Part shown: positions 1-64,000 of the stretch, piece after piece
How positions within the stretch are numbered: the first letter of the stretch is position 1
Layout of the letters: each line of letters starts with the position of its first letter
Source of the DNA: Streptomyces halobius
GTDB lineage: Bacteria > Actinomycetota > Actinomycetes > Streptomycetales > Streptomycetaceae
NCBI RefSeq assembly: GCF_023277745.1
Contig: NZ_CP086322.1
Span: 6,634,001-6,698,000, forward strand
Length of the DNA: 64,000 bases
Reading direction: 5' to 3'
The notes under the pieces: model-generated
The model's database searches: none
What the model saw: only the letters and a program-made list of their open reading frames with translations
Told to the model about the DNA's origin: nothing
Program-made: the position numbers and the translations under genes

Positions 1-319
1 GCCAGGCCCCGGAAGACGCCGCGGCGGAGGCGAAATCCCAGCGGTCACGCTCCTCCAGGACACCGACCAGCAGCTGTTCCTTCGTGGGGAAGTGGTGCAG
101 CAGCCCCTGCTGGGTCAGTCCGGCGCGCTCGGCGACGGCGGCCAGGGACGTACGGCGGTAGCCACGCTCGGAGATCAGCTCCATGGCGGCCTGCAGTATC
201 GCCGCACGCCGCTCCGCACGCTGGGCTGCCCGCCCGCCGCCACCGCGCCGCGAACCCGGCCGGGTCCCGGCACCGGACGTGTCCTGATCTCGTGCGGCCA
301 ACGGGTCTCTCGCGTTCAC
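1..319 (-). CDS. TetR family transcriptional regulator, N-terminal part (runs off the window)
   Basis: Reading from a GTG at 319-317 gives a protein that begins with about 30 basic, low-complexity residues. A typical TetR DNA-binding domain follows: a helix with AERRAAILQAAMELISERGY, then TSLAAVAERAGLTQQGLLHHFPTKEQLL, the classic helix-turn-helix with the FPTKEQLL exit. The ligand-binding C-terminal domain lies outside the left edge. The gene diverges from the GH3 glycosidase gene and would share its roughly 140-bp promoter region, so local control of that sugar hydrolase is plausible but only inferred from position. The GTG is the only start upstream of the basic region that I could find. 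Confidence 0.85.
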   Translation of the reverse strand, partial: MNARDPLAARDQDTSGAGTRPGSRRGGGGRAAQRAERRAAILQAAMELISERGYRRTSLAAVAERAGLTQQGLLHHFPTKEQLLVGVLEERDRWDFASAAASSGAW

Positions 320-459
320 CGGGCGAGCGTAACCCGCGGGGAATTCCCCGCCATCCCCTGCGCCGAAATATAACGGAACGATAACTTCCCCTACTAGGTG
401 CACGGTGGGAGGGTATGAATTCAGGCCATGGCCCCGGACGCCCGCCCAGGGAGCGCCGT

Positions 460-2952
460 ATGACCACCCACCGCACCGAATACGCACCCGCCGTGACGAA
501 GGCGCTCGCCGGGCTCGATCTCGACACCAAGGTCCGGCTGTTGTCCGGCCAGGACATGTGGACGCTGCCGGCCGTGCCCGGCATCGGGCTGCGGTCGCTG
601 GTGATGTCGGACGGCCCGATCGGGGTGCGGGGCCGGAAGTGGGGCGGCGGGGATCCCTCGGTCGCGCTGCCCAGTCCTACGGCGCTGGCCGCCACCTGGG
701 ACCCGGAGCTGGCCCGTCGCGCCGGTCATCTCCTCGCCCAGGAGGCCCGCCACAAGGGCGTCCATGTACTCCTGGCACCGACCGTCAATCTGCACCGCAG
801 TCCTCTGGGGGGCCGCCACTTCGAGTGCTACGCGGAGGATCCGCTGCTGACCGGCGCGATCGGCGCCGGGTATGTGCGAGGTGTGCAGGAGGGCGGGGTC
901 GGTGCCACGGTCAAGCACTTCGTCGGCAACGACGCCGAGACGGACCGGCTCACCGTCGACAACCGTATCGCCCCGCGCCCGCTGCGCGAGCTCTACCTCG
1001 CGCCCTTTGAGTACATCGTCAAAGACGCCCGCCCCTGGGGCATCATGACCGCCTACAACCAGGTCAACGGCACGACGATGACCGAGCACCGCTCTCTCGT
1101 CAATGAAGTCCTCCGTGGTGAATGGGGATTCGACGGCTGCAACGTCTCCGACTGGACGGCGGCCCGCGACACAGTGCGCGCGCTCCGGGGCGGCCTGGAC
1201 GTGGCGATGCCGGGGCCCCGTACGGTCTTCGGCGCGCCGCTCGGCGCCGCCGTACGCGCGGGCGAGGTCGCCGAATCGGAGGTGGACGACGCGGTGCGCC
1301 GAGTGCTGCTGCTCGCTGCCCGTACGGGATGCCTGGAAGGGGTGCCGCCCGCCGTCGACCCGGCGGACGTCCCCCAGGGGATCGACGGCCGGGCGCTGGC
1401 CCGGGAGATCGCCCGGCGGGCGTTCGTACTGCTGAGGAACGAGCCGGGGTGGGACCGGGCCGGCGACGGGGCCCGGCGGGCGCTGCCGATCGACGCGGCC
1501 GCGGTGCGCAAGGTCGCCGTCATCGGGGCGGCCGCCCGGGATGCCCGGGTGCTGGGCGGCGGCTCCGCGACCGTCTTCCCCGAGTGGATCGTCTCCCCGC
1601 TGGAGGGCCTGCGCGCCGCGCTGCCCGACGATGTCGAGGTCACCTTCGAGATCGGCGCCGATCCCCGCACCAGGGTCCCGCACGCCCGCGCCGGTTTTTC
1701 CCTGCGCGCCCGCTATCTCGCCTCCGACGGGCAGCTCCTCGCCGAAACACCCCAGTTCGACGGACAGGTACTGACCGTAGGAGACCTCCCCGACGGTGTC
1801 ACCCGGCAGAACCTCGACGCCGTCGAGCTGACCGGCAGCTTCACCCCGCAGCGCACCGGCAGCCACACCCTCGCGGTCTCCGGCACCGGCGATCTGCGGC
1901 TCACCGTGGATGGCGCGGTGCTCTTCGACGAACGCTGCGTCCCGGAGGGCGGCGACCCGTTCGAGGCGTTCATGAACCCCGTGGAGCGGCGGGTGACGAC
2001 GCAGCTGACGGCCGGCGAGGAGGTCGCGGTGACACTGCGGTTCGTGCCGCTCGACCTGGGCCTGGGCGACGGAACCTACGCGATGGGCTTCGCCCTTGGG
2101 CACAGCGAACCGCGGTGCGACCCGGACGCCGAGATCGAGGAGGCGGTCCGGGCGGCCGCGGCCGCCGATGTGGCGATCGTGGTCGTCGCCACCACGGAGG
2201 AAGTCGAGTCGGAGGGCTTCGACCGTACGGACCTGAGGCTGCCGGGCCGCCAGGACGAGCTGGTCACCCGGGTCGCCGCCGCCAACCCGCACACCGTTGT
2301 GGTCGTGAACTCCGGCTCCCCGGTGGAGCTCCCGTGGCGCCACCAGGTGCCGGCGGTGCTGCTGAGCTGGTTCGCCGGTCAGGAGGCCGGCGCGGCGCTG
2401 GCCGACGTCCTGCTCGGCACGCATGAACCGGGCGGCCGGCTGCCCACCACCTGGCCCGCCCGCCTCACGGACGCACCAGTCACCTGCGTAACCCCCACCA
2501 ATGGCCAACTCGCCTATTCCGAGGGACTGTTCATCGGTTACCGCGCCTGGCAGCGACCCGGCACCCCGGCTCCCGCATTCCCCTTCGGCCACGGCCTGGG
2601 CTACACCGACTGGGCCTACGAATCGCTGGACGCCACCCCCGATGCGGTCCGGGTCCGGCTCCGCAACACGGGGAAGCGGCCGGGGCGGGAGGTCGTACAG
2701 ATCTACCTGGCGCCCCGGCAGGACCGTGCCGGGGAAGCGGTCGAGCGTCCGGCCCGCTGGCTGGCCGGCTTCGCCGTCGTGGAGGCCGGCCCGGACGAGG
2801 CCGCGGAGGTGGAGATTCCGCTGCCGGACCACGCCTTCGAGGTCTGGGACGAGGCGACGGCCCGCCGACGCCGGATCAATGGCGTCTACACCGTCGAGGC
2901 GGCCCACAGCGTCGACGACCGCCGCCTGACCACAGAGATCACCGCCAGCTGA
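460..2952 (+). CDS. Glycoside hydrolase family 3 beta-glycosidase with PA14 domain
   Basis: The 830-residue protein has the order GH3 N-terminal barrel (about 15-300), GH3 C-terminal sandwich split by a PA14 domain (about 400-545) and a C-terminal Fn3-like domain (about 720-820). The catalytic nucleophile is the Asp of NVSDW near residue 231. VKHFVGNDAE and the VMSDGP stretch are also family signatures. GH3 enzymes with an inserted PA14 domain remove terminal beta-linked sugars, usually glucose; the substrate here is not readable. There is no signal peptide, so it should act in the cytoplasm on imported oligosaccharides. I chose the ATG at 460, preceded by AGGGAG; an ATG at 415 is in frame but lacks a ribosome site. 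The gene is divergent from a TetR regulator. Confidence 0.92.
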   Translation: MTTHRTEYAPAVTKALAGLDLDTKVRLLSGQDMWTLPAVPGIGLRSLVMSDGPIGVRGRKWGGGDPSVALPSPTALAATWDPELARRAGHLLAQEARHKGVHVLLAPTVNLHRSPLGGRHFECYAEDPLLTGAIGAGYVRGVQEGGVGATVKHFVGNDAETDRLTVDNRIAPRPLRELYLAPFEYIVKDARPWGIMTAYNQVNGTTMTEHRSLVNEVLRGEWGFDGCNVSDWTAARDTVRALRGGLDVAMPGPRTVFGAPLGAAVRAGEVAESEVDDAVRRVLLLAARTGCLEGVPPAVDPADVPQGIDGRALAREIARRAFVLLRNEPGWDRAGDGARRALPIDAAAVRKVAVIGAAARDARVLGGGSATVFPEWIVSPLEGLRAALPDDVEVTFEIGADPRTRVPHARAGFSLRARYLASDGQLLAETPQFDGQVLTVGDLPDGVTRQNLDAVELTGSFTPQRTGSHTLAVSGTGDLRLTVDGAVLFDERCVPEGGDPFEAFMNPVERRVTTQLTAGEEVAVTLRFVPLDLGLGDGTYAMGFALGHSEPRCDPDAEIEEAVRAAAAADVAIVVVATTEEVESEGFDRTDLRLPGRQDELVTRVAAANPHTVVVVNSGSPVELPWRHQVPAVLLSWFAGQEAGAALADVLLGTHEPGGRLPTTWPARLTDAPVTCVTPTNGQLAYSEGLFIGYRAWQRPGTPAPAFPFGHGLGYTDWAYESLDATPDAVRVRLRNTGKRPGREVVQIYLAPRQDRAGEAVERPARWLAGFAVVEAGPDEAAEVEIPLPDHAFEVWDEATARRRRINGVYTVEAAHSVDDRRLTTEITAS

Positions 2953-2968
2953 CTTCCACGGTGGCCCT

Positions 2969-3670
2969 TCAGGAGTTCACCACCGACACGTCACCGCCAC
3001 TCGTCTCCGCCGTCACCTTGTGCGCGGAGCGGTCGTCCGTCGGCACCGACACCGTGCGGTCGCCACCGCTCGTCGAGGCATCCACCGCGTACGAGCCCTT
3101 GGGGAGGCGGATGGTGACATCGCCGCCGCTGGTCTGCCCCGACACCTCGTCAGGCACCCGGGTCAGGGCGACGTCCACATCCCCGCCACTCGTCTCCACC
3201 TCCGCCTTCCGGGCGGCGGAGTCCTCGACGGTGATGTCTCCGCCGCTGGTCTCCGCGGCGATCGCGCCGGACGTGCCGCGGATCGTGATGTCCGCGCCGC
3301 TGGTGTGCAGATCGACGGAGGCGCTACGCGGCAACAGCACCTTGTAGTTCACCAAGCAGCTGCTCCTGGTGAAGCCCTCGCACTCCTCGGCCTTGAGGGT
3401 GAGCCGGCCGTCCTTGACCGAGTGGTCGGGGCTCGGTTTGTTGTCGTCGCTGTACGCGTACTTCTCCGTCACCTTGACCGAGCCGCCGTCGGCTATCGGC
3501 ACGATCTCGATGTTCCCGCCCTGCGTGGTCGCCGACAGGGCCGTGACCTTCCCGTCCACGGTGTACGTACGCTGCCCCTTCTTGGTCGGGCCGAACCCGG
3601 AACAGCCGGTGAGCAGTACGGTCAACGCCCCGCAGGACAGGACGAGGTGAGTGGCGCGGAGCCGGGCCAT
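2969..3670 (-). CDS. DUF4097-family lipoprotein
   Basis: The 233-residue product begins with a basic stretch, a hydrophobic segment and a lipobox LTGC around residues 19-22, so it should be a lipid-anchored exported protein. The mature part is a run of beta-helix-like repeats carrying the phrase TSGGD at least five times (for example AETSGGDITVEDSA, VETSGGDVDVAL, TSGGDVTIRL). This is the adhesin-like DUF4097 fold, whose role is unknown. Its stop is 17 nt from the converging GH3 stop. A perfect 15-nt palindrome lies about 30 nt upstream of the start (annotated separately). Confidence 0.9.
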   Translation of the reverse strand: MARLRATHLVLSCGALTVLLTGCSGFGPTKKGQRTYTVDGKVTALSATTQGGNIEIVPIADGGSVKVTEKYAYSDDNKPSPDHSVKDGRLTLKAEECEGFTRSSCLVNYKVLLPRSASVDLHTSGADITIRGTSGAIAAETSGGDITVEDSAARKAEVETSGGDVDVALTRVPDEVSGQTSGGDVTIRLPKGSYAVDASTSGGDRTVSVPTDDRSAHKVTAETSGGDVSVVNS

Positions 3671-3700
3671 GGTGTGGTGTCTCCCGAAGCGGTCGAAGGT

Positions 3701-3715
3701 TACTGATCGTCAGTA
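3701..3715. promoter_or_regulatory. Candidate operator palindrome TACTGATCGTCAGTA
   Basis: A perfect palindrome with 6-bp arms and a 3-bp centre sits 31-45 nt upstream of the DUF4097 start codon. Overlapping AGTAGTCAGTAGTC direct copies lie next to it. Size and position suit a TetR- or PadR-type repressor site. No regulator gene is adjacent, so the cognate protein is unknown. Confidence 0.4.
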
Positions 3716-3916
3716 GTCAGTAGTCGGTCATAAGCCATCAGGCGGTCAGGACGTCATCCATCCTTCAGCCCCAGGCCCCGCTCGGTCGTCACCAAAGGGG
3801 ATGAATTTCCCTCTCCGATCCCCTAAGGGTTTCCCTGAGACCAACCCTGACAGCGGCCGCCCCGCCGCCTCGCCGCCCCATCAACCACCGTCCACCGGCC
3901 ACCACCAGCCCCAGCG

Positions 3917-4822
3917 CTATCGCGTCGTGATCGTCCGAAACGCCAGCGCCGCCAGCTCCCGCTGCCCCCGGACGCTCGGGTGGAACCAGTCCCAGGTGCT
4001 CAACTGCCGATCGGTGAAGGGGTAGTCGAAGACGGCCCCGTCGAATCGGCAGAGGGCGTCCTTGCGGCATACGTTCTTGAGCGCCGCGTTGTACGCCATC
4101 ACCCGCTTGCGTACCCGCTCGCGCCGCTGTTCCGCCTTCTCCGTCAGATCGTCCGGGGCGCGCAGCATCGACCCGCAGATCCCCAGCTTCCACACCTGCT
4201 TGCCGAGCGGGTTCTTGCGCCCCTCCGACCACAGCCGCCGCAGATCGGGCACCGCGGCCACATACACCTGGGTGCGCGGCAGGGTGCGCCGCAGTTTCTT
4301 CATGGCCGCCTCGAACTGGGCGCGGAAGACGGCCTGCGGGGTCATCGCCCGTACGTTGCCGCGGCAGGCGTCATTGGCCCCGATCAGGACCGTGACCAGC
4401 TCGGGTTTCCGGACGGCGGCCGCCGCCACCTGGTCCGGCAGATCGCTCATCAGGGCGCCGGTCCTGGCGTAGTTCCAGCTGTGGGTGGCGGGGTTCGCGA
4501 CCAGCCGCCGGGCCAGGCTGTCGACCTTGGGGTCGGTGCCGGTGGCCCACGAGACCTGGGGGCAGTCGGAGAGCACCGTGCAGGCGTCGAAGCCGACGGT
4601 GATGGAGTCGCCGAGCGCCGCGATCGAGGCGGGGTCGGTGCGCCAGGTGGGCGCCGGTTTCGCGGCCGGGCGCTTGGCGGACGAGCTGCTGTGCGGGGCG
4701 GCGGAGTTACCGTCGGAACCGCAACCGGCGACGGCGAGCAGGAGGGTGGAGGCTGCGGTGAGCGAGGACAGGACGCGGGCCCGTCGGCGCCGGGGGCGGA
4801 CGGGTCGATTGATCTGCGTCAT
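3917..4822 (-). CDS. SGNH/GDSL-family hydrolase, lipoprotein
   Basis: The 301-residue protein starts with an arginine-rich region (RPRRRRAR), a hydrophobic segment and the lipobox VAGC at 31-34, so it is probably lipid-anchored outside the membrane. The SGNH blocks are visible: GDSITVG with Ser near 73, GAND (block III), and DWFHPS near the C-terminus carrying the catalytic Asp and His. Such enzymes are esterases or lipases acting on lipids or acylated polysaccharides; the substrate cannot be read. About 250 nt without a gene separate it from the DUF4097 gene on the same strand. An 11-bp palindrome (TACCGACGGTA, 4861-4871) lies about 40 nt upstream. Confidence 0.9.
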   Translation of the reverse strand: MTQINRPVRPRRRRARVLSSLTAASTLLLAVAGCGSDGNSAAPHSSSSAKRPAAKPAPTWRTDPASIAALGDSITVGFDACTVLSDCPQVSWATGTDPKVDSLARRLVANPATHSWNYARTGALMSDLPDQVAAAAVRKPELVTVLIGANDACRGNVRAMTPQAVFRAQFEAAMKKLRRTLPRTQVYVAAVPDLRRLWSEGRKNPLGKQVWKLGICGSMLRAPDDLTEKAEQRRERVRKRVMAYNAALKNVCRKDALCRFDGAVFDYPFTDRQLSTWDWFHPSVRGQRELAALAFRTITTR

Positions 4823-5142
4823 CCCCTGTCCCCTCCGGCGTGCGAGTGATATCTCTTCGGTACCGACGGTACGTCACCCCCACACCGCCACCGCGCGGTA
4901 GCTTTGGCCGTGCCTGCCCGGCGGTGACGCAAAGTGGCACGTGCAGTCGGCACAGACAAATTACATCACGTCATTTCCTGTCCCTTTTGTGGCAAATTGC
5001 GCCTAATGGTGTTTACTGTAGGTCACCTCGCATGCTGGTGCCGAAGTGATCAATGGGGCAGAATGTCAGCTGTCCCGGCCGCAACCGGAACGGGCACGAG
5101 GCCGCTGGGGAAGGCGAACCTCGAACCGCACTGGAGGTCCCG

Positions 5143-5637
5143 GTGACGACACGTGGAGTTCTGTACGTCCACTCCGCTCCGCGCGCGCTGTGCCCGCACG
5201 TCGAATGGGCCGTGGCGGGCGTCCTCGGTGTGCGCGTCAATCTCGACTGGATCCGCCAGCCGGCGGCCCCGGGGACGTGGAGAGCCGAGTTCTCCTGGCA
5301 GGGCCAGGCCGGCACCGCCTCCAAGCTCGCCTCCGCGCTGCGCGGCTGGCATCTGCTGCGCTTCGAGGTGACCGCGGAACCCTGCGCCACCGCCGAGGGC
5401 GAGCGCTACAGCTCCACCCCCGAACTGGGCATCTTCCACGCCGTCACGGGCCTGCACGGCGACATCCTCATCCCCGAGGACCGGCTGCGCGCCGCCGTCG
5501 CCCGCGCGGCACGCGGCGAGACCGAACTGGCCGCCGAGGTCTCCAAGCTGCTCGGCAAGCCCTGGGACGACGAACTGGAGCCCTTCCGGTATGCGGGCGA
5601 GGGCGCCCCGGTGCGCTGGCTGCACCAGGTCGTCTGA
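5143..5637 (+). CDS. DUF3145 domain protein
   Basis: The 164-residue protein begins VTTRGVLYVHSAPRALCPHVEWAVAGVLG and is recognisable as the actinobacterial DUF3145 family, which is uncharacterised and conserved beside the fab cluster in Streptomyces. I chose the GTG at 5143 because GGAGG stands 6 nt before it and the conserved domain starts there. The frame is open to an earlier ATG at 5053, but that extension is not family-like. The last eight codons and the stop are imperfectly duplicated just downstream. A strong bidirectional terminator separates it from the converging fabF. Confidence 0.88.
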   Translation: MTTRGVLYVHSAPRALCPHVEWAVAGVLGVRVNLDWIRQPAAPGTWRAEFSWQGQAGTASKLASALRGWHLLRFEVTAEPCATAEGERYSSTPELGIFHAVTGLHGDILIPEDRLRAAVARAARGETELAAEVSKLLGKPWDDELEPFRYAGEGAPVRWLHQVV

Positions 5638-5679
5638 GGAGCCAGGCACCGGCCCGGTGGCTCCACCAGGTCGTCTGAG
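5607..5679 (+). repeat. Imperfect duplication of the DUF3145 gene 3' end
   Basis: The stretch CCCGGTG...GCTGCACCAGGTCGTCTGAG (5607-5638), encoding the last residues VRWLHQVV and the stop, recurs as CCCGGTG...GCTCCACCAGGTCGTCTGAG at 5653-5679 with a 3-nt deletion and one change. The second copy is beyond the stop and is non-coding. Confidence 0.75.
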
Positions 5680-5721
5680 CCCCCGTAGGGCGCCCTGCCG
5701 CTGCCCGGAGTTGCTTCGCGC

Positions 5722-5756
5722 GAAGGCCCGCCCGGTCGATGACCGGGCGGGCCTTC
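5722..5756. terminator. Bidirectional terminator between DUF3145 and fabF
   Basis: A perfect 16-bp stem (GAAGGCCCGCCCGGTC and its complement) with a GAT loop lies between two converging genes. The run CCTCTT follows on the plus strand. This is the strongest simple hairpin in the left half of the window. Confidence 0.88.
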
Positions 5757-5858
5757 CTCTTACGCGACGACTGCCGCAACCATCAATGGAGCAACCCCTG
5801 CGGCGAGCAACCAGCGCCGCGAAAGCGGAGCCGGTTCAGGCGCAAAGGGGCGGCCGCG

Positions 5859-7124
5859 TCAGACCGACCGGAACGCCAGCACCACATTGTGGCCGCCGAA
5901 CCCGAACGAGTCGTTCAGCGCCGCGATCCTGCCCTCGGCGGGCAGCTTGCGGGCCTCGCCCACCACGATGTCCGCGTCGGCCTCGGGGTCGAGCGTGTCC
6001 ACGTTGATCGTCGGCGGCGCCGTCCGATGGTGCAGCGCCAGGATCGAGGCGACCGTCTCGACGCCGCCCGCGCCACCCAGGAGGTGGCCGGTCATGGACT
6101 TGGTGGCGGAGACCGCCATGTGGTCGACGTCGTCGCCGAAGACCTTGCGCAGCGCCTTCAGCTCGGCCAGGTCGCCCTGCGGGGTCGACGTGGCGTGCGC
6201 GTTGACGTGCATGATTTCGGCCGGGTCGAGGTCACTGTTGTCGAGCAGGTTCTGCAGCGCGTGCGCGATGCCGTTGCCGGACGGCTCGGGCTGCACGATG
6301 TCGTGGCTGTCGGCGGAGATGCCCTGGCCGACGGCCTCGGCGTACACCGTGGCGCCGCGCTTGGCGGCGTGCTCGGCGGACTCCAGGACGATCACGCCGG
6401 CGCCCTCACCGAGGACGAAGCCGTTGCGCTCGGTGTCGAAGGGGCGGGAGGCGCCCTGCGGGTCGTCGTTGTTCTTCGACATCGCCATCATGTTGCCGAA
6501 CGCGGCGATCGGCAGCGGGTGGATGGCCGCCTCCGTACCGCCCGCGACGACGATGTCCGCACGGCCCGTACGGATCATCTCGACGGCGTAGCCGATCGCC
6601 TCGGAGCCGGACGCACAGGCGCTGACCGGGGTGTGCACACCGGCGCGGGCGTTCACGTCCAGGCCGACGTTGGCGGACGGGCCGTTGGGCATCAGCATCG
6701 GCACCGTGTGCGGGGAGACGCGGCGGACGCCCTTCTCCTTGAGGATGTCGTACTGGCCCAGCAGGGTGGTCACCCCGCCGATGCCCGAGGCGATGACCGC
6801 GCCCAGCCGGTCCGGGTCGACCGTGGTGTCCTCGCCGGCCTTGGCGGTGAAACCGGCGTCCGCCCATGCCTCGCGGGCCGCGATCAGCGCGAACTGCGCC
6901 GAGCGGTCCAGCTTGCGGGCCAGCGGCCGGGGGAGGACCTCCGCCGGGTCGACGGCCGCCTCGGCGGCGATGCGGACGGGCATGTCGGCGGCCCAGTCCT
7001 GCTGGAGGGTGCCGACGCCGGAGTGACCGGCGAGCATGGCCTCCCAGGTCGAAGCGCTGTCGCCACCCAGCGGTGTGGTTGCGCCGATACCGGTGACGAC
7101 CACGGTGCGATTGGTCGCGTTCAC
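5859..7124 (-). CDS. fabF: Beta-ketoacyl-ACP synthase II
   Basis: This is the condensing enzyme that elongates acyl-ACP with malonyl-ACP in type II fatty acid synthesis. At 421 residues it has normal length. The active-site Cys is in VSACASG (about 170), the two catalytic His are in VNAHATSTP (about 310) and SMTGHLLGG (about 347), and the FGFGGHN motif is close to the C-terminus. I chose GTG 7124 (VNATNRTVVVTG), which matches the family's start; the frame upstream runs through acpP out of phase and is not coding. It is the last gene of fabD-fabH-acpP-fabF and ends before the terminator at 5722-5756. Confidence 0.97.
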   Translation of the reverse strand: MNATNRTVVVTGIGATTPLGGDSASTWEAMLAGHSGVGTLQQDWAADMPVRIAAEAAVDPAEVLPRPLARKLDRSAQFALIAAREAWADAGFTAKAGEDTTVDPDRLGAVIASGIGGVTTLLGQYDILKEKGVRRVSPHTVPMLMPNGPSANVGLDVNARAGVHTPVSACASGSEAIGYAVEMIRTGRADIVVAGGTEAAIHPLPIAAFGNMMAMSKNNDDPQGASRPFDTERNGFVLGEGAGVIVLESAEHAAKRGATVYAEAVGQGISADSHDIVQPEPSGNGIAHALQNLLDNSDLDPAEIMHVNAHATSTPQGDLAELKALRKVFGDDVDHMAVSATKSMTGHLLGGAGGVETVASILALHHRTAPPTINVDTLDPEADADIVVGEARKLPAEGRIAALNDSFGFGGHNVVLAFRSV

Positions 7125-7203
7125 GGGAATTCTTACTCCACGGGTAGAGGGGTCTGAATCGACGGCGCCACCGCGGGGTGGCGACATGCGCGGAAGAGCT
7201 GGA

Positions 7204-7452
7204 TCAGCTCTGGTTCTTGATGATGTAGTCGGTCGCGTCGCCGACGGTCTTGAGGTTCTTGACGTCGTCGTCCGGGATCTTGACGTCGAAGCGCTCCTCG
7301 GCCGCGACGACGACCTCGACCATGGACAGTGAGTCGACGTCCAGGTCATCGGTGAAGGACTTGTCCGCCTGGACGTCCTCGGTGGGGATCCCGGCGATCT
7401 CGTTCACGATCTCGGCGAGACCGGCGACGATCTCTTCCTGGGTGGCGGCCAT
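7204..7452 (-). CDS. acpP: Acyl carrier protein
   Basis: An 82-residue acidic protein whose DLDVDSLSMVE motif carries the phosphopantetheine attachment Ser at about position 41. It shuttles growing acyl chains between the Fab enzymes in the cytosol. The ATG at 7452 has AAGGAG about 8 nt upstream. It lies 79 nt before fabF and about 105 nt after fabH in the same operon, so it is the primary-metabolism ACP rather than a polyketide ACP. Confidence 0.97.
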   Translation of the reverse strand: MAATQEEIVAGLAEIVNEIAGIPTEDVQADKSFTDDLDVDSLSMVEVVVAAEERFDVKIPDDDVKNLKTVGDATDYIIKNQS

Positions 7453-7557
7453 TGTGGCGCTCCTTCGGTCTTCATAGGGGGAACTGCGTCTTTTTACAGT
7501 GAAGCTCTGTGCAGTGGCCGACACGTACGAAGACGTACGGCACTGCGCAGATCTTGC

Positions 7558-8592
7558 CTAGGGGAGGGTAACGACCGTCGCGGCGTACACGAGACCCGCC
7601 CCGAAGCCGATGACCAGCGCGGTGTCCCCGCTCTTGGCCTGCCCGGTCGCCAGCAGCCGCTCCATGGCGAGCGGAATCGAGGCGGCCGAGGTGTTGCCGG
7701 TGGTCTCCACGTCACGGGCGACCGTCACGCTCTCCGGCAGTTTCAGGGTCTTCACCATCGAATCGATGATCCGCATATTGGCCTGGTGCGGAATGAAGAC
7801 GTCCAGGTCCTCCGGGCTGACGCCGGCCTCGTCCAGCGCCTGCTGGGCGACCTTCGCCATCTCGAACACCGCCCAGCGGAAGACCGCTTGGCCCTCCTGC
7901 GTGATGGCGGGGAACTTGATGTTCCCCTGGCTGTCGAGGGGCAGCCGCGACACATCGCCGATGCGGAGGTCGTCCCACGGCACGGTCTGCTTGATGGTGT
8001 CGGCCTTGTCGCCCTCCGAGCCCCAGACCGTCGGGCCGATCGCGGGCTCGCGAGCGGGGCCGATCACCACCGCGCCCGCGCCGTCACCGAACAGGAAGGC
8101 CGTCGCACGGTCCTCCTTGTCGGTCAGGTCGCTGAGCCGCTCCACGCCGATGACCAGGACGTACTCCGCGGAGCCCTCGGTGACCATGCCCTTGGCCAGG
8201 GTCAGTCCGTAGCCGAAGCCCGCACAGCCCGCCGAGATGTCGAACGCGGCCGGCTTGCCCGCGCCGATCAGATGGGCGATCTCGGTCGCGATGGCCGGGG
8301 TCTGCTTGAAGTGCGAAACGGTCGAGACGACCACCGCGCCGATCTGCTCGGGCGTGATGCCGGCGTCGGCGATCGCCTTGCCGGCCGCCTCCACCGACAT
8401 GGTGGCGACGGTCTCGTCCGGGCCCGCCCAGTGGCGCGTGGCGATGCCCGACCGCGAGCGGATCCACTCGTCCGACGAGTCGATGTGCTTGAGGATCTCC
8501 TCGTTGGGCACCACACGGGTCGGGCGGTAGCCGCCGACGCCCATGATCCGCGCGTACGGGGCGCCCTTCGAGGGCTTGATCTTCGAGGTCAT
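7558..8592 (-). CDS. fabH: Beta-ketoacyl-ACP synthase III
   Basis: FabH starts fatty acid synthesis by condensing an acyl-CoA primer with malonyl-ACP. In Streptomyces the primers are mainly branched-chain acyl-CoAs. The 344-residue protein has the Cys-His-Asn triad: Cys in ISAGCAGFGYG (about 123), His in IPHQANMRI (about 270) and Asn in ETTGNTSAASIP (about 301). The ATG at 8592 follows GAGGAG by about 9 nt. It lies 17 nt after the fabD stop, so the two are co-transcribed. Confidence 0.97.
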   Translation of the reverse strand: MTSKIKPSKGAPYARIMGVGGYRPTRVVPNEEILKHIDSSDEWIRSRSGIATRHWAGPDETVATMSVEAAGKAIADAGITPEQIGAVVVSTVSHFKQTPAIATEIAHLIGAGKPAAFDISAGCAGFGYGLTLAKGMVTEGSAEYVLVIGVERLSDLTDKEDRATAFLFGDGAGAVVIGPAREPAIGPTVWGSEGDKADTIKQTVPWDDLRIGDVSRLPLDSQGNIKFPAITQEGQAVFRWAVFEMAKVAQQALDEAGVSPEDLDVFIPHQANMRIIDSMVKTLKLPESVTVARDVETTGNTSAASIPLAMERLLATGQAKSGDTALVIGFGAGLVYAATVVTLP

Positions 8593-8609
8593 GCGCTTCG
8601 GGCTCCTCT

Positions 8610-9557
8610 TCAGGCCATGGCGGCGGAGTGCTCGGCGATCAGCGTGCGGGCCACGTCGAGGTCGTCCGGGGACTTCAGCGCCAGGGTCCTGACGCCGGGC
8701 AGTGCGCGCTTGGCGAGACCGACGAGGGTGCCGCCGGGGGCCGCCTCGATGATCGCGGTGACGCCCAGCTCCTTGAAGGTCTCCATGCACCGGTCCCAGC
8801 GCACCGGGTTGGCCATCTGGCCCACCAGCCGCTCTATGACCTCGGTGCCGGAGCTGACGACCTGGCCGTCCTTGTTGGAGACGTAACGGGTGTGCGGTTC
8901 GGCGGGGGCGAGCTCCTGTACCGCCGCTTCCAGGGACGCGACGGCCGGGGCCATGTGGTGCGTGTGAAAGGCGCCGGCGACCTTGAGCGGCATGACCTTC
9001 CGCGTGCCCTCGGGCTTGTCCTCGGCCAGCGCCGCGAGCTGTTCGGCGGTGCCCGCGGCCACGATCTGCCCGGCGCCGTTGACGTTCGCCGGGGTCAGGC
9101 CCAGCTTCTCCAGGTGCGGCAGCACGGCCTCCGGCTCGCCGCCGAGCAGGGCGGACATGCCCGTCTCGGTGACGGCCGCGGCCTCGGCCATGGCCAGGCC
9201 TCGCTTCCGTACGAGCGTCATGGCCTCGGCGTCGGAGAGGACGCCGGTCAGCGCGGAGGCGGCCAACTCGCCCACGCTGTGCCCGGCGGTGGCGCCGACC
9301 AGGCGGGAGAAGTCCTCGGCCGTGGCGAACAGCTGCCGTGCGGAGACCAACGCGGAGGCCACCAGCAGCGGCTGCGCCACCGCCGTGTCACGGATCTCGT
9401 CCGCGTCGGCCTTTGTGCCGTAGTGGACCAGGTCGAGGTCGATGGCGGCGGACCATTCACGGAGCCGGTCTTCGACACCGGGAAGGTCGAGCCAGGGAGT
9501 CAGGAAGCCGGGCGTCTGAGCGCCTTGGCCGGGAGCGACGAGTACGAGCACCCTCAC
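8610..9557 (-). CDS. fabD: Malonyl-CoA:ACP transacylase
   Basis: FabD loads malonate from CoA onto the acyl carrier protein. The 315-residue protein opens with VLVAPGQGAQTPGFLTPW and carries the nucleophile elbow GHSVGE (Ser about 94) and the GAFHTHHMAP region with the catalytic His. Two GTG starts are possible, 9557 and 9551; both have only weak purine-rich ribosome sites and homologues begin close to the second. It is the first gene of the fab operon and lies directly below fasR, with a candidate regulator site in the 83-nt gap. Confidence 0.95.
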   Translation of the reverse strand: MRVLVLVAPGQGAQTPGFLTPWLDLPGVEDRLREWSAAIDLDLVHYGTKADADEIRDTAVAQPLLVASALVSARQLFATAEDFSRLVGATAGHSVGELAASALTGVLSDAEAMTLVRKRGLAMAEAAAVTETGMSALLGGEPEAVLPHLEKLGLTPANVNGAGQIVAAGTAEQLAALAEDKPEGTRKVMPLKVAGAFHTHHMAPAVASLEAAVQELAPAEPHTRYVSNKDGQVVSSGTEVIERLVGQMANPVRWDRCMETFKELGVTAIIEAAPGGTLVGLAKRALPGVRTLALKSPDDLDVARTLIAEHSAAMA

Positions 9558-9619
9558 ACTCTCTCTTGTGGGAGGTTCTGGTCGCCCGTGGGGACAGGGA
9601 CGAAGAACCATCGGGGTAA

Positions 9620-9636
9620 TTGTTGATGTTCGACAA
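9620..9636. promoter_or_regulatory. Candidate operator in the fasR-fabD gap
   Basis: TTGTTGATGTTCGACAA is an imperfect palindrome (TTGTTG / CGACAA around ATGTT) within a locally AT-rich patch of the short gap upstream of fabD. FasR is known to activate the fabD promoter in Streptomyces, so this is a sensible place for its site. The sequence alone does not prove it. Confidence 0.35.
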
Positions 9637-9640
9637 AAGT

Positions 9641-10825
9641 CTAGAGTTGCGCCTCACCGTCAGCCAGACGCCCCAGGATCAGCGCGATCCGCAAGGTGAA
9701 CGCGGAGCGCACATCGGACGGCGACCAGCCGGTGACGTCTGTCACACGTCGCAGCCGATAGCGCACGGTGTTGGGGTGCACGAACAACATCCGGGCCGCG
9801 CCCTCAAGGCTGCTCGCCTGTTCCAGATAGACGCTCAGCGTCTCCAGGAGCGCCGACCCCGCTTCCTCCAGCGGTCTGTAGATCTCCTCCACCAACTGCT
9901 CCCGCGCGACCGGGTCGGAAGCCATCGCGCGCTCCGGCAGGAGATCGTCCGCGAGGACCGGCCGCGGGGCGTCCGGCCAGGCGGCGCACGCCCGTAGTCC
10001 GGCGGCCGCGGCCTGCGCGGACCGGGTCGCGGCGAGCAGGTCGGAGACCACCGGGCCGGCCACCACGGGACCCGCCGCATACGGGCCGATCAGCGCCTTC
10101 GCGGCCTTGAGCGGATTGTCCGAGCCACCCGCGATCACCACCAGACGGCTGCCCAGGACACCCGTCAGCACCTGGAGCTTGGCGTGCCGGGCGGCCCGCC
10201 GGATCGCCTCGACGGTCAGCTCGCTGTCCCCGTCCGGGGCGGTGCCCAGTACCACACAGACATGTTCCGGAGAGTTCCAGCCCAGCGCCGCGGCCCGGGA
10301 GACGGCGCCCTCATCGGCCTCTCCCGACAGCACCGCGTTGACCACCAGCGACTCCAGCCGGGCGTCCCACGCGCCCCGCGCCTCGGCGGCCTGTGCGTAG
10401 ACCTGCGCGGTGGCGAAGGCGATCTCCCGGGCGTAGACCAGCAGCGCCTCCCGCAGGACGGACTCATCGCCGGGCGCCGCGACATCGTCGATCGCGGACT
10501 CCATGACCTCGATGGTCGTCCGGACCATCTCCACGGTCTGCCGCAGGGTGATCGCCCGGGTCAGCTCGCGCGGTGCGGTCCCGAAGACATCGGTGCTGAT
10601 GGCCTGCGGCGTCTCGGGATGCCGGAACCATTCGGTGAACGCGGCGATACCGGCCTGCGCCACCAGGCCGATCCAGGAACGGTTCTCCGGTGGCATCGCG
10701 CGGTACCACGGCAGTGTGGCGTCCATGCGGGCGATGGCCGCGGCCGCCAGTTTGCCGGCCGACTGCTCCAGGCGGCGGAGAGTAGCCGAATGCGGGTGCG
10801 CGTCGCGCGATGCGGGTTCAGACAC
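9641..10825 (-). CDS. fasR: Fatty acid biosynthesis transcriptional activator FasR (PucR/CdaR type)
   Basis: The 394-residue protein has a GGDEF-like central region and a C-terminal PucR-type helix-turn-helix (FVHPNTVRYRLRRVTDVTGW, about 345-365). Its position immediately upstream of fabD on the same strand is the known place of FasR in Streptomyces, where it activates the fab operon. The start is a GTG at 10825 without a strong ribosome site. The gene diverges from a pirin gene with only about 58 nt between the two starts. Confidence 0.88.
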   Translation of the reverse strand: MSEPASRDAHPHSATLRRLEQSAGKLAAAAIARMDATLPWYRAMPPENRSWIGLVAQAGIAAFTEWFRHPETPQAISTDVFGTAPRELTRAITLRQTVEMVRTTIEVMESAIDDVAAPGDESVLREALLVYAREIAFATAQVYAQAAEARGAWDARLESLVVNAVLSGEADEGAVSRAAALGWNSPEHVCVVLGTAPDGDSELTVEAIRRAARHAKLQVLTGVLGSRLVVIAGGSDNPLKAAKALIGPYAAGPVVAGPVVSDLLAATRSAQAAAAGLRACAAWPDAPRPVLADDLLPERAMASDPVAREQLVEEIYRPLEEAGSALLETLSVYLEQASSLEGAARMLFVHPNTVRYRLRRVTDVTGWSPSDVRSAFTLRIALILGRLADGEAQL

Positions 10826-10883
10826 GGGGACAAGCCTGCCCTATCGGGATGAGGAGGTGAGGTGGCGGGGCTACCGTGGCGCC

Positions 10884-11558
10884 ATGATTGACGTGTGCAG
10901 GGGCGCGGAACGCTATCGGGGCGGCGATGCGGAGGCCGGGATCGAGACACTTCACGCGTTCTCCTTCGGGCCGCACTTCGACCCGGACAACCTGCGCTTC
11001 GGCGCGCTGATCGCCTGCAACGAGGAGCACCTCGCGGTCGGTGCCGGCTTCGACGAGCATCCGCACCGCGACACGGAGATCGTCACCTGGGTCGTCGAGG
11101 GCGAGCTGACGCACCGCGACTCGACGGGCCACGAGACCACCGTACGACCCGGCGATCTTCAGCGGCTCAGCTCGGCAGGCGGGGTGCGGCACATCGAGCG
11201 CAACGACGGCGCGCTGCCGCTGCGTTTCGTACAGATGTGGCTGACCTCGGCCGGCCATGTCGGCGGCGAGCCGGAGTACGACGTGGTCCGCGGCATCGCC
11301 GACGGCACCCCGTACGCGGTCCCACGGGCCGGCGCGATGCTGCATCTGCGCCGCCTCGCCGACGGGGAACGCACCGCGGTCCCGGACGTGGCGCGGGTGT
11401 ATGTGCACGTGGTGCGGGGCGCGGTCCGGATCGGCGAGTGGCGCCTCGACGCGGGCGACGCAGCGCGGATCGCCGACGCGGAGGGGCTGGAGCTGACGGC
11501 GGCGGGGCGGGCGGAGTGCCTGGTGTGGGAGATGGGGCCGGAGGAGACGTCTGTGTAG
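10884..11558 (+). CDS. Pirin family bicupin protein
   Basis: The 224-residue protein shows the pirin N-terminal cupin metal motif HPHRDTEIVTWVVEGELTHRDSTG, followed by LSSAGGVRHIERN and a second cupin half. Pirins are non-haem iron proteins; some are quercetinases and others bind regulators, so no substrate is proposed. The ATG at 10884 begins right where homology starts. The same frame is open further upstream, but that part is antisense to fasR. The stop lies directly beside the stop of the convergent serine hydrolase (1 nt apart). Confidence 0.9.
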   Translation: MIDVCRGAERYRGGDAEAGIETLHAFSFGPHFDPDNLRFGALIACNEEHLAVGAGFDEHPHRDTEIVTWVVEGELTHRDSTGHETTVRPGDLQRLSSAGGVRHIERNDGALPLRFVQMWLTSAGHVGGEPEYDVVRGIADGTPYAVPRAGAMLHLRRLADGERTAVPDVARVYVHVVRGAVRIGEWRLDAGDAARIADAEGLELTAAGRAECLVWEMGPEETSV

Positions 11559-11559
11559 T

Positions 11560-12396
11560 TCAGCTCAGCTCGGCGAGGACCGCGTCGGTGAGGACCGGCC
11601 AGGCTTCGATGGCCCACGGCCCGAAGGCCCGGTCGGTCAGCGCCACACACGCCGCTCCGGTGCGCTTCCCGTCCGCCCGCCCGGCGTCCGGGTCCACCCA
11701 CAGAAATGTCCCCGACTGCCCGAAATGCCCGAACGTGCGGGGTGAGGACGACGCGCCGGTCCAGTGCGGCGACTTGGTGTCACGGATCTCGAAGCCCAGT
11801 CCCCAGTCGTTGGGCTTCTGGTGCCCGTAGCCGGGCAGGACACCCGTCACGCCGGGGTAGGCCACCGAGGTCGCCTCCGCCAGCGTCTCCGGCGCGAGCA
11901 GCCGCGGCGCCTGCAGCTCGGCGGCGAACCGGATCAGATCCGCGACGGTCGAGACGCCGTCCTTCGCGGGCGAGCCGGGCAGCTCGGTCGCGGTCATACC
12001 GAGCGGCTCCAGCACCGCCTCGTACAGATACTGCGGGAAGGGGATGTCGGTCGCCTTGGCGATATGGTCGCCGAGCACCTCGAAGCCGGTGTTGGAATAG
12101 AGCCGGCGGGTGCCCGGCTCGGCCATCGTGCGCTGCTCGTCGAAGGCCAGGCCCGAGGTGTGCGCGAGGAGATGACGGACCGTGGACCCCTCCGGGCCGG
12201 CCGGTTCGTCCAGCTCGATGGCACCCTCCTCGACGGCCAGCAGCGCGGCGTACGCGGCGAGTGGCTTGGTCACCGACGCCAGCGCGAAACGGTGCGCCAG
12301 CGGTCCGTACGTCCCGGCCACCGTGCCGTCGGCGCGTACGACGGCGGCGGCAGCGGTGGGCACCGGCCAGTTCTCGATCATCCGCAGGCTCTGCAT
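11560..12396 (-). CDS. Serine hydrolase, beta-lactamase / class C-like family
   Basis: A 278-residue protein with the SxxK nucleophile motif SVTK (in ALASVTKPLAA, about 41-44) and the Tyr-x-Asn motif YSN (about 100). The fold is that of penicillin-binding proteins and S12 esterases. There is no signal peptide, so a cytoplasmic esterase or peptidase is more likely than antibiotic resistance. The C-terminal HFGQSGTFLWVDPDAG replaces the usual KTG region. It is shorter than classical AmpC-type enzymes. Upstream it faces the MerR promoter region. Confidence 0.85.
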   Translation of the reverse strand: MQSLRMIENWPVPTAAAAVVRADGTVAGTYGPLAHRFALASVTKPLAAYAALLAVEEGAIELDEPAGPEGSTVRHLLAHTSGLAFDEQRTMAEPGTRRLYSNTGFEVLGDHIAKATDIPFPQYLYEAVLEPLGMTATELPGSPAKDGVSTVADLIRFAAELQAPRLLAPETLAEATSVAYPGVTGVLPGYGHQKPNDWGLGFEIRDTKSPHWTGASSSPRTFGHFGQSGTFLWVDPDAGRADGKRTGAACVALTDRAFGPWAIEAWPVLTDAVLAELS

Positions 12397-12461
12397 GTCC
12401 CCGAGCCTAAAGGGTGCCCCGACGCCCTCAAATTCCGGTCAAGTCTTCCCCGCATCGGCGC

Positions 12462-12492
12462 TTGCCTGGAGTGCACTCGAAGTCTCTAGCGT
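12462..12492 (+). promoter_or_regulatory. MerR-type promoter with 19-bp spacer
   Basis: TTGCCT (-35) and TAGCGT (-10) are separated by 19 bp instead of the usual 17. The spacer contains the perfect dyad GAGTGCACTC. Overlong spacers centred on a dyad are the hallmark of promoters activated by MerR regulators through DNA twisting. The downstream gene is itself a MerR regulator, so autoregulation is likely. Confidence 0.72.
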
Positions 12493-12651
12493 TGGAGAAG
12501 TCGAGAGATCCGGGGAACGGAACCGGGGAATTCCCAGGAACGTTCCACGGGCACTATGGGCACGCTACCGGCACGTTCGGAACACGTCCGGGGGGCGGGT
12601 CCGGGGCCGGAGTCCGGGGGAGAAGCTTCCGGGGAGATGGGGAGACGCGGC

Positions 12652-13167
12652 ATGACGGTGACGCAGAGCGAACCGCTGACGGACGGCGAGATCGCGACCG
12701 ACGAGCGGCCGGGCGGACTGCGCGAGCGCCCCGACACCCTGCCGGTCGCGGTCCGCGCCTGCGCGGCGACGCCCGTCCACCCGCGGCCGACCGGCCGGGA
12801 CCGGTACACGATCAGCGAAGTGGCCGAGCACACCGGCCTCAGCGCCCACACCCTGCGCTGGTACGAGCGCATAGGTCTGATGCCGCATGTGGACCGTACG
12901 CACACCGGGCAGCGCCGTTTCACCAACCGTGACCTGGACTGGCTGAGCCTGGTGACCAAGCTGCGGCTCACCGGCATGCCGGTCGCGGACATGGTCCGCT
13001 ACGCCGAGCTGGTCCGGGCCGGCGAGGCCACCTTCACCGAGCGCCGGGAACTGCTGACCGCGCACCGTGAGGACGTACGGCAGCGCATCGCGGAGCTGCA
13101 CAGCACGCTGGACATACTCGACTACAAGATCGGCATCTATGCCGACACCGGGCTCAGCGTCGGATAG
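12652..13167 (+). CDS. MerR family transcriptional regulator
   Basis: The 171-residue protein has a disordered N-terminal part of about 50 residues, then the MerR winged helix (YTISEVAEHTGLSAHTLRWYERIGLM, RRFTNRDLDWLSLVTKLRLTGMP) and a C-terminal coiled coil ending in HSTLDILDYKIGIYA. That ending is typical of the subgroup that controls reductases and lacks metal-binding Cys residues. The ATG at 12652 has GGGGAG about 8 nt upstream; ATGs at 12556 and 12637 are also in frame. The leader from the MerR-type promoter is about 150 nt. No target enzyme gene is adjacent on the same strand. Confidence 0.9.
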   Translation: MTVTQSEPLTDGEIATDERPGGLRERPDTLPVAVRACAATPVHPRPTGRDRYTISEVAEHTGLSAHTLRWYERIGLMPHVDRTHTGQRRFTNRDLDWLSLVTKLRLTGMPVADMVRYAELVRAGEATFTERRELLTAHREDVRQRIAELHSTLDILDYKIGIYADTGLSVG

Positions 13168-13268
13168 ACGCTCGGCCCGGAGGGGTGCTGAGCACAGAGG
13201 GGTGCTGGGCCCGGGGGTGCTGAGTTCGGAGAGGCGCCGAGCTCCCCAGGCCATGCCCCCGCCCCGGC

Positions 13269-14561
13269 TCACGCCAATCCCAGCGCGAAGACCGCGAACC
13301 CCATGGCCAGGACGGCCGCGACGGCGCGGCGCAGGCGGGTGACGTCGGTCCAGGGTGCCTCGAAGCGGTGCGTGGTGCGGCCGATGAGGATCAGGGCCAC
13401 GGCGAAGACGGGCAGCCAGGCGAGCCGGGCGAGGATCCAGCCGAGGGTGTCGGGCGCGAGGGTCAGACCGGGGACCGCGTCCGGACCGAAGAAGGACGCG
13501 GGCACGGCGGCCGAGAGCATCGCCGTCTGGTGCCAGCACAGGATCGTCATCGCGGAGAGATTGATGACGACGACCGGCGCCCAGAGGGCGGGTCGGCGCA
13601 GCAGCTCCGCGATGCGGTCGCGGAGCAGGATCGCCGCGCCGGACTGCGCCGCCGCCAGGGCCAGGACCAGCAGCGACGGCGGGTGCGAGTTCGTACGGTC
13701 CTGGCCGGGGACGCCGACCATGCTCGCCGGGTAGTGAAAGAACAGCAGCAGCGCGGCGAACAGGGCGGCGCCCCCGAACAGCAGTGACCAGGCGGCGCGC
13801 CTGCCGAGCCGCTTCTCGCCCCAGGAGACGCCGAGTTGATAGGCGAACATCCAGCCGGGGAGGAGATTGAGCAGGCTCAGCCAGGAGGGCAGGGAGTCCG
13901 CGAGCGGTCCGTAACGCAGGAAGTCCACCACGGCCACCGCGGCGAGCAGGGGTGCCGCGGCCCACGAGCCCATCCGCCGCGCCGCATGTACGCAGTACGG
14001 CGTCAGTGCGGTGATCGCGGCATAGACGCCGACGAACCACAGCGGCTGGACCACCAGCGTCGCCCCGGTCCGCAGGGTCGCCTCCGGCACCCCCGTCACG
14101 TACAGCAGCGGGAGCAGCAGCGCCCATACGGCCGTCACCCCGAGCACCGGGCGGCCCAGCCGTACCAGGCGGCCGCGCAGCCAGCCGCCGGTGGACCCGC
14201 CCTGTTCGATGGCCCGCCGGTAGGACAGCACCGAGGCATGGCCGCCGACCAGGAAGAAGATGCCGAGCATCTGCAGCACCCAACTGGTGGGCGAGAGAAG
14301 GCCGAAGGCGGACAGCGGGCTGGCGTTGTGCAGCGCCCCGTCGGCGTCGAGGGTGAATCCACCGAGCAGCCAGTGACCGGTGGGCACGGCGAGCAGCGCC
14401 AGGGCCCGCAGGCCGTCGATGGCGCGGTCACGGTGGGCGGGGGTGCGCTGCTCGATCGAGCGGACTGCTTTCCGGACTGCTTGCCAGGTTGCTTTTGGTG
14501 CGGTTTCCGGGGCTGCTCTCCGGCCCGTACGGCCGGCGGGTGCGAGGAGTGCGATGGCCAT
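13269..14561 (-). CDS. Acyltransferase family 3 membrane protein
   Basis: A 430-residue integral membrane protein with about ten hydrophobic segments. It carries the signature RDRAIDGLRALALLAVPTGHW near the N-terminus (Arg and His of the acyltransferase-3 family) and FFLVGGHASVLSYRRA. The family transfers acyl groups to cell-surface sugars or macrolides. I chose ATG 14561, with AAGGAC about 7 nt upstream; the frame continues upstream inside the neighbouring hydrolase gene but only as antiphase sequence. The DUF1023 hydrolase gene ends 61 nt before it on the same strand, so the two may be co-transcribed. Confidence 0.88.
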   Translation of the reverse strand: MAIALLAPAGRTGRRAAPETAPKATWQAVRKAVRSIEQRTPAHRDRAIDGLRALALLAVPTGHWLLGGFTLDADGALHNASPLSAFGLLSPTSWVLQMLGIFFLVGGHASVLSYRRAIEQGGSTGGWLRGRLVRLGRPVLGVTAVWALLLPLLYVTGVPEATLRTGATLVVQPLWFVGVYAAITALTPYCVHAARRMGSWAAAPLLAAVAVVDFLRYGPLADSLPSWLSLLNLLPGWMFAYQLGVSWGEKRLGRRAAWSLLFGGAALFAALLLFFHYPASMVGVPGQDRTNSHPPSLLVLALAAAQSGAAILLRDRIAELLRRPALWAPVVVINLSAMTILCWHQTAMLSAAVPASFFGPDAVPGLTLAPDTLGWILARLAWLPVFAVALILIGRTTHRFEAPWTDVTRLRRAVAAVLAMGFAVFALGLA

Positions 14562-14622
14562 GAGGTGTCCTTGAGGCGAGGAGTGACGAGGAGGCCGGGG
14601 GCGGCGGGCCCGAAGTGGGCGC

Positions 14623-15789
14623 TCACCGCACCTCGGCGTAGCGGCCGAGCACGATGGCGGCGAAGTTGCGCAGGGAATCCGTACCGGGGGCCAGATATCC
14701 GGTGTGTCCCTCGGCCCGCTCTGCGGAGACATGACGAGCGCCGAAGGCGGGGCCGGCGGGGTCCTCGCCATGGCCGAGGCCCAGCAGTTCGACGTTCGGG
14801 ATGTCGCCGATCCAGTCGGACGCGTCGCGGGCCGCCCAGACCCGTGCCGAGGTACGCAGGTCCGCCACGCTGTCCCGGCGCATACCGGGCGAGCCGAAGA
14901 CGACCAGGTCGGCGATCTCGCCCTGGCCCACCTCCGGTGCGGCCAGTCCGCAGACGACGGACCCGTAGCTGTGGCAGAGCACGGTGGGGGCCGGGGCGCC
15001 GGTGGCGGCGAGACCGGACAACAGACGGGCCAGCCGCGGCGCACCGGCCTCCGCGAGCCGGCCGGTGGCGGCGTCAGGACCGAGCCCCACCGGGGTGGTG
15101 TACCCGGCCCAGGCGATGACGGCCGTACGGGTGCCGGGCGCGTCGGCGGTCATCCGGACACGCAGCGAGGTGGCCATGCCGGTCGGAGTGCCGTACGGAT
15201 CCTTCGCGCGGTCGAAGGAGGCCAGATCGATGTCCGAGCCGGGCACGATCACCGCAGTGCGTTCGGCGGTGGTCAAGTCGCCGTGGACTTCCGCGACGTG
15301 ACCGCGTCCACGCGGATCGAAGGCGAGGATGTGACGGCCGGGTGTGAGCAGGTCGGCGCAGCGGCCGGCCGCCTTCCTGGCCTGCTGGTGATCCTGGAGG
15401 GTGCCGGCCGGGTCGGTGGCACGGGCCAGCTGACGGTCCCGCTCGGCCTTCAGGGCGAGGGCGTTGGCCTCGTACCGCAGGGTGACCGGCGCACCGTCGA
15501 GATTGCCCACGGTCAACGGATGCCGGGCCGCGAGGGTGTGCCGCTGGGTGTCGGTCAGCGAGGCGAAGAAGCGGGCGACGTCGGAGGGGGCCGCGGTCGC
15601 GGGGTCCGGCAGCCGGACGCCGAGGGAGTGGTCGGCGCGCCAGGCGGCGGCGCCGGGCGGCGGGCCGGTGACGGCGGTCTGTGCGGAACCGGCCGCCCAC
15701 CCGCCGGTTCCGGCGGCGATGGTCACCGCGAGTGCGGCGGCGACGAGCGTGCGCTTGCCGCGCCGAGTGGCGCTTCGCAGCACGGACAT
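14623..15789 (-). CDS. DUF1023 alpha/beta hydrolase, exported (paralogue 1)
   Basis: The 388-residue protein begins with a basic region and a hydrophobic signal-like segment (LVAAALAVTIAAGTGGWAAG). Its hydrolase core has the nucleophile elbow CHSYGS, preceded by RTAVIAWAGYTTP, and ends with HVSAERAEGHTGYLAPGTDSLRNFAAIVLG carrying the catalytic His. This is the actinobacterial DUF1023 group of esterase-like proteins, with no known substrate. A clear paralogue lies 4 kb away (19671-20885), sharing HSYGSVVCG and the C-terminal GY-APGT-SLRNFA pattern. Confidence 0.88.
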   Translation of the reverse strand: MSVLRSATRRGKRTLVAAALAVTIAAGTGGWAAGSAQTAVTGPPPGAAAWRADHSLGVRLPDPATAAPSDVARFFASLTDTQRHTLAARHPLTVGNLDGAPVTLRYEANALALKAERDRQLARATDPAGTLQDHQQARKAAGRCADLLTPGRHILAFDPRGRGHVAEVHGDLTTAERTAVIVPGSDIDLASFDRAKDPYGTPTGMATSLRVRMTADAPGTRTAVIAWAGYTTPVGLGPDAATGRLAEAGAPRLARLLSGLAATGAPAPTVLCHSYGSVVCGLAAPEVGQGEIADLVVFGSPGMRRDSVADLRTSARVWAARDASDWIGDIPNVELLGLGHGEDPAGPAFGARHVSAERAEGHTGYLAPGTDSLRNFAAIVLGRYAEVR

Positions 15790-15991
15790 GGTGGCGTCTC
15801 CCTCTCCCGTTGGTATGGCAGAGGGAAACGTAGGAAGAGGGTGTATGACGCGGCGTCACACCGCGGAGCCAACTCCCAGGTGATACTGGGGTATGGGGTG
15901 CCGGTCCCGCTCGTCCTCAGGACGGAAGTGCTGTCCCCACCCCCTTACTGGGGCCGGCCCCACCCTCCTTCAGGGGGTCGGCCCCACTCGG

Positions 15992-16672
15992 TCACCGGTC
16001 TCCGGGTGTGACCAGGCCGGACTCATACGCGAAGATCACGGCCTGGGCGCGGTCGCGCAGCTCCAACTTGGCGAGGACGCGGCCGATATGGGTCTTCACC
16101 GTCTGCTCGGCGAGTACCAGCGCATCGGCGATCTCCTGGTTCGACAGACCACGGGCGATCAGCTCCAGGACCTCCGTTTCGCGCGGGGTGAGGCCGTTGA
16201 GCCGGAGGGAGGTGCGGTCCTTGCGGAGGGCCGGGCGCCGGCGCGCGAAGTCGGCGATCAGCCGCCGTGTCACCGACGGCGCGAGCAGCGCCTCACCGGC
16301 CGCCACGACGCGGACGGCGGAGATCAGATCGGCCGGCGGCGCGTCCTTCAGCAGAAATCCGGACGCACCCGCGCGCAACGCTTCGTATACGTAGTCATCG
16401 ACATCGAAGGTGGTCAGCATCAGCACCTTCGGGCGGTGGGTGACGCCGATGGGCGGATCGAGCAGCTGACGGGCCGCCTCCAGCCCGTCCATCTCGGGCA
16501 TCCGCACATCCATCAGCACCACATCCGGATGCACCCGGCGGCTCAGCTCCACGCCCTGCACGCCGTCCGGTGCGTCGCCCACCACATCGATATCGCTCTG
16601 TGCGGCGAGCAGTGCGGCGAACCCCGCCCGCACCATGGCCTGGTCGTCGACGATGATCACCCGAGTGGTCAT
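15992..16672 (-). CDS. NarL/LuxR-type response regulator
   Basis: A 226-residue regulator with a receiver domain (DD at 9-10, phosphoacceptor Asp in VVLMDVRMPEMDG about 55, Lys in GFLLKDAP) and a C-terminal LuxR helix-turn-helix (LTPRETEVLELIARGLSNQEIADALVLAEQTVKTHIGRVLAKL). Its start codon overlaps the stop of the sensor kinase gene as ATGA, so the pair is translationally coupled and should form one two-component system. Confidence 0.96.
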   Translation of the reverse strand: MTTRVIIVDDQAMVRAGFAALLAAQSDIDVVGDAPDGVQGVELSRRVHPDVVLMDVRMPEMDGLEAARQLLDPPIGVTHRPKVLMLTTFDVDDYVYEALRAGASGFLLKDAPPADLISAVRVVAAGEALLAPSVTRRLIADFARRRPALRKDRTSLRLNGLTPRETEVLELIARGLSNQEIADALVLAEQTVKTHIGRVLAKLELRDRAQAVIFAYESGLVTPGDR

Positions 16673-18150
16673 GCGGAGGGAAAGTCCTTTGCGGAGTCGG
16701 GAGCCGAGGAGGCGGAACCTGTGCGGGCGGCGTTCCCGGGCCGTGTGTCCCGAGACTGTGTGTCCTCGGACCGTGCGTCTCCGGACTGTGCGTCCCCGGA
16801 CGACGGCGCCCCGGTCAGCGGGAGCTGGGCCGCGACCCGGAAGCCGCCGTCCGGCAGCGGCCCGGTGTCCAGTGAACCCGCCACCAGACGCACCCGCTCC
16901 CGCATCCCGATCAGGCCATGCCCGGTCCCGGTGGTCTCCAGCGGCGCGGACGGCGCGGGCGGCGCGGAGTTGACGACCAGGACCGTCAGCCGCGAGCCGT
17001 CCGCCGTCGTCTTCACCGACACCCGGGTCCGCGCTCCCGGCGCATGCCGTACCACATTGGCCAGCGCCTCCTGCACGATCCGGTACGCCGACAGATCCAC
17101 CGCCGGTTCCAGCGCCACCGGCTCCTCGGGCAGCGTCAACTCGACCGGCACACCGCCTCGGACGGTCCCTTCGACCAGCTTCGGCAGTTGTCCGATCCCC
17201 GGCTGCGGGGTCTTCTCCGGATCGCCGTGCCGCTCCGAATCCTCGCTGCGCAGCACCCCCAGCAACCGCCGCATCTCCGCCAGCGATTCGCGCGCGGTCG
17301 CGGCGATCGCCCCGAACTCCTCCTGGGCCTCCTTGGGTATCCCGCTGATGCGGTACGGGGCGCTGTCGGCCTGGACCGTGATCACCGACATGTGGTGGGC
17401 GACGACGTCATGCAGCTCGCGGGCGATGCGGGTGCGTTCCTCCAGCAGCGTCCGGCGGGCGCGCTCCGCCTCGCTGATGGTCTCCTGCTCCAGCAACTTC
17501 CGCTGGGTGTCGCCCCGTTCCCGCAGGGCGGCGCCGATCAGCAGCATCACGCCGGAGAGGACGAACAGCAGTACCGAGGTGCCTTCGCTGTGCTCGGGGG
17601 TCAGCGGCTCGGCGAGTATGCCGGCCGCTCCGGTCGTCAGCCATACGGCGACGAGGGTGCGGCGGTGCTCACGCAGTGACAGCGCCAGCATCAGGACGAG
17701 GTAGCCGACGATCACCGTCGGCGGCCAGGGCCAGGCGCGGCCCGCGACGCCGTCGGTCCCGATGAGGGCCAGTGCGCACCCCACATCCGCCGCGAAGATC
17801 ACCCACCACGCCTGGAGCGGCCGGGCCACCGCGAGCAGCAGCGGAGCGGTCTGCGCGGTGGCGAGCCCGCCGGCCAGCCCGCCGTTCATGCCGTAGTCGT
17901 TGGCCAGGACGTTGATACTCGACGGCAGCAGCGAGACCGCGAACACGAACGCGACGAAATAGGGCAGCCAGCGCAGCCAGCGGTTCTGGACCGTCCCGAA
18001 CAGCGGGGTGCCGGGCCCGGCCGGGGTGCCGAGCTCGACGACGAGGACACGCAGCGCCTGCCGCGCGGCGCGCATCGCCCGGCTGCGGGCCGACTCGCGC
18101 CCGGCGCTGCGGGTCGGCTCGCGTTCTGTGGTGAGAGATCGTCTGGACAT
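16669..18150 (-). CDS. Sensor histidine kinase (NarL-partner, HisKA_3 type)
   Basis: A 493-residue membrane kinase with several hydrophobic segments between about 60 and 210, then the dimerisation helix ERTRIARELHDVVAHHMSVITVQ with the phosphoacceptor His about 247. A HATPase domain (LANVVRHAPGARTRV, GHGLIGMRERV) completes it. The C-terminal tail is rich in SGDAQSGDARSEDTQSRD, a short degenerate repeat. I chose ATG 18150; upstream codons in frame encode sequence unlike the family. The stimulus is unknown. Confidence 0.93.
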   Translation of the reverse strand: MSRRSLTTEREPTRSAGRESARSRAMRAARQALRVLVVELGTPAGPGTPLFGTVQNRWLRWLPYFVAFVFAVSLLPSSINVLANDYGMNGGLAGGLATAQTAPLLLAVARPLQAWWVIFAADVGCALALIGTDGVAGRAWPWPPTVIVGYLVLMLALSLREHRRTLVAVWLTTGAAGILAEPLTPEHSEGTSVLLFVLSGVMLLIGAALRERGDTQRKLLEQETISEAERARRTLLEERTRIARELHDVVAHHMSVITVQADSAPYRISGIPKEAQEEFGAIAATARESLAEMRRLLGVLRSEDSERHGDPEKTPQPGIGQLPKLVEGTVRGGVPVELTLPEEPVALEPAVDLSAYRIVQEALANVVRHAPGARTRVSVKTTADGSRLTVLVVNSAPPAPSAPLETTGTGHGLIGMRERVRLVAGSLDTGPLPDGGFRVAAQLPLTGAPSSGDAQSGDARSEDTQSRDTRPGNAARTGSASSAPDSAKDFPSA

Positions 18151-18490
18151 CGCGAAATCAATGTAAGCGGCCACCGCTCGCCCAGGCGTCATACCAGGGT
18201 CCGGCCTTTCGATCCGTACCACGGTACGACCCGCACCCGGCGGCCCGACGGCCCGGCGGCACTCGCGCCCGGCCACGACGATCCCGCACCACGCCACAGC
18301 CACATCGGCCCCGGCGCACGCGAAGCTCCCAGCAAACGCCGAGCCCAACTCCCCGCCCCTACGCGGATTCCCCTCAAGCCCCCAAAGAGCCCTGAGGTTG
18401 GGCGGGCAGATCCCCTAAGGGTCGCAAGCGCCCCCTGCGGCCCCCAACGCAACCGACTGGGCGGGTATTCCCACGGCGACAGAAACCTCA

Positions 18491-18560
18491 ACACGCCCCC
18501 ACCACGACCCCCTCAACACGATCCCCCCAACACGACTCCCCCAACAGGCCCCGCAACACG
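18491..18560. repeat. Degenerate short repeats in the region upstream of the kinase gene
   Basis: The 456-bp stretch 18151-18606 holds no convincing gene. In it the motif CAACACGA followed by a C-run recurs about five times at roughly 15-19 nt steps (CTCAACACGCCCCC, CTCAACACGATCCC, CCAACACGACTCCC, CAACAGGCCCCG, CAACACGAACCCC). The array is degenerate and no function is apparent. Confidence 0.45.
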
Positions 18561-18606
18561 AACCCCAAACGAACTCTCAAGCCGCCCCCGAGCGCAGCCT
18601 CGCCCC

Positions 18607-19485
18607 CTAAAGCTCCGCCAACAACTCCGCCTTCTTCGCGCTGAACTCGTCGTCCGTCAGCAGTCCCGCCTTGTGCAGCTCACCGAGGTGCCGGATCCGG
18701 TCCGCGATGTCCGCCGGGTCCCGGCGCGCGTCCCCGGCACGGCGTACCGGCTCGCGGGACGCGGTGTCCTGTGCCGGCTCGGCGGCCCGTACGGCCTGCA
18801 GCACCGAGGCCGCGAACGGCAGCGACTCGTGGACCGGGCCGTAGCCGAGGCCGAAGACCACCGCCGCCGGGTCCTGGTCGGCCTCGTCGGCCGCCGCGTC
18901 CCGGCCCCCGCGCTCCAGCAGCCGCAGATAGCCGTTGAAGATCTCCGGCGAGCGCCACTCCACCCCGGCCAGCTCGCCGACCGTGAAGGTCTGGTCGCCC
19001 CGCTTCCACTTCGCGGACGACGCGCCCGTCCAGAACCACCGGAAGGCGACCGACCGCCCGTCGAAGGACGCCTTGCCGTCGTACGCCTTGAAGTGCAGCG
19101 GCGGTTCCGGAGCGGCCACCAGATGGCGCTCGGCGGGCTCCTTGGAGGCGGGCCCCAGCGCGGTGCGCAGCTCGTCGGCGTAGTACTCGGCCAGTGTCCC
19201 GTGCTCGGCCGGCAGCACCAGCCGGTACGGGTCGGCGTCCTCCTTGAGCTGTCCGTCCGCCGCCTCCATCAGAGGGTCGGCGCCGTGCCGTGGCACGGCG
19301 TGCAGCACCACCGTGCCCCGTCTGCCCTCGGACAGCTCGACGGACCTCAACGCCTCGTACGGAATGCGTCGCTCGCCGAGCGCCTGGAACAGCTTCGGCC
19401 TGCGGATCCCCCGTTCGAAGCGGATGAGTACGGAGTCCGTATCAAACTCCCAGACGGCGTGAAAACCGGCCAGCACATCACCCAT
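18607..19485 (-). CDS. DUF4429 and SHOCT domain protein
   Basis: The 292-residue protein begins MGDVLAGFHAVWEFDTDSVLIRFERG and carries two DUF4429-type pleckstrin-like beta domains (about 1-110 and 120-215). A short helical SHOCT motif (DIADRIRHLGELHKAGLLTDDEFSAKKAELLAEL) ends it. SHOCT modules are small oligomerisation or interaction motifs; no enzymatic role is expected. An ATG at 19494 is also in frame; I prefer 19485 by family start, and neither has a clear ribosome site. Confidence 0.88.
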   Translation of the reverse strand: MGDVLAGFHAVWEFDTDSVLIRFERGIRRPKLFQALGERRIPYEALRSVELSEGRRGTVVLHAVPRHGADPLMEAADGQLKEDADPYRLVLPAEHGTLAEYYADELRTALGPASKEPAERHLVAAPEPPLHFKAYDGKASFDGRSVAFRWFWTGASSAKWKRGDQTFTVGELAGVEWRSPEIFNGYLRLLERGGRDAAADEADQDPAAVVFGLGYGPVHESLPFAASVLQAVRAAEPAQDTASREPVRRAGDARRDPADIADRIRHLGELHKAGLLTDDEFSAKKAELLAEL

Positions 19486-19670
19486 GCGGCTCATCGTATG
19501 CGCGGGGTCGCCCGCCCGTCCCCCTTCCGGACACCTTGCGCTACGCGCGTCATAGGGCTCCCGGCCCCTCGCCCCGGCTCCTGTTCCGCCCGGGTCATCC
19601 CGGTTTCCGCGGGTCCGGCCCGTCCCCGGGCGCGGGGCGGGACTGCGGAAGGCCGTACGGCGTCCCGCCC

Positions 19671-20885
19671 TCAGACGAGACCCGAGTTGCACTGGGGGTC
19701 ATCGGTCGCGCACTTCAGGGAGCCGGTCGCACCGACCCCGAGGAGCGCGAAGTTGCGCAGACTGCGGGTGCCGGGCGCGAAGTATCCGGCGTGTCCGACG
19801 GCGCCGTCGGCCGACAGGATCCGCGCGCCGAAGGACGGATCGACCGGGTCCGCGCCGTGGCCGAGCCCGCCGACCTCCAGGTACGGCACGTCCTGGATCC
19901 AGTCGTCGGCGTCCCGCATCGCCCACACCCGGGCGTGCGTGCCCAGCCCGGAGCGGCTCTCCGCGCGCATGCCGGGGCTGCCGGCCACCGCGATGTTCTC
20001 GACGTTCTCCGGCAGCTCGTGGGCGGCGACACCGCACACCACGGACCCGTAGCTGTGGCAGAACAGCGAGACGGGCCCGGAGGTGGGCAGCGACTTCACG
20101 AGCGCGCGCAGCCGGACCGCGCCGTCCTCGGCGAGCTGCCCGGTGGCGGCCTCGACCCCCAGGCCGGACGGCGCGGTGTAGTCGGCCCAGGCGATCACCG
20201 CCGTACGGGTGTGCGGCCGGGCGTCCCGCTGGGCCGCGTACAGGGACTTCGCCATGCCGACGGGGGCGGTGGTCGCCCGCGCGGTGCGCTCGAAGGTCGA
20301 CAGATCGGTGTCCACCCCGGGTACCACGACCGAGACCCGGCGGGCCTTCGTGAGGTTGCCGAAGACCTCCGCGGCCCGGCCGCCGCCGGCCGGATCGAAG
20401 GCCAGGATCTGCCGGTCGCCGCTCATCATCGACTCGAAGCGGTGCACCAGCCGCCCGGCCTCCTGGCGGCCGACCGGCGTCAGCCGTTTGTCGCCCATGC
20501 GCTGCTTCTCGATGGCGTGGGCGTCGTCGAGCGCCATCCGGTTGGCGCGGTAACGCAGTTGTACGGGGGCGCCGCCCATATTGCCGACGGCCAGCGGGTA
20601 CCGGTGCGCGAGCTCCCGGCGTTCGGCGCGGTCGAGCGTGGCGAAGAAGGCCCGGATCGCGGCCGGGGCGCCATCGGGGTCGGGCAGCGGACGCCCCTGG
20701 AACGTGGCGCGCTTCCACGCCTCTCTGGCGGTGGCCAGGGGATTGGCGTCCACCTTGGTTTCTCTGATGGCCGTCCATCCGGTCATGGCAAGCATCACGA
20801 ACACCACCACCAGGGCGAGAGCGGCGCGCCAGGCGGTGGACTGCAGGAAACCGGAAGAGGGGCCGAGCCCTGGGAAGGAAGTCAC
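19671..20885 (-). CDS. DUF1023 alpha/beta hydrolase, membrane-anchored (paralogue 2)
   Basis: The 404-residue protein has one N-terminal hydrophobic segment (ALALVVVFVMLAMTGW, about 21-36), then the same hydrolase plan as the product at 14623-15789: PLAVGNMGGAPVQLRY, RTAVIAWADYTAPSGLG, nucleophile elbow CHSYGS, and HAGYFAPGTRSLRNFALLG. The C-terminus CATDDPQCNSGLV adds two Cys, possibly a disulphide outside the membrane. Substrate unknown. The copies are divergent enough to be old paralogues. Confidence 0.88.
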   Translation of the reverse strand: MTSFPGLGPSSGFLQSTAWRAALALVVVFVMLAMTGWTAIRETKVDANPLATAREAWKRATFQGRPLPDPDGAPAAIRAFFATLDRAERRELAHRYPLAVGNMGGAPVQLRYRANRMALDDAHAIEKQRMGDKRLTPVGRQEAGRLVHRFESMMSGDRQILAFDPAGGGRAAEVFGNLTKARRVSVVVPGVDTDLSTFERTARATTAPVGMAKSLYAAQRDARPHTRTAVIAWADYTAPSGLGVEAATGQLAEDGAVRLRALVKSLPTSGPVSLFCHSYGSVVCGVAAHELPENVENIAVAGSPGMRAESRSGLGTHARVWAMRDADDWIQDVPYLEVGGLGHGADPVDPSFGARILSADGAVGHAGYFAPGTRSLRNFALLGVGATGSLKCATDDPQCNSGLV

Positions 20886-21113
20886 CGCGAGCCACCCTAG
20901 GAGACGCGGCAGGGCGCCTGCCGAGGCCGTGAGTCATATCACGCAACGCGGCTGACATTTCCAGCAAAACGGACATCGTTGGGGTGTTTCCGGTGCTCAG
21001 CCGTGCAGAGGTGGTCTCAAGGGGGGTGGTTAAATGATCACGCAGGGGTGGGCTCCTCTTACCGCGTGTCGGCCCCGCTCGGCGCGTGCCTCCCGCTCAT
21101 TGCCGTGTCCCGC

Positions 21114-21770
21114 TCACCGCGTCCCCCAGTCGTCGTCCATCGCCGGCGACAGGTGATCGAGGTAGGACTTGGTCAGTTCGCGGATGGACGCCACGCTGCA
21201 GTCCTGTCCCTCACCCCACACCTTCCCGGCCACCCGCATCACCCCGCTGAACGCCGCGACCAGCACCCGTGGCCGCGGATCGGTGTCCACGTCCAGCCCC
21301 TCACGCCGGGCGATCAACTGGGCGATCTCCTCCTCCAGTTCGGACGAGCGTCGCAGATGGACGGCGACCAGCGCGGGCGTCGACTCGATCATCCGGTAGG
21401 TGCGCATGTGCAGCTCCACCGGGATCACCGATTCGATCGCACTGCCGATGTCGTCCCAGGCGACCATGACGGCGCTGCGCAGCGCCGTCAGCGGGGCCTC
21501 GCTCGCCGGCCGCGCCCTCAATTCCTCCAGGAAGCGCGCCTCCACCATCTTCTGGACGGCGAACGCGACCTCTTCCTTGTTGGCGAAGTACCGGAAGTAT
21601 GTGCGCTGGGAGACGTCCACCGCCTCGGCGATCTCGTCGATCGTCGTCGCGTCGTACCCCTGCTCCGTGAACAGCTCCAGCGCCGCGCGGATCAGGGCGT
21701 CGCGGGTGCGCTGCTTCTTACGTTCGCGCAGCCCGCCGGTGGGTGCCGTCTGCGGCGTCGGGGTCGCCAT
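21114..21770 (-). CDS. TetR family transcriptional regulator
   Basis: A 218-residue regulator with the DNA-binding domain RTRDALIRAALELFTEQGYDATTIDEIAEAVDVSQRTYFRYFANKEEVAF and a C-terminal helical ligand domain of the MftR-like type (pfam TetR_C_17-like in appearance). It diverges from a drug-exporter gene with 115 nt between, so it most probably represses that exporter and itself. A TTGACA-18-TAACTG promoter for this gene overlaps the clustered half-sites described in the gap. Confidence 0.92.
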   Translation of the reverse strand: MATPTPQTAPTGGLRERKKQRTRDALIRAALELFTEQGYDATTIDEIAEAVDVSQRTYFRYFANKEEVAFAVQKMVEARFLEELRARPASEAPLTALRSAVMVAWDDIGSAIESVIPVELHMRTYRMIESTPALVAVHLRRSSELEEEIAQLIARREGLDVDTDPRPRVLVAAFSGVMRVAGKVWGEGQDCSVASIRELTKSYLDHLSPAMDDDWGTR

Positions 21771-21823
21771 CCTGCGCCGCCTTTCCAGAGGGTTATCGCT
21801 GATCAGGATACCTGTGAGGTAAA

Positions 21824-21885
21824 TGACAGTTACCGACTCATGAATTACTTTGTCAACTGTCAGTGGCTGACATTAGCCTCGCTGT
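21824..21885. promoter_or_regulatory. TetR/MFS divergent operator-promoter region, exporter mRNA probably leaderless
   Basis: Four TGACA/TGTCA half-sites occur at 21824, 21851, 21858 and 21868. They include the perfect palindrome TGTCAGTGGCTGACA (21858-21872) and the wide pair TGACAGTT/AACTGTCA. A plus-strand promoter TTGTCA (21850-21855), 18 bp, TAGCCT (21874-21879) would start transcription at or next to the exporter ATG at 21886, which has no ribosome site. Binding of TetR here would block both promoters. Confidence 0.55.
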
Positions 21886-23487
21886 ATGACCTCTCAGACC
21901 CCGGTTGCCGAGCGCGCACCGGACCTTCCCGTACCGGAGCCCCGCAAGGGGCTGCGTGGCCATCCGTGGCTGACCCTCTTCTCCGTCGCCATCGGCGTCA
22001 TGATGGTCGCCCTCGACGGCACGATCGTCGCCATCGCCAACCCGGCCATCAAGCAGGATCTGGGCGCCTCGCTCGCCGACGTCCAGTGGATAACCAACGG
22101 CTACATGCTCGCCCTGGCCGTCTCGCTGATCACGGCCGGCAAGCTCGGTGACCGCTTCGGCCACCGCCAGACCTTCCTCATAGGCGTCCTCGGTTTCGCG
22201 GCCGCCTCCTGTGCCATCGGGTTCTCCGGCGAGGTCGCGCTGGTGATCACCTTCCGTGTGCTGCAGGGCCTCTTCGGCGCGCTGCTGATGCCCGCCGCGC
22301 TCGGCCTGCTGCGCGCGACCTTCCCGGCCGAGAAGCTCAACATGGCGATCGGCATCTGGGGCATGGTCATCGGCGCCTCCACCGCCGGCGGCCCGATCGT
22401 CGGCGGACTGCTCGTCGAGCACGTCAACTGGCAGTCGGTCTTCTTCATCAACGTGCCGGTGGGCATCCTGGCCCTGGCCCTCGGCCTGGTGATCCTCAAG
22501 GACCACCGCGCCGAGAAGGCGCCCCGCTCCTTCGACATCCCGGGCATCGTGCTGCTCTCCGGCGCCATGTTCTGCCTCATCTGGCCGCTGATCAAGGCGA
22601 CGGAATGGGGCTGGGGCGACATGAAGACCCTGGGCTTCCTGATCGGCGCGGTCGTTCTCTTCGCACTCTTCGCCGTCCTGGAGACCAAGGTCCGCGAGCC
22701 GCTCATCCCGCTGCGGCTGTTCCGCTCGGTGCCGCTGACCGCCGGCACCGTCCTCATGGTGCTGATGGCCTTCGCCTTCCTGGGCGGCCTGTTCTTCGTG
22801 ACGTTCTACCTCCAGAACGTGCACGGCATGAGCCCCGTCGACAGCGGACTGCACCTCCTCCCGCTCACCGGCATGATGATCGTCGGCTCGCCGCTCGCAG
22901 GCGCCCTGATCACCAAGTTCGGCCCGCGGATTCCGCTGGTCGGCGGCATGATCCTGACCGCCGTCGCGATGTACGGGATGTCCGGTCTGGACACCGGCAG
23001 CGGCACCGGCCCGATGTCCGTCTGGTTCGCGCTGCTGGGCATGGGCCTCGCACCGGTCATGGTCGGCGCCACCGAAGTCATCGTCGGCAACGCCCCGTTG
23101 GAGCTCTCCGGTGTCGCCGGCGGGCTGCAGCAGGCCGCGATGCAGGTCGGCGGCAGCCTCGGTACGGCCGTGCTCGGCGCGGTGATGGCCTCCCGTGTCG
23201 ACGACCGGCTCCCGGGCAACTGGCAGTCGGCCGGGCTCCCGCCGGTCCCGCCCGAGAAGATGTCCCAGGCGGCCGACGCCGTCTCGGCCGGCATCGCACC
23301 GGTGCCGAAGGGCACCCCGCCGGAGATCGCCCAGAAGATCACCTCGGTGGCCCACGACACCTTTGTCTCGGGCATGGGCCTGGCCTTCACGGTCGCCTGC
23401 GGGGTGGCGATCGTCGCGGCCGTCGTCGCCACGCTCACCAAGCGCGGTGCCAACGCGGAGGCGGGCGCCGGCGCCGGCCACGTCTGA
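21886..23487 (+). CDS. MFS drug exporter, DHA2 (14-TM) family
   Basis: A 533-residue transporter with about 14 hydrophobic segments. MFS motifs are visible: the DHA2 opening VALDGTIVAIANPAIKQDL, motif A GKLGDRFGHRQTFLIG, and motif C around GMVIGASTAGGPIVGGLL. This family exports drugs or secondary metabolites using the proton gradient. The ATG at 21886 lacks a Shine-Dalgarno sequence, consistent with a leaderless transcript. The substrate cannot be read. Regulated by the divergent TetR by context. Confidence 0.93.
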   Translation: MTSQTPVAERAPDLPVPEPRKGLRGHPWLTLFSVAIGVMMVALDGTIVAIANPAIKQDLGASLADVQWITNGYMLALAVSLITAGKLGDRFGHRQTFLIGVLGFAAASCAIGFSGEVALVITFRVLQGLFGALLMPAALGLLRATFPAEKLNMAIGIWGMVIGASTAGGPIVGGLLVEHVNWQSVFFINVPVGILALALGLVILKDHRAEKAPRSFDIPGIVLLSGAMFCLIWPLIKATEWGWGDMKTLGFLIGAVVLFALFAVLETKVREPLIPLRLFRSVPLTAGTVLMVLMAFAFLGGLFFVTFYLQNVHGMSPVDSGLHLLPLTGMMIVGSPLAGALITKFGPRIPLVGGMILTAVAMYGMSGLDTGSGTGPMSVWFALLGMGLAPVMVGATEVIVGNAPLELSGVAGGLQQAAMQVGGSLGTAVLGAVMASRVDDRLPGNWQSAGLPPVPPEKMSQAADAVSAGIAPVPKGTPPEIAQKITSVAHDTFVSGMGLAFTVACGVAIVAAVVATLTKRGANAEAGAGAGHV

Positions 23488-23515
23488 CCGGCGCGGCTCC
23501 GCACCACCGGCGGCA

Positions 23516-23603
23516 GCGCGCAAACGGCGCGCGGCGGGCCGTGGGACACCTCCCAGCGGTAGCTGGAGGCGTGCCCACGGCCCGCCGCGCGCCGTTTGCG
23601 CGC
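23516..23603. terminator. Very long perfect inverted repeat with nested hairpin, probable terminator
   Basis: Arms of 30 nt (23516-23545 and 23574-23603) match without a mismatch. The 28-nt centre folds again (CCTCCCAGC / GCTGGAGG, one bulge around GGTA). It begins 29 nt after the exporter stop. The centre resembles short hairpin repeats scattered in Streptomyces genomes. No T-run follows, as is normal for high-GC terminators. Confidence 0.7.
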
Positions 23604-24045
23604 TGGGGCGCGTCAACCCCCGTTCCGGGCCGCCGGACGGCCCGTCCGCCGACTGCCCGGCGCTGATGGGCAGCCCGCCGGACCGCCGAATCCCTCATCC
23701 GGATGAACGGTCCCGGGAACCGGCCACCGCACCTTGGAGGACCGCGTGCGGGGTGCATCGAGCGCCCTGCGGCGCGGGCCCCGGAGAACGGTTTCCGCGG
23801 GTCGCCCCATCGCCGAGGCGCACGTCAACATGGCGCACCACCACCCCGCCCCGATCCGTTCCGCCTGTCCACATACCTGATCCGGGTGGCCTCTCCGCCA
23901 CGGCCTTGGCAACCGCGCCGCGCACTCGCCAAGCTCGATTCCGAACCCGCGGCGGGCGACCGGCCCGCCGCGGCACGCCAACGCCGTACGGCACCACCAC
24001 ATACGCGGCCGAACGCCACGTCGTACTCCACGGGGGAGAGATCCA
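23604..24045. other. Gene-free stretch before the I36 inhibitor gene
   Basis: About 440 nt between the long hairpin and the I36 gene. Open frames exist on both strands, but all have shadow-like arginine/proline composition and no ribosome sites, and I recognise no domain, RNA or repeat. The only functional signal I can support is GGGGGAGAG just before the ATG at 24046. Confidence 0.4.
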
Positions 24046-24456
24046 ATGCGTATCCGCACGTTCCGCACCACCGCGCTCGTCACCGGCCTCGCCGCACTGG
24101 CCGCCGCGCTCGCCGCCCCGTCCGCTCTCGGGGCTCCGGCCCCGCACGCCGCCTCGGGTGGCCACACCGCCGCCTCGGGCGACTGCTCGGCCGGCCAGCT
24201 GTGCCTCTGGCCGAAGGCGGACTTCGGCGGCCGACGGCACACCTACGACCTGTCCGGCACCGGCATCGAGAGCTGCGTCCCGCTGCCCGAGGGAGTCAGT
24301 GCCGCCTCGCTCGCCAACCGCACCGGCCGGCCGGTCACCACCTACCAGAGCGCGGAATGCGCCGAGACCGGCGAGTTCGACACCTACCCGGGCGGTGGCA
24401 GCTGGGTGCCCCAATCCCCTTACCAGGTACGTGCGTTCAAGATCTGGGAGCGCTGA
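24046..24456 (+). CDS. Secreted peptidase inhibitor family I36-type protein
   Basis: A 136-residue protein with a signal peptide (MRIRTFRTTALVTGLAALAAALAAPSALGA, likely cut near residue 30). A small beta-rich domain follows with Cys pairs: DCSAGQLCLWPKADFGGRRHTYDL, then SCVPLPEGVSAASLANRTGRPVTTYQSAECAETGEFDTYPGGGSWVP. This is the beta-gamma-crystallin-like fold of the I36 (SMPI) metalloprotease inhibitors, common as exported proteins in Streptomyces. The ATG has GGGGGAGAG upstream. Its stop overlaps the converging ion-channel gene by 20 nt. Confidence 0.85.
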   Translation: MRIRTFRTTALVTGLAALAAALAAPSALGAPAPHAASGGHTAASGDCSAGQLCLWPKADFGGRRHTYDLSGTGIESCVPLPEGVSAASLANRTGRPVTTYQSAECAETGEFDTYPGGGSWVPQSPYQVRAFKIWER

Positions 24457-25228
24457 GCGGGGAACCGGACGCCGGGGCCGGCGCCGCCTGGGTGTCGGCC
24501 CCGGACAGCCGGTCGACCTGCTCCCGCAGGGCCTGCACCTCGGAGGTCAGCGCCTCGATCGCCGCCGTCTGGCGACGGCCCTCGGCGTCGTCGTGTTCGA
24601 AGCGGGAGATGAACCACGCCGCGATGTTCGCGGTGACCACACCGAGCAGGGCGATACCCGACAGCATCAGTCCCACGGCGAGCGCCCGCCCCAGGCCGGT
24701 GGTCGGCGCGAGGTCGCCGTAGCCGACCGTGGTCATGGTGGTGAAGGACCACCACACGGCGTCGCCCAGGGTCTTGATGCTGGAGCCCGGCGCGTCCCGC
24801 TCGGCCTTCAGTACGGCCAGCGATCCGAACATCAGGAGGCCGACCACCGATCCGCCGACGTAGGTCGTCAGCCGCACCTGAACGGCCATCCGGGCGCGCT
24901 GGCCGACAAGCAGCAGCGCGGACACCAGACGCAGCAGCCGCAGCGGTTGGACCATGGGCAGAAGCACCGCGAGCAGGGACAGCGGCTGGCTGCGCACAAA
25001 GTGCCAACGGTCCGGCGTCAGCCACAGGCGTACGGCGTAGTCGAGGGCGAAGGCGGCCCACACCACCCACTCCACGATCTGGCACGCCTTGTGCAGCCAG
25101 GGATCGGCGTCGGGCGACACGATGGGCACGGCGTAGGCGAGGGCGAAGAGCACCGCGAGCCACAGCAGCGGCCGCTGAGTGCGATGTTCCCAGTGTTGTT
25201 CCGCTTCGGCTCCGCGCATGCGGCCCAT
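24437..25228 (-). CDS. Voltage-gated-like potassium channel
   Basis: A 263-residue membrane protein of the six-segment type. Hydrophobic helices run from about 20 to 195, including a segment with the arginines PLRLLRLVSALLLVGQRARM (S4-like). The pore loop AVWWSFTTMTTVGYGDLAP has the TVGYG potassium selectivity filter. The C-terminal SEVQALREQVDRL is a short coiled coil that may tetramerise the channel. Two ATGs, 25228 and 25219, are possible; neither has a good ribosome site. Its 3' end overlaps that of the convergent I36 gene by 20 nt. Confidence 0.9.
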   Translation of the reverse strand: MGRMRGAEAEQHWEHRTQRPLLWLAVLFALAYAVPIVSPDADPWLHKACQIVEWVVWAAFALDYAVRLWLTPDRWHFVRSQPLSLLAVLLPMVQPLRLLRLVSALLLVGQRARMAVQVRLTTYVGGSVVGLLMFGSLAVLKAERDAPGSSIKTLGDAVWWSFTTMTTVGYGDLAPTTGLGRALAVGLMLSGIALLGVVTANIAAWFISRFEHDDAEGRRQTAAIEALTSEVQALREQVDRLSGADTQAAPAPASGSPLSAPRS

Positions 25229-25280
25229 CGTAAGGAATCGGTTCCCGGCCGGCGCGGAAGGGTACCTCGGATCCCGAGAC

Positions 25281-25323
25281 CTGTGGGGCCCCCGGCCGGA
25301 ATCACCGGCCAGGGGCCCCACAG
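25281..25323. terminator. Terminator downstream of aceE
   Basis: CTGTGGGGCCCC-CGGCCGG and CCGGCC-GGGGCCCCACAG form a near-perfect 18-bp stem around AATCA. It stands 21 nt past the aceE stop and upstream of the channel gene, so it would end the aceE transcript. Confidence 0.85.
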
Positions 25324-25344
25324 ATCAGCACGAGTCGGCCAGGG

Positions 25345-28092
25345 CTACGCGTCGCCGCCGGCCTCGCCCGCCTCGGCGGCGGTGACATCCAGCAGCTGGT
25401 ACCGGTCGATCGCCTGCTTCAGCAGCGAGCGGTCCACCTTGCCCTCCTTGGCGAGCTCGGTGAGCACGGCCAGGACGATCGACTGCGCGTCGATGTGGAA
25501 GAAGCGGCGGGCCGCACCACGGGTGTCCGCGAAGCCGAAGCCGTCGGCGCCCAGCGACTGGTACGTGCCCGGGACCCAGCGCGCGATCTGGTCCGGCACG
25601 GAACGCATCCAGTCCGAGACCGCGACCTTCGGGCCCTCGGCGCTCTGGAGCTTCCGCGTCACATACGGGACGCGCTGCTCCTCCTCCGGGTGCAGCAGGT
25701 TGTGCTCCTCGGCCGCCACCGCGTCGCGGCGCAGCTCGTTCCAGGAGGTGGCCGACCAGACGTCCGCCTTGACGTTCCACTCGTCCGCGAGGATCCGCTG
25801 CGCCTCGACGGCCCACGGCACCGCCACGCCCGACGCGAGGATCTGGGCAGCGTGCCGGCCCTTCTCGGCGGGCCGCACGCGGTGCAGACCCTTGAGGATG
25901 CCCTCGACGTCCACATCGGCGGGCTCCGCCGGGTGCAGGATCGGCTCGTTGTAGACGGTCAGGTAGTAGAAGATGTCCTCGCCATGGGGGAATTCGGCGC
26001 TCGCGCCGTACATCCTCCGCAGACCGTCCTTGACGATGTGCGCGATCTCGTAGCCGTAGGCCGGGTCGTACGCGACACAGGCCGGGTTGGTCGACGCCAG
26101 CAGCTGCGAGTGGCCGTCCGCGTGCTGCAGGCCCTCACCGGTCAGCGTCGTACGGCCGGCGGTCGCGCCGAGCACAAAGCCGCGCGCGAGCTGGTCCGCC
26201 ATCTGCCAGAACTGGTCACCGGTGCGCTGGAACCCGAACATCGAGTAGAAGACGTAGATCGGGATCAGCGGCTCGCCGTGCGTGGCGTAGGCGGAGCCCG
26301 CCGCGATCAGCGACGCGGTGCAGCCCGCCTCGGAGATGCCGTCGTGCAGCATCTGGCCGGTCGGCGACTCCTTGTAGGCGAGCAGCAGTTCACGGTCCAC
26401 CGACTCGTACTGCTGGCCCAGCGGGTTGTAGATCTTCGCCGACGGGAAGAACGCGTCCATGCCGAAGGTGCGGTACTCGTCGGGCGCGATCGGCACGAAG
26501 CGCTTGCCGATCTCCTTGTCCCGCATCAGGTCCTTGAGCACCCGGACGAACGCCATGGTCGTGGCGATCTTCTGCTGGCCCGAGCCCTTCTTGGCGCCCG
26601 CGTAGACCTTGTCGCCCGGCAGCTGCAGCGGCTTGCTGCGCACGACACGGGTCGGGACGTAACCGCCGAGCGCCTTGCGGCGGTCGTGCATGTACTGGAT
26701 CTCTTCGGAGTCCCGGCCCGGGTGGTAGTAGGGCGGGGCGCCGTGCTCCAGGTCCTTGTCCGGAATCGGCAGGTGCAGCCGGTCACGGAAGCGCTTGAGG
26801 TCGTCGACCGTCAGCTTCTTCATCTGGTGGGTCGCGTTGCGGCCCTCGAAGTTCGGGCCGAGGGTCCAGCCCTTGACGGTCTGCGCGAGGATCACCGTCG
26901 GCTGGCCCTTGTGCGCCTTGGCCGCCGCGTACGCCGCGTAGATCTTCTTGTGGTCGTGACCGCCGCGCCCCAGGTGCAGGATCTGGTCGTCGGTCATGTT
27001 CTCGACCATGGCGCGCAGCCGGTGGTCGTCACCGAAGAAGTGCTGGCGGATGTACGCACCGGTCTCGGTGGCGTACGTCTGGAACTGGCCGTCCGGCGTG
27101 CTGTTGAGCTTGTTGACCAGGATGCCGTCGCGGTCCTGCGCGAGCAGCGGGTCCCAGCTGCGGTCCCACACCAGCTTGATGACGTTCCAGCCGGCGCCGC
27201 GGAACTGCGACTCCAGCTCCTGCATGATCTTGCCGTTGCCGCGGACCGGGCCGTCCAGACGCTGCAGGTTGCAGTTGACGACGAAGGTCAGGTTGTCCAG
27301 GCCCTCACGGGCGGCGAGGGACAGCTGGCCGAGCGACTCCGGCTCGTCCATCTCACCGTCGCCGAGGTAGGCCCACACGTGCGACGGGGAGGTGTCGGCG
27401 ATGCCGCGGGCCTCCATGTAGCGGTTCATCCGGGCCTGGTAGATCGCGCCGAGGGGGCCGAGGCCCATCGAGACGGTCGGGAACTCCCAGAAGTCCGGCA
27501 TCAGGCGCGGGTGCGGGTAGCTCGACAGACCGTTCGGGGCCTTGGACTTCTCCTGGCGGAAGGCGTCGAGCTGGGGCTCGGACAGCCGGTCCAGAAGGAA
27601 CGCGCGGGCGTAGACGCCGGGGGAGGCGTGGCCCTGGAAGAAGATCTGGTCGCCGCCGTCGCCCTCGTCCTTGCCCCGGAAGAAGTGGTTGAAGCCCACG
27701 TCGTAGAGGGAGGCGGAGGAGGCGAAGGTGGCGATGTGGCCGCCGACGCCGATGCCGGGGCGCTGGGCGCGGGACACCATGACGGCCGCGTTCCACCGGG
27801 TCGCGTTCAGGATCTTGCGCTCGATCTCCTCGTTGCCGGGGAAGAACGGCTCGTCCTTGGTCGCGATGGTGTTGATGTAGTCCGTGCTGCGCATCTCGGG
27901 CACGGCCACACGCTTCTCGCGGGCCCGCTCGATCAGGCGAAGCATGAGGTAGCGGGCACGTTCCCGGCCTCGCTCATCGACGGCAGCGTCGAGCGAGTCG
28001 AGCCATTCCTGGGTCTCTTCGGGATCGAAGTCCGGGACCTGGCTGGGAAGGCCGCCAATGATGATCGGGTTTCGATCGGATCCGGAAGCCAC
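25345..28092 (-). CDS. aceE: Pyruvate dehydrogenase E1 component, homodimeric type
   Basis: A 915-residue thiamine-diphosphate enzyme that decarboxylates pyruvate and acetylates the lipoyl groups of E2. It supplies acetyl-CoA. The ThDP motif [13 protein letters not shown]...[11 protein letters not shown] is present (about 245-280), as are the AceE signatures [21 protein letters not shown] and [20 protein letters not shown]. It is full length compared with the 887-residue E. coli enzyme. No E2 or E3 gene is adjacent, which is normal in Streptomyces. A terminator lies downstream and a 528-nt gap upstream. Confidence 0.96.
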
Positions 28093-28620
28093 GCTGTTCC
28101 TTCGTGTTCGGGTCGTGTCGTGCTCGGCACGCCGTTGCTGCTGCGCACGGGGACGAATGCGGTCTGTACTGTCTGTGGTGTCGGTGTCGCGCCGTCTTCC
28201 ATCGTGTACCGAGCCACACGGCTACGTCATCTCTACCGCCGGGTAACCGACGGCCGGGAGAGGGGCACGGAAAGGCCGGTTTCTCGGGTCGGCCAAATCG
28301 CAACCATACGCCCATGTCGAAAGTCCCTCGCGTACGGCCGTGCGCCTCCCGAAAACGGACCCGGCGCGCGGCCGGCACCCCCCAAAGGGCCCAGCCGCGC
28401 GCGTATACCCCACAAACCCGGCAGAACGCTGTGGTGTGAATCACTTCGCCGTGTCCCGGTGGGGTCGTGGTTGAGGCGAGACGCGTTCAATCGTCACCGT
28501 TTCGGCGGTCTCGACCTCCGGGTACTTGCGCGATCCGCCCGGCCCGTGTGGACTACGCCCAATGCTCCGCGCACGCGCGGGGCCCAAAAGCGTTTTCCGA
28601 AACATGACAGGAGGCAATCC
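28093..28620. other. Divergent control region between aceE and the DUF3052 gene
   Basis: This 528-nt gap carries the promoters for aceE (minus) and the DUF3052 gene (plus). It contains no recognisable gene. I see no clear consensus promoter. The AGGAGG ribosome site at the right end belongs to the DUF3052 gene. Confidence 0.5.
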
Positions 28621-29052
28621 GTGAGCGCGACCGCGGACCACGCGGAGACGAACCTTGCCGTAAGGCTGGGTTTCAAGCCCGACCAGGTGGTCCAGGAGAT
28701 CGGCTACGACGATGACGTCGACCAGGAGCTCCGTGAGACCATCAAAGCGGTCACCGGCACCGAGCTGGTCGACGAGGAATACGACGACGTGGCCGATGCC
28801 GTGGTGCTCTGGTTCCGCGAGGACGACGGGGACCTGACCGATGCGCTGGTGGATGCCATCGCCTACATGGAAGAGGGAGGTTCCATCCTCCTGCTGACGC
28901 CGAAGACCGGCCGCGACGGCTACGTCGAGGCGAGCGAGATCAGCGAGGCCGCGAGGACCGCGGGCCTGTCCGCGAGCAAGAGCGTCAGCGCGGGCAAGGA
29001 CTGGACCGGCAGTCGCCTTGTGACCCCGAAGGCAGCGGCGAAGAGGCGCTGA
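28621..29052 (+). CDS. DUF3052 family protein
   Basis: A 143-residue acidic protein beginning VSATADHAETNLAVRLGFKPDQVVQEIGYDDDVD, the signature of actinobacterial DUF3052, found next to aceE in Streptomyces. Function unknown; its acidic middle (FREDDGDLTDALVDAIAYMEEGGSILLLTPKTG) resembles small regulatory proteins. AGGAGG stands 6 nt before the GTG at 28621. The frame upstream is open for a long way as an antisense shadow of aceE and is not part of the gene. A terminator follows. Confidence 0.92.
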   Translation: MSATADHAETNLAVRLGFKPDQVVQEIGYDDDVDQELRETIKAVTGTELVDEEYDDVADAVVLWFREDDGDLTDALVDAIAYMEEGGSILLLTPKTGRDGYVEASEISEAARTAGLSASKSVSAGKDWTGSRLVTPKAAAKRR

Positions 29053-29077
29053 GCCCGGCCCGCCCCGGCGTTCGTCA

Positions 29078-29113
29078 CCGAGCCCCCTCCGTCCTGTTCC
29101 GGAGGGGGCTCGG
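29078..29113. terminator. Terminator after the DUF3052 gene
   Basis: CCGAGCCCCCTCC and its exact complement flank a 10-nt loop, 25 nt beyond the stop codon and before the peroxiredoxin gene on the same strand. Confidence 0.85.
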
Positions 29114-29201
29114 CCCTGTTCAGGAGGGGTTTCTCGGGGCGTTTGGCCCGGCGCGTAGGGTTGGGCGCGTCCAGTTGAGAGAGCGAAAGGGAAGCAACCC
29201 C

Positions 29202-29660
29202 ATGGCGATCGAGGTCGGCACCAAGGCTCCGGATTTTGAGCTGAAGAACCAGCACGGCGAGCTGGTCAAACTCTCCGACTTCCGCGGTGAGAAGGCCGTC
29301 GTCCTGCTCTTCTACCCCTTCGCGTTCACCGGTGTGTGCACCGGCGAGCTGTGCGCGCTCCGTGACGAGCTGCCGAAGTTCGTCAACGACGACGTCCAGC
29401 TGCTGGCCGTCTCCAACGACTCCCCGTTCTCGCTGCGCGTCTTCTCGGAGCAGGAGGGACTGGAGTACCCGCTGCTGTCGGACTTCTGGCCGCACGGCGA
29501 GGCGTCGCGGGCGTACGGCGTCTTCGACGAGGAGAAGGGCTGCGCGGTCCGCGGCACGTTCGTCATCGACAAGGAGGGCGTGGTGCGCTGGACCGTCGTC
29601 AACGGCCTGCCCGACGCCCGCGACCTCAACGACTACGTCGAGGCGCTGGAAAACCTCTGA
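29202..29660 (+). CDS. Peroxiredoxin (AhpE/BCP-like)
   Basis: A 152-residue thioredoxin-fold peroxidase that reduces hydroperoxides in the cytoplasm. The peroxidatic Cys is in PFAFTGVCTGELC (Cys about 46), and a second Cys five residues later could act as the resolving Cys, as in BCP-type enzymes; AhpE proteins often have only the first. The WTVVNGLPDARDLNDY ending is AhpE-like. The ATG at 29202 has AAAGGGAAG upstream. Confidence 0.93.
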   Translation: MAIEVGTKAPDFELKNQHGELVKLSDFRGEKAVVLLFYPFAFTGVCTGELCALRDELPKFVNDDVQLLAVSNDSPFSLRVFSEQEGLEYPLLSDFWPHGEASRAYGVFDEEKGCAVRGTFVIDKEGVVRWTVVNGLPDARDLNDYVEALENL

Positions 29661-29836
29661 CCCTGGCCGCGTCCCGACGGACGCTCCCGGAGCCGTCGTC
29701 CCCGACATCGGTGTCCCTCGGCGTGCGATATCTGTAACTCGTCGGGAACCCGTCACTAGGATCGATTCGTTGATCTGATGCCATGCACGTTGGGGGCGCA
29801 AATCTTTACGTACCCCTCGAATCTAAGGGAGGACTC

Positions 29837-30412
29837 GTGGGAGTCAGCCTCAGCAAGGGCGGCAACGTCTCGCTGACGAAGGAAGCCCCCAATCTGACCG
29901 CCGTCCTCGTCGGTCTGGGCTGGGACGCGCGTACCACCACCGGTACGGATTTCGACCTGGACGCCAGCGCCCTGCTGACCAACGACCAGGGCAAGGTCGC
30001 CAACGACCAGAACTTCGTCTTTTTCAACAACCTGAAGAGCCCGGACGGTTCGGTCGAGCACACCGGCGACAACACCACCGGTGAGGGCGAGGGCGACGAC
30101 GAGGCCATCAAGGTGAACCTCGCCGGAGTGCCCGCCGATGTCCAGAAGGTCGTGTTCCCGGTGTCGATCTACGACGCCGAGACCCGTCAGCAGAGCTTCG
30201 GCCAGGTCCGCAACGCCTACATCCGCGTCGTCAACCAGGCCGACGGCAATGAGCTGGCCCGCTACGACCTGAGCGAGGACGCCTCGACCGAGACCGCCAT
30301 GGTCTTCGGCGAGCTGTACCGCAACGGCGCGGAGTGGAAGTTCCGTGCCATCGGCCAGGGCTACGCCTCCGGCCTGCGCGGCATCGCGCAGGACTTCGGC
30401 GTCAACGTCTGA
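29837..30412 (+). CDS. terD: TerD family protein (copy 1)
   Basis: A 191-residue TerD protein beginning [32 protein letters not shown]. Calcium-binding acidic motifs are present ([23 protein letters not shown]) and the C-terminus is [25 protein letters not shown]. TerD proteins bind Ca2+ and belong to membrane-associated stress complexes for tellurite, phage and redox stress. GTG 29837 follows AAGGGAGGA at good spacing. It is about 70% identical by eye to the next TerD gene, so the pair arose by duplication. First gene of the Ter cluster. Confidence 0.95.
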
Positions 30413-30431
30413 CCGAGCTCAGCCATCTCGT

Positions 30432-30468
30432 CCGGCGCCGTACGTCCCCACGGGGCGTACGGCGCCGG
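30432..30468. terminator. Terminator between the two terD genes
   Basis: CCGGCGCCGTACG pairs exactly with CGTACGGCGCCGG. The 11-nt centre TCCCCACGGGG can extend the stem. It lies 20 nt past the first terD stop, so the second copy should have its own promoter. Confidence 0.82.
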
Positions 30469-30537
30469 GCGTGCTTGACAGCGACACGGGCCGCGCCGGA
30501 GTGCGGCCCGCACCGAACCGGGGAGGAAGCGAACACT

Positions 30538-31113
30538 ATGGGCGTCACGCTCGCCAAGGGGGGCAACGTCTCCCTGTCCAAGGCCGCTCCGAATCTCACT
30601 CAGATCATGGTCGGCCTCGGCTGGGACGCGCGCTCCACCACTGGAGCGCCGTTCGACCTCGACGCCAGCGCGCTGCTGTGCGAGTCGGGCCGGGTGCTGG
30701 GGGACGAGTACTTCGTCTTCTACAACAACCTCAAGAGCCCCGAGGGCTCCGTCGAGCACACCGGCGACAACCTCACCGGTGAAGGCGAGGGCGACGACGA
30801 GTCGATCCTGGTGGACCTCTCCCAGGTGCCGCAGCAGGTCGACAAGATTGTCTTTCCGGTCTCGATCCATGAGGCCGATGTGCGCGGCCAGAGCTTCGGC
30901 CAGGTCAGCAATGCTTTCATCCGCGTCGTCAATCAGGCCGACGGCTCCGAGCTCGCACGCTACGACCTGAGTGAGGACGCCTCCAGCGAGACCGCGATGA
31001 TCTTCGGCGAGGTGTACCGGCACAGCGGTGAGTGGAAGTTCCGCGCGGTAGGCCAGGGGTACGCGTCGGGCCTCAGAGGCATCGCTCTAGACTTCGGGGT
31101 CAACGTTTCGTAA
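30538..31113 (+). CDS. terD: TerD family protein (copy 2)
   Basis: A second 191-residue TerD with [61 protein letters not shown] and the same C-terminus. GGGAGGAAG stands before the ATG. Loss of the upstream copy would not obviously affect expression because of the intervening terminator. A Cys in the Ca2+-binding strand (ALLCESG) is specific to this copy. Confidence 0.95.
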
Positions 31114-31167
31114 AGGCGCCGCGCCGCGCGCGCGGAGACCCCCACACAGCAAGGGATTGGGTAGGCA

Positions 31168-32307
31168 GTGCTCCTGAAAACCTTTGGCTGGTCGTTTGCC
31201 GTCACGGCGCTCGGCCTGGCCTTCGCCGGCGTGCTCTGGGGGTGGCAGGGGCTCGCGATCGTCGGAATCCTGTCCATCCTGGAGATCTCGCTCTCGTTCG
31301 ACAACGCCGTCATCAACGCGGGCATCCTGCGCAAGATGAACGCGTTCTGGCAGAAGATCTTCCTCACCATCGGCATCCTCATCGCGGTGTTCGGCATGCG
31401 GCTGGTCTTCCCGGTCGCCATCGTCTCGATCACCGCGAAGCTCGGGCCGATCGAGGCGGTCAACCTCGCCATCCACGACCAGGCGAAGTACGAGGAACTG
31501 GTCACCGGCGCCCACCCGTCCATCGCGGCATTCGGCGGTATCTTCCTGCTGATGATCTTCCTCGACTTCATCTTCGAGGAGCGCGACTACAAGTGGCTGG
31601 CCTGGATCGAGAGACCGCTGGCCAGGATCGGCAAGCTCGACACGCTGTCCATCATCATCGCGCTGGTCGTCCTGCTGGTGACCGCGATGACGGTGGCCAC
31701 CGATGTCTCGCACGGCGGTGGTGACAAGAGCGTCACGGTGCTGCTGTCCGGCGTCGCCGGCCTCCTCACCTATCTCGTCGTCGGCGGAATCTCCGGCTTC
31801 TTCGAGGCCAAGCTGGAGGAGGACGTGGACGAGGTCGACGAGGAGGGTGAGGGTGCCGCGGCGCCCGCGAAGAAGAACGGGACCGGTGCGGCCGTGGGCC
31901 TGGCCGGCAAGGCCGCGTTCTTCATGTTCCTCTACCTGGAGGTCATCGACGCGTCCTTCTCCTTCGACGGCGTCATCGGCGCGTTCGCCATCACCAACGA
32001 CATCTTCATGATGGCGCTGGGTCTGGGCATCGGCGCGATGTACATCCGTTCGCTGACGGTCTTCCTCGTCCGCAGGGGGACCCTGGACGAGTACGTCTAT
32101 CTGGAGCACGGCGCGCACTACGCGATCGGCGCGCTGGGCCTCATCCTGCTCATCACTATCAAGTACGAGATCAACGAGGTCATCACCGGCCTGATCGGCC
32201 TCGTGTTGATCGCCCTCTCGTTCTGGTCGTCGGTGCTGAAGATCCGGCGCGACAGCAAGTCCGAGAGCGGATCCGGGACCAAGCCGGAAGTCCCGTCCGG
32301 AGTGTGA
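31168..32307 (+). CDS. DUF475 / TerC-like integral membrane protein
   Basis: A 379-residue protein with about nine hydrophobic segments. Two inverted TerC-type motifs are present: LEISLSFDNAVINAGIL near residues 37-53 and LEVIDASFSFDGVIGAFAI near 255-273, each with the buried acidic residues typical of TerC/DUF475 metal-related membrane proteins. A charged cytosolic loop (EEDVDEVDEEGEG, about 215-230) separates the halves. The start is a GTG with a weak site. It probably provides the membrane platform for the TerD proteins around it. Confidence 0.9.
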   Translation: MLLKTFGWSFAVTALGLAFAGVLWGWQGLAIVGILSILEISLSFDNAVINAGILRKMNAFWQKIFLTIGILIAVFGMRLVFPVAIVSITAKLGPIEAVNLAIHDQAKYEELVTGAHPSIAAFGGIFLLMIFLDFIFEERDYKWLAWIERPLARIGKLDTLSIIIALVVLLVTAMTVATDVSHGGGDKSVTVLLSGVAGLLTYLVVGGISGFFEAKLEEDVDEVDEEGEGAAAPAKKNGTGAAVGLAGKAAFFMFLYLEVIDASFSFDGVIGAFAITNDIFMMALGLGIGAMYIRSLTVFLVRRGTLDEYVYLEHGAHYAIGALGLILLITIKYEINEVITGLIGLVLIALSFWSSVLKIRRDSKSESGSGTKPEVPSGV

Positions 32308-32334
32308 CGCGGCGCTGATTGAGGAACGCTCTCT

Positions 32335-32374
32335 GCGGGGCGGCCATGGGGTGCGGACCTCACGGCCGCCCCGC
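32335..32374. terminator. Hairpin between the DUF475 and TerA-like genes
   Basis: GCGGGGCGGCC and GGCCGCCCCGC form a perfect 11-bp stem with an 18-nt loop in the 90-nt gap, 27 nt after the DUF475 stop. Confidence 0.7.
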
Positions 32375-32397
32375 GGCATTCGGGGCTGAACAATGGG

Positions 32398-33135
32398 GTG
32401 GGCAAGGTGTCTTTCCTGGAGAAATGGTGGCGTGGTGGTGCACCGAAGTACGACAACGGCGGGGCGTCGTACGTCGTCGAGCTGACGAAGCGGAATCCGG
32501 TCATCTCGCTGACGAAGCAGGGGGCGGCCACCGGGCATCTGAGGGTCAATCTGCACTGGCAGATGCGCACCTCGGACCTCGGTGAGCAGCGCCGGGGCAG
32601 CCTGCTGCGGCACCCGGGCAAATTGTTCAAGCCCGAGGTGGTGCAGGCGCAGGGGCCGGCCGTGGTCAAGATCGACCTTGATCTGGCCTGTATGTACGAG
32701 CTCGAGGACGGCACCAAGGGTGTGGTGCAGCCGCTGGGCAATTTCCTCGGCGACCTCAACTCCCCGCCGTTCGTGAAGCTCAGCGGCGACGACCGGTTCG
32801 GCTCACCGTCCGGCGAGACGCTCTACCTCAACATGGACCACCGCGACGAGATCAAGCGGATGCTGGTCTTCGTCTATATCTACGACGGGACGCCGGCGTT
32901 CGACCGTACGCATGCGGTGGTGACGCTCTATCCCAGCAATGGGCCGCGGCTGGAGATCAAGCTCGATGAGCGGGCGCCACAGGCCCGTTCCTGCGCCATA
33001 TTCATGCTGGAGAACACCAAGGGCGAGCTGACGGTGCGTCGCGAGGTGAAGTACGTCTACGGCTTCCAGGCGGAGCTCGACCGGCTGTACGGCTGGGGGC
33101 TGCAGTGGGGCCGGGGGTACAAGTCGAAGGTGTGA
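32398..33135 (+). CDS. TerA-like tellurium-resistance protein
   Basis: A 245-residue protein beginning VGKVSFLEKWWRGG that contains a divergent TerD-like beta-sandwich: VELTKRNPVISLTKQG, then KIDLDLACMYELEDGTKGVVQPLGN and LVFVYIYDGTPAFDRTHAVVTLYP. The acidic Ca2+ ligands are only partly kept. Such TerA-type proteins accompany TerD in stress-response clusters. The GTG at 32398 or 32407 could start it; ribosome sites are weak. Confidence 0.82.
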   Translation: MGKVSFLEKWWRGGAPKYDNGGASYVVELTKRNPVISLTKQGAATGHLRVNLHWQMRTSDLGEQRRGSLLRHPGKLFKPEVVQAQGPAVVKIDLDLACMYELEDGTKGVVQPLGNFLGDLNSPPFVKLSGDDRFGSPSGETLYLNMDHRDEIKRMLVFVYIYDGTPAFDRTHAVVTLYPSNGPRLEIKLDERAPQARSCAIFMLENTKGELTVRREVKYVYGFQAELDRLYGWGLQWGRGYKSKV

Positions 33136-33171
33136 GAGCGGGACCGGGGCGTGGCGTCCGCGGGCGCGCTG

Positions 33172-33196
33172 CCCGGGGCCGGTGGGCGGCCCCGGG
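33172..33196. terminator. Bidirectional terminator between TerA-like and TerD-tail genes
   Basis: CCCGGGGCC and GGCCCCGGG pair perfectly around GGTGGGC in the 85-nt gap between converging genes. Confidence 0.65.
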
Positions 33197-33220
33197 GGGA
33201 CCGGTGGGTGCCGGTTGCCG

Positions 33221-34510
33221 CTAGCGGCGCTGGAACTGCGGGCCCTGGGGCGGCAGTACGAACGACGGGTCCGGCACGAAGGGCTGTTGCTGCGTCGGGT
33301 AGCCGTAGGCCGAGGGAAGGTGCGGCTGCTGCTGGGGCGGCTGTGGATAGCCGTATGCGGACGGCGGTTGCTGCGGGGGCTGGTACTGGGGCGGCGGGCC
33401 CGGATAACCGTACGTGGGCGGTGACGTCGGCTGGCCGGGCGGCTGGGCCGGTGGTGGCGGAACGTTCTGCGGATAGCCGTAGCCGCCGCCGGCGGCGGGC
33501 TGTGGCGGGGGCGGCGGGGACGCGGCGGCCCCCGAGGGCAGCGGGGCGGCGGAGAACGGCTCCGGCATCGGGTCCGGCACATGCTGGGTGACGGCTTCGG
33601 GGTCGGCCCCCGGATACGTCTGCGGGGCCGCCGCGGACGGTGCTCCGACGGCCTCTTCCGGCCAGGCACTGGGCGGCGGGGACGCCGGGGCGGGGGGCTG
33701 GTCGGTGGTGCTCGGCTTCGGGGTGTTCGGGCCGGCGGTCTGCGGTTCGGCGGTGCCCGATTCGGCCGAGCCGGGTTCGGTGGTGGTCGGGGCGCTGGCG
33801 GCTTGCTCTCCTGTGGTCGGTCCGTCGGCGGCCGGCCGGCCTGCGGTCGGTTCGCCTATGGGCGACGGATCGTCGGCGGGGGCTGTGGGGGCCGCGGCGG
33901 TCGGGGCCTCCTGGGTGGGCGCTTCCGGTGCGAGCGGGGGCGCTTGCCCGGCGGCCGGGGAGTCGTCCTCCTCCACCGAGATGCCGAACTCGGTTGCCAG
34001 ACCGACCAGACCGCTCGCGTACCCCTGCCCCAGCGCGCGGAACTTCCAGGTCTCGGCGCGCCGGTACAGCTCCCCGCAGATCAGCGCCGTCTCATCGCCC
34101 GTCTCGGGCACGACGTCGAACACCGCGATCGGATCGTCATCGCCGTCTCCGGCCGCGTCGAAGAGGAGCATGCGCAGATCGGATACCAGCCCGAAGGCGC
34201 CGCCGTCCGACGACGCGGTCAGGACGACCCGGTCCACGGACGGATCCAGAGCGGACAGATCCGCCTCGATGGTGTCCGTCAGGCCGTCGGCGAGGCGGGT
34301 CTTGGGCAGATGCCGGACCAGGCCGCTGGGGTGCCGCGGCTGGTTGTAGAAGACGAAGTCCTCATCGGAGCGCACGCGTCCCTCGGCTCCGACCAGCAGC
34401 GCCGAGGCATCGACATCGGGGACACCGGCGCCGGGCGTCCAGCGCAGCACGGCCCGTACGGCCGTGGCGTCGAGGGGTACGTTCGACCCTTTCAGCATCG
34501 CGTGCGTCAT
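33221..34510 (-). CDS. TerD domain protein with long Pro/Gln/Tyr-rich tail
   Basis: The 429-residue protein has a TerD domain (1-185: FKGS-like [85 protein letters not shown]). A tail of about 240 residues follows: first an Ala/Pro/Thr-rich part, then repeats of the type YGYPxPPxQ. Low-complexity tails of this kind tether or phase-separate complexes; no enzyme is present. ATG 34510 is the first codon of the TerD homology. Divergent from the lyase gene with 219 nt between starts. Confidence 0.92.
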
Positions 34511-34729
34511 GCGGTAATCCTGCCTTCCCGGAGGTCGCAGCGACAACGCGGGGGCCTGTGCGAACGTGCACGGGGTGTGCTCGTGGATATCGAAGCGTCT
34601 CGCCCGGGTTACGAGATTTTCACGCACCGGGGAACCAACCCTTCTCCCGCACACGTACGATTACCGGCTGGATCCAGACAGCGAGACGCAGCGGGTGTGC
34701 CCGGGTCCCGCCTGTATACGGGGAGTTGT

Positions 34730-35902
34730 ATGCGTCATTTTGGGCACCTTGCGCCCGACATCCGGAAGAGCTTGTTCCACCAGGAGCCCGCGGAGTTCAC
34801 CGCTGACTCCCCGGCCCGCATGCTCGCGGTAGCCCTGGGTGCCACGCTCTACAGCCCTGCCACCCGGCCGAAACTCGCCGCCGACATCATCAAACAGGCG
34901 GGTCTCGGCGTGGTGTCCATGGTGCTGTGTCTGGAGGACTCCATAGGGGACGGGGATGTCGCGGCCGGCGAGGAGAATCTCGTCCGGCAGTTCGCACTGC
35001 TCGACGAGGCGGCAGCGGGGGGCACCGACCTTCCGCTGCTGTTCATCCGCGTCCGTGAGCCCGGTCAAATACCGGATCTGATACGCCGGATGGGGGCCAC
35101 CGCGCGCAGACTGTCCGGATTCGTACTGCCGAAGTTCACCGCGGAACGCGGAGCCCCGTTCCTGGAGGCGCTCGTCAAGGCCGAGTCCGCCTGCGGACGG
35201 CGGCTGTTCGCGATGCCGGTGCTGGAATCTCCGCAGCTGCTGCATCTGGAGAGCCGCACCGAAACCCTGCAGGGGATCGCCAGGACCGTTGACGCATACC
35301 GGGAACGGGTGCTCGCCCTGAGGCTCGGCGTCACGGACTTCTGCTCGGCCTACGGGCTCCGCCGGGCACCCGACATGACGGCGTATGACGTCCATATCGT
35401 GGCCTCCGTGATCGCCGACGTGGTGAATGTGCTGGGCCGGGCGGACGGTACGGGCTTCACGGTGACCGGCCCGGTGTGGGAGTACTTCCGGCTGCACGAG
35501 CGGATGTTCAAGCCCCAGCTGCGACGCAGCCCCTTCCTGGGGCGGGCCGAGGAACTGCGCACGGCACTGATCGAGCACGACATGGACGGTCTGCTGCGTG
35601 AGATCGAGCTGGACCGCGCGAACGGACTGCAGGGCAAGACCTGTATCCATCCCTCGCATGTCGCGCCGGTGCACGCGCTGTCGGTCGTCAGTCACGAGGA
35701 GTTCAGCGACGCCGCGGACATCCTGCGGCCCGAGCGGTGCGACGGCGGGGTCATGCGCTCCGCCTATACGAACAAGATGAACGAGGTGAAGCCGCATCGC
35801 GCCTGGGCGGAGCGCACGCTGCTGCGCGCCGAGGCGTTCGGCGTCGCGCACGAGGGCGTCGGTTTCGTGGAACTGCTGGAGGCGAGCCTTCCGCAGGCGT
35901 AG
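34730..35902 (+). CDS. HpcH/HpaI aldolase / citrate-lyase family protein (Ter biosynthetic module)
   Basis: A 390-residue TIM-barrel protein beginning MRHFGHLAPDIRKSLFHQEP. The C-C lyase motif MVLCLEDSIGDGD holds the metal-binding acidic residues, and LFAMPVLESPQLL and GKTCIHPSHV are typical of citrate lyase beta-like barrels. In Ter stress clusters this lyase is the first enzyme of a predicted nucleoside-like metabolite pathway together with phosphoribosyltransferases and a HAD phosphatase; all three follow here. GGGGAG stands 6 nt before the ATG. The reaction is not known experimentally. Confidence 0.9.
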   Translation: MRHFGHLAPDIRKSLFHQEPAEFTADSPARMLAVALGATLYSPATRPKLAADIIKQAGLGVVSMVLCLEDSIGDGDVAAGEENLVRQFALLDEAAAGGTDLPLLFIRVREPGQIPDLIRRMGATARRLSGFVLPKFTAERGAPFLEALVKAESACGRRLFAMPVLESPQLLHLESRTETLQGIARTVDAYRERVLALRLGVTDFCSAYGLRRAPDMTAYDVHIVASVIADVVNVLGRADGTGFTVTGPVWEYFRLHERMFKPQLRRSPFLGRAEELRTALIEHDMDGLLREIELDRANGLQGKTCIHPSHVAPVHALSVVSHEEFSDAADILRPERCDGGVMRSAYTNKMNEVKPHRAWAERTLLRAEAFGVAHEGVGFVELLEASLPQA

Positions 35903-35966
35903 CACGGGCCGGACCGGCTCCGGAAGGATCCGGACGGCGGAGCGGCCGGGCAGGAGGCACCGGACG

Positions 35967-38711
35967 ATGACGATGACCAGGTCTGCGAAGAACGCGACGA
36001 ACGACGTGACGAGCGGTGCGATGAACGACGTGATCAACAACGTGCGGAACGACGCGCCGAACGACGCGACGAGGTCCGTGGCCAACGGCCGGGCGGAGAG
36101 CGTCCCGGGGAACGCGGCGAACGATGTGATGGAGGAGACGGAACGCGTGGTGTGGACCGGAGAGTGGGTCGCCGAGCGGCTCGGTGTCTCGCTGAGCGGC
36201 GGGGACGAACTGCCCAAGCTGCTGGGTCTGGCACTGCGACGCAACCCCAAGCGGGCCCATCTGCTCGTGTCGAACGTGCTGGGCAAGCATGTACCGCAGC
36301 GGCCCGGAGTGGTCCATGGCGCCGGCGTCGGACTGGGGCGGAGGGTGCGGGAGCTGCTGGGGGACGAGGCCGCCGCCCGGTCCGTTGTCCTGGGCTACGC
36401 CGAGACCGCCACCGGACTGGGGCATTCCGTGGCCGACGGGCTGGCGCTCGCGCCGTATCTGCACTCCACCCGTCGGCCGGTGGCGGGCGTCCCGCAGGTG
36501 GGCGGCTTCGAGGAGGAGCACAGCCACGCGACCTCGCATCTGCTGCTTCCGGAGGACCGCGACCTCCTTGCCGGGGACGGCCCGCTGGTGCTCGTCGACG
36601 ATGAGTTCTCCACCGGCAGGACCGTCCTGAACACCATCAAGGCGCTGCACACGCAGTTCCCGCGCGAGCGGTACGTGGTCGTCGCCCTCGTCGACATGCG
36701 CTCCGACGCGGACCGCACCCACCTGGAGGAGTTCGCCGCGGAACTGGGCGCCCGCGTCGACCTCGTGGCCCTGGCCGCGGGCGGCGTACGCCTCCCGGCG
36801 CATGTCCTGGAGCGTGGCCGGGAACTCGTCGCCGCCCATGAGTCCCGCACGGTGGCCTCGGCGAACGCACCGGCCACGGACGTGGTACGGGTTGCCCTCG
36901 ACTGGCCCGCCGGACTGCCCGACGGCGGACGGCACGGCTTCACCCCCGCGCACCGCGAGCGGCTGGAGGCCGGGCTGCCGGCCATGGCGGCCCGCATCGC
37001 GGAGCACGTGGACGGCGCACGCCGCATTCTCGTCCTCGGCAACGAGGAGCTGATGTATACGCCGCTGCGGCTCGCCGAGGCCCTGGACAACCAGCTCGCC
37101 GACACCACGGCCGGCGCCGGTGCGGCGCAGGCCGGCGAGCCGGGCCCGCCGGCCGACGGCGCCGGGGTCTATTTCTCGACAACCACCCGGTCGCCCGTGC
37201 TCGCCGTGGACGACCCCGGCTATGCGATACGGACCCGGCTCGCCTTCCCCGCCCACGACCGGCCCGCCGACGGACCGGGGGAGCGGTACGCGTACAACGT
37301 CGCGGCCGGCGCCGACCCGGCGCGCCGCTTCGACGCCGTCGTGGCCGTCGTGGACTCGTACGGCGACCTCCCCGAACTGCACGCCGCCGGCGGTCTGCTG
37401 GACCGTCTCGCCGAGCACACCGACCGGCTGCTGCTCGCCGTCATCCCCGCGTACGTCCCGCGGTCCGGGGCCTCTTCCGAGGCGTCGCCCCCTGCGCCGT
37501 CCGAGCACCGCGGTCGGGCGGCGGACGAGACCGCCTCCTCGCACACTCCGCAACGACAGGTCCGTTCCATGCACCTCCCCGAGCCGCTGCGCGGCCCCGC
37601 CTTCTCCTCCTACGCCCCCGAGGAGGTCGGCTGGCTTCTGCAGGACCTGTCCGACGTCACTCTGGAAGCGCCCACCGAGGAACGTGAGGAGGCGATTCAG
37701 CGCGGCGGAGCCCACTACGCCGAGTCGCTGCCCGTGGAGTACCAGCCGAGCGACCAGTACCAAGCGCTCTTCCACAGCGCGCTGCAGACGTCCGCGAGCC
37801 GGATCGCGCGGGCCGTCGGGGCCGTCACCGAGACCGTGCTCGCCGAGCGCACGAAGAACCCGGTGCTGGTGTCGCTGGCGCGGGCCGGCACACCGGTCGG
37901 TGTGCTGATGCGCCGCTGGGCGCGGCACGCCCACGGCCTGGAACTGCCGCACTACGCCGTCTCCATCGTGCGTGGCCGGGGCATCGACACCACCGCACTG
38001 CGCTGGCTGGCCGCCCACCATGACCCGGCGGATGTCGTCTTCGTGGACGGCTGGACCGGAAAGGGCGCCATCACCCGCGAACTCGCCGAGGCGCTGGCGG
38101 ACTTCCCGGGATTCGACCCCCGGATCGCCGTACTCGCCGACCCCGGCAGCTGCGTCGAGACCTATGGCACCCGCGATGACTTCCTCATCCCGTCCGCCTG
38201 CCTCAACTCCACTGTCTCCGGGCTCATATCGCGCACCGTCCTGCGCGATGACCTGGTGGGCCCGGACGACTTCCACGGCGCCAAGTTCTACCGTGAACTG
38301 GTCGGCAGCGATGTGTCACGGGCCTTCCTGGACGCGGTCGGCGCGCGGTTCGCCGACGTCTCCGAGGCGGTTGCCGCGGACGTGAAGGAGCTGGCCGCCG
38401 CCGACCGCACTCCCACCTGGGAGGGCTGGGCGGCCGTCGAGCGGATCAGTGGGGAGTACGGCATCCACGATGTGAACCTCGTGAAGCCCGGTGTCGGCGA
38501 GACCACCCGGGTACTGCTGCGCAGGGTCCCCTGGAAGGTCCTCGCCCAGCGGGGTGCCGGGGCCGATCTCGATCATGTGCGCCTCCTGGCCGAACAACGG
38601 GGCGTGCCCGTCGAAGAGGTCGACGAACTGCCCTATACCTGTGTCGGGTTGATCCACCCCCGCTTCACCCGCGGGGCCACGGGTGCTGACGGCAAGGCGG
38701 TGGCCTCCTGA
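35967..38711 (+). CDS. Fused PRTase_2-TRSP-PRTase_1 protein (Ter biosynthetic module)
   Basis: A 914-residue fusion. Residues 1-55 are low complexity (see repeat). A first phosphoribosyltransferase domain (about 60-270) carries the PRPP loop LVLVDDEFSTGRT (208-220). A TRSP domain follows (about 290-500), then a second PRTase/StiP-type domain from Met 535 (MHLPEPLRGPAF) with the PRPP loop VVFVDGWTGKGAI (about 690-702) and PYTCVGLIHPRFTRG near the end. In Ter clusters elsewhere the two PRTases are often separate proteins. AGGAGG stands 9 nt before the ATG. The stop overlaps the HAD gene start (TGATG). Confidence 0.88.
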   Translation: MTMTRSAKNATNDVTSGAMNDVINNVRNDAPNDATRSVANGRAESVPGNAANDVMEETERVVWTGEWVAERLGVSLSGGDELPKLLGLALRRNPKRAHLLVSNVLGKHVPQRPGVVHGAGVGLGRRVRELLGDEAAARSVVLGYAETATGLGHSVADGLALAPYLHSTRRPVAGVPQVGGFEEEHSHATSHLLLPEDRDLLAGDGPLVLVDDEFSTGRTVLNTIKALHTQFPRERYVVVALVDMRSDADRTHLEEFAAELGARVDLVALAAGGVRLPAHVLERGRELVAAHESRTVASANAPATDVVRVALDWPAGLPDGGRHGFTPAHRERLEAGLPAMAARIAEHVDGARRILVLGNEELMYTPLRLAEALDNQLADTTAGAGAAQAGEPGPPADGAGVYFSTTTRSPVLAVDDPGYAIRTRLAFPAHDRPADGPGERYAYNVAAGADPARRFDAVVAVVDSYGDLPELHAAGGLLDRLAEHTDRLLLAVIPAYVPRSGASSEASPPAPSEHRGRAADETASSHTPQRQVRSMHLPEPLRGPAFSSYAPEEVGWLLQDLSDVTLEAPTEEREEAIQRGGAHYAESLPVEYQPSDQYQALFHSALQTSASRIARAVGAVTETVLAERTKNPVLVSLARAGTPVGVLMRRWARHAHGLELPHYAVSIVRGRGIDTTALRWLAAHHDPADVVFVDGWTGKGAITRELAEALADFPGFDPRIAVLADPGSCVETYGTRDDFLIPSACLNSTVSGLISRTVLRDDLVGPDDFHGAKFYRELVGSDVSRAFLDAVGARFADVSEAVAADVKELAAADRTPTWEGWAAVERISGEYGIHDVNLVKPGVGETTRVLLRRVPWKVLAQRGAGADLDHVRLLAEQRGVPVEEVDELPYTCVGLIHPRFTRGATGADGKAVAS
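35987..36130 (+). repeat. 12-bp coding microrepeats at the start of the PRTase gene
   Basis: The hexamer AACGAC recurs at 36000, 36024, 36048 and 36060 (24, 24 and 12 nt apart), with a degenerate copy near 36122. In protein this gives Asn-Asp every four or eight residues (NDVTSGAM, NDVINNVR, NDAP, NDAT). It encodes only the low-complexity N-terminus. Met 55 (36129) could be the ancestral start. Confidence 0.7.
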
Positions 38712-39586
38712 TGAGCGAGCGCAGCGTGGGGGTCCCCCCGGCCGAAGGCTGGGGAAGTGTCGGCATGAGCGCTATCGTCGCCAGCGACCTCGACCGCACC
38801 CTGATCTATTCGGCCGCCGCGCTGAATCTCGCCATGCCCGACGCCGAGGCGCCGCGGCTGCTGTGTGTCGAGACATACCAGCGCAAGCCGCTGTCCTATA
38901 TGACGGAGACGGCGGCCGGACTGCTGGCCGAACTGGCCCGCGCCACCACCTTCGTGCCGACCACCACCCGCACCCGCGAGCAATACGGACGCATCCATCT
39001 CCCCGGCCCTGCACCGGAGTTCGCCATCTGCGCCAATGGCGGTCACCTGCTCGTACGGGGTGAGTCGGACCAGGACTGGCAGCGCACCGTCGCCGCGCGG
39101 CTCGCCTCGCAGTGCGCGCCCCTCGACGAGATCCGCGCGCACCTCATCCGCACCGCCGACCCGGCCTGGCTGCTGAAGGAACGCGTCGCCGAGGACCTCT
39201 TCGCCTACCTCGTCGTGGAGCGTCCGCTGCTGCCGGAAACCTGGGTGAAGGATCTCACCGACTGGGCGGAAGAACGCGGTTGGACCGTTTCTCTGCAGGG
39301 CCGCAAGATCTACGCCGTACCGAAGCCGCTCACCAAGAGCGCTGCTGTCGAAGAGGTGGCCCGCCGCACCGGGGCGTCGGAGGTCCTCGCGGCCGGCGAC
39401 TCCCTGCTCGACGCCGATCTGCTGCTGGCGGCGGACCGCGGCTGGCGGCCCGGACACGGTGAGCTGGCGGACTCGGGCTGGCAGGCCCCGCACGTCACGG
39501 CGCTCGACGAGCGTGGTGTCGCGGCGGGTGAGGAAATCGTCCGGGCCTTCATCCGCGGCGTCGCCACCCCGGGCCGCGCCCGCTGA
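38711..39586 (+). CDS. HAD-superfamily phosphatase (Ter biosynthetic module)
   Basis: A 291-residue hydrolase with HAD motif I ASDLDRTLIYS, motif II TTRT, a Lys in PKPLTKSAAVEEV and motif IV AAGDSLLDADLLLAAD. It would dephosphorylate a sugar- or nucleotide-like intermediate. ATG 38711 shares its A with the TGA of the PRTase gene (TGATG), indicating coupling. A second ATG at 38765 (MSAIVASDLDRT) is where family homology begins. Between them lies a common Streptomyces-type hairpin repeat (38735-38754), so the first 18 residues are probably either non-conserved or untranslated. Confidence 0.87.
   Translation: MSERSVGVPPAEGWGSVGMSAIVASDLDRTLIYSAAALNLAMPDAEAPRLLCVETYQRKPLSYMTETAAGLLAELARATTFVPTTTRTREQYGRIHLPGPAPEFAICANGGHLLVRGESDQDWQRTVAARLASQCAPLDEIRAHLIRTADPAWLLKERVAEDLFAYLVVERPLLPETWVKDLTDWAEERGWTVSLQGRKIYAVPKPLTKSAAVEEVARRTGASEVLAAGDSLLDADLLLAADRGWRPGHGELADSGWQAPHVTALDERGVAAGEEIVRAFIRGVATPGRAR
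38735..38754. repeat. Streptomyces-type dispersed hairpin repeat inside the HAD gene 5' end
   Basis: CCCCCGGCCGAAGGCTGGGG folds into a short hairpin with a GAA loop. This sequence class is scattered through Streptomyces genomes. Here it lies between the two possible start codons of the HAD gene. Confidence 0.55.
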
Positions 39587-39959
39587 CACGTACGGTGACA
39601 CAGGCCGCCACCGCGAGCGCCCCTGCCACGAGCACCGACTTCGCACAGACATCCACATCAGCGGCTTCGACGCGAGCGTGACCGTGCGCTCGCGCCCGGG
39701 CAGCGCGCCCACGCCGTGCAGCGCCATCGCGCCGGTCACCGGCGTCGTCCACGCGGGCGCGGAGAACAGCTGCACCGCCGCGGTCGGTTGCGGGGCCCGC
39801 CGGCGGCGGGATCACCTCGCTGGGCAGCGGCGGGAAGAGAAAGGGAAAGTTGAGAGGTATGGGTTATGGGTGGCCGTGCTCGGTTAGTCTCGCCGAGCGG
39901 TTGGCTGCGCGCCTGCGGAAGCCGGCCGTGACCATCGGCCGGGATCAGGAGGAGACCGA
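39587..39959. other. Gene-free stretch between the Ter module and the methyltransferase gene
   Basis: About 373 nt. Short open frames on both strands look like degraded or chance coding sequence; one minus-strand frame contains a hydrophobic stretch (SVLVAGALAVAACVTV) but has no ribosome site or family resemblance. The right end supplies AGGAGG for the methyltransferase gene. Confidence 0.4.
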
Positions 39960-40619
39960 GTGACCGAGTCCAAGAGCACGCCGATCACGGCGGAGATGTA
40001 CGACTACGTTCTCGCCCACAATCCCCCATTGGACTCCGTGCAGCGGGGGCTCGTGGAGACCACGCACCGGCAGTTCCCCGAATCCGCGATCATGCAGTCG
40101 GCGGCGGAGCAGGGTGCCTTGCTGGCGTTCCTGCTGCGGCTGATCGGGGCGCGGCATGTGGCCGAGGTGGGCACGTTCACCGGGTTCTCCGCCTTGTGCA
40201 TGGCCCAGGCGCTGCCCGCGGACGGCACGCTGATCACCTGCGATGTTTCCGAGGAGTGGACGGCGTACGGCCGTGAGGCATGGGCGAAGGCCGGTGTCGC
40301 GGACCGTGTCCAGCTGCGGCTCGCACCCGCATTGGACACCCTGCGGGCCATGCCGGCCGAGCCGCATATCGACTTCGCGTATATCGATGCGGACAAGGCG
40401 GGCTATATCGGCTACTGGGAGGAACTGGTGCCGCGGCTGCGGCCCGGGGGCCTGATCGTCGCGGACAACGTGCTGTTCCACGGCGAGGTCGTCAACACGG
40501 AGGCCACCGGACCGGCCCGAGCGATCAGGGAGTTCAACGACCATGTGCGGGCGGACGACCGGATGGAGGCGGTGATGCTCACCGTGGCGGACGGCGTGAC
40601 GGTGGCGCGTCGGCGGTAG
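39960..40619 (+). CDS. O-methyltransferase, caffeoyl-CoA type
   Basis: A 219-residue SAM-dependent methyltransferase. The SAM-binding motif is HVAEVGTFTGFSALCMAQALP; the metal and catalytic site is IDFAYIDADKAGYIGYWEELVPRLRPGGLIVADNVLFHGEV. This is the cation-dependent type that methylates catechol-like hydroxyls. GTG 39960 overlaps a strong AGGAGGAG region by good spacing. The substrate is unknown. It lies just past the Ter module on the same strand but 373 nt away, so membership is uncertain. Confidence 0.93.
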   Translation: MTESKSTPITAEMYDYVLAHNPPLDSVQRGLVETTHRQFPESAIMQSAAEQGALLAFLLRLIGARHVAEVGTFTGFSALCMAQALPADGTLITCDVSEEWTAYGREAWAKAGVADRVQLRLAPALDTLRAMPAEPHIDFAYIDADKAGYIGYWEELVPRLRPGGLIVADNVLFHGEVVNTEATGPARAIREFNDHVRADDRMEAVMLTVADGVTVARRR

Positions 40620-40685
40620 GGCCCGGGCTGCGGGGAGGGGGCTCGAGGCGCCCGGCCGAGCGCCCGGGGTCTCCCGGCCTGCCGG

Positions 40686-40735
40686 CGGCGCCCCATGGGA
40701 TCACCCTGCCAGGGCGGCCCCATGGGATCACCAGG
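40686..40735. repeat. 27-bp-spaced direct repeat between the methyltransferase and FmdB genes
   Basis: CCCCATGGGATCACC occurs at 40691-40705 and 40718-40732. Together with GGGCG/CGCCC elements on the flanks it can fold into alternative hairpins between two converging genes, and may serve as their terminator. Confidence 0.5.
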
Positions 40736-40752
40736 GCGCCCGTTGAGCGCCC

Positions 40753-40968
40753 CTACCCGCAGCAGCCGCCCCCGCAGCAGCCGCCGCCCCCGCCCCCGCC
40801 GCTGGGGGCGGGGGCGGTCGCGGAGCCGCCGACGGCGACGGTGGAGAGCAGCTTCACGGTGTCCTCGTGGCCCTCGGGGCAGACGGCCGGCGCGGAGGAC
40901 TCGGCCATCGGCCGGTTCACTTCGAAGGTGGTGCCACAGGGGCGGCACCGGTATTCGTAACGAGGCAT
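40753..40968 (-). CDS. FmdB-family zinc ribbon protein
   Basis: A 71-residue protein beginning MPRYEYRCRPCGTTFEVNRPM. The CRPC pair plus AVCPEGH give part of a zinc ribbon, and the tail is glycine/cysteine-rich (GGGGGGGCCGGGCCG). FmdB-type ribbons are small putative regulators. GTG 40974 is two codons upstream in frame. There is no Shine-Dalgarno sequence. Confidence 0.85.
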   Translation of the reverse strand: MPRYEYRCRPCGTTFEVNRPMAESSAPAVCPEGHEDTVKLLSTVAVGGSATAPAPSGGGGGGGCCGGGCCG

Positions 40969-40993
40969 GGCCACAGATTAGCTGTGGCGCAGG

Positions 40994-42199
40994 TCAGCGC
41001 ACGACGGTGCCGGGCGGTGCGCTCAGCATGCCGAGTTCGGCGCGGGTCGGCGCGCCTTCCCAGTCGCCCGGGGAGGCGACCGCGAACGCGCCGGTGGTCA
41101 CGGCTCGCTCAAGGCGTCCGGCCAGGTCTTCGCCGTCCAGCAACGCCGAGAGATAGCCCGCTACGAAGGCATCGCCCGCTCCTACGGGATCCACCGCCCG
41201 TACCGGCTCGGCGGGCCGGTGCAGTGAGCCGTCGTGGGTGAAGGCCGTCGCCCCGTCGGCGCCGAGTGTGACGATGACCTCACCGACGCCCAGCTGCCGC
41301 AGCAGCCTGGCCTGGTCCGCGGTGGTGGCTGCCGGGTCGCGGGCGAGGGACGGGGCGCCCTCGTCCGCGGCCTCATGCCCGCCCGTCGCCCTGTCGCGGA
41401 TATCGTCCCCGCCCGTGGCCCTGCCGGGGATCTCGTCCTCGTTCGTCGCCTTGTCGGAGGTCGCCTCCGTGTTCGTCGCCGTGCGGGGGATCCCGTCCCC
41501 GCTCGTCGGCAGGCACAGGGGCAGCTCGTCGTCCGAGGCGATCAGGGTGTCCACGTACGGAATCCACTCACGCAGGACCGCGGCGGCTTCTTGCGCGGTC
41601 CAGAGTCGTGCACGGAAGTTGACGTCGAGGCAGATCAATGAGCCGTTTTGGCAGGCGAGTCGGAGGGCGAGGCGTGCCGCCGAACGAGCCGTGGGGCTCA
41701 GGGCGGGGGTGATGCCCGTCAGGTGCAGTACGCGAGGTGGGGCGGCGGCGAAGACCCGCTCGATGGCGTGGGGCTCGATCCGCGAACCGGCCGATCCCGC
41801 ACGGTAGTAGTGGGCCCGGGTGACCTCCGGCAGCCGTGGCTCGAAGAGGATCAGCCCGGTCGGGGCATCCGGGTCGGTCGCGGCGCCGGAGATCTCGACG
41901 CCTTCGGCCCGCAGTGTACGCAGGACCAGTTCTCCGGCCTCGTCCTCGCCGACCGTGCCCGACCAGTGGACGAGGTGGCCGAGCCGGGCCAGGCCGATCG
42001 CGACATTGCTCTCCGCGCCGGCGATGGAGACGTTCATCGTGCCGCCGAGCTTCAGCGGGCCGCTGCCCTGCAGGGCGACCATCGTCTCGCCGAAGGTGAA
42101 GACGTCCGGCCTCGGGCGGGTCTCCGGGGCCGGATGCCCCGTATGACCTCGCTGCCCCTCTTCCGTAGCCTGATCCCGCTGCCCGCTCATCCCGCTCAT
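40994..42199 (-). CDS. kdgK: PfkB-family sugar kinase, probable 2-keto-3-deoxy-sugar-acid kinase with repeat insert
   Basis: A 401-residue ribokinase-fold kinase. N-terminal DVFTFGETMVALQG and AGAESNVAIGLARLG and the C-terminal DPVGAGDAFVAGYL (catalytic Asp) are intact. The nearest type is the 2-dehydro-3-deoxygluconate/galactonate kinase, which suits the dgoD gene beside it. Unusually, five decapeptides inserted between ASDDELPLCLP and DQARLLRQLGVGEV lengthen the protein by about 50 residues. Two ATGs, 42199 and 42190, lie after GGGAG. The downstream aldolase is not present. Confidence 0.88.
   Translation of the reverse strand: MSGMSGQRDQATEEGQRGHTGHPAPETRPRPDVFTFGETMVALQGSGPLKLGGTMNVSIAGAESNVAIGLARLGHLVHWSGTVGEDEAGELVLRTLRAEGVEISGAATDPDAPTGLILFEPRLPEVTRAHYYRAGSAGSRIEPHAIERVFAAAPPRVLHLTGITPALSPTARSAARLALRLACQNGSLICLDVNFRARLWTAQEAAAVLREWIPYVDTLIASDDELPLCLPTSGDGIPRTATNTEATSDKATNEDEIPGRATGGDDIRDRATGGHEAADEGAPSLARDPAATTADQARLLRQLGVGEVIVTLGADGATAFTHDGSLHRPAEPVRAVDPVGAGDAFVAGYLSALLDGEDLAGRLERAVTTGAFAVASPGDWEGAPTRAELGMLSAPPGTVVR
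41357..41506 (-). repeat. 30-bp in-frame minisatellite within the sugar kinase gene
   Basis: Five consecutive 30-bp units encode TSGDGIPRTA, TNTEATSDKA, TNEDEIPGRA, TGGDDIRDRA and TGGHEAADEG. The period is exactly ten codons and the consensus is T-x-x-D/E-x-I-x-x-R-A. The insert lies in a surface loop before the ATP-side strand of the kinase. Confidence 0.85.
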
Positions 42200-42270
42200 C
42201 CCGCTCCCACCGCCTTCAACTCCGCCGCGCGCCGGCGCAGGCCGTGCAGGTCGGGTCGGCAGGGCCCCCT

Positions 42271-42367
42271 TGACCACTCCACGAGCCTCTTGACCACTCC
42301 GCGAACCCCTCACCACTCCGCGAACCCCTCACCACTCCGCGAACCCCTCACCACTCCGCGAACCCCC
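42271..42367. repeat. 19-20-bp tandem repeat overlapping the dgoD 3' end
   Basis: Five head-to-tail units of the type CACCACTCCGCGAACCCCT start at 42271, 42291, 42311, 42330 and 42349. The rightmost unit encodes the last codons of dgoD (FAEW) and the stop falls at 42348. The others are beyond the stop, in the gap before the kinase gene. The last three units are nearly identical. Confidence 0.88.
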
Positions 42368-43493
42368 CATCCGCATGACGCCAGACCGGGTTCCGCCAGG
42401 CATGACCTCTCTCGTCGGCCTTTCGCACGGCGGTCTCGTCCACCTCCACACCGAGCCCGGGGTGGTCGGTCCGCAGCAGCGAGCCCTCGTGGAAGCGGAA
42501 CGGCTCCGGGTCCACGACGTAGTCCAGCAGTCCGGCGCCCTGGTGGTAATGGATACCGATGGACTGCTCCTGGACGAGGAAGTTCGGGGTGGTGAAGGCG
42601 ACTTGGAGGCTGGCCGCCAGCGCGACCGGCCCGAGCGGGCAGTGCGGGGCGAGCTGAGCGCCGTACGTCTCCGCGAGTGCGGCGATCCGGCGTACTTCGG
42701 AGATGCCGCCCGCATGCGAGACATCGGGCTGCAGGATCGCGACCCCGGCCTGCAGCGGCACCAGGAAATCCGGCCGGGTGAAAAGGCGTTCACCGAGTGC
42801 GAGCGGGATGTTGGAGGCGTTGACCAGGTCCGGGAGGGCCGCCATGTAGTCGGGCAGGACGGGCTCCTCGACGAACATCGGCGCGTACTCGGCCAGCAGG
42901 GGGAGGAGACGGCGGGCATTGGCGGGGGAGACCCGGCCATGGAAGTCGAGCCCGAAGTCCCTTCCGTCACCGAGGACTTCACGTGCGGTCTCGGCGCGCA
43001 GCAGGCACTCCCGTACCTCGGCGCGGCCTGCCACGGGCGTCATCCGGCCGCAGCCGTTCATCTTGACGGCGGTGAAGCCCGCTTCGATCTGCGCGGTCAG
43101 CGCGTCCCGGATCGCGTGCGGTTCGTCGCCGCCGACCCATGCGTAGGCCCGGATCCTCTCGCGGACCGGCCCGCCCAGCAGCTGGTACACCGGCAGGCCG
43201 TGCCGCTTCCCCTTGATGTCCCACAGCGCCTGGTCCAGCCCGGCGACGGCGGACGACAGTACGGGGCCGCCCCGATAGAAGCTCCCCTTGGTCATGACCT
43301 GCCAGTGGTCCTCGATACGCGAGGGATCCTGGCCGAGGAGATACTCGGCCAGCACTTCCACGGCCGCCCGCACCGGCTCGGCGCGCCCTTCGACCACCGG
43401 CTCGCCCCAGCCGACGACGCCCTCATCGGTCTCCACCCGTACGAACAGCCAGCGTGGCGGGGCGAGAAACGTCTCGATGCGGCTGATCTCCAT
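42348..43493 (-). CDS. dgoD: D-galactonate dehydratase-type enolase superfamily enzyme
   Basis: A 381-residue enolase-superfamily protein beginning MEISRIETFLAPPRWLFVRVETDEGVVGWGEPV. The acid and base residues and Mg2+ ligands fall at D183, H185 (LDFHGR), E209 (VEEPV), E235 (LGERLF) and H285 (APHCPLGP). These positions agree with what I recall for E. coli DgoD, which removes water from D-galactonate. It would feed the kinase next to it. The C-terminus WRNPVWRHADGGFAEW is family-like, and its DNA is the seed of a tandem repeat. The ATG at 43493 starts at the family's N-terminus. Confidence 0.9.
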   Translation of the reverse strand: MEISRIETFLAPPRWLFVRVETDEGVVGWGEPVVEGRAEPVRAAVEVLAEYLLGQDPSRIEDHWQVMTKGSFYRGGPVLSSAVAGLDQALWDIKGKRHGLPVYQLLGGPVRERIRAYAWVGGDEPHAIRDALTAQIEAGFTAVKMNGCGRMTPVAGRAEVRECLLRAETAREVLGDGRDFGLDFHGRVSPANARRLLPLLAEYAPMFVEEPVLPDYMAALPDLVNASNIPLALGERLFTRPDFLVPLQAGVAILQPDVSHAGGISEVRRIAALAETYGAQLAPHCPLGPVALAASLQVAFTTPNFLVQEQSIGIHYHQGAGLLDYVVDPEPFRFHEGSLLRTDHPGLGVEVDETAVRKADERGHAWRNPVWRHADGGFAEW

Positions 43494-43679
43494 GCACCGG
43501 ACCGTCCTTTCGGCAGCGGGCTCGTACGCGTCCTCCTACCCGCCCGGCGCTCACCCGCCCACCCCAGCACCCGACCGGATATCGTCCCCGAACCCCGAAC
43601 ACCCCCCGCCGGATGCCGTCCCCCAACCCCTCCGGAGCACTGCTCGTCCCTACGCGTCCTCAGGCATTCTCAGGCCACC

Positions 43680-44387
43680 TCAAGCATCCTCACTGGCCGG
43701 CAGATCCAGCAGTTCGAGCATCGAGACGTAGGCCCCGTCGGCGTCCCGGTCGCGCACCGCCTCGACGACCTTGGCATGCGCGGCATGCGGATACGCGAAC
43801 GCGCCGCCCGCGCGCGCCGCACGGTCGCGCCGCACGATGACGGGCACGATCACTCGGTGCATCTGCGTGTAAAAGCGGTTGTTCGACGCGTTCAGCATCG
43901 CCGTGTGGAAGAACGCGTCCGCGCGGACGCGCATCACGGGATCAGTGTCGGTGGCGGCCATCACCTTCAGCGCGGCGTCGAGCGCCGCGAGATCGTCGTC
44001 GGTGCGGCGCTCCGCGGCGAGCGCTGCCGCCGCGGGCTCGATGGAACGGCGGAGTTCGAGCACGTCGGCGAAGAAGTCCGAGGAGGCGCCGACCGTGAGC
44101 TTCCAGCGCAGCACATCGGCGTCCAGGAGGTTCCACTCCTCCTCGGGGCGCACGAAGGTACCGCGCTTCTGGCGGGCGTCGAGCAGGCCCTTGGTGGACA
44201 GTACCTTGATCGCCTCACGCAGCACTGTCTGGCTGACCTGCAGTTCTGTCATCAGGTCCGGCAGGGCGAGAGTGTCGCCCACACCATAGGTGCCGTCGAA
44301 GATCCGCTTCGCGAGCGCTTCGACCGTCACCTTGTGGATCCCGCGTCCCGCGTATGAGTACGAGGCTGTGTTCCCCAACTGCCTCAT
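43680..44387 (-). CDS. FadR-subfamily GntR transcriptional regulator (DgoR-like)
   Basis: A 235-residue regulator with an N-terminal winged helix (VTVEALAKRIFDGTYGVGDTLALPDLMTELQVSQTVLREAIKVLSTKGLLDARQKRGTFV) and a C-terminal FCD helical ligand domain containing metal-binding-type His (AFFHTAMLNASNN, YPHAAHAKVVEAV). By position it should control dgoD and the kinase downstream, sensing a sugar acid. 186 nt of C-rich sequence with no gene separate it from dgoD. The ATG at 44387 has AGGGAG upstream. Confidence 0.92.
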   Translation of the reverse strand: MRQLGNTASYSYAGRGIHKVTVEALAKRIFDGTYGVGDTLALPDLMTELQVSQTVLREAIKVLSTKGLLDARQKRGTFVRPEEEWNLLDADVLRWKLTVGASSDFFADVLELRRSIEPAAAALAAERRTDDDLAALDAALKVMAATDTDPVMRVRADAFFHTAMLNASNNRFYTQMHRVIVPVIVRRDRAARAGGAFAYPHAAHAKVVEAVRDRDADGAYVSMLELLDLPASEDA

Positions 44388-44490
44388 GGTGATGCTCCCT
44401 GCTCATGGGCGGCGTCGCTGTGCACGCCCTCGTGTCGCCATGCACGCCCTGCGTCAAGATCCGGTAAATGCGCATAGGCCCGCGACAATT

Positions 44491-44501
44491 CGTAATTAAC
44501 G
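44491..44501. promoter_or_regulatory. Candidate GntR operator upstream of the regulator gene
   Basis: CGTAATTAACG is a near-perfect 11-bp palindrome in an AT-rich patch 104-114 nt before the regulator start. Size and symmetry fit FadR-type sites. A TGCACGCCCT direct repeat lies between it and the gene. Confidence 0.35.
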
Positions 44502-44612
44502 GTCTGCTCATGAGTGAGGGCGTACCGGGTACATCGCACCCAGGCACGCCCTGGCGTCACGTTTTTCACGACCTCACGAGCCCACGACGGGACTCTCGAT
44601 CCGATGGCCCCC

Positions 44613-45332
44613 TCAGTCGGTCTCCCTCTCCTGCTTGCTGCCGCGAGCCCGGCCGGCGCCGCTTCCGCTGTCGACATCGGTCCTGCCGTCGGCGAGCATG
44701 CCGAGCTGTCTGTGCTCGGGCCACTGCCGAGCCCGCAATGCCTGCCGCCCGGCCGTCATACCTGGTATGGGGTGCATCTGCCCGCGGTCGAACTGCTCCG
44801 CTTCCGCGGGATGCCGGGCTCGCCAGTACGGGTTGTCGTGCGACAGCCCGCCGCTGACCCGCCCGTACATCCCGAAGACCAGCAGCATCAGCCCGACGAC
44901 GAAGCTGAACAGCACGTTCTGGATCTTGAAGGCGAGGAAGTTCAGTCCGGTCTGCAGGAGCGCCAGGTTCACGAAGCCGCTCAGCAGGAAGAGCAGGCCG
45001 AACACCATGTTGAAGGTCGAGGCGAAATTGCCGCCGATCACCATGGCGCCGAAGAGCAGCACTCCGACGACGATCGAGAGCACGCTGAGGGCGCCGTTGG
45101 TGTTCAGGCCCGCCACGGTGTCGCCGCCGGTGTCGAAGAATCCGATGTTGTGGGTGAGGCCCAGGATGCCGAACGCCACAAGCACCAGACCCATCAAACC
45201 CGCGCCGACGCGGTAGACCTTGCTGAGCCGGTGATCCACCGGCAGATGCTCATCGAGCCGGGGGTGAACCCTGAACCACCGGAGGAGTCTCCAGGGCCTG
45301 AACAGGTATTCTTCGGGAGCCCCAGTAGCCAT
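44613..45332 (-). CDS. DUF4383 membrane protein
   Basis: A 239-residue protein with four hydrophobic segments (about 45-60, 82-100, 105-130, 135-158) and the phrase RLSKVYRVGAGLMGLVLVAFGILGL typical of DUF4383. The polar C-terminal tail of about 75 residues ends in charged low-complexity sequence. Function unknown. It lies between the sugar-acid regulator and the coiled-coil gene, all on the minus strand, but with gaps that suggest separate units. Confidence 0.85.
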   Translation of the reverse strand: MATGAPEEYLFRPWRLLRWFRVHPRLDEHLPVDHRLSKVYRVGAGLMGLVLVAFGILGLTHNIGFFDTGGDTVAGLNTNGALSVLSIVVGVLLFGAMVIGGNFASTFNMVFGLLFLLSGFVNLALLQTGLNFLAFKIQNVLFSFVVGLMLLVFGMYGRVSGGLSHDNPYWRARHPAEAEQFDRGQMHPIPGMTAGRQALRARQWPEHRQLGMLADGRTDVDSGSGAGRARGSKQERETD

Positions 45333-45433
45333 GTCCGGCCTCCTTCGCGAAGGTGTGCCGCCTGGGCCGTACTCCCCTCCAGGATCCGCCCAGCCGTCGC
45401 TTCACGCCATCGCGACCGGCCCCGCCGCCCCGC

Positions 45434-46813
45434 TCAGCCGCCCGCGCCGCCCCGGGCCTCCCGGATCTCCTGTACCACCCGGGCCGCCGTCCGCCGTACG
45501 GCCTCGGTCTCGGTCAGGAAGTGCCACCAGTCCGGATGCCGCCCCTCCAGGCTCGCGACCGCGCGGTCCAGCCGCGCCACCGCGTCGTCCAGCGGGCCGG
45601 CGTGCCGCGGATCGGGGGTGCTGCGCCCCGCCATGGCCAGCCGCTGCGCATCCCTGATCGCGAAGCGGGTCCGCTCGATCTCCTGCTGCCGGTCGAACGA
45701 CACCGCGTCCAGCCGCTGGAGCCGGTCGCCGGCCGCCGACACCGCCTCGTCGGTGGTGTTCAGCAGCGCGCGTACGGTCGCCAGCAGGCTCGTGGCATCC
45801 GCCCAGCGCTGCTCGTCCCGCGCTTGCTGCGCCTCCCGCAGCTTGACCTCGGCCTGCCGGACGGACTGTGCCGCCTGCTCCGGTACCCGCTGCAGGTCCT
45901 GCCAGCACGCCGCGCTGTACCGCCGGCGCAGCTCGCTGAGGACGGGATCGACCTTCCCGGCCCGTGTCGTGATCGCCTGTGCGCGCGTCCGCAGCGAGAC
46001 CAGCCGTTTGTCGATCTCCGCTGCCTTCTCCGGCAGCCGCTCGGCCTCGCTCCGTACGTCATCGGCCTTGCGCCGTACGTCGTCCGCGCGCCGGATCGTG
46101 TCCTGTACGCCGTGCTTCCCGGCGCCCTGATTGAGCTTGGTCAGCTCCGGGCCGAGCGCCGCCAGCCGTGCCGCCAGATCATCGGCCTTGAGGCCCTGCG
46201 CACGGACCGTGTCCAGAGCGTTACTCGCCGCCAGCAGTGTCTGGCGGGCCCGCTCCACCGCCGGGGCCAGCCGCGCCAGCTGCGTCTCGGCGGTCTGCAG
46301 CAGCGGCGCCAGCCCGTGCGCGAACCGGTCGAGGTCACTCTTGACGCGCTCCAGCTCCTCCTTGGCCCGCGTCAGATCGGCCCGTGCCCGCGCCGCGGCG
46401 GCGCCGTCCAGGTCGTCGCGGTCCAGATCGTGGGAGTCGACGGCGGTGATGTAGTGGTGGCTCACCTCGTCGATCCGCTTGCCGAAGGCGTGATATTCCT
46501 CGGCGGCCCGGCGTGCCGGCGGCGAGTCGTCGACCGCGGTGATCGTCTCTATCGTGATCCGCAGATCCCGCTGGGCGGTGTCCAGCTCGTAGAACGCCGC
46601 CGCCGCGGCATCCTTGGCGGCCTGCGCATCGGCCCGCTGGCTCTCTCCGCGCCCGAACCAGCGGCGCGTACCCCCGCCGGCGAACGCGGCCGGTGCCATC
46701 GCGGCCAACAACGGCAACGGCAGCAACACGAGCGCCACCGCATCCCGGACCGGGCCCCTCCGGGGGCGACGGCGTGCTCGCTGCTCGTGTGGCTGCGTGT
46801 GTGTCGCCGTCAC
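45434..46813 (-). CDS. Membrane-anchored long coiled-coil protein, function unknown
   Basis: A 459-residue protein starting with GTG. An arginine-rich N-terminus and one hydrophobic segment (AVALVLLPLPLLAAMAPAAFAGGG, about 25-48) are followed by nearly 400 residues of helical coiled coil (for example ADLTRAKEELERVKSDLDRFAHGLAPLLQTAETQLARLAPAVERARQTLL). It would extend from the membrane as a rod. I do not recognise a named family with confidence. The gene diverges from the tRNA gene. Confidence 0.8.
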   Translation of the reverse strand: MTATHTQPHEQRARRRPRRGPVRDAVALVLLPLPLLAAMAPAAFAGGGTRRWFGRGESQRADAQAAKDAAAAAFYELDTAQRDLRITIETITAVDDSPPARRAAEEYHAFGKRIDEVSHHYITAVDSHDLDRDDLDGAAAARARADLTRAKEELERVKSDLDRFAHGLAPLLQTAETQLARLAPAVERARQTLLAASNALDTVRAQGLKADDLAARLAALGPELTKLNQGAGKHGVQDTIRRADDVRRKADDVRSEAERLPEKAAEIDKRLVSLRTRAQAITTRAGKVDPVLSELRRRYSAACWQDLQRVPEQAAQSVRQAEVKLREAQQARDEQRWADATSLLATVRALLNTTDEAVSAAGDRLQRLDAVSFDRQQEIERTRFAIRDAQRLAMAGRSTPDPRHAGPLDDAVARLDRAVASLEGRHPDWWHFLTETEAVRRTAARVVQEIREARGGAGG

Positions 46814-46905
46814 TTACCTCTCCCGCTCAGATCGTCCAGGGCCGTCATTCTCCCACTCACGGAAACGAATGTGCTGACCGGTAAGTTCGCAATTCGTGCA
46901 CGGGT

Positions 46906-46936
46906 TTGCCGTGCGGCCCCGTCGGCAAGGTACTCT
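46906..46936 (+). promoter_or_regulatory. Probable promoter of the tRNA-Val gene
   Basis: TTGCCG (46906-46911) and TACTCT (46931-46936) stand 19 bp apart and 13 nt before the tRNA. The spacing is long, so this is a moderate call. Confidence 0.4.
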
Positions 46937-46949
46937 GTCGGCTCGGCCA

Positions 46950-47021
46950 GGGCGCATAGCTCAGCGGTAGAGCGCTGCTCTTACAAAGCAGATGTCACAG
47001 GTTCGATCCCTGTTGTGCCCA
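46950..47021 (+). tRNA. tRNA-Val(TAC)
   Basis: A 72-nt cloverleaf. The acceptor arms GGGCGCA and TGTGCCC pair, the D-arm is AGCTCAGCGGTAGAGC, and the anticodon stem is CTGCT/AGCAG around CTTACAA (anticodon TAC). The T-arm is ACAGGTTCGATCCCTGT. The 3' CCA is not encoded. The 3' half of such tRNA genes is a common phage attachment site, and prophage genes begin 0.5 kb to the right. Confidence 0.95.
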
Positions 47022-47032
47022 CTGCAGGTCAG

Positions 47033-47063
47033 AGGCCCCCTGGAGTGATTTTCCAGGGGGCCT
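47033..47063 (+). terminator. Terminator after tRNA-Val
   Basis: AGGCCCCCTGGA and its exact complement flank GTGATTT, followed by TTTC, 12 nt after the tRNA. Confidence 0.85.
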
Positions 47064-47498
47064 TTCATGATCGGAATCCACACCGAGTCCACATCCCCAG
47101 ATGATCATGAGTTTGTGGATCCTTCCAGGTCGGTGATGAGGCGCCACGGATGGTGAGCGCCTCGGGGGGCCTGTGTCGCCCTGCGTGGCTGACCATGGGC
47201 CGCGGTCGGCATCGGAGCCGCCCCCCGTGTAGGAACGCGACGCCTGATGCTCGCGTGATCGTTGTGGCGGAGGGCCCGCGCGTGCCCTGGGAGCACTGGA
47301 CGGCAAGGCCATGAGTGGCCTGGTCGAGGACTGCGAGGAACGGGCGGGGCGCCGTCGTCCACCCCGAGCTCAGCCAACAGCTTGGTGGATGGGACGTCGG
47401 AGCTCGACACCGCATGGGGAGGCCCCGTCGACCAGGGGGAGGAGGTCGACGGGGCCCGGTGGGAAGCCCGCCCCGGAGTCGGTGGGGCAGGCTTCCTG
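47064..47498. other. Junction between the tRNA gene and the prophage lysis genes
   Basis: About 435 nt holding only shadow-like open frames in several phases. I recognise no integrase, excisionase or transposase here. If the element integrated into the tRNA gene, this is its left end and the integrase must be beyond the right edge of the window. Confidence 0.45.
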
Positions 47499-47891
47499 TC
47501 ATGAGGCCGACGGCGGCGTCGCCGGGTCGGGTGGCTCGGGCAGGTCGGGTGTGCCGCACTCGTCCGGCTCCGGGCAGAGTCGGGCGAGGCGTTGGTTCGC
47601 AAGGTCGACGGCGTCTCGCAAGGAGCCGCCGCTGTTCGGGTAGAGCTCGTCCTCGACGCGCCTGAGACGGTCTTCGATGGCGCTCACGCGTGCCATGACT
47701 CCGGGGCGGCCTGGCACCCCCGGGCGCTCCTCCTCGCCGGCCCAGTCGTCCATGAACTCCTCGACTCGGCGAGCGAGGCGTAGCGTCCCTCGCAGGCCCC
47801 GCCAGACGACGGCGGTGACGCTGGCAAGGACGGTGATCACGCCGCCCCAGACCAGCGCCACGTCGACAGCCGGGATGCCAGTCGCCCCCAC
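47499..47891 (-). CDS. DUF2746-like phage protein
   Basis: A 130-residue protein beginning VGATGIPAVDVALVWGGVITVLASVTAVVWRG. It has one membrane segment, then a basic and helical cytosolic part (EEFMDDWAGEEERPGVPGRPGVMARVSAIEDRLRRVEDELYPNSGGSLRDAVD). This layout matches DUF2746 proteins found beside holins in actinophages; the role is unknown but lysis-linked. The GTG lies 2 nt from the holin stop. The C-terminal tail is Pro/Cys-containing. Confidence 0.78.
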   Translation of the reverse strand: MGATGIPAVDVALVWGGVITVLASVTAVVWRGLRGTLRLARRVEEFMDDWAGEEERPGVPGRPGVMARVSAIEDRLRRVEDELYPNSGGSLRDAVDLANQRLARLCPEPDECGTPDLPEPPDPATPPSAS

Positions 47892-47893
47892 GC

Positions 47894-48136
47894 TCAGCCT
47901 TCGGTCGGTTCGACGCCGTCCGAAGTGCGTGGGGTGTGCTTCGCCTGCCAGCCGGTCGCGAAGGTGATGAGCGTCGGGACGATTGCGAGGATGAACGGGC
48001 TCAGGGTGTCCGGCATCCACTCCAGCAGCCGGGCGTTGTCCTGTACCGCGGCGAGGATGCCGAGGAGGCCGGTCGATCCGAGGTAGGCGGCGGCAGAGGC
48101 CGCGGTGACTTTCTTCTCTACAGGTGCGTTTGCCAT
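47894..48136 (-). CDS. Phage holin
   Basis: An 80-residue protein with two hydrophobic segments (AASAAAYLGSTGLLGILAAV and LSPFILAIVPTLITFATGW) and a charged C-terminus (QAKHTPRTSDGVEPTEG). Size, topology and position directly after the endolysin gene identify it as the membrane-pore protein that times lysis. The ATG at 48136 has GGAAGG upstream, 16 nt after the endolysin stop. Confidence 0.85.
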   Translation of the reverse strand: MANAPVEKKVTAASAAAYLGSTGLLGILAAVQDNARLLEWMPDTLSPFILAIVPTLITFATGWQAKHTPRTSDGVEPTEG

Positions 48137-48152
48137 GTCAGGTCCTTCCTGG

Positions 48153-49073
48153 TCAGTCGATGACGTCGAAGCCGTGCTTGTCGCCGAGGGAGGTGAGGGA
48201 GTCCCAGCCGGGGATGCCGTCCGCGGGCTGGCCCGGTTTCCGGCCGCGGAAGCCGCACCGCTCCTGCCACTGGGTCGTCGCCGTGAGGGTCGTCGTGCCG
48301 AAGTGGCCGTCGAGGTACGTCTTGGCCAGCAGGCCCTCGTCGACGAGGGCGGCCTCATACGTCTTGACGCCGCTGTAGGTGACGGGCTGGCCCTTCGCCG
48401 GCGGATTGCTCCGCGCTGCGGCGATGAGCCGGGACAGGGAGACCTTCGGCCGGGACGGGCTCGGGAGTGCGCGGGGCTTGCTCTGGCCGAGGCGGGAGGC
48501 GATCCGGTCCCTCATGTCCGGCATCGTGAAGCCCTTGGGGTCGATCTTCCCGGGCTTCCACTCCAGGTGTCCGATGACGGAGCGGGCGCCCCAGTGGTGG
48601 ACGCGGCAGATCGCCGCACTCACGCGCTCGATCGCGTCCAACTGGGCTTTTGGCCAGGGGTCGTTCCCGTCGCCGAGGTTCTCGCACTCGAACCCGTAGA
48701 ACGCCCGGTTGCCGTCCGTCGTCCGCTCGTTGTCGGCGGGTAGGGCGCGCTCCGCGATGACCGCGGACAGGACGTCCGGGTCGCCGAGCCCGGCGTGGTT
48801 GGCCCGGCCGTACCCGGTGAGGTGGACCCGCCCGTCCTTGGTGATCACTCCGTGTGCGAGCGGGCCCGGGAGGGTGCGGTAGCCGTCCCGCACGATCCGC
48901 ACCGTGTCCCTGGTGCCCTTGGTTACGGTGTGATGGATCATCACGCCATGCACGCCGCCCCACGGGCCTTTGCGGTTCCGGTTGCGCCTACGCCAGTTGC
49001 CGACCTCGACGACCTCCACGCCCTCGTCGCGAAGGGCCTTCAGGAAGCGGGCGGCACTCATCGGATCCGACAT
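48153..49073 (-). CDS. Phage endolysin: N-acetylmuramoyl-L-alanine amidase
   Basis: A 306-residue lysin. An Amidase_2 domain (about 35-200) has the zinc motif VMIHHTV, LPGPLAHGVITKDGRVHLTG and VIGHLEWKPGKIDP with the later His. The C-terminal domain (about 230-306: YLDGHFGTTTLTATTQWQERCGF...DGIPGWDSLTSLGDKHGFDV) looks like a peptidoglycan-binding module. It would cut the stem peptide from muramic acid. The ATG shares its A with the TGA of the upstream minor tail gene (TGATG), so translation is coupled. Confidence 0.92.
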   Translation of the reverse strand: MSDPMSAARFLKALRDEGVEVVEVGNWRRRNRNRKGPWGGVHGVMIHHTVTKGTRDTVRIVRDGYRTLPGPLAHGVITKDGRVHLTGYGRANHAGLGDPDVLSAVIAERALPADNERTTDGNRAFYGFECENLGDGNDPWPKAQLDAIERVSAAICRVHHWGARSVIGHLEWKPGKIDPKGFTMPDMRDRIASRLGQSKPRALPSPSRPKVSLSRLIAAARSNPPAKGQPVTYSGVKTYEAALVDEGLLAKTYLDGHFGTTTLTATTQWQERCGFRGRKPGQPADGIPGWDSLTSLGDKHGFDVID

Positions 49074-49597
49074 CACACGGCCTCCGGCGGGTGGATGCAG
49101 AGCTTGAACTCCGCGAGGACGACGTTGCGCGGCGCGCAGTCGTTGTGCGCGACGCGGAGCGCGAGCGGGGTATCCGGGTTCACGTAGATGCCGTGGCTCT
49201 TGGCGTAGAACTGCCCGCCCGGGGTCGGCACTCTGTGCTCGGTCGCCGTGGTGTCGTTCGGCGACGAGGTCAGGCCCAGCGGGTCCCGGACATATTGGTC
49301 GCGCAGCTCGGTGTAGCCGCCGGTGGCGCTGGCCGGCTCCCAATGGATCATGGCGTAGAGGTGGCCCCACCCAGACTGGGACGGCCAGATCAGGCCGCTG
49401 CGGTCATCGGTCGCCCAGTCGGCGACCACGTACTCGTCGGGCTGGTCGACCTGGTGCATTCCGAACACGTCGGTGCACTCCGCCGACCCGTAGGGGAACC
49501 GGAGGATTTGATAGCAACCGGGCTGGATGAGCTGAGGTGTGTCGGCTTTGAGGGAACACACCTGTACGCCGGGAGAGGTGAGGCCACGGGCAGGCAC
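49073..49597 (-). CDS. Phage minor tail / decoration protein (paralogue A)
   Basis: A 174-residue protein clearly homologous to the next upstream gene: FPYGSAECTDVFGMHQVDQPDEYVVADWATDDRSGLIWPSQSGWGHL against FPYDVEPYDPHGMHEAVQPDGYQVVDWKTEDRSGLIWPSKDGWGHL. The shared ending is RDPLGLTSSPNDTT...PLALRVAHN. I place the start at GTG 49597, with GGAG nearby and exactly 29 nt after the start-associated element, rather than at the GTG inside the element (49636). Specific function unknown; probably a tail-tip or receptor-binding component. Confidence 0.78.
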   Translation of the reverse strand: MPARGLTSPGVQVCSLKADTPQLIQPGCYQILRFPYGSAECTDVFGMHQVDQPDEYVVADWATDDRSGLIWPSQSGWGHLYAMIHWEPASATGGYTELRDQYVRDPLGLTSSPNDTTATEHRVPTPGGQFYAKSHGIYVNPDTPLALRVAHNDCAPRNVVLAEFKLCIHPPEAV

Positions 49598-49626
49598 GGC
49601 GATCAGCTCCAGTGAGGAGGACTCGG

Positions 49627-49646
49627 CCCGGCCCACAACCAGCGGC
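49627..49646 (-). promoter_or_regulatory. Start-associated repeat element, copy 1
   Basis: Read on the minus strand: GCCGCTGGTTGTGGGCCGGG, ending 29 nt before GTG 49597. A TACACT hexamer stands 10 nt upstream of it. Identical to copies 2 and 3. Confidence 0.8.
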
Positions 49647-49673
49647 AGCGCAAGGGAGTGTAGCTCCCCACCG

Positions 49674-50324
49674 TCAGGACTCGTCGGGCCCGCCAGCCGA
49701 GTGGATGGCGAGCTTGAACTGCGCGAGGATGAGGGTCTTCGCGCTGCTGGCGTTGTGACCGACGCGCAGGGCGAGGGGCACGCCCGGATGGACGAAGATC
49801 TCGTGGTGCTTGGTGAAGACCTGGACCCCCGGGCTCGGTGGCCGGTGGTCGGTACCCGTCGTATCGACCGGGTCGGAGGTCAGGCCGAGCGGGTCACGCA
49901 CGAACTGATCGCGCAGCTCCGTGTAGTCGCCGGCCTCCCACTGGATGGCCGCGGTCAAGTGCCCCCAGCCGTCTTTCGACGGCCAGATGAGCCCTGAGCG
50001 GTCCTCGGTCTTCCAGTCGACGACCTGATAGCCGTCGGGCTGTACCGCTTCGTGCATGCCGTGCGGGTCGTACGGCTCAACGTCGTACGGAAACCTGACC
50101 ACGTGGTACTGACCGTCAGTGGGAATCGTCTGCGGCTGGCTGGTGCTGCGCATCAGGGAGACGACCTGGACGGCCGCGGGCGCTTCCGGCGGCGGAGGCT
50201 GTTCGGCCTGCGCCACGCTGATCGTGTAGGGGTCCGTCGCGGAACCGTTGCCGACGACGATGACACCGTCGCCGGCCACGAGGGCGCAGGCGCAGGAATC
50301 GGTGCCACATCCGCAGCGAGCCAT
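49674..50324 (-). CDS. Phage minor tail protein (paralogue B)
   Basis: A 216-residue protein. The N-terminus MARCGCGTDSCACALVAGDGVIVVGNGSATDPYTISV is cysteine-rich and glycine-rich, and a Pro-rich linker follows. The rest is homologous to the product of the next downstream gene. The cysteine pattern CGCGTDSCAC recurs in other tail genes here (MASVCACGD, MSRMGCGSH). The ATG at 50324 has GGAAGG upstream and is 29 nt after element copy 2. Role in tail assembly or adsorption inferred from context. Confidence 0.78.
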   Translation of the reverse strand: MARCGCGTDSCACALVAGDGVIVVGNGSATDPYTISVAQAEQPPPPEAPAAVQVVSLMRSTSQPQTIPTDGQYHVVRFPYDVEPYDPHGMHEAVQPDGYQVVDWKTEDRSGLIWPSKDGWGHLTAAIQWEAGDYTELRDQFVRDPLGLTSDPVDTTGTDHRPPSPGVQVFTKHHEIFVHPGVPLALRVGHNASSAKTLILAQFKLAIHSAGGPDES

Positions 50325-50353
50325 GACAGGGCCTTCCCGTAAGGGGGAGTCGG

Positions 50354-50373
50354 CCCGGCCCACAACCAGCGGC
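50354..50373 (-). promoter_or_regulatory. Start-associated repeat element, copy 2
   Basis: Identical 20-nt core to copy 1 on the minus strand, ending 29 nt before ATG 50324. TATGAC and TACCAT hexamers lie 4 and 12 nt upstream. Confidence 0.8.
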
Positions 50374-50667
50374 GCATGTCATACAGATGGTACGTCCTGC
50401 TGGTCTGGCCCTTCGCGTTCGGGCGGGCGCGGTCGGACTCGCGCTTGGGTGCGAGTCCGGGCATAGCTCACCTCCACCGGCCGATCGGGAGGCTTGAAAT
50501 TGTCGGTACGGGCACCTGATTAATTCTTCTTCCCATTATCTAAGCGGAGAAATACCGGAAATGCCGTCATGCGGTGGTTCTTGCCCACCCATCGCAGTAC
50601 GGCACGCCCGCGCCGCTGCGACTTCTCCAGGGCGTCGGGGAGCTCGGAGCGGCGAAGAGGACAGCTG

Positions 50668-50673
50668 TATAAT
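50668..50673 (+). promoter_or_regulatory. Consensus -10 box for the WXG cargo genes
   Basis: A perfect TATAAT in otherwise GC-rich sequence, 64 nt before the WXG-like gene start. No good -35 box stands 17 bp upstream. It points away from the tail operon. Confidence 0.4.
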
Positions 50674-50736
50674 CAAACTTTTCTCTGCGGAGGGGGGCCA
50701 TCCGTAGAGAGCATCGGTATGAAGGGGGATCGTGAA

Positions 50737-51117
50737 ATGGCATGGGGGACCACACCCACACCGCCCGCTTCGGGGGCAGGGAACAACATCACCCAGATCC
50801 AGAACCCGGCCAAGCTGCGCCAGTGCGGGCACCGCTCCATGGAACTCGGGGGTGAGCTGCACACCAAGGGGCACAGCGCCAAGGACGAGACTGCAGGGGC
50901 CGCTGCGGCCCTCAAGGGTGCTTCCTGGGACGGCGATCTGGGCAGGGCCATGGACAAGACGACGGAGACCTGGGGCGATCAGGTCGAAAGCCTCGTACGG
51001 ACGATGCGCGAGATACACGCCAAGTGCACCGCTACCGCTGACAACTACGAGCAGACCGAGCACGAGAACGAAACGGCCTTCAGGGTTGTTCCGCAGTCCC
51101 CCACGCCGTTTGGATGA
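50737..51117 (+). CDS. WXG100-like (ESX-type) small helical protein
   Basis: A 126-residue protein in two predicted helices with the turn LKGASWDGDLGRAM; WDG is a WXG motif. Long amphipathic helices flank it. WXG100 proteins pair with larger type VII secretion substrates, and such a protein follows 11 nt later. ATG 50737 has AGGGGGA 8 nt upstream; ATG 50719 is an alternative. It is on the strand opposite to the tail genes on both sides, so it is cargo, not structure. Confidence 0.7.
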   Translation: MAWGTTPTPPASGAGNNITQIQNPAKLRQCGHRSMELGGELHTKGHSAKDETAGAAAALKGASWDGDLGRAMDKTTETWGDQVESLVRTMREIHAKCTATADNYEQTEHENETAFRVVPQSPTPFG

Positions 51118-51128
51118 GGTGAGAGACC

Positions 51129-52136
51129 ATGGTGACGTACGAACAGCTCTACCACCTCGATCTGAAGAAGCTGAACGCCGCTGTCGAGGCGTGGGACACC
51201 CAGATACGCCAACTCCAGTCCCTGGATGACGCGTTCACCTCCGACGTGTCAAAAACATTCCAGCAGGCCGGTTGGCGGAGCGGCGACTTCACCTCCGTGA
51301 TGGCGGCCGAGAAGGTCAAGGAAGCCGACAGGGAGCTGACTGAAGCCGTCGCGGAAGCCAAGGGCATACGGGGCATCTTGCGCGACGCCCACGATCGACT
51401 GAAGAAGCACAAAGCGGACCTCGTTGAACTCGCCGATGTCGAGGCACCGAGCCGGGGCCTGGTAGTCAGTAGCACCGGGCGTGTTCATGTCCGGAACGAC
51501 CCTGCAAAAGATCTAACGGGCCTGGATGACGCCGAGAAAAAGGCGGTTCTTGCCGCTCAGAAGGAGAAGGTCGACGACGTCACCGGCAAGATCGAAGACA
51601 TTCTCTTGCGCGCAGGAGCGACGGATGAACTTTGCGCAGAGGCCCTCCGGCGCAACGTAGACGGAAAAGCAGAGAGCGGCTTCAACTCAACGGTCTACAC
51701 CACGGTAAACTCCTACAAGAAGTCGATGAAGGAGACCCCGGAACGGGTGAGCACGCAAGGAGCGCCTTTCGGGAGTAGTACGATTAAGCCCGTCGCGGAG
51801 TTTTTGAGCTACAAATCTTGGATAAACGGCCTGGGTGCGGCCGTCCACGGAAAGGGGAGTGAGGCGTGGAATTATTTCCTAGGAGGGACTGGCTCGGCTG
51901 CCGTATCGGCAATGAGCACAGACGCAGGAAAGTCCCTGACGGGATGGAACCGTGCCGGTAGCGTCCTGAACAAGGCTGGAAGCGGAATACTGAAGTTCGG
52001 CTCAAAGGTGTTCGGATTCCCTGTTTGCCTAGCCGCCACAGGGATCGACTACGCCTACACCCCAGAAGCCGATTCAGCGAAGCTAGAAAAACACACCAGG
52101 ACAGTGGCCCCGGGAAAGGTCAACGCAAAATACTGA
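51129..52136 (+). CDS. LXG/WXG-like putative type VII secretion substrate
   Basis: A 335-residue protein with a long helical N-terminus (1-110: LDLKKLNAAVEAWDTQIRQLQSLDDAF...QQAGWRSGDFTSVMAAEKVKEADRELTEAVAEAKGIRGIL), typical of LXG/WXG exported proteins. A middle helical region and a C-terminal part of about 110 residues follow, with glycine- and alanine-rich hydrophobic stretches (GGTGSAAVSAMSTDAGKSL, GILKFGSKVFGFPVCLAATGIDYAYTP). The C-terminus could be membrane-active or a toxin; I do not recognise a named domain. Base composition and AT-rich codons differ from the tail genes, suggesting separate acquisition. Confidence 0.62.
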   Translation: MVTYEQLYHLDLKKLNAAVEAWDTQIRQLQSLDDAFTSDVSKTFQQAGWRSGDFTSVMAAEKVKEADRELTEAVAEAKGIRGILRDAHDRLKKHKADLVELADVEAPSRGLVVSSTGRVHVRNDPAKDLTGLDDAEKKAVLAAQKEKVDDVTGKIEDILLRAGATDELCAEALRRNVDGKAESGFNSTVYTTVNSYKKSMKETPERVSTQGAPFGSSTIKPVAEFLSYKSWINGLGAAVHGKGSEAWNYFLGGTGSAAVSAMSTDAGKSLTGWNRAGSVLNKAGSGILKFGSKVFGFPVCLAATGIDYAYTPEADSAKLEKHTRTVAPGKVNAKY

Positions 52137-52158
52137 CCCAGGATGATTGGCATCTCAG

Positions 52159-52413
52159 ATGAATGAAGAACCCGAGGGTAGCGAAAAAACCAAGAAAACA
52201 CCCTTCCTCAACCGCGTCATCAGCAAGTCCGGGAAACGTCACCCTTTCCTGATGCTCGCCCTTTCCCTCTTCGCTATAGTTATCGGGATAGGCGGAGTGC
52301 AGAGCATGTTCACTCCTGAGATGAATCACGCCAAGTCCGCTCTCAATATACTAGTGGGACTGGGTGGCGTCATTTATCTGGCAGCTCTTATCGCAGATCG
52401 AAAGAAGAAGTGA
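52159..52413 (+). CDS. Small two-segment membrane protein, possible immunity partner
   Basis: An 84-residue protein with a charged N-terminus (MNEEPEGSEKTKKTPFLNRV), two hydrophobic segments (PFLMLALSLFAIVIGIGGVQSMF and ALNILVGLGGVIYLAALIA) and a KKK end. It lies 22 nt after the LXG-like gene. Small membrane proteins in this place often protect the producer from the preceding toxin; this is inference only. ATG 52159 is preferred; TTG 52147 is in frame. Confidence 0.55.
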   Translation: MNEEPEGSEKTKKTPFLNRVISKSGKRHPFLMLALSLFAIVIGIGGVQSMFTPEMNHAKSALNILVGLGGVIYLAALIADRKKK

Positions 52414-52513
52414 TTCTTCCGTGTCGGTTTGGCGCGTTCAAGCGGGGGTGAATCTCCGTCCTGCAGAACCTGCGGTCATGCCAGCGTCCGCTCGCAGCCT
52501 TCGGCGCGGACAG

Positions 52514-52547
52514 CGTCCGGACAGTTCCGGGGACTGCTGTCCGGACG
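52514..52547. terminator. Hairpin between the WXG cargo and the tail adhesin gene
   Basis: CGTCCGGACAG pairs exactly with CTGTCCGGACG around a 12-nt loop, between converging genes. Confidence 0.75.
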
Positions 52548-52553
52548 GTGTCC

Positions 52554-53273
52554 TCATCCGTAGAGTTCGATGATGACGATGCCGTTCCCGCCCTCGGTTC
52601 CGGGAGTACTGGAGTCGTCCCGGGCGTAGCCTCCGGCCGCGCCACCGCCGTAGCCTCGGGGGGCGCCGCCACCGTTGGATGCCCGCTGGAAGCCTCCATG
52701 GCCCAGGTGGGATTCACCGCCCTCGCCCGCCAGGCCGTCAGTCCCGCTAAGGCGGATGCATCCGCCTCCGGCGCCGCCGCCGCTCGCCCAGTCGCCGCTT
52801 CCGGCGAGCGGGGCGGGGATACCGGAGTAGCACTGCAAAGACGTCCCGGACGTCATGACCGCGGTCCCACCCGCGCCGCCGTTCGCGACGACGAATCCAC
52901 CGAAGGAACTGTTCCCACCGGCGCCGCCGTCGGACGACGTCCCACCGGCCTCACCGCCCGCGCCGACGACGACGGACTCCACCGCACCGAGCGTGGCCGC
53001 GTCGATCAGAGCCTCGCTGTAGCCACCGCCCGCTCCGCCCGGCCGCGTCACCAGCTGGCCGGCAGCGGCTGTCGCACCGGCCGCGCCACCCCCGGCCGCC
53101 TGCACGCGCACCTTGATGCGCGCCAGCCAGGGGTAGTCGTCTTTGACGAACTGGTGGTTCCCGGGCTCTTTGACGTACACGATGTCGCGCAGCCCTTGAA
53201 CGCCCGGCTTGAGGCAGAGTTCACCGTCGTTGTTGACCTCGAAGTAATCGCCGCATGCGCAGACAGACGCCAT
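52554..53273 (-). CDS. Glycine-rich phage tail fibre / adhesin-like protein
   Basis: A 239-residue protein. The N-terminus MASVCACGDYFEVNNDGELCLKPGVQGLRDIVYV is cysteine-containing; from about residue 80 the protein is glycine-rich with Gly-Gly-Gly blocks (GAGGGYSEAL, GGEAGGTSSDGGAGGN, GGGAGGGC, GHGGFQRASNGGGAPRGYGGGAAGG) and ends NGIVIIELYG. Such glycine-island domains form tips of tail fibres and adhesins. The ATG at 53273 is 32 nt after element copy 3. Confidence 0.82.
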   Translation of the reverse strand: MASVCACGDYFEVNNDGELCLKPGVQGLRDIVYVKEPGNHQFVKDDYPWLARIKVRVQAAGGGAAGATAAAGQLVTRPGGAGGGYSEALIDAATLGAVESVVVGAGGEAGGTSSDGGAGGNSSFGGFVVANGGAGGTAVMTSGTSLQCYSGIPAPLAGSGDWASGGGAGGGCIRLSGTDGLAGEGGESHLGHGGFQRASNGGGAPRGYGGGAAGGYARDDSSTPGTEGGNGIVIIELYG

Positions 53274-53305
53274 ACCAGGCCCCTTTGTGGGATGTCAGTT
53301 CAGCG

Positions 53306-53325
53306 CCCGGCCCACAACCAGCGGC
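53306..53325 (-). promoter_or_regulatory. Start-associated repeat element, copy 3
   Basis: Identical core to copies 1 and 2, ending 32 nt before ATG 53273. TAGATT stands 6 nt upstream and overlaps the stop of the preceding gene. Confidence 0.8.
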
Positions 53326-53334
53326 CCCACCAAT

Positions 53335-53736
53335 CTACTGCCGCGGTGCGGCAGTCAGGTGGACGGCGATGCCCGGCCCGGCCGGGGCCCGGCGCGGCAC
53401 GAGCGTCCACACCCGCACCGTCACCGCCTGCGGAGTCGCGTCCTCAAGTACCGCCAGCAGCAGCCCGTCCCCCTCAACGAGCGCGGTGACAACGGGCGGT
53501 GCGTCCAGCGGGGCCGGGAGCGTCCACGTGGCGCGACTGTCCTCGCCGGTGACGACCACGGCGGCCGGCACCCGGCCCGGCGGCCCGGGGAGTGCCTTGA
53601 CAGCGGGCTCAGCCTCGGGTGTGGGACGCCGGCGGCGCCGGTTCGGCATGGTGCGCGTCCGGCGGTCCAACTCTTTGAGCACGTCGACCAGGGGGTTGTC
53701 GACGCTGCGCCGGGCGGCGGATCCTCGACGGGCCAC
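53335..53736 (-). CDS. Phage minor tail protein, small
   Basis: A 133-residue protein: VARRGSAARRSVDNPLVDVLKELDRRTRTMPNRRRRRP (basic N-terminus), a Pro-rich linker, then a beta-rich part (PPVVTALVEGDGLLLAVLEDATPQAVTVRVWTLVPRR). The latter resembles the short sandwich domain at the end of actinophage tail proteins. GTG 53736 lies 2 nt after the upstream stop, with AGGAG 7 nt before it, so it is coupled to the large tail gene. Confidence 0.72.
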   Translation of the reverse strand: MARRGSAARRSVDNPLVDVLKELDRRTRTMPNRRRRRPTPEAEPAVKALPGPPGRVPAAVVVTGEDSRATWTLPAPLDAPPVVTALVEGDGLLLAVLEDATPQAVTVRVWTLVPRRAPAGPGIAVHLTAAPRQ

Positions 53737-53738
53737 GG

Positions 53739-54785
53739 TCACACTCCTGACGGGAACAGCTGCACGGCCACGCTCTCGCCGTCGCCGTCTTCGGCGACTT
53801 TGAGGCCCTGGATCTTGAGGGACTGGGCGATGGTGCGGCATGTCGTGGTCGTGGTGACGTCCACGCACCAGCCGGGCACCAGTGAGGCGATGTCGACCGC
53901 GGCGTCCGGGGCGAGGGTCGTTTCCTGGCTGGTGTCGATGACCACCGGAGTCGGCACGCTGCCGCGGAGCTTGGACCGGGCGGCCGCAAACGCCGACGGG
54001 TTGTCGAGGATGGACGTCTCCTCGGTGGCCCGCTCCAACAGCCCGTAGTAGTCGTGTCGTCCGCCGGCCACGCCTTTGATGTCCGGGTCGCTGTCGTCCT
54101 CGGGTTGCTTGCCGTGGACGACCCACCGGGTCGCGAGGTTGGTGCCGTCGCCGATGACCTGGAGCCCGGCCGGGAAGTCGGCGTCGGTCAGCGAACCGAC
54201 CCGCGCGCAGTGGTCTTCCGGCATGAGCAGGATTGTGGAGCCGACGGCGGTGAAGTCCAGGCCGGTCTCCGCCAGGTCGCGCAAGTGATCACCAATCTGC
54301 CCGACGTCCTGCTGGTACTCGCGGTCGCCGCGGATACGGGTCGGGGCGACGACTTCGACCGTGTGGCCGGGGTCGTCGGGCTCGAAGCCGTCAGCGATGA
54401 GCCATGTCGCGATCTGGGTGAGGTCGGTTGCCCGGAAGCGGATGTCCTCGTGCGGGAGGCGCCGGTCGAGCCAGCCCAGGACGTCGATAGCCGCCAGCTC
54501 GACGGTGTCGCGTCTCCACGTCGGCGTGACGATGGGCCCCTCCCACACGGGAACGCTGCCACGGAGCGGGTCGCTGCGGTAGATCACGAGTTTGTGTCGC
54601 CACTCGCGGACCCGGCCGAGCGCGGCGCAGCAGTCCCCCTCGGGTTGAATGACCACCTTGGCCGTGCTGACGTCGTCGAGGGCCCTGGTCCACTCCACAC
54701 TGAGCAGCGTGTCCGCCTCGGTGACGACCGCCCCGCCGCGGTCGACGATCCGCACGGTGTGGCTGCCGCACCCCATTCGTGACAT
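53739..54785 (-). CDS. Phage minor tail protein, large
   Basis: A 348-residue protein beginning MSRMGCGSHTVRIVDRGGAVVTEADTLLSVEWTRALDDVSTAKVVIQPEGDCC. The fold appears mixed beta, as in siphovirus tail-hub proteins (LVIYRSDPLRGSVPVWEGPIVTPTWRRDTVELAAIDVLGWLDRRL is typical of the hub region). Position behind the Dit-like protein supports a tail-tip role. The ATG is 29 nt after element copy 4. It is the first late gene to the left of the second cargo island. Confidence 0.8.
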   Translation of the reverse strand: MSRMGCGSHTVRIVDRGGAVVTEADTLLSVEWTRALDDVSTAKVVIQPEGDCCAALGRVREWRHKLVIYRSDPLRGSVPVWEGPIVTPTWRRDTVELAAIDVLGWLDRRLPHEDIRFRATDLTQIATWLIADGFEPDDPGHTVEVVAPTRIRGDREYQQDVGQIGDHLRDLAETGLDFTAVGSTILLMPEDHCARVGSLTDADFPAGLQVIGDGTNLATRWVVHGKQPEDDSDPDIKGVAGGRHDYYGLLERATEETSILDNPSAFAAARSKLRGSVPTPVVIDTSQETTLAPDAAVDIASLVPGWCVDVTTTTTCRTIAQSLKIQGLKVAEDGDGESVAVQLFPSGV

Positions 54786-54814
54786 GGCCGGGCCCGCCTT
54801 CCTGTCGGCTTCGG

Positions 54815-54834
54815 CCCGGCCCAAAACCAGCGGC
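54815..54834 (-). promoter_or_regulatory. Start-associated repeat element, copy 4
   Basis: GCCGCTGGTTTTGGGCCGGG on the minus strand (one change from copies 1-3), ending 29 nt before ATG 54785, with TAGTCT 10 nt upstream. Confidence 0.8.
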
Positions 54835-55020
54835 GTCCCAGTCGAGACTACCGAGACTGGCCGACAGAGTTCCTTACTGATCACAGTCCCTGAAACCGAG
54901 TCGCACCCAATTGAGAATGGGAGGTGTGCAAGCTGAGGTTGCTGGTCACAGGGCTGGTGTGCGTGGGCATCGGGATGCTCGTGCTGGTCGCTGGCAGGTG
55001 ACTTTGGTGAAGATCGTCGG

Positions 55021-55230
55021 TCATCGGGCGACTTCGCGGTTCGTGAGGACCAGCAAGGCCCTGACCAGGGCGGTCACCCAGGCGGGGTCGGTGCGCACCT
55101 TGCCGAGGACGCGCCAGTTCTTGAGGTGGGCAAAGCCGTGCTCGACGGGTGCCCGGACGGCCGCCAGTGCCGTGTTGGACAGCTTCTGGCCTCGCGTCAG
55201 GGGCCGGTTCCGGGCGGCCTTGTAATCGCA
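55021..55230 (-). pseudogene. Transposase remnant, C-terminal part (IS5-like DDE)
   Basis: The frame reads NRPLTRGQKLSNTALAAVRAPVEHGFAHLKNWRVLGKVRTDPAWVTALVRALLVLTNREVAR, which is the C-terminal end of an IS5-group DDE transposase including the final catalytic Glu region (VEHGFAHLK). The N-terminal two-thirds is missing; upstream codons do not continue the homology. No terminal inverted repeats are apparent. It lies next to the cargo island. Confidence 0.75.
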
Positions 55231-55342
55231 GGCGTGACGCCCCGGAATCGGACCAGGTCGGCGACACAGCAGCCGTGACACAGGGATACCTTGCCCCTCC
55301 CGCCAAGATCCTTAACAGCAGCCCTAGCCCGAAAACGCCAGC

Positions 55343-55374
55343 GGGGCTCCCCGCCCACAAGAACGGGAAGCCCC
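55343..55374 (-). terminator. Terminator of the small membrane protein gene
   Basis: GGGGCTCCCCG and CGGGAAGCCCC pair with one mismatch; on the minus strand CGTTTTCGGG follows within 10 nt. It is about 20 nt past the stop at 55394. Confidence 0.65.
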
Positions 55375-55393
55375 ACCTGCCTGCCTGCGCCGG

Positions 55394-55657
55394 TCAACCG
55401 GCCATGGCCGCCACGACCAGCGCAACAGCCGCACCGCACAGCAGCACCACAAGCGGCCATGCCAGCCAGCCGCGCCCGGTACGCCTGCGCCACAGCACCA
55501 GCCACAGCGCACACGCCGCCACGAACACGACCGTCACACCGCTCAGCTCGCCCTCCCGCCACGCCACCCGCACGGCGCCAGGGTTAGCACCCCATACAAG
55601 GAGCGCAACGAGGACGCCCACGGTCAGCGCACACACCGCTTCCAGCAGCCTGCTCAT
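55394..55657 (-). CDS. Small membrane protein, unknown
   Basis: An 87-residue protein with three hydrophobic segments (AVCALTVGVLVALLVWGAN, VTVVFVAACALWLVLW, WLAWPLVVLLCGAAVALVVAAMAG). It has no known family I can name. Topology is compatible with a holin- or antiholin-like protein, but the prophage already has a holin by the endolysin. AAGGGC stands before the ATG. The 50-residue gene next to it on the same strand may be its partner. Confidence 0.6.
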   Translation of the reverse strand: MSRLLEAVCALTVGVLVALLVWGANPGAVRVAWREGELSGVTVVFVAACALWLVLWRRRTGRGWLAWPLVVLLCGAAVALVVAAMAG

Positions 55658-55690
55658 ACGGTGCCCTTCTTCTCCGGCGTCTCCGTCAGG

Positions 55691-55843
55691 TCAGTGCGCG
55701 GGCGGAACGGACGGCTTGACCTCGACGGTCTCCGTCTTGCGGCCTTCTGCGTCCGTGCTGGTGGACTGCTTCTCCCCGGCCCGGGGACCGGCCACGGACG
55801 CCTGGGGCGCACGGCGGGACGTGATCCACTGCCGCTCCTGCAT
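55691..55843 (-). CDS. Short hydrophilic protein upstream of the membrane protein gene
   Basis: A 50-residue frame (MQERQWITSRRAPQASVAG...KSTSTDAEGRKTETVEVKPSVPPAH-like composition). The ATG at 55843 has GGGAGG 8 nt upstream, and it ends 33 nt before the membrane protein start. The composition is hydrophilic and lysine/threonine/glutamate-rich, unlike its shadow frames. No domain recognised, so this is only a probable gene. Confidence 0.45.
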   Translation of the reverse strand: MQERQWITSRRAPQASVAGPRAGEKQSTSTDAEGRKTETVEVKPSVPPAH

Positions 55844-56043
55844 CCCCCGCGCCCTCCCGCGTTCTCACCTCGACCTGTTGACGGATCGTAGGCGGGGGCC
55901 GGTCGTAGGCGCAGCCGAACCCGGCCGGCCCCGCCCGATGATCTACGCCATGGTCATCGGCCGCCGAACGGCACGAGTATCCAACTCGCTATTCACACCA
56001 GACCTGTGACCTGCGACTTCACGATGCACACCGCTCAATTAGG

Positions 56044-56170
56044 TAAGCGCCGGGACGAAGCGCGGACTGTCCGCGGCCTGCCCGAGGGTGAGGATGATGG
56101 ACAGCGGGCGGCAGCGCCGGTCGGTCGCGAGGTGCATCTTGCTGGTCAGCCCGCCCCGGGCACTGATGCG
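56044..56170 (-). pseudogene. Transposase remnant, internal DDE fragment
   Basis: The minus strand encodes RGGLTSKMHLATDRRCRPLSIILTLGQAADSPRFVPAL, matching the central part of IS5-family transposases (G-G-L-T-K-H-L...L-L-T-G-Q..D). Flanks are non-coding. It may be part of a different insertion sequence from the remnant at 55021-55230, because the fragments are not colinear copies of one gene in this distance. Confidence 0.7.
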
Positions 56171-56419
56171 ACCCGCAGGCAGGTCGCATCAGTGGGGCTC
56201 GGAGCCATGCCGCATCACAGAGCCTCGGCTCCACTTGCCATTCAAAATGGCCCCACAGCCACCTCAACACACATATGGGCCAAGGGTTTTCATCGAGGCT
56301 TCCAAGCCTGGGCGGCCTGGCAACCCGACCGCACTACGGGCTTCACACCACGGGCCTTCATCGGCAAGGGGATTGGGCACCCACACCTCACCCCGCAAAG
56401 GTAAATCGAGCAACTTTCC

Positions 56420-56447
56420 TTTACTCAATCAAAATGAAGTCTATATT
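56420..56447 (+). promoter_or_regulatory. Probable promoter of the secreted cargo gene
   Basis: TTTACT (56420-56425) and TATATT (56442-56447) 16 bp apart, in an AT-rich patch that contrasts with the surroundings. The leader to the GTG at 56583 is about 130 nt. Confidence 0.4.
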
Positions 56448-56582
56448 TGTGCTTTGCGTCACATCTTTCCCGGTCTGGGTCTGGTGGGATGATTCCCGAC
56501 CACGGCACGCATAGCCGCCTCCGTCGCCACAGATGGGGGCTCTTTGCTGTGCCGAAAACACTCATAAAAAGAGGTACGGGGC

Positions 56583-57581
56583 GTGCAGACCAGCACCACC
56601 ATCCGCCGCATGTCCAGCCGACTCACGACCGCCACAGTGGCCGTCACTGCTGGCGCGGCACTCTTGGCCTCTGCCCTACCGGCCAATGCCCAGGCGAACA
56701 CCAGCCAACCGGGGAATGCGGAACAGGCTGCTGCGGTCGTGGAAAAGGCGACCGGGACCGCAGATATCGCCTCCTCGGCGGCGGCCCCGGGCGCGCCGCT
56801 GACCAGGACCGTCACCACCACCGAGGGCAGCGCCGTCACGGTCACCACGCCGGACACGGCCACCGGCACCCTCAAGGCCACCACCGACAAAGGCTCTTCG
56901 CTCGGCCTGACCCTGCCCGGTGCCAAGGCCGTGGCAGGCGTCAAGGCTGGCGTGGGCACCGTCGTCTATCCCGACGCCGCACCCCACACCGACCTCGCCG
57001 TCCAGCCCACCACCGATGGCGGCGCCCGCACCCTGGTCACCCTCAAGGACGCCAAGGCGTCCACCAGTCAGCGCTTCAAGCTCGATCTGCCGGAGGGCAC
57101 CAAGGCCGTCAGCAACGGTGAAGGCGGATACGACCTCATCCGCAAGACTCAGGGGGGCGAACCCGTCCTGGTGGTCGGCGCCATTGACGCGCCCTGGGCC
57201 AAGGACGCTGATGGCAAGAAGGTCCCCACTGCCTACAAGCTCGACGGCAACTCGCTGATACAGACCATCGAGACGAATGAGACCACCGCGTTCCCCGTGG
57301 TCGCCGACCCCGAAGTCAGTTTCGGCTGGAACGTCTACTACAGGTTCAGCAAGGCCGAAGTTAAGAAGTATGCGAGCAAGGTGAAGTACGCATCAGGCGG
57401 CGCGGCCCTGTGCGGATTTCTCGGCGTACCCGCGGCCGCGGTGGCCTGTGGTGTCGTCGCAGGGGGGATCCTGACGCACTTCCAAGGGGTATGGTCCTCG
57501 GCCGCCAGGTACAACAAGTGCGTGGAGGTTAAGGTCGGTTACACAGGTATTTACGGCGGAGCAAAGAACTACAAGTGCTGA
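56583..57581 (+). CDS. Secreted protein with bacteriocin-like C-terminus (cargo)
   Basis: A 332-residue protein with a signal peptide (MQTSTTIRRMSSRLTTATVAVTAGAALLASALPANAQA, cut near 38). A Thr/Ala-rich beta prodomain-like region (about 60-250: TRTVTTTEGSAVTVTTPDTATGTLKATTDKG) comes next. The compact C-terminal domain starts about residue 255 (VVADPEVSFGWNVYYRFSKAEVKKYASKVKYASGGAALCGFLGVPAAAVACGVVAGGILTHFQ...YNKCVEVKVGYTGIYGGAKNYKC). It has four Cys and a glycine/alanine-rich hydrophobic hairpin, which looks like a bacteriocin or toxin module behind a VVADPEV linker. GTG 56583 starts it. Function is inferred. Confidence 0.65.
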   Translation: MQTSTTIRRMSSRLTTATVAVTAGAALLASALPANAQANTSQPGNAEQAAAVVEKATGTADIASSAAAPGAPLTRTVTTTEGSAVTVTTPDTATGTLKATTDKGSSLGLTLPGAKAVAGVKAGVGTVVYPDAAPHTDLAVQPTTDGGARTLVTLKDAKASTSQRFKLDLPEGTKAVSNGEGGYDLIRKTQGGEPVLVVGAIDAPWAKDADGKKVPTAYKLDGNSLIQTIETNETTAFPVVADPEVSFGWNVYYRFSKAEVKKYASKVKYASGGAALCGFLGVPAAAVACGVVAGGILTHFQGVWSSAARYNKCVEVKVGYTGIYGGAKNYKC

Positions 57582-57598
57582 AGGAGAGGTGGACCATC

Positions 57599-57805
57599 GT
57601 GCGCCGATTCCTCACGGCCGAGCCGTCCAACCCGTATGTGGCCAGTGCGCTGGTCACCGTCCTGCTCTACGCGTGCATGCTGATCGTGCGCCTCGTGCTC
57701 TCAGCTTCACTGTTCCAGGCCATGGACATCGCCTTCGTACCCGCGGTATTCGTCCTGGCACTCGCAGTGCGACTCCTCACCGCACGACGGAAGGGCAGAG
57801 TCTGA
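57599..57805 (+). CDS. Small membrane protein, possible immunity to the secreted cargo protein
   Basis: A 68-residue protein, VRRFLTAEPSNPYVASALVTVLLYACMLIVRLVLSASLFQAMDIAFVPAVFVLALAVRLLTARRKGRV, with two hydrophobic segments and a basic end. It starts 17 nt after the secreted-protein stop (AAGGAGAGG before GTG 57599). Gene order, size and topology resemble an immunity protein, but no family was recognised. A GTG at 57575 would overlap the upstream stop and is less likely. Confidence 0.55.
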   Translation: MRRFLTAEPSNPYVASALVTVLLYACMLIVRLVLSASLFQAMDIAFVPAVFVLALAVRLLTARRKGRV

Positions 57806-57826
57806 CCCTACGCCGCTGACACAGCC

Positions 57827-57857
57827 TGCGCCTGTTGCCCATAGGGTGGCAGGCGCA
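57827..57857. terminator. Hairpin between the cargo genes and the cysteine-rich tail gene
   Basis: TGCGCCTGTTGCCC and GGGTGGCAGGCGCA form a 14-bp stem with three G-U pairs around ATA(G), between converging genes. Confidence 0.55.
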
Positions 57858-57909
57858 AGTCAGTTGGGGCTCGGCTTGCCGACTGGTGCCATGCCATTGG
57901 GCGACTCTG

Positions 57910-59349
57910 TCAGTACCCCCGGCCCGATAGCGACAGCACGACCCGGGCGTCCTCGGCGGCCGGGAGGATCGCGTCGGCCTCCAGCAGCACGCAGTAGGAG
58001 TCGCAGTCGAGGAGGGGGAACTGGAGCGGGCCGCCGCCTGGGCCGTACACGTCCGGGGCGCTCTCGCAGCCACCCAGGCACGCCACGTTCGCCCTGCCGA
58101 TCTGCCCGTCGAGGGTCACCACGCCCCCGGCCGGCACGAACCCGACCTCGAACACGGCGGTGGGATTGCAGCGTTCGACGACAGCGACCTCCTCGCACGT
58201 CATGCCTGTGTGGACGGCCGTGCGCTCGTAGATGCTGATCGTCGCGTGCCGCAGGTCCTGGCTTCCGGCGTGTACCTCGATGATCGGCACCGAACCGAAC
58301 CAGCGAGGGAACGCGCTGAGGTCGAGTTCGTATGCCTCACTGTTCACTGCAATGGCTTTGCAATAACAGGTCTGTGGCGGGGGTGGGAGTGGAGGGGCGG
58401 GTGTGCGGCAGCGGGGGTTGTTGCAGAGGTCGTCGGGGTCCGGGCACTTCGCGAGGCGGCAGGTGTCGCACGGGCGCTGTGCGGTGTCCTGGTCCGGCCA
58501 CACGAGTTTGCAGTCCGCGCCTGTCTGAGTGAACTCGACGAGGACGCCGTCCGTGCATGCCGGGGATTCCTCAAGTTCCAGGCAGACGGGCGGAGGCTTG
58601 GGCGGGGCTGTGGGGTCGTGTACGCACCAGGTGATGCACTGGGTGCCGTCGTCCGTGGGCACGGGGACGTCGAGGAGCGGTGTGGGCGTCGTCCACGTCC
58701 ACGGGGTGCCGGCGGTCAGGACGAATTCCACGGTGATCACGTCTGCGCCGACGGAGCACTGGCCGGCGGTGCAGCCGCTGCCGTTGCGGGCGGTGGGGGT
58801 CGGCCCGCTGGTCAGAGCGACCCGCCGCAGGGTGCGCGCGTGCCGGTCGGTGAACTCCTGCGGAGTCATGTCCGCGTTCGGGCAGCAGTTGAAGAAGGTC
58901 AGGCAGTCGCCGCCGCACCCGTCCCCGGTGCAGCCGGTCAGGGCCTCGGCGAGCCAGTGGAGCCCGTATTCGACGCCGCAGCATGTGGCGCCCAGCAGGA
59001 TGCCGGTCACGGTGAGGGTGCGCGGCTGTACGCGGGCCGGGCCGAGCGCAGCCCCGCCGGCCACCGAGGGGGACGGCGTACGGGTCACCGGGTTGTCGTC
59101 CAGGCCGTCGACGGACAGCACCATCAGCCCCGCGAACTGGGCGGATTCGGGGAGGTCCGGGTCGTACCACGGCGCACCGTCGGAGGCCGGGTCGGTGTAC
59201 TCCTCGTCGCCCACCAGGTCCGCGGTGAACGTGTCGCACCGGCAGGCGTCGATGCTGTCGAGTGGGCTGCCGACGGTCTCCAGGTACGCCGCCAGGCGGG
59301 CGTGGTTGGCGATCTCCAGCCCACCCAGTTTCAGGTAGTGCTCCAGCAC
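57910..59349 (-). CDS. Cysteine-rich phage tail protein (Dit/minor tail type)
   Basis: A 479-residue protein beginning VLEHYLKLGGLEIANHARLAAYL. It has an unusual number of Cys residues, over 30 by eye, in several clusters (CTGDGCGGDCLTFFNCCPNAD, CDTCRLAKCPDPDDLCNNPRCRTP). The C-terminus is beta-rich. Actinophage distal-tail and baseplate proteins of this length follow the tape measure gene directly. GTG 59349 lies 9 nt after the tape-measure stop with AAGGAG, so it is coupled. The cysteines may bind metal or form disulphides outside the cell. Confidence 0.78.
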   Translation of the reverse strand: MLEHYLKLGGLEIANHARLAAYLETVGSPLDSIDACRCDTFTADLVGDEEYTDPASDGAPWYDPDLPESAQFAGLMVLSVDGLDDNPVTRTPSPSVAGGAALGPARVQPRTLTVTGILLGATCCGVEYGLHWLAEALTGCTGDGCGGDCLTFFNCCPNADMTPQEFTDRHARTLRRVALTSGPTPTARNGSGCTAGQCSVGADVITVEFVLTAGTPWTWTTPTPLLDVPVPTDDGTQCITWCVHDPTAPPKPPPVCLELEESPACTDGVLVEFTQTGADCKLVWPDQDTAQRPCDTCRLAKCPDPDDLCNNPRCRTPAPPLPPPPQTCYCKAIAVNSEAYELDLSAFPRWFGSVPIIEVHAGSQDLRHATISIYERTAVHTGMTCEEVAVVERCNPTAVFEVGFVPAGGVVTLDGQIGRANVACLGGCESAPDVYGPGGGPLQFPLLDCDSYCVLLEADAILPAAEDARVVLSLSGRGY

Positions 59350-59358
59350 GACAGCTCC

Positions 59359-62300
59359 TTAGATGCCGACCGACACGGCGAGCCGGTTGACGACGCGGTG
59401 AGCGGTCACGTTCGCGTCCCCCACCTCGTACAGGTTCCAGGTGTGGTGATGGACCGCCCGCGGCCCCGAGGCCGCCCCCTCACCGCCGCTCTTGGCGGCA
59501 CCGATGATGTCCAACAAGCCGGACTCCTGGGCGAGTTGGCGGGCGCGCTGCGGCCTGGTGAGCGGGATGATGACTTCCGGCCCGGCCTCGCCGACGAGAC
59601 CGACGACCGGGGAGTTGACGATCCCGCCGTTCGCGAACGGCAGCAGGGACCGCACAGGCCCCGGAAGCCCGCTCTTGATCTTCGACACGATCCGCGAGCC
59701 GATGTTCCCCAGGCTGTTCACGATCCGGCCCGGGAGGCCGGAGAAAAACGACACGATGCTGTCGATCAGCGAGCCCACCGCGCGCCTGGCGGCGCCGACC
59801 GCGTTCGAGAACGCGTTGGCGATCCGGGATCCGATGGAGGAGAGCGCGGATCCGATCCGGCCCGGGAGGTTGGAGAAGAACGATACGACGGAGGAGCCGA
59901 GGTTCCGGGCCGCGGAGAGCGCGGCGGAGCCGGCGGACCGGAAGAGGCTCATGACCTTGCCCGGGAGGGCGGCGAGCGCGGAGCCGATCCGTCCTGGCAG
60001 CGCGGCGAAGAACGACACCGAGGAGGAGACGAACGATGAGATCGCCGAACCGGCCGCGGACGCCGCACGGGAGAACGCGCCGGCGATGGTGGAGCCCAGC
60101 GACGCGAGCGCGGAGAGGATTTTGCCGGGCAGCTCAGTGAAGATCCAGATCACCCCGGCCAGCGCGGTCAGCAGCGCAATACCGATCGCCGCGACCGCGT
60201 TGACGAACAGGTCCACCAGGAGGCCCGGGAGCGCCGCCAGCGCGGAGCCGATCCGCCCCGGCAGCGCGGCGAAGAAGTTCACCACCGACGTGAACGCCGT
60301 ACTGATCCAGGTTCCGATCGATGTCACGAGGTTCGTGAAGAACGTGGAAACCGTCGTCCCGAGCGATGAGAGCACGCCCGTGATCACGCTCGGCAGGTTG
60401 CTGATGAACGTGACCGCTGACGACAAGCCGTTGACCAGCCCGGACAGGACCGTGACCACGCCCTGGATGATCGGGACAACCGCGTTGATGATCACCCAAG
60501 AGGCGAATCCGGCCGCGATCTCCAGGATCGGGGCGAGTAGCCCGATCACGCGGGCGTTCAGCGGTGCCAACGCGGCGAGGAGCCCGGCGAGCGGCGGCAG
60601 GATCGGAAGCAGCGCCTGCACGAGCGCGGCGAACGCCTCGATGATCGGCGGCAGTACCGGCAGCAGCGCGTCCGAGAGAGCAGTGATGACCGGGGCCATC
60701 GCCGTCGCAAGCGTCACGAGGACCCCGGCCACGGTCGACAGAACCGGGGCGAGCGCCTGGATGAGCGAGGCGACCTGCTGACCGATGCCAGCCGCGAGCG
60801 GCTTGATAGCTGTCACCAGCGTCGTGAACGCCTGTGAGATTTTCGGGAGGACCGGCATCAAGGCGTCGGCGAGCGCCTTGATGATCGGTGCGAACAGCGC
60901 CGCGAGGGTCCGGAGCGCTGGCGCGAGCATCTGGGCGATGGTCGCGACGAGTTGACCGGCGAGCGGAAGAATCGGGGCGAGTGCGGACAGCACGGCCCCG
61001 ATGGCTGCCCCGACCGGGGCCAGCGCCGGACCGATCGTGGCGAAAGCCTGGCTGAGCGCCTGCGCGACGACCTGGAGGGACGGGGCGAGTGCTGCGATCG
61101 CAGGCCCGAGCGCATTGATCAGACTCGTCAGCGCGGGGCCGAGGGTGGAGAAGACCGGGGCGAGTGCGGCCGCGATGGCGCCGATCTGCGTGACGACCGC
61201 GGACAGGATCGGGCCGAGCTGGGCCGCGATGGTCCCGACGGTCCGGAAGATGTTGCCGAGAGCCTCTTGCCCCTGCGTCGAGTTGACGAACTCGCGGAAG
61301 GATCCGGTGATCTGCTGGAGGTTGTTGAGGAATCCGCTGCCGGCATCCCCGGCGGCCTTGAACGCGCCGGAGATGATGTGCCCGACGTTCGAGACGATCC
61401 CGCCGAGCTGCTGGAAGACGGCGCGGGCGGTCTCCACCCACGCGACCGCCTGACCGCTGCGGGCGGCCTGCTGGAGGAACGTCGCGAACCGGGCGGCGGC
61501 ACCGGACAGCGCGCTGCCGAGTCGCGCGCCGAAAGCCTCCGAGATGGCGCCGCCCATCTCCAGGAAGCCCTTGACGACTTCCCCGATCTGCGCGCCGAGC
61601 CCGGCGAGTACGGAAGACGTGCCGGCGAAGATGGAGTTGATCGCCGCGATGGAGCGCTGTGCCTGGATCGCCTCCAGCGCGTTGCCGGCGATGACGCCCC
61701 ACTGGGCGGCGACCGAGGTGAGGCCCTTCGTCAGGGGTCCGCTCAGCGCCTCGGCGGCCTGGGTGATCTCCCTTTCGAAGACGCCGAAGAAGGAGTCCTG
61801 TACGGCGTTGCGCAGCGACTCGAACGCGGGCTTGAGGGCGCGGACCTCCAGCGCGGCGGCGCGGGCCTTCGGCGAGAGCTGTTCCAACGACTCCTGGAAC
61901 TGCTCCGCATCCGCTGTCAGGGCCGCTTGGAAGGCGTCCGAGACGCCCATGAGGGCGAGGCGGAGCCCGCCGAGGGCGGCCTGAGCGCCGAGGATCGCCG
62001 CCGGGGCCGCAGCGATGATCCCGACCGCAGGGGCGAGCGCGGCGACGAGGCCGCCGACGGCGGACGCAGCGCTGGCGGCAGCGATGCCAACAGCGCCGAA
62101 GACGAGGAGGCCGCGCAGCGCACCGGCGACTCGGCCGGCGATGCCGCCGAGGCCGGAGAGTGCGCGGCTGAGCCGGTCGTTGTCGACGTTCGCGTTGACC
62201 GGGACGTTGATGCCCGGCGGCCGGTGCGCGCGGATACGGGCGTCGAAGCCGTCGAGGTCCGGGACGACCGGCACGCGGATCTCCAGCCCGCGAAGGACGG

Positions 62301-62610
62301 CCAGGAGTTGCGCCTCGAACCGCTGGAGGTCCGGCTCGATGGGGATGCGGATCGCGTCGAGCTGGGAGCGGAGCCCGGTGAGCAACGCGCGGTTGAAGCC
62401 GCTCAGGTCCGGCTCGACCCTGGCCTGGACGGCCCCGGCCGCGGTGATGCCGCGCTGGATGTTCCGCCGGATCTGCGCGCCGACGGTGCGTGTACCGCGG
62501 TCCAGCGCACGCTCGATGCGGTCCGCGAGGTCGAGCGCATCGGCGACGACCCCGGAGTCATCCAGGGTGATCGTGATCCGGGCTGAGCCGTAGTCTTCCT
62601 CGCCGGCCAC
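59359..62610 (-). CDS. Phage tail tape measure protein
   Basis: A 1083-residue protein. The start VAGEEDYGSARITITLDDSGVVADALDLADRIERAL is followed by long helical and hydrophobic segments (for example LAAALAPAVGIIAAAPAAILGAQAALGG, IAAALAPVFSTLGPALTSLINALGPAIAAL) and near-repeats containing SFFAALPGRIGSALAALPG and SVVSFFSNLPGRIGSALSSIGS. These features and its gene position before the Dit-like gene mark it as the ruler of a siphovirus-type tail. The GTG at 62610 is 27 nt after element copy 5. Length predicts a tail of roughly 160 nm by the usual 0.15 nm per residue rule. Confidence 0.92.
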   Translation of the reverse strand: MAGEEDYGSARITITLDDSGVVADALDLADRIERALDRGTRTVGAQIRRNIQRGITAAGAVQARVEPDLSGFNRALLTGLRSQLDAIRIPIEPDLQRFEAQLLAVLRGLEIRVPVVPDLDGFDARIRAHRPPGINVPVNANVDNDRLSRALSGLGGIAGRVAGALRGLLVFGAVGIAAASAASAVGGLVAALAPAVGIIAAAPAAILGAQAALGGLRLALMGVSDAFQAALTADAEQFQESLEQLSPKARAAALEVRALKPAFESLRNAVQDSFFGVFEREITQAAEALSGPLTKGLTSVAAQWGVIAGNALEAIQAQRSIAAINSIFAGTSSVLAGLGAQIGEVVKGFLEMGGAISEAFGARLGSALSGAAARFATFLQQAARSGQAVAWVETARAVFQQLGGIVSNVGHIISGAFKAAGDAGSGFLNNLQQITGSFREFVNSTQGQEALGNIFRTVGTIAAQLGPILSAVVTQIGAIAAALAPVFSTLGPALTSLINALGPAIAALAPSLQVVAQALSQAFATIGPALAPVGAAIGAVLSALAPILPLAGQLVATIAQMLAPALRTLAALFAPIIKALADALMPVLPKISQAFTTLVTAIKPLAAGIGQQVASLIQALAPVLSTVAGVLVTLATAMAPVITALSDALLPVLPPIIEAFAALVQALLPILPPLAGLLAALAPLNARVIGLLAPILEIAAGFASWVIINAVVPIIQGVVTVLSGLVNGLSSAVTFISNLPSVITGVLSSLGTTVSTFFTNLVTSIGTWISTAFTSVVNFFAALPGRIGSALAALPGLLVDLFVNAVAAIGIALLTALAGVIWIFTELPGKILSALASLGSTIAGAFSRAASAAGSAISSFVSSSVSFFAALPGRIGSALAALPGKVMSLFRSAGSAALSAARNLGSSVVSFFSNLPGRIGSALSSIGSRIANAFSNAVGAARRAVGSLIDSIVSFFSGLPGRIVNSLGNIGSRIVSKIKSGLPGPVRSLLPFANGGIVNSPVVGLVGEAGPEVIIPLTRPQRARQLAQESGLLDIIGAAKSGGEGAASGPRAVHHHTWNLYEVGDANVTAHRVVNRLAVSVGI

Positions 62611-62637
62611 CGGGCAACCTCACGGGGTGTGTGGTTG

Positions 62638-62657
62638 CCCGGCCCAAAACCAGCGGC
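62638..62657 (-). promoter_or_regulatory. Start-associated repeat element, copy 5
   Basis: GCCGCTGGTTTTGGGCCGGG on the minus strand, identical to copy 4, ending 27 nt before GTG 62610. No close -10 hexamer was found. Confidence 0.8.
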
Positions 62658-62694
62658 GTACGGCGGGGCACGCGGGCCCTGCCGTGATTCCAGA

Positions 62695-63045
62695 CTAGCC
62701 GGTGTGCCTCCGGGTGAGCTTGGTGTCCTCCGCCGCCAGCTGGGCCGCGAGGGCCTGTGCCTGGGCGCGGTCCATGCGCATGCCGGGCGGGCGGACGCGC
62801 CGACTGCCGCGTCGGCCGCCATCAGGTGGGGCGTACAACTTCGCCCGGTTCCGCGCCCGTTCGGCGTCGTCCTCCGCCGCCTGGTCCATCGCGACCTCAG
62901 CGGCGTTGAGCATGCGCCTCAGCGGCCACGCGTGCGGGGAGATGCCTTGGAGGGCGAGACTCCCGTCCCACGCCTCCCAGCCGGCGGCGAGGCTTGCGCA
63001 GAGCCGCCAGACGACGTAGGAGGGCGCTGGCCGCCACCGTAGAGC
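62695..63045 (-). CDS. Tail assembly chaperone extension reached by -1 frameshift (gpGT type)
   Basis: In the -1 phase relative to the upstream chaperone, the frame is open from 63045 (just after a TGA at 63048-63046) to the TAG at 62695. It encodes WRPAPSYVVWRLCASLAAGWEAW, DGSLALQGISPHAWPLRRMLNAAEVAMDQAAEDD and a basic tail. Overlapping -1 extensions of the tail chaperone immediately before the tape measure gene are a conserved feature of long-tailed phages. I could not fix the slippery site: no standard XXXYYYZ heptamer stands out. A separate start at Met 62913 is possible. Confidence 0.65.
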   Translation of the reverse strand, partial: ALRWRPAPSYVVWRLCASLAAGWEAWDGSLALQGISPHAWPLRRMLNAAEVAMDQAAEDDAERARNRAKLYAPPDGGRRGSRRVRPPGMRMDRAQAQALAAQLAAEDTKLTRRHTG

Positions 63046-63461
63046 TCAACAACCCACTCCAAGAGCTCGACCAGAACACGGTCAGGCAGACGCAGCGCGT
63101 CCACAACGCGGGCGCCGCCCCGCACCTTTGCCGCGTATGCCTCCGCCTCTGCGAGGTCGCTGAACGACTCCAGCCTCTCGCCGGCCTTCACGACGTCGAG
63201 CCGGGTGAACAGCCTGGCCGACTCTCCCAGCATCAGGCGCGCCAGGAACGCACGCAGCGCCCGGGACACTGCCCGCAGTTGGCCCGAGTCGACATTGGCA
63301 AGATCGTTGATGTCGACACCGATCGGCTGCTGTGCCTCACGCAGCTCGGCATAGGCGTCCATGAAGTCGTCGCCCATGACCTCGGGTTGGAACTCCAAGG
63401 CAGTGTCTCCGACCTGGGCGACGTGCGGCTCGGTATTGAGTGCGAAAGTCCTCGTGGCCAC
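62919..63461 (-). CDS. Tail assembly chaperone (gpG type)
   Basis: A 180-residue protein starting VATRTFALNTEPHVAQVGDTALEFQPEVMGDDFMDAYAELREAQQ, with a mainly helical body (VDSGQLRAVSRALRAFLARLMLGESARLFTRLD, ALRLPDRVLVELLEWVVELYGGG) and a low-complexity end RPPTSSGGSAQASPPAGRRGTGVSPSKASPRTRGR. It overlaps the -1 frame extension. Such chaperones coat the tape measure during tail assembly. GTG 63461 has AAGGAG and lies 30 nt after element copy 6. Confidence 0.8.
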   Translation of the reverse strand: MATRTFALNTEPHVAQVGDTALEFQPEVMGDDFMDAYAELREAQQPIGVDINDLANVDSGQLRAVSRALRAFLARLMLGESARLFTRLDVVKAGERLESFSDLAEAEAYAAKVRGGARVVDALRLPDRVLVELLEWVVELYGGGQRPPTSSGGSAQASPPAGRRGTGVSPSKASPRTRGR

Positions 63462-63491
63462 GGGTGGCTCCTTGATCTGCCCGCACGGACG

Positions 63492-63511
63492 CCCGGCCCA
63501 CAACCAGCGAC
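63492..63511 (-). promoter_or_regulatory. Start-associated repeat element, copy 6
   Basis: GTCGCTGGTTGTGGGCCGGG on the minus strand (one change from copies 1-3), ending 30 nt before GTG 63461, with TACCCT 9 nt upstream. Confidence 0.78.
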
Positions 63512-63670
63512 GCAGCAGGAAGGGTAGCCGTTGGCCGGAACTCACGCGGGCGCCGGTAGCCAGCGCTCTGCAGTGCACTCACGTGTGCCCTCCAGGCAAG
63601 GCCTACGATGTTGTGCGCATGGCGCGTTAAACCGCGGTCACGGTCCGGAGGCGGCTGGCTATGAGCCCCT

Positions 63671-64000
63671 ATGTCGCATACCTCAGATGTCCTGCGCTGG
63701 AGGTTCTTCGGTGCCGGAACCGCCTTGCTGGTCGCCTTCGCTGTCGCCGCCATACGCCGCCATCGTGACGGAGATCGCTTCGGGGAGCTGGCCGAGCTGA
63801 TGGAGCGCGAGTGGTTCAGCGCGGGAAAGATGTTCTTCACCGTACTGGTCGGGCTCGTGGGTTCGTGGGCGGCGGCCTATATGGGCGGGACCCGCAGCGG
63901 GCTACCGGAATCCGTTCCGATCCTGTTTCCGCTGGGCATTGTCGCAGCCTTCGCCGTCTGCCGCCTGACCGCCAAGGGCGACGGCAATCCGCTGCGGGTG
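63671..64000 (+). CDS. Membrane protein, N-terminal part (runs off the window)
   Basis: An open frame from ATG 63671 to the right edge gives MSHTSDVLRWRFFGAGTALLVAFAVAAIRRHRDGD, then SAGKMFFTVLVGLVGSWAAAYMGG and VPILFPLGIVAAFAVCRLTAKGDGN, with three hydrophobic segments. Upstream of ATG 63671 the frame is closed by a TGA at 63662. GGAGG at 63647-63651 is better spaced for an ATG at 63661 in another phase, so translation start is uncertain. It is on the plus strand, opposite to the tail genes, perhaps another cargo. Confidence 0.5.
   Translation, partial: MSHTSDVLRWRFFGAGTALLVAFAVAAIRRHRDGDRFGELAELMEREWFSAGKMFFTVLVGLVGSWAAAYMGGTRSGLPESVPILFPLGIVAAFAVCRLTAKGDGNPLRV

Follow-up and report, generated by a model that had tools for sequence, protein, structure and literature searches.

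The MS2 coat-protein operator is a hairpin of ~20 nt with a 5' bulge that spans the start codon; a virion protein reads it, and a single gene is repressed. Lambda boxB/nut, HK022 put, and HIV TAR act on transcription elongation and occur in one or two copies per genome. In the available part of the cluster K mycobacteriophage report, start-associated sequences (SAS) are 13-bp elements (GGGATAGGAGCCC) that lie 3-7 bp before start codons, include the Shine-Dalgarno core AGGAG, and are confined to the non-structural half of the genome (PMC3203893). The ESAS of the same phages are pairs of imperfect 17-bp inverted repeats with a spacer, for which the authors saw little support for mRNA hairpins, and a role of SAS and ESAS in translation initiation was suggested (PMC3203893, 2011). 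Repeats are also carried by the Microbacterium clusters EC, EF, EG, and EI, among which the EC repeat is an 18-bp asymmetric motif with a single orientation, 21-30 bp ahead of start codons; RNA structure is not among the features reported in the available part of that account (Jacobs-Sera et al. 2020, PMC7302621).

In the window (the whole stretch of 64,000 nt analyzed here), a search for GCCGCTGGTTGTGGGCCGGG with up to three mismatches returned exactly six matches, all on the minus strand, against a mean of 0.04 and a largest value of 1 in 100 dinucleotide shuffles. The preliminary description of three identical copies and three that differ by one base, 27-32 nt before late-gene starts, was confirmed. 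The exact copies are at 49627, 50354, and 53306 (with 29, 29, and 32 nt between 20-mer and start codon) and the one-mismatch copies at 54815, 62638, and 63492 (29, 27, and 30 nt). Four copies do have the reported TAnnnT hexamer 6-10 nt upstream, and the remaining two have one farther off (13 and 34 nt). The element extends to 21 nt when the 21st base (C) is included. A whole-genome search recovered two extra copies in the same prophage beyond the window, in the leaders of the capsid and major tail genes.

Table 1. Predicted hairpin elements and associated features in window coordinates.
Feature	Coordinates	Strand	Context
Hairpin element, 21 nt, T2 variant	63491..63511	-	Leader of tail assembly chaperone-like gene (tblastn to TurkishDelight gp26), start 63461
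-10-like TACCCT	63521..63526	-	9 nt upstream of element 63491..63511
Hairpin element	62637..62657	-	Leader of tape measure gene, start 62610
Extra hairpin between -10 and element	62660..62685	-	Tape measure leader; 34-nt fold, -16.5 kcal/mol
-10-like TAGTCT	62692..62697	-	34 nt upstream of element 62637..62657
Hairpin element	54814..54834	-	Leader of minor tail gene, start 54785
-10-like TAGTCT	54845..54850	-	10 nt upstream of element 54814..54834
Hairpin element	53305..53325	-	Leader of gp32-like tail fibre gene, start 53273
-10-like TAGATT	53332..53337	-	6 nt upstream of element 53305..53325
Hairpin element	50353..50373	-	Leader of first gp34-like gene, start 50324
-10-like TACCAT	50387..50392	-	13 nt upstream of element 50353..50373
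Hairpin element	49626..49646	-	Leader of second gp34-like gene, start 49597
-10-like TACACT	49657..49662	-	10 nt upstream of element 49626..49646

Comparison of the copies changed the reading of the repeat from a DNA motif to a predicted RNA hairpin, and the element is almost certainly a bulged hairpin on this sequence evidence. The lower stem pairs positions 1-3 with 19-21, followed by a 5' bulge of GC (GAC or GU in some copies) and an upper stem of U6.G18, G7-C17, G8-C16, and U/C9-G15, while loop positions 10 and 13 exchange U..G, C..G, or G..A among copies. In one-sided searches, where only the changed 3' base was required and the 5' partner was then read, sites with a -10 carried the complementary partner nearly throughout: A1 in 17/19 and G1 in 2/19 with T at position 21, T2 in 12/12 with A at position 20, and T3 in 15/15 with A at position 19. 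At sites without a -10, the partners of T21 were mixed (A 6, G 2, C 1), T2 accompanied A20 in only 2/11, T3 accompanied A19 in 14/24, and A13 accompanied G10 in 5/33. An alignment of 53 distinct copies had 98.7% standard pair cells, and its 35 two-sided changes compare with 10.2+-4.8 after shuffling, a value reached by none of 500 shuffles; sliding the pair partners abolished the signal. The five non-standard cells, of 371, were A1.C21 (copy L039), C1.C21 (L530), T1.C21 and C2.A20 (L323), and A3.G19 (L109). Leader co-variation, a check proposed beforehand, was found as paired changes in the stem, the compensatory pattern of a structured cis-acting RNA. What was a repeat of unclear nature can now be tested as an RNA structure whose pairs, bulge, and loop are specified.

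Variation in the upper stem is scarce, and support for its pairs comes down to the U.G/C-G exchange at 9-15 and a single U-A at 6-18. Folding energies of single sequences were unremarkable (z from -0.58 to 1.42), and the contiguous 5-9/15-19 helix that single-sequence folding favors was rejected because pair 5-19 fails in 14/53 copies. Pair 5-18 was also rejected: the matches listed with position 18 changed were almost all noise, position 5 among their 10 sites with a -10 was C in four, T in three, A in two, and G in one, and the one genuine-looking copy (L117) can alternatively be read as U6-A18. A comparison of window positions 47000-64000 with 4227 Rfam models (E<=5) gave seven weak matches, none at an element, and no description of the hairpin was found in the literature searched.

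The pairing also bears on two DNA-based explanations. A late promoter or operator part whose palindromic ends are half-sites of a dimeric protein would agree with the fixed orientation, the nearby -10, and the inverted repeats at the element ends. However, a single genome can contain several different end pairs, the spacing to the -10 is variable, and T.G is common at 3-19 (36/200) whereas C.A at 2-20 or 3-19 is absent from the 27 one-sided sites with a -10 and occurs once among the 53 aligned copies (L323); such a DNA-level site is very unlikely. A recombination joint between exchangeable late-gene cassettes, which had been suggested at the outset, is extremely improbable. It would account for a short, near-identical sequence ahead of mosaic modules and for the copies in phage remnants elsewhere in the genome, but leaves the paired changes and the constant distance to the start codon unexplained. 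Those genome copies, at 9138620, 1197174, 5642762, and 5649952, are all in phage-like sequence. Across 295 genomes of the genus the motif was not frequent in unrelated host genes: 60 had a 20-mer match at <=1 mismatch, nine had at least three matches inside about 60 kb (50 matches together), and the remaining matches, roughly 60, did not exceed the approximately 76 of a reversed control pattern. An att repeat of tRNA-Val was not found in the stretches examined.

In the near sites, a TAnnCT -10 precedes the hairpin by 6-14 nt, and a -35 of the sigma-70 type was not seen (TTGAC within one mismatch in 12/250 sites, 10.3 expected). Because it directly adjoins the -10, the element is predicted to lie near the transcript 5' end, in agreement with the preliminary description. 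It is typically about 27 nt upstream of the start codon (16-34 nt in Streptomyces phages). At 58 sites the nearest -10 was 17-54 nt away, and the element-to-start distance, searched only between 16 and 39 nt, was 24-32 nt in 56 of them. A second copy of the element lay between the -10 and the element in 20 of the 58, and the longer inserts can mostly form hairpins themselves, as in the tape measure leader (z -1.8 relative to mononucleotide shuffles); whether another copy or a foreign hairpin is inserted, the element keeps its distance from the start codon. The earlier suggestion of a late promoter part was dropped because the spacing to the -10 varies (6-14 nt at the near sites, reaching 54 nt elsewhere) while RNA base pairing is the conserved trait. 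A transcriptional or 5'-end role would equally account for the closeness of most copies to a -10.

The downstream genes were late genes, as had been proposed. Of 249 assigned products, 246 were capsid, tail assembly, or tail proteins, two were endolysins, and one was ParB-like; 248 were hence structural or lysis proteins, and one leader RNA appears to be common to the late genes of an actinobacterial phage family. The resemblance to cluster K holds for position, as both are short one-orientation repeats ahead of a subset of phage-cluster genes, but not for sequence, placement details, gene class, or RNA pairing: as far as the available part of that report goes, SAS differ from the present element of 21 nt, which leaves the Shine-Dalgarno outside and serves structural and lysis genes, and ESAS differ from a single hairpin with a co-varying stem (PMC3203893). 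The EC repeat, in the available part of its description, shares the single orientation and a comparable distance before the start, but is unrelated in sequence and has copies mostly among non-structural genes (PMC7302621). Other start-associated phage repeats may deserve a co-variation test. Like the MS2 operator, the element is a bulged hairpin of similar size ahead of a gene start; unlike it, the element ends 16-34 nt upstream of the start codon, outside the Shine-Dalgarno and ahead of the ribosome site, and occurs in front of many genes. With boxB/nut, put, and TAR it shares a location near the 5' end and a bulge or special loop as recognition feature, but it has one copy per late unit and a kept distance to the start codon.

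The co-variation, position, genes served, and distribution, all shown by computation, are best read as a cis-acting leader RNA that favors late-gene translation, one of the options first raised, to which we give an even chance. The transcript would start a few nucleotides behind a TAnnCT -10 lacking a -35, placing the hairpin near the mRNA 5' end; the hairpin ends about 27 nt ahead of the start codon, where the upstream boundary of a 30S subunit would fall. The hairpin may influence the start of translation on its own mRNA, serving as a landing or recruitment mark for either an RNA-binding protein or the ribosome directly, which would let short, separately transcribed units yield abundant capsid, tail, and lysis proteins. 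For expression work in Streptomyces and Gordonia, such an element may prove useful as a strong late leader. A second hairpin masking the Shine-Dalgarno was set aside, as its signal was weak and uncontrolled for relatedness (pairing 0.63 against 0.56 shuffled, higher in 167/256; mean stem 4.41 against 4.20+-0.05 swapped, n=314).

A 5'-terminal hairpin could instead guard late mRNAs from 5'-end-dependent RNases, acting with strong hairpins that close the capsid and tail units at their 3' ends. Either the element or an inserted foreign hairpin does begin at about the expected transcript start, and in 15/22 gaps a perfect hairpin of at least 13 bp (counting G.U pairs) comes after a capsid or major tail gene, a count taken without shuffles. 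This role is somewhat unlikely, as a shield needs neither the conserved bulge and loop nor the kept start-codon distance, and the element is retained even where another hairpin holds the 5' end. Control of transcription through nascent RNA, with lambda nut/N, HK022 put, and HIV TAR/Tat as precedents, is unlikely: loading of an antitermination or activator factor, or direct action on RNA polymerase, would suit an element at the transcript start, promoters without a -35, and potential terminator hairpins behind capsid and tail genes, but would need neither a fixed start-codon distance nor a copy in every short unit, and the phages compared share no N-like gene.

Beyond a translation leader, the hairpin is tentatively proposed, with some doubt, as an identity tag of late mRNAs, common to phages of several genera on Streptomyces and Gordonia, by which a trans-acting factor or the ribosome would prefer tagged messages. 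Early regulators have been exchanged among these phages, but the tag has remained with the structural module it serves; the reader may therefore be either a component of the host or a virion protein that feeds back on its own genes. A phage-encoded reader was sought by comparing 104 of the 125 TurkishDelight genes, small ones left out, with ten element-bearing records (nine virus contigs, possibly fragments, and the home prophage), and no gene outside the structural module was found in all ten. Among the candidates rejected, gp102 (HTH) matched 11/24 records including TurkishDelight, several weakly; gp10, small and widely shared, belongs to a membrane-protein family (phrog_781, function unassigned); and BayC gp55, annotated as RNA-binding, had no convincing relative in the other phages compared. 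Several of the phages have been isolated and grow on laboratory hosts, among them TurkishDelight (S. scabiei RL-34), BayC (S. griseus), and Twister6 (G. terrae 3612), which makes reporter, probing, and pull-down tests direct.

When 394 genomes of the class were searched with a covariance model, 258 had a match at E<=0.05, most of it noise from a short, GC-rich model; of the 18 listed among the 20 top loci, four were in the home genus and the rest were coding-like, without a -10 and start. A descriptor search of 21 phages gave 54 matches against 30 in reversed sequence, a control taken without the TAnnnT filter, and conclusions rest on the 23 distinct matches with TAnnnT upstream, in 12 of the 21 phages, one doubtful (prophi79-1). 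None was found in Tres, Zemanar, Thora, Hyperion, NoodlelyBoi, TM4, phiAsp2, PIS 136, and Mischief19 (partial sequences only; the pieces of Tres, Zemanar, and Thora exclude their capsid leaders). In Woodruffvirus and Gordonia phages, the hairpin precedes capsid, major tail, tape measure, or lysin genes, with a looser start-codon distance of 22-51 nt in the Gordonia phages.

The preliminary description reported six copies of a 20-nt element ahead of prophage late genes on the minus strand of the window, read here as a 21-nt bulged hairpin; all six were recovered with correct distances to their start codons, far above the 0.04 matches expected by chance at up to three mismatches. The genes behind them encode tail assembly chaperone-like, tape measure, minor tail, and gp32-like tail fibre proteins and two gp34-like paralogues (gp numbers are those of the reference phage TurkishDelight). 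Two further copies of the element were found in the same prophage outside the window (table). The late module also includes two plus-strand genes between its gp32-like and gp34-like units. The product of one is weakly WXG100/EspC-like but under the Pfam cut-off, and that of the other has 335 aa and no Pfam match. By eye, a stretch in the gap preceding the minor tail unit resembles the C-terminus of an IS transposase.

Features located in this analysis (the window is bases 6634001-6698000 of the 9.24-Mb genome; L-numbers label compared sequence stretches)
Feature	Strand	Location
Element copy before capsid gene, same prophage, outside window		genome 6713163-6713183
Element copy before major tail gene, same prophage, outside window		genome 6704906-6704926
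tRNA-Val		window 46950-47022
Two opposite-strand genes inside late module	+	window 50569-52136
Gap sequence resembling IS transposase end	-	window 55030-55230
gp31-gp32 leader		window 53306
Repeat of gp31-gp32 leader		genome 9138620 (L017 ~7621)
Further pieces		genome 1.197 Mb and 5.64-5.65 Mb
Copies with three-base bulge GAC		L102, L137, L079, L049, L037, L068, L111, L511, L524
Long perfect hairpins, gaps behind capsid and/or major tail genes		L586, L587, L589, L591, L592, L595, L596, L600-L602, L260

The element is an RNA. Coupled base changes were observed in diverged copies, and a reversed-pattern control for that search returned no site at up to two mismatches. When the 3' side was changed and the 5' side left free, sites with TAnnnT 4-16 nt upstream carried the partner base: T at position 21 was accompanied by A (17/19) or G (2/19) at position 1, A at position 20 by T at position 2 (12/12), A at position 19 by T at position 3 (15/15), and G at position 10 by A at position 13 (14/15). 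Among 200 canonical sites, position 1 was G in all, position 2 was T in two, and position 3 was C in 163, T in 36, and A in one. U.G was thus common, and C.A did not occur in the -10-supported sets, which fits RNA pairing. Under the structure (((..((((.....))))))), the 53 distinct copies of set A2 showed 98.7% standard pairs compared to 92.6% when shuffled, and 35 double changes compared to 10.2+-4.8, in a control that leaves relatedness in; the signal collapsed once partners were slid. Several pair types were mixed within single genomes, and both this mixture and the one-sided result are independent of the relatedness limit. The helix preferred by folding software was rejected as unsupported by the copies compared.

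UNNG, CNNG, and GNNA tetraloops have the same first and last bases as the combinations seen at positions 10 and 13, which were U..G (45/53) and G..A (8/53) in A2, and U..G (31/50), C..G (7/50), and G..A (12/50) in the 50 copies of set A3, with no other combination. The bulge is GC, or GAC or GU in some copies (GAC copies in the table).

Of 441 distinct copies, 338 had TAnnMT at most 54 nt upstream and a start codon within the interval searched, 16-39 nt downstream. The element ended 16-34 nt before the start with a standard deviation of 3.1, compared to 10.8 for the distance to the nearest -10. In sites aligned on the -10, the spacer from there to the element was 6-14 nt (5-14 searched). Where the nearest -10 lay 17-54 nt away, 56 of 58 sites kept 24-32 nt to the start. 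A second element copy occupied the interval in 20 of these 58 sites. Among other distinct inserts of at least 24 nt, 19/26 folded with z<-1.5 (mononucleotide shuffles), among them the insert in the window's tape measure leader. The folds typically began some six nt downstream of the -10, as expected of a 5'-terminal hairpin. What is preserved is the spacing between element and start codon, suggesting a role in translation. No -35 was seen in -10-aligned sites, where TTGAC within one mismatch occurred in 12/250 compared to 10.3 expected.

A product of at least 40 aa followed 317 of the 338 sites, and 249 of these products had a counterpart in TurkishDelight: chaperone (46), tape measure (43), major tail (40), capsid (37), gp32 (30), gp30 (23), gp29 (12), gp34 (8), tailspike (7), endolysin (2), and ParB-like (1). 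Among the 68 without a match, most of the first 45, inspected by eye, resembled further tail-fibre or endolysin sequences. Perfect hairpins of at least 13 bp were found in 15 of 22 gaps behind capsid or major tail genes in eleven phages; they are candidate terminators, processing sites, or stabilisers. The units are thus short and bear hairpins at both ends.

Dense groups occurred in 9 of 295 genomes of the genus (hand count). Among 50,697 phage records searched with two queries, TurkishDelight alone was matched repeatedly (at 6 and 5 places, in two records of the same genome), all other matches being single and weak; that phage has nine copies, four of them forming two tandem pairs. A scan of IMG/VR with GCTGGTTKTGGGCCGGG, which fixes the core, matched at least 120 stretches and gave 171 distinct sites; among the matches listed, TAnnCT lay within 25 nt upstream in 134 compared to 13 for the 25 nt beyond. 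Downstream lay a purine-rich zone and the start.

The capsid protein of TurkishDelight has matches in 848 phage records and its major tail protein in 829, and deeper relatives of the element were found by reading upstream of these genes and by a structural-descriptor scan. Of four Woodruffvirus phages fetched, three (BayC, Xkcd426, and phiSAJS1) had the element before capsid and major tail genes, and the fourth, Mischief19, showed none in the pieces examined. Each of the eight Gordonia phages fetched carried it (Twister6, Clown, Lilbeanie, Dexdert, DoctorFroggo, Bizzy, Clawz, and CloverMinnie, assigned to eight genera in their taxonomy lines), of which Clown and Lilbeanie were picked since the Twister6 leader matched them. 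There it preceded capsid, major tail, tape measure, or lysin genes at 22-51 nt from the start, looser than the 16-34 nt of the filtered sites. In DoctorFroggo, Dexdert, and Lilbeanie the capsid leader had ATC..GAT, again paired, and in Bizzy it had one mismatch. One doubtful copy was seen in prophi79-1, and none in the pieces examined of Tres, Zemanar, and Thora (which excluded capsid leaders), Hyperion, NoodlelyBoi, TM4, phiAsp2, PIS 136, and Mischief19.

TurkishDelight shares gp10 (a small membrane protein), portal, protease, capsid, gp18, major tail, adaptor, and tape measure genes with BayC, Xkcd426 (covered to 34 kb), Twister6, and Lilbeanie, and no regulator common to these five was found within that coverage. 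Candidate readers of the element are hence a host factor, the ribosome, and a virion protein, and it may also be that different phages use unrelated ones.

No Rfam family was found at the elements, and the literature searched held no description of their 17-mer, no start-associated sequence for a Streptomyces phage, and nothing on TurkishDelight. SAS/ESAS and other cluster-specific repeats, but not the element, appear in the literature covered, which included passages of PMC9302106, PMC5559632, PMC7302621, PMC12859693, PMC3203893, PMC12699233, and PMC4351075. The element is apparently undescribed, while an earlier description is possible in subscription journals, which lay mostly outside the search.

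The prophage seems to end near the tRNA-Val, for which no att repeat was found in the stretches examined. The gp31-gp32 leader is repeated 2.4 Mb away with identical flanks (70 nt before and 55 nt after), which places a second, partial relative of the prophage in the same chromosome, and further pieces were observed elsewhere in the genome (table).
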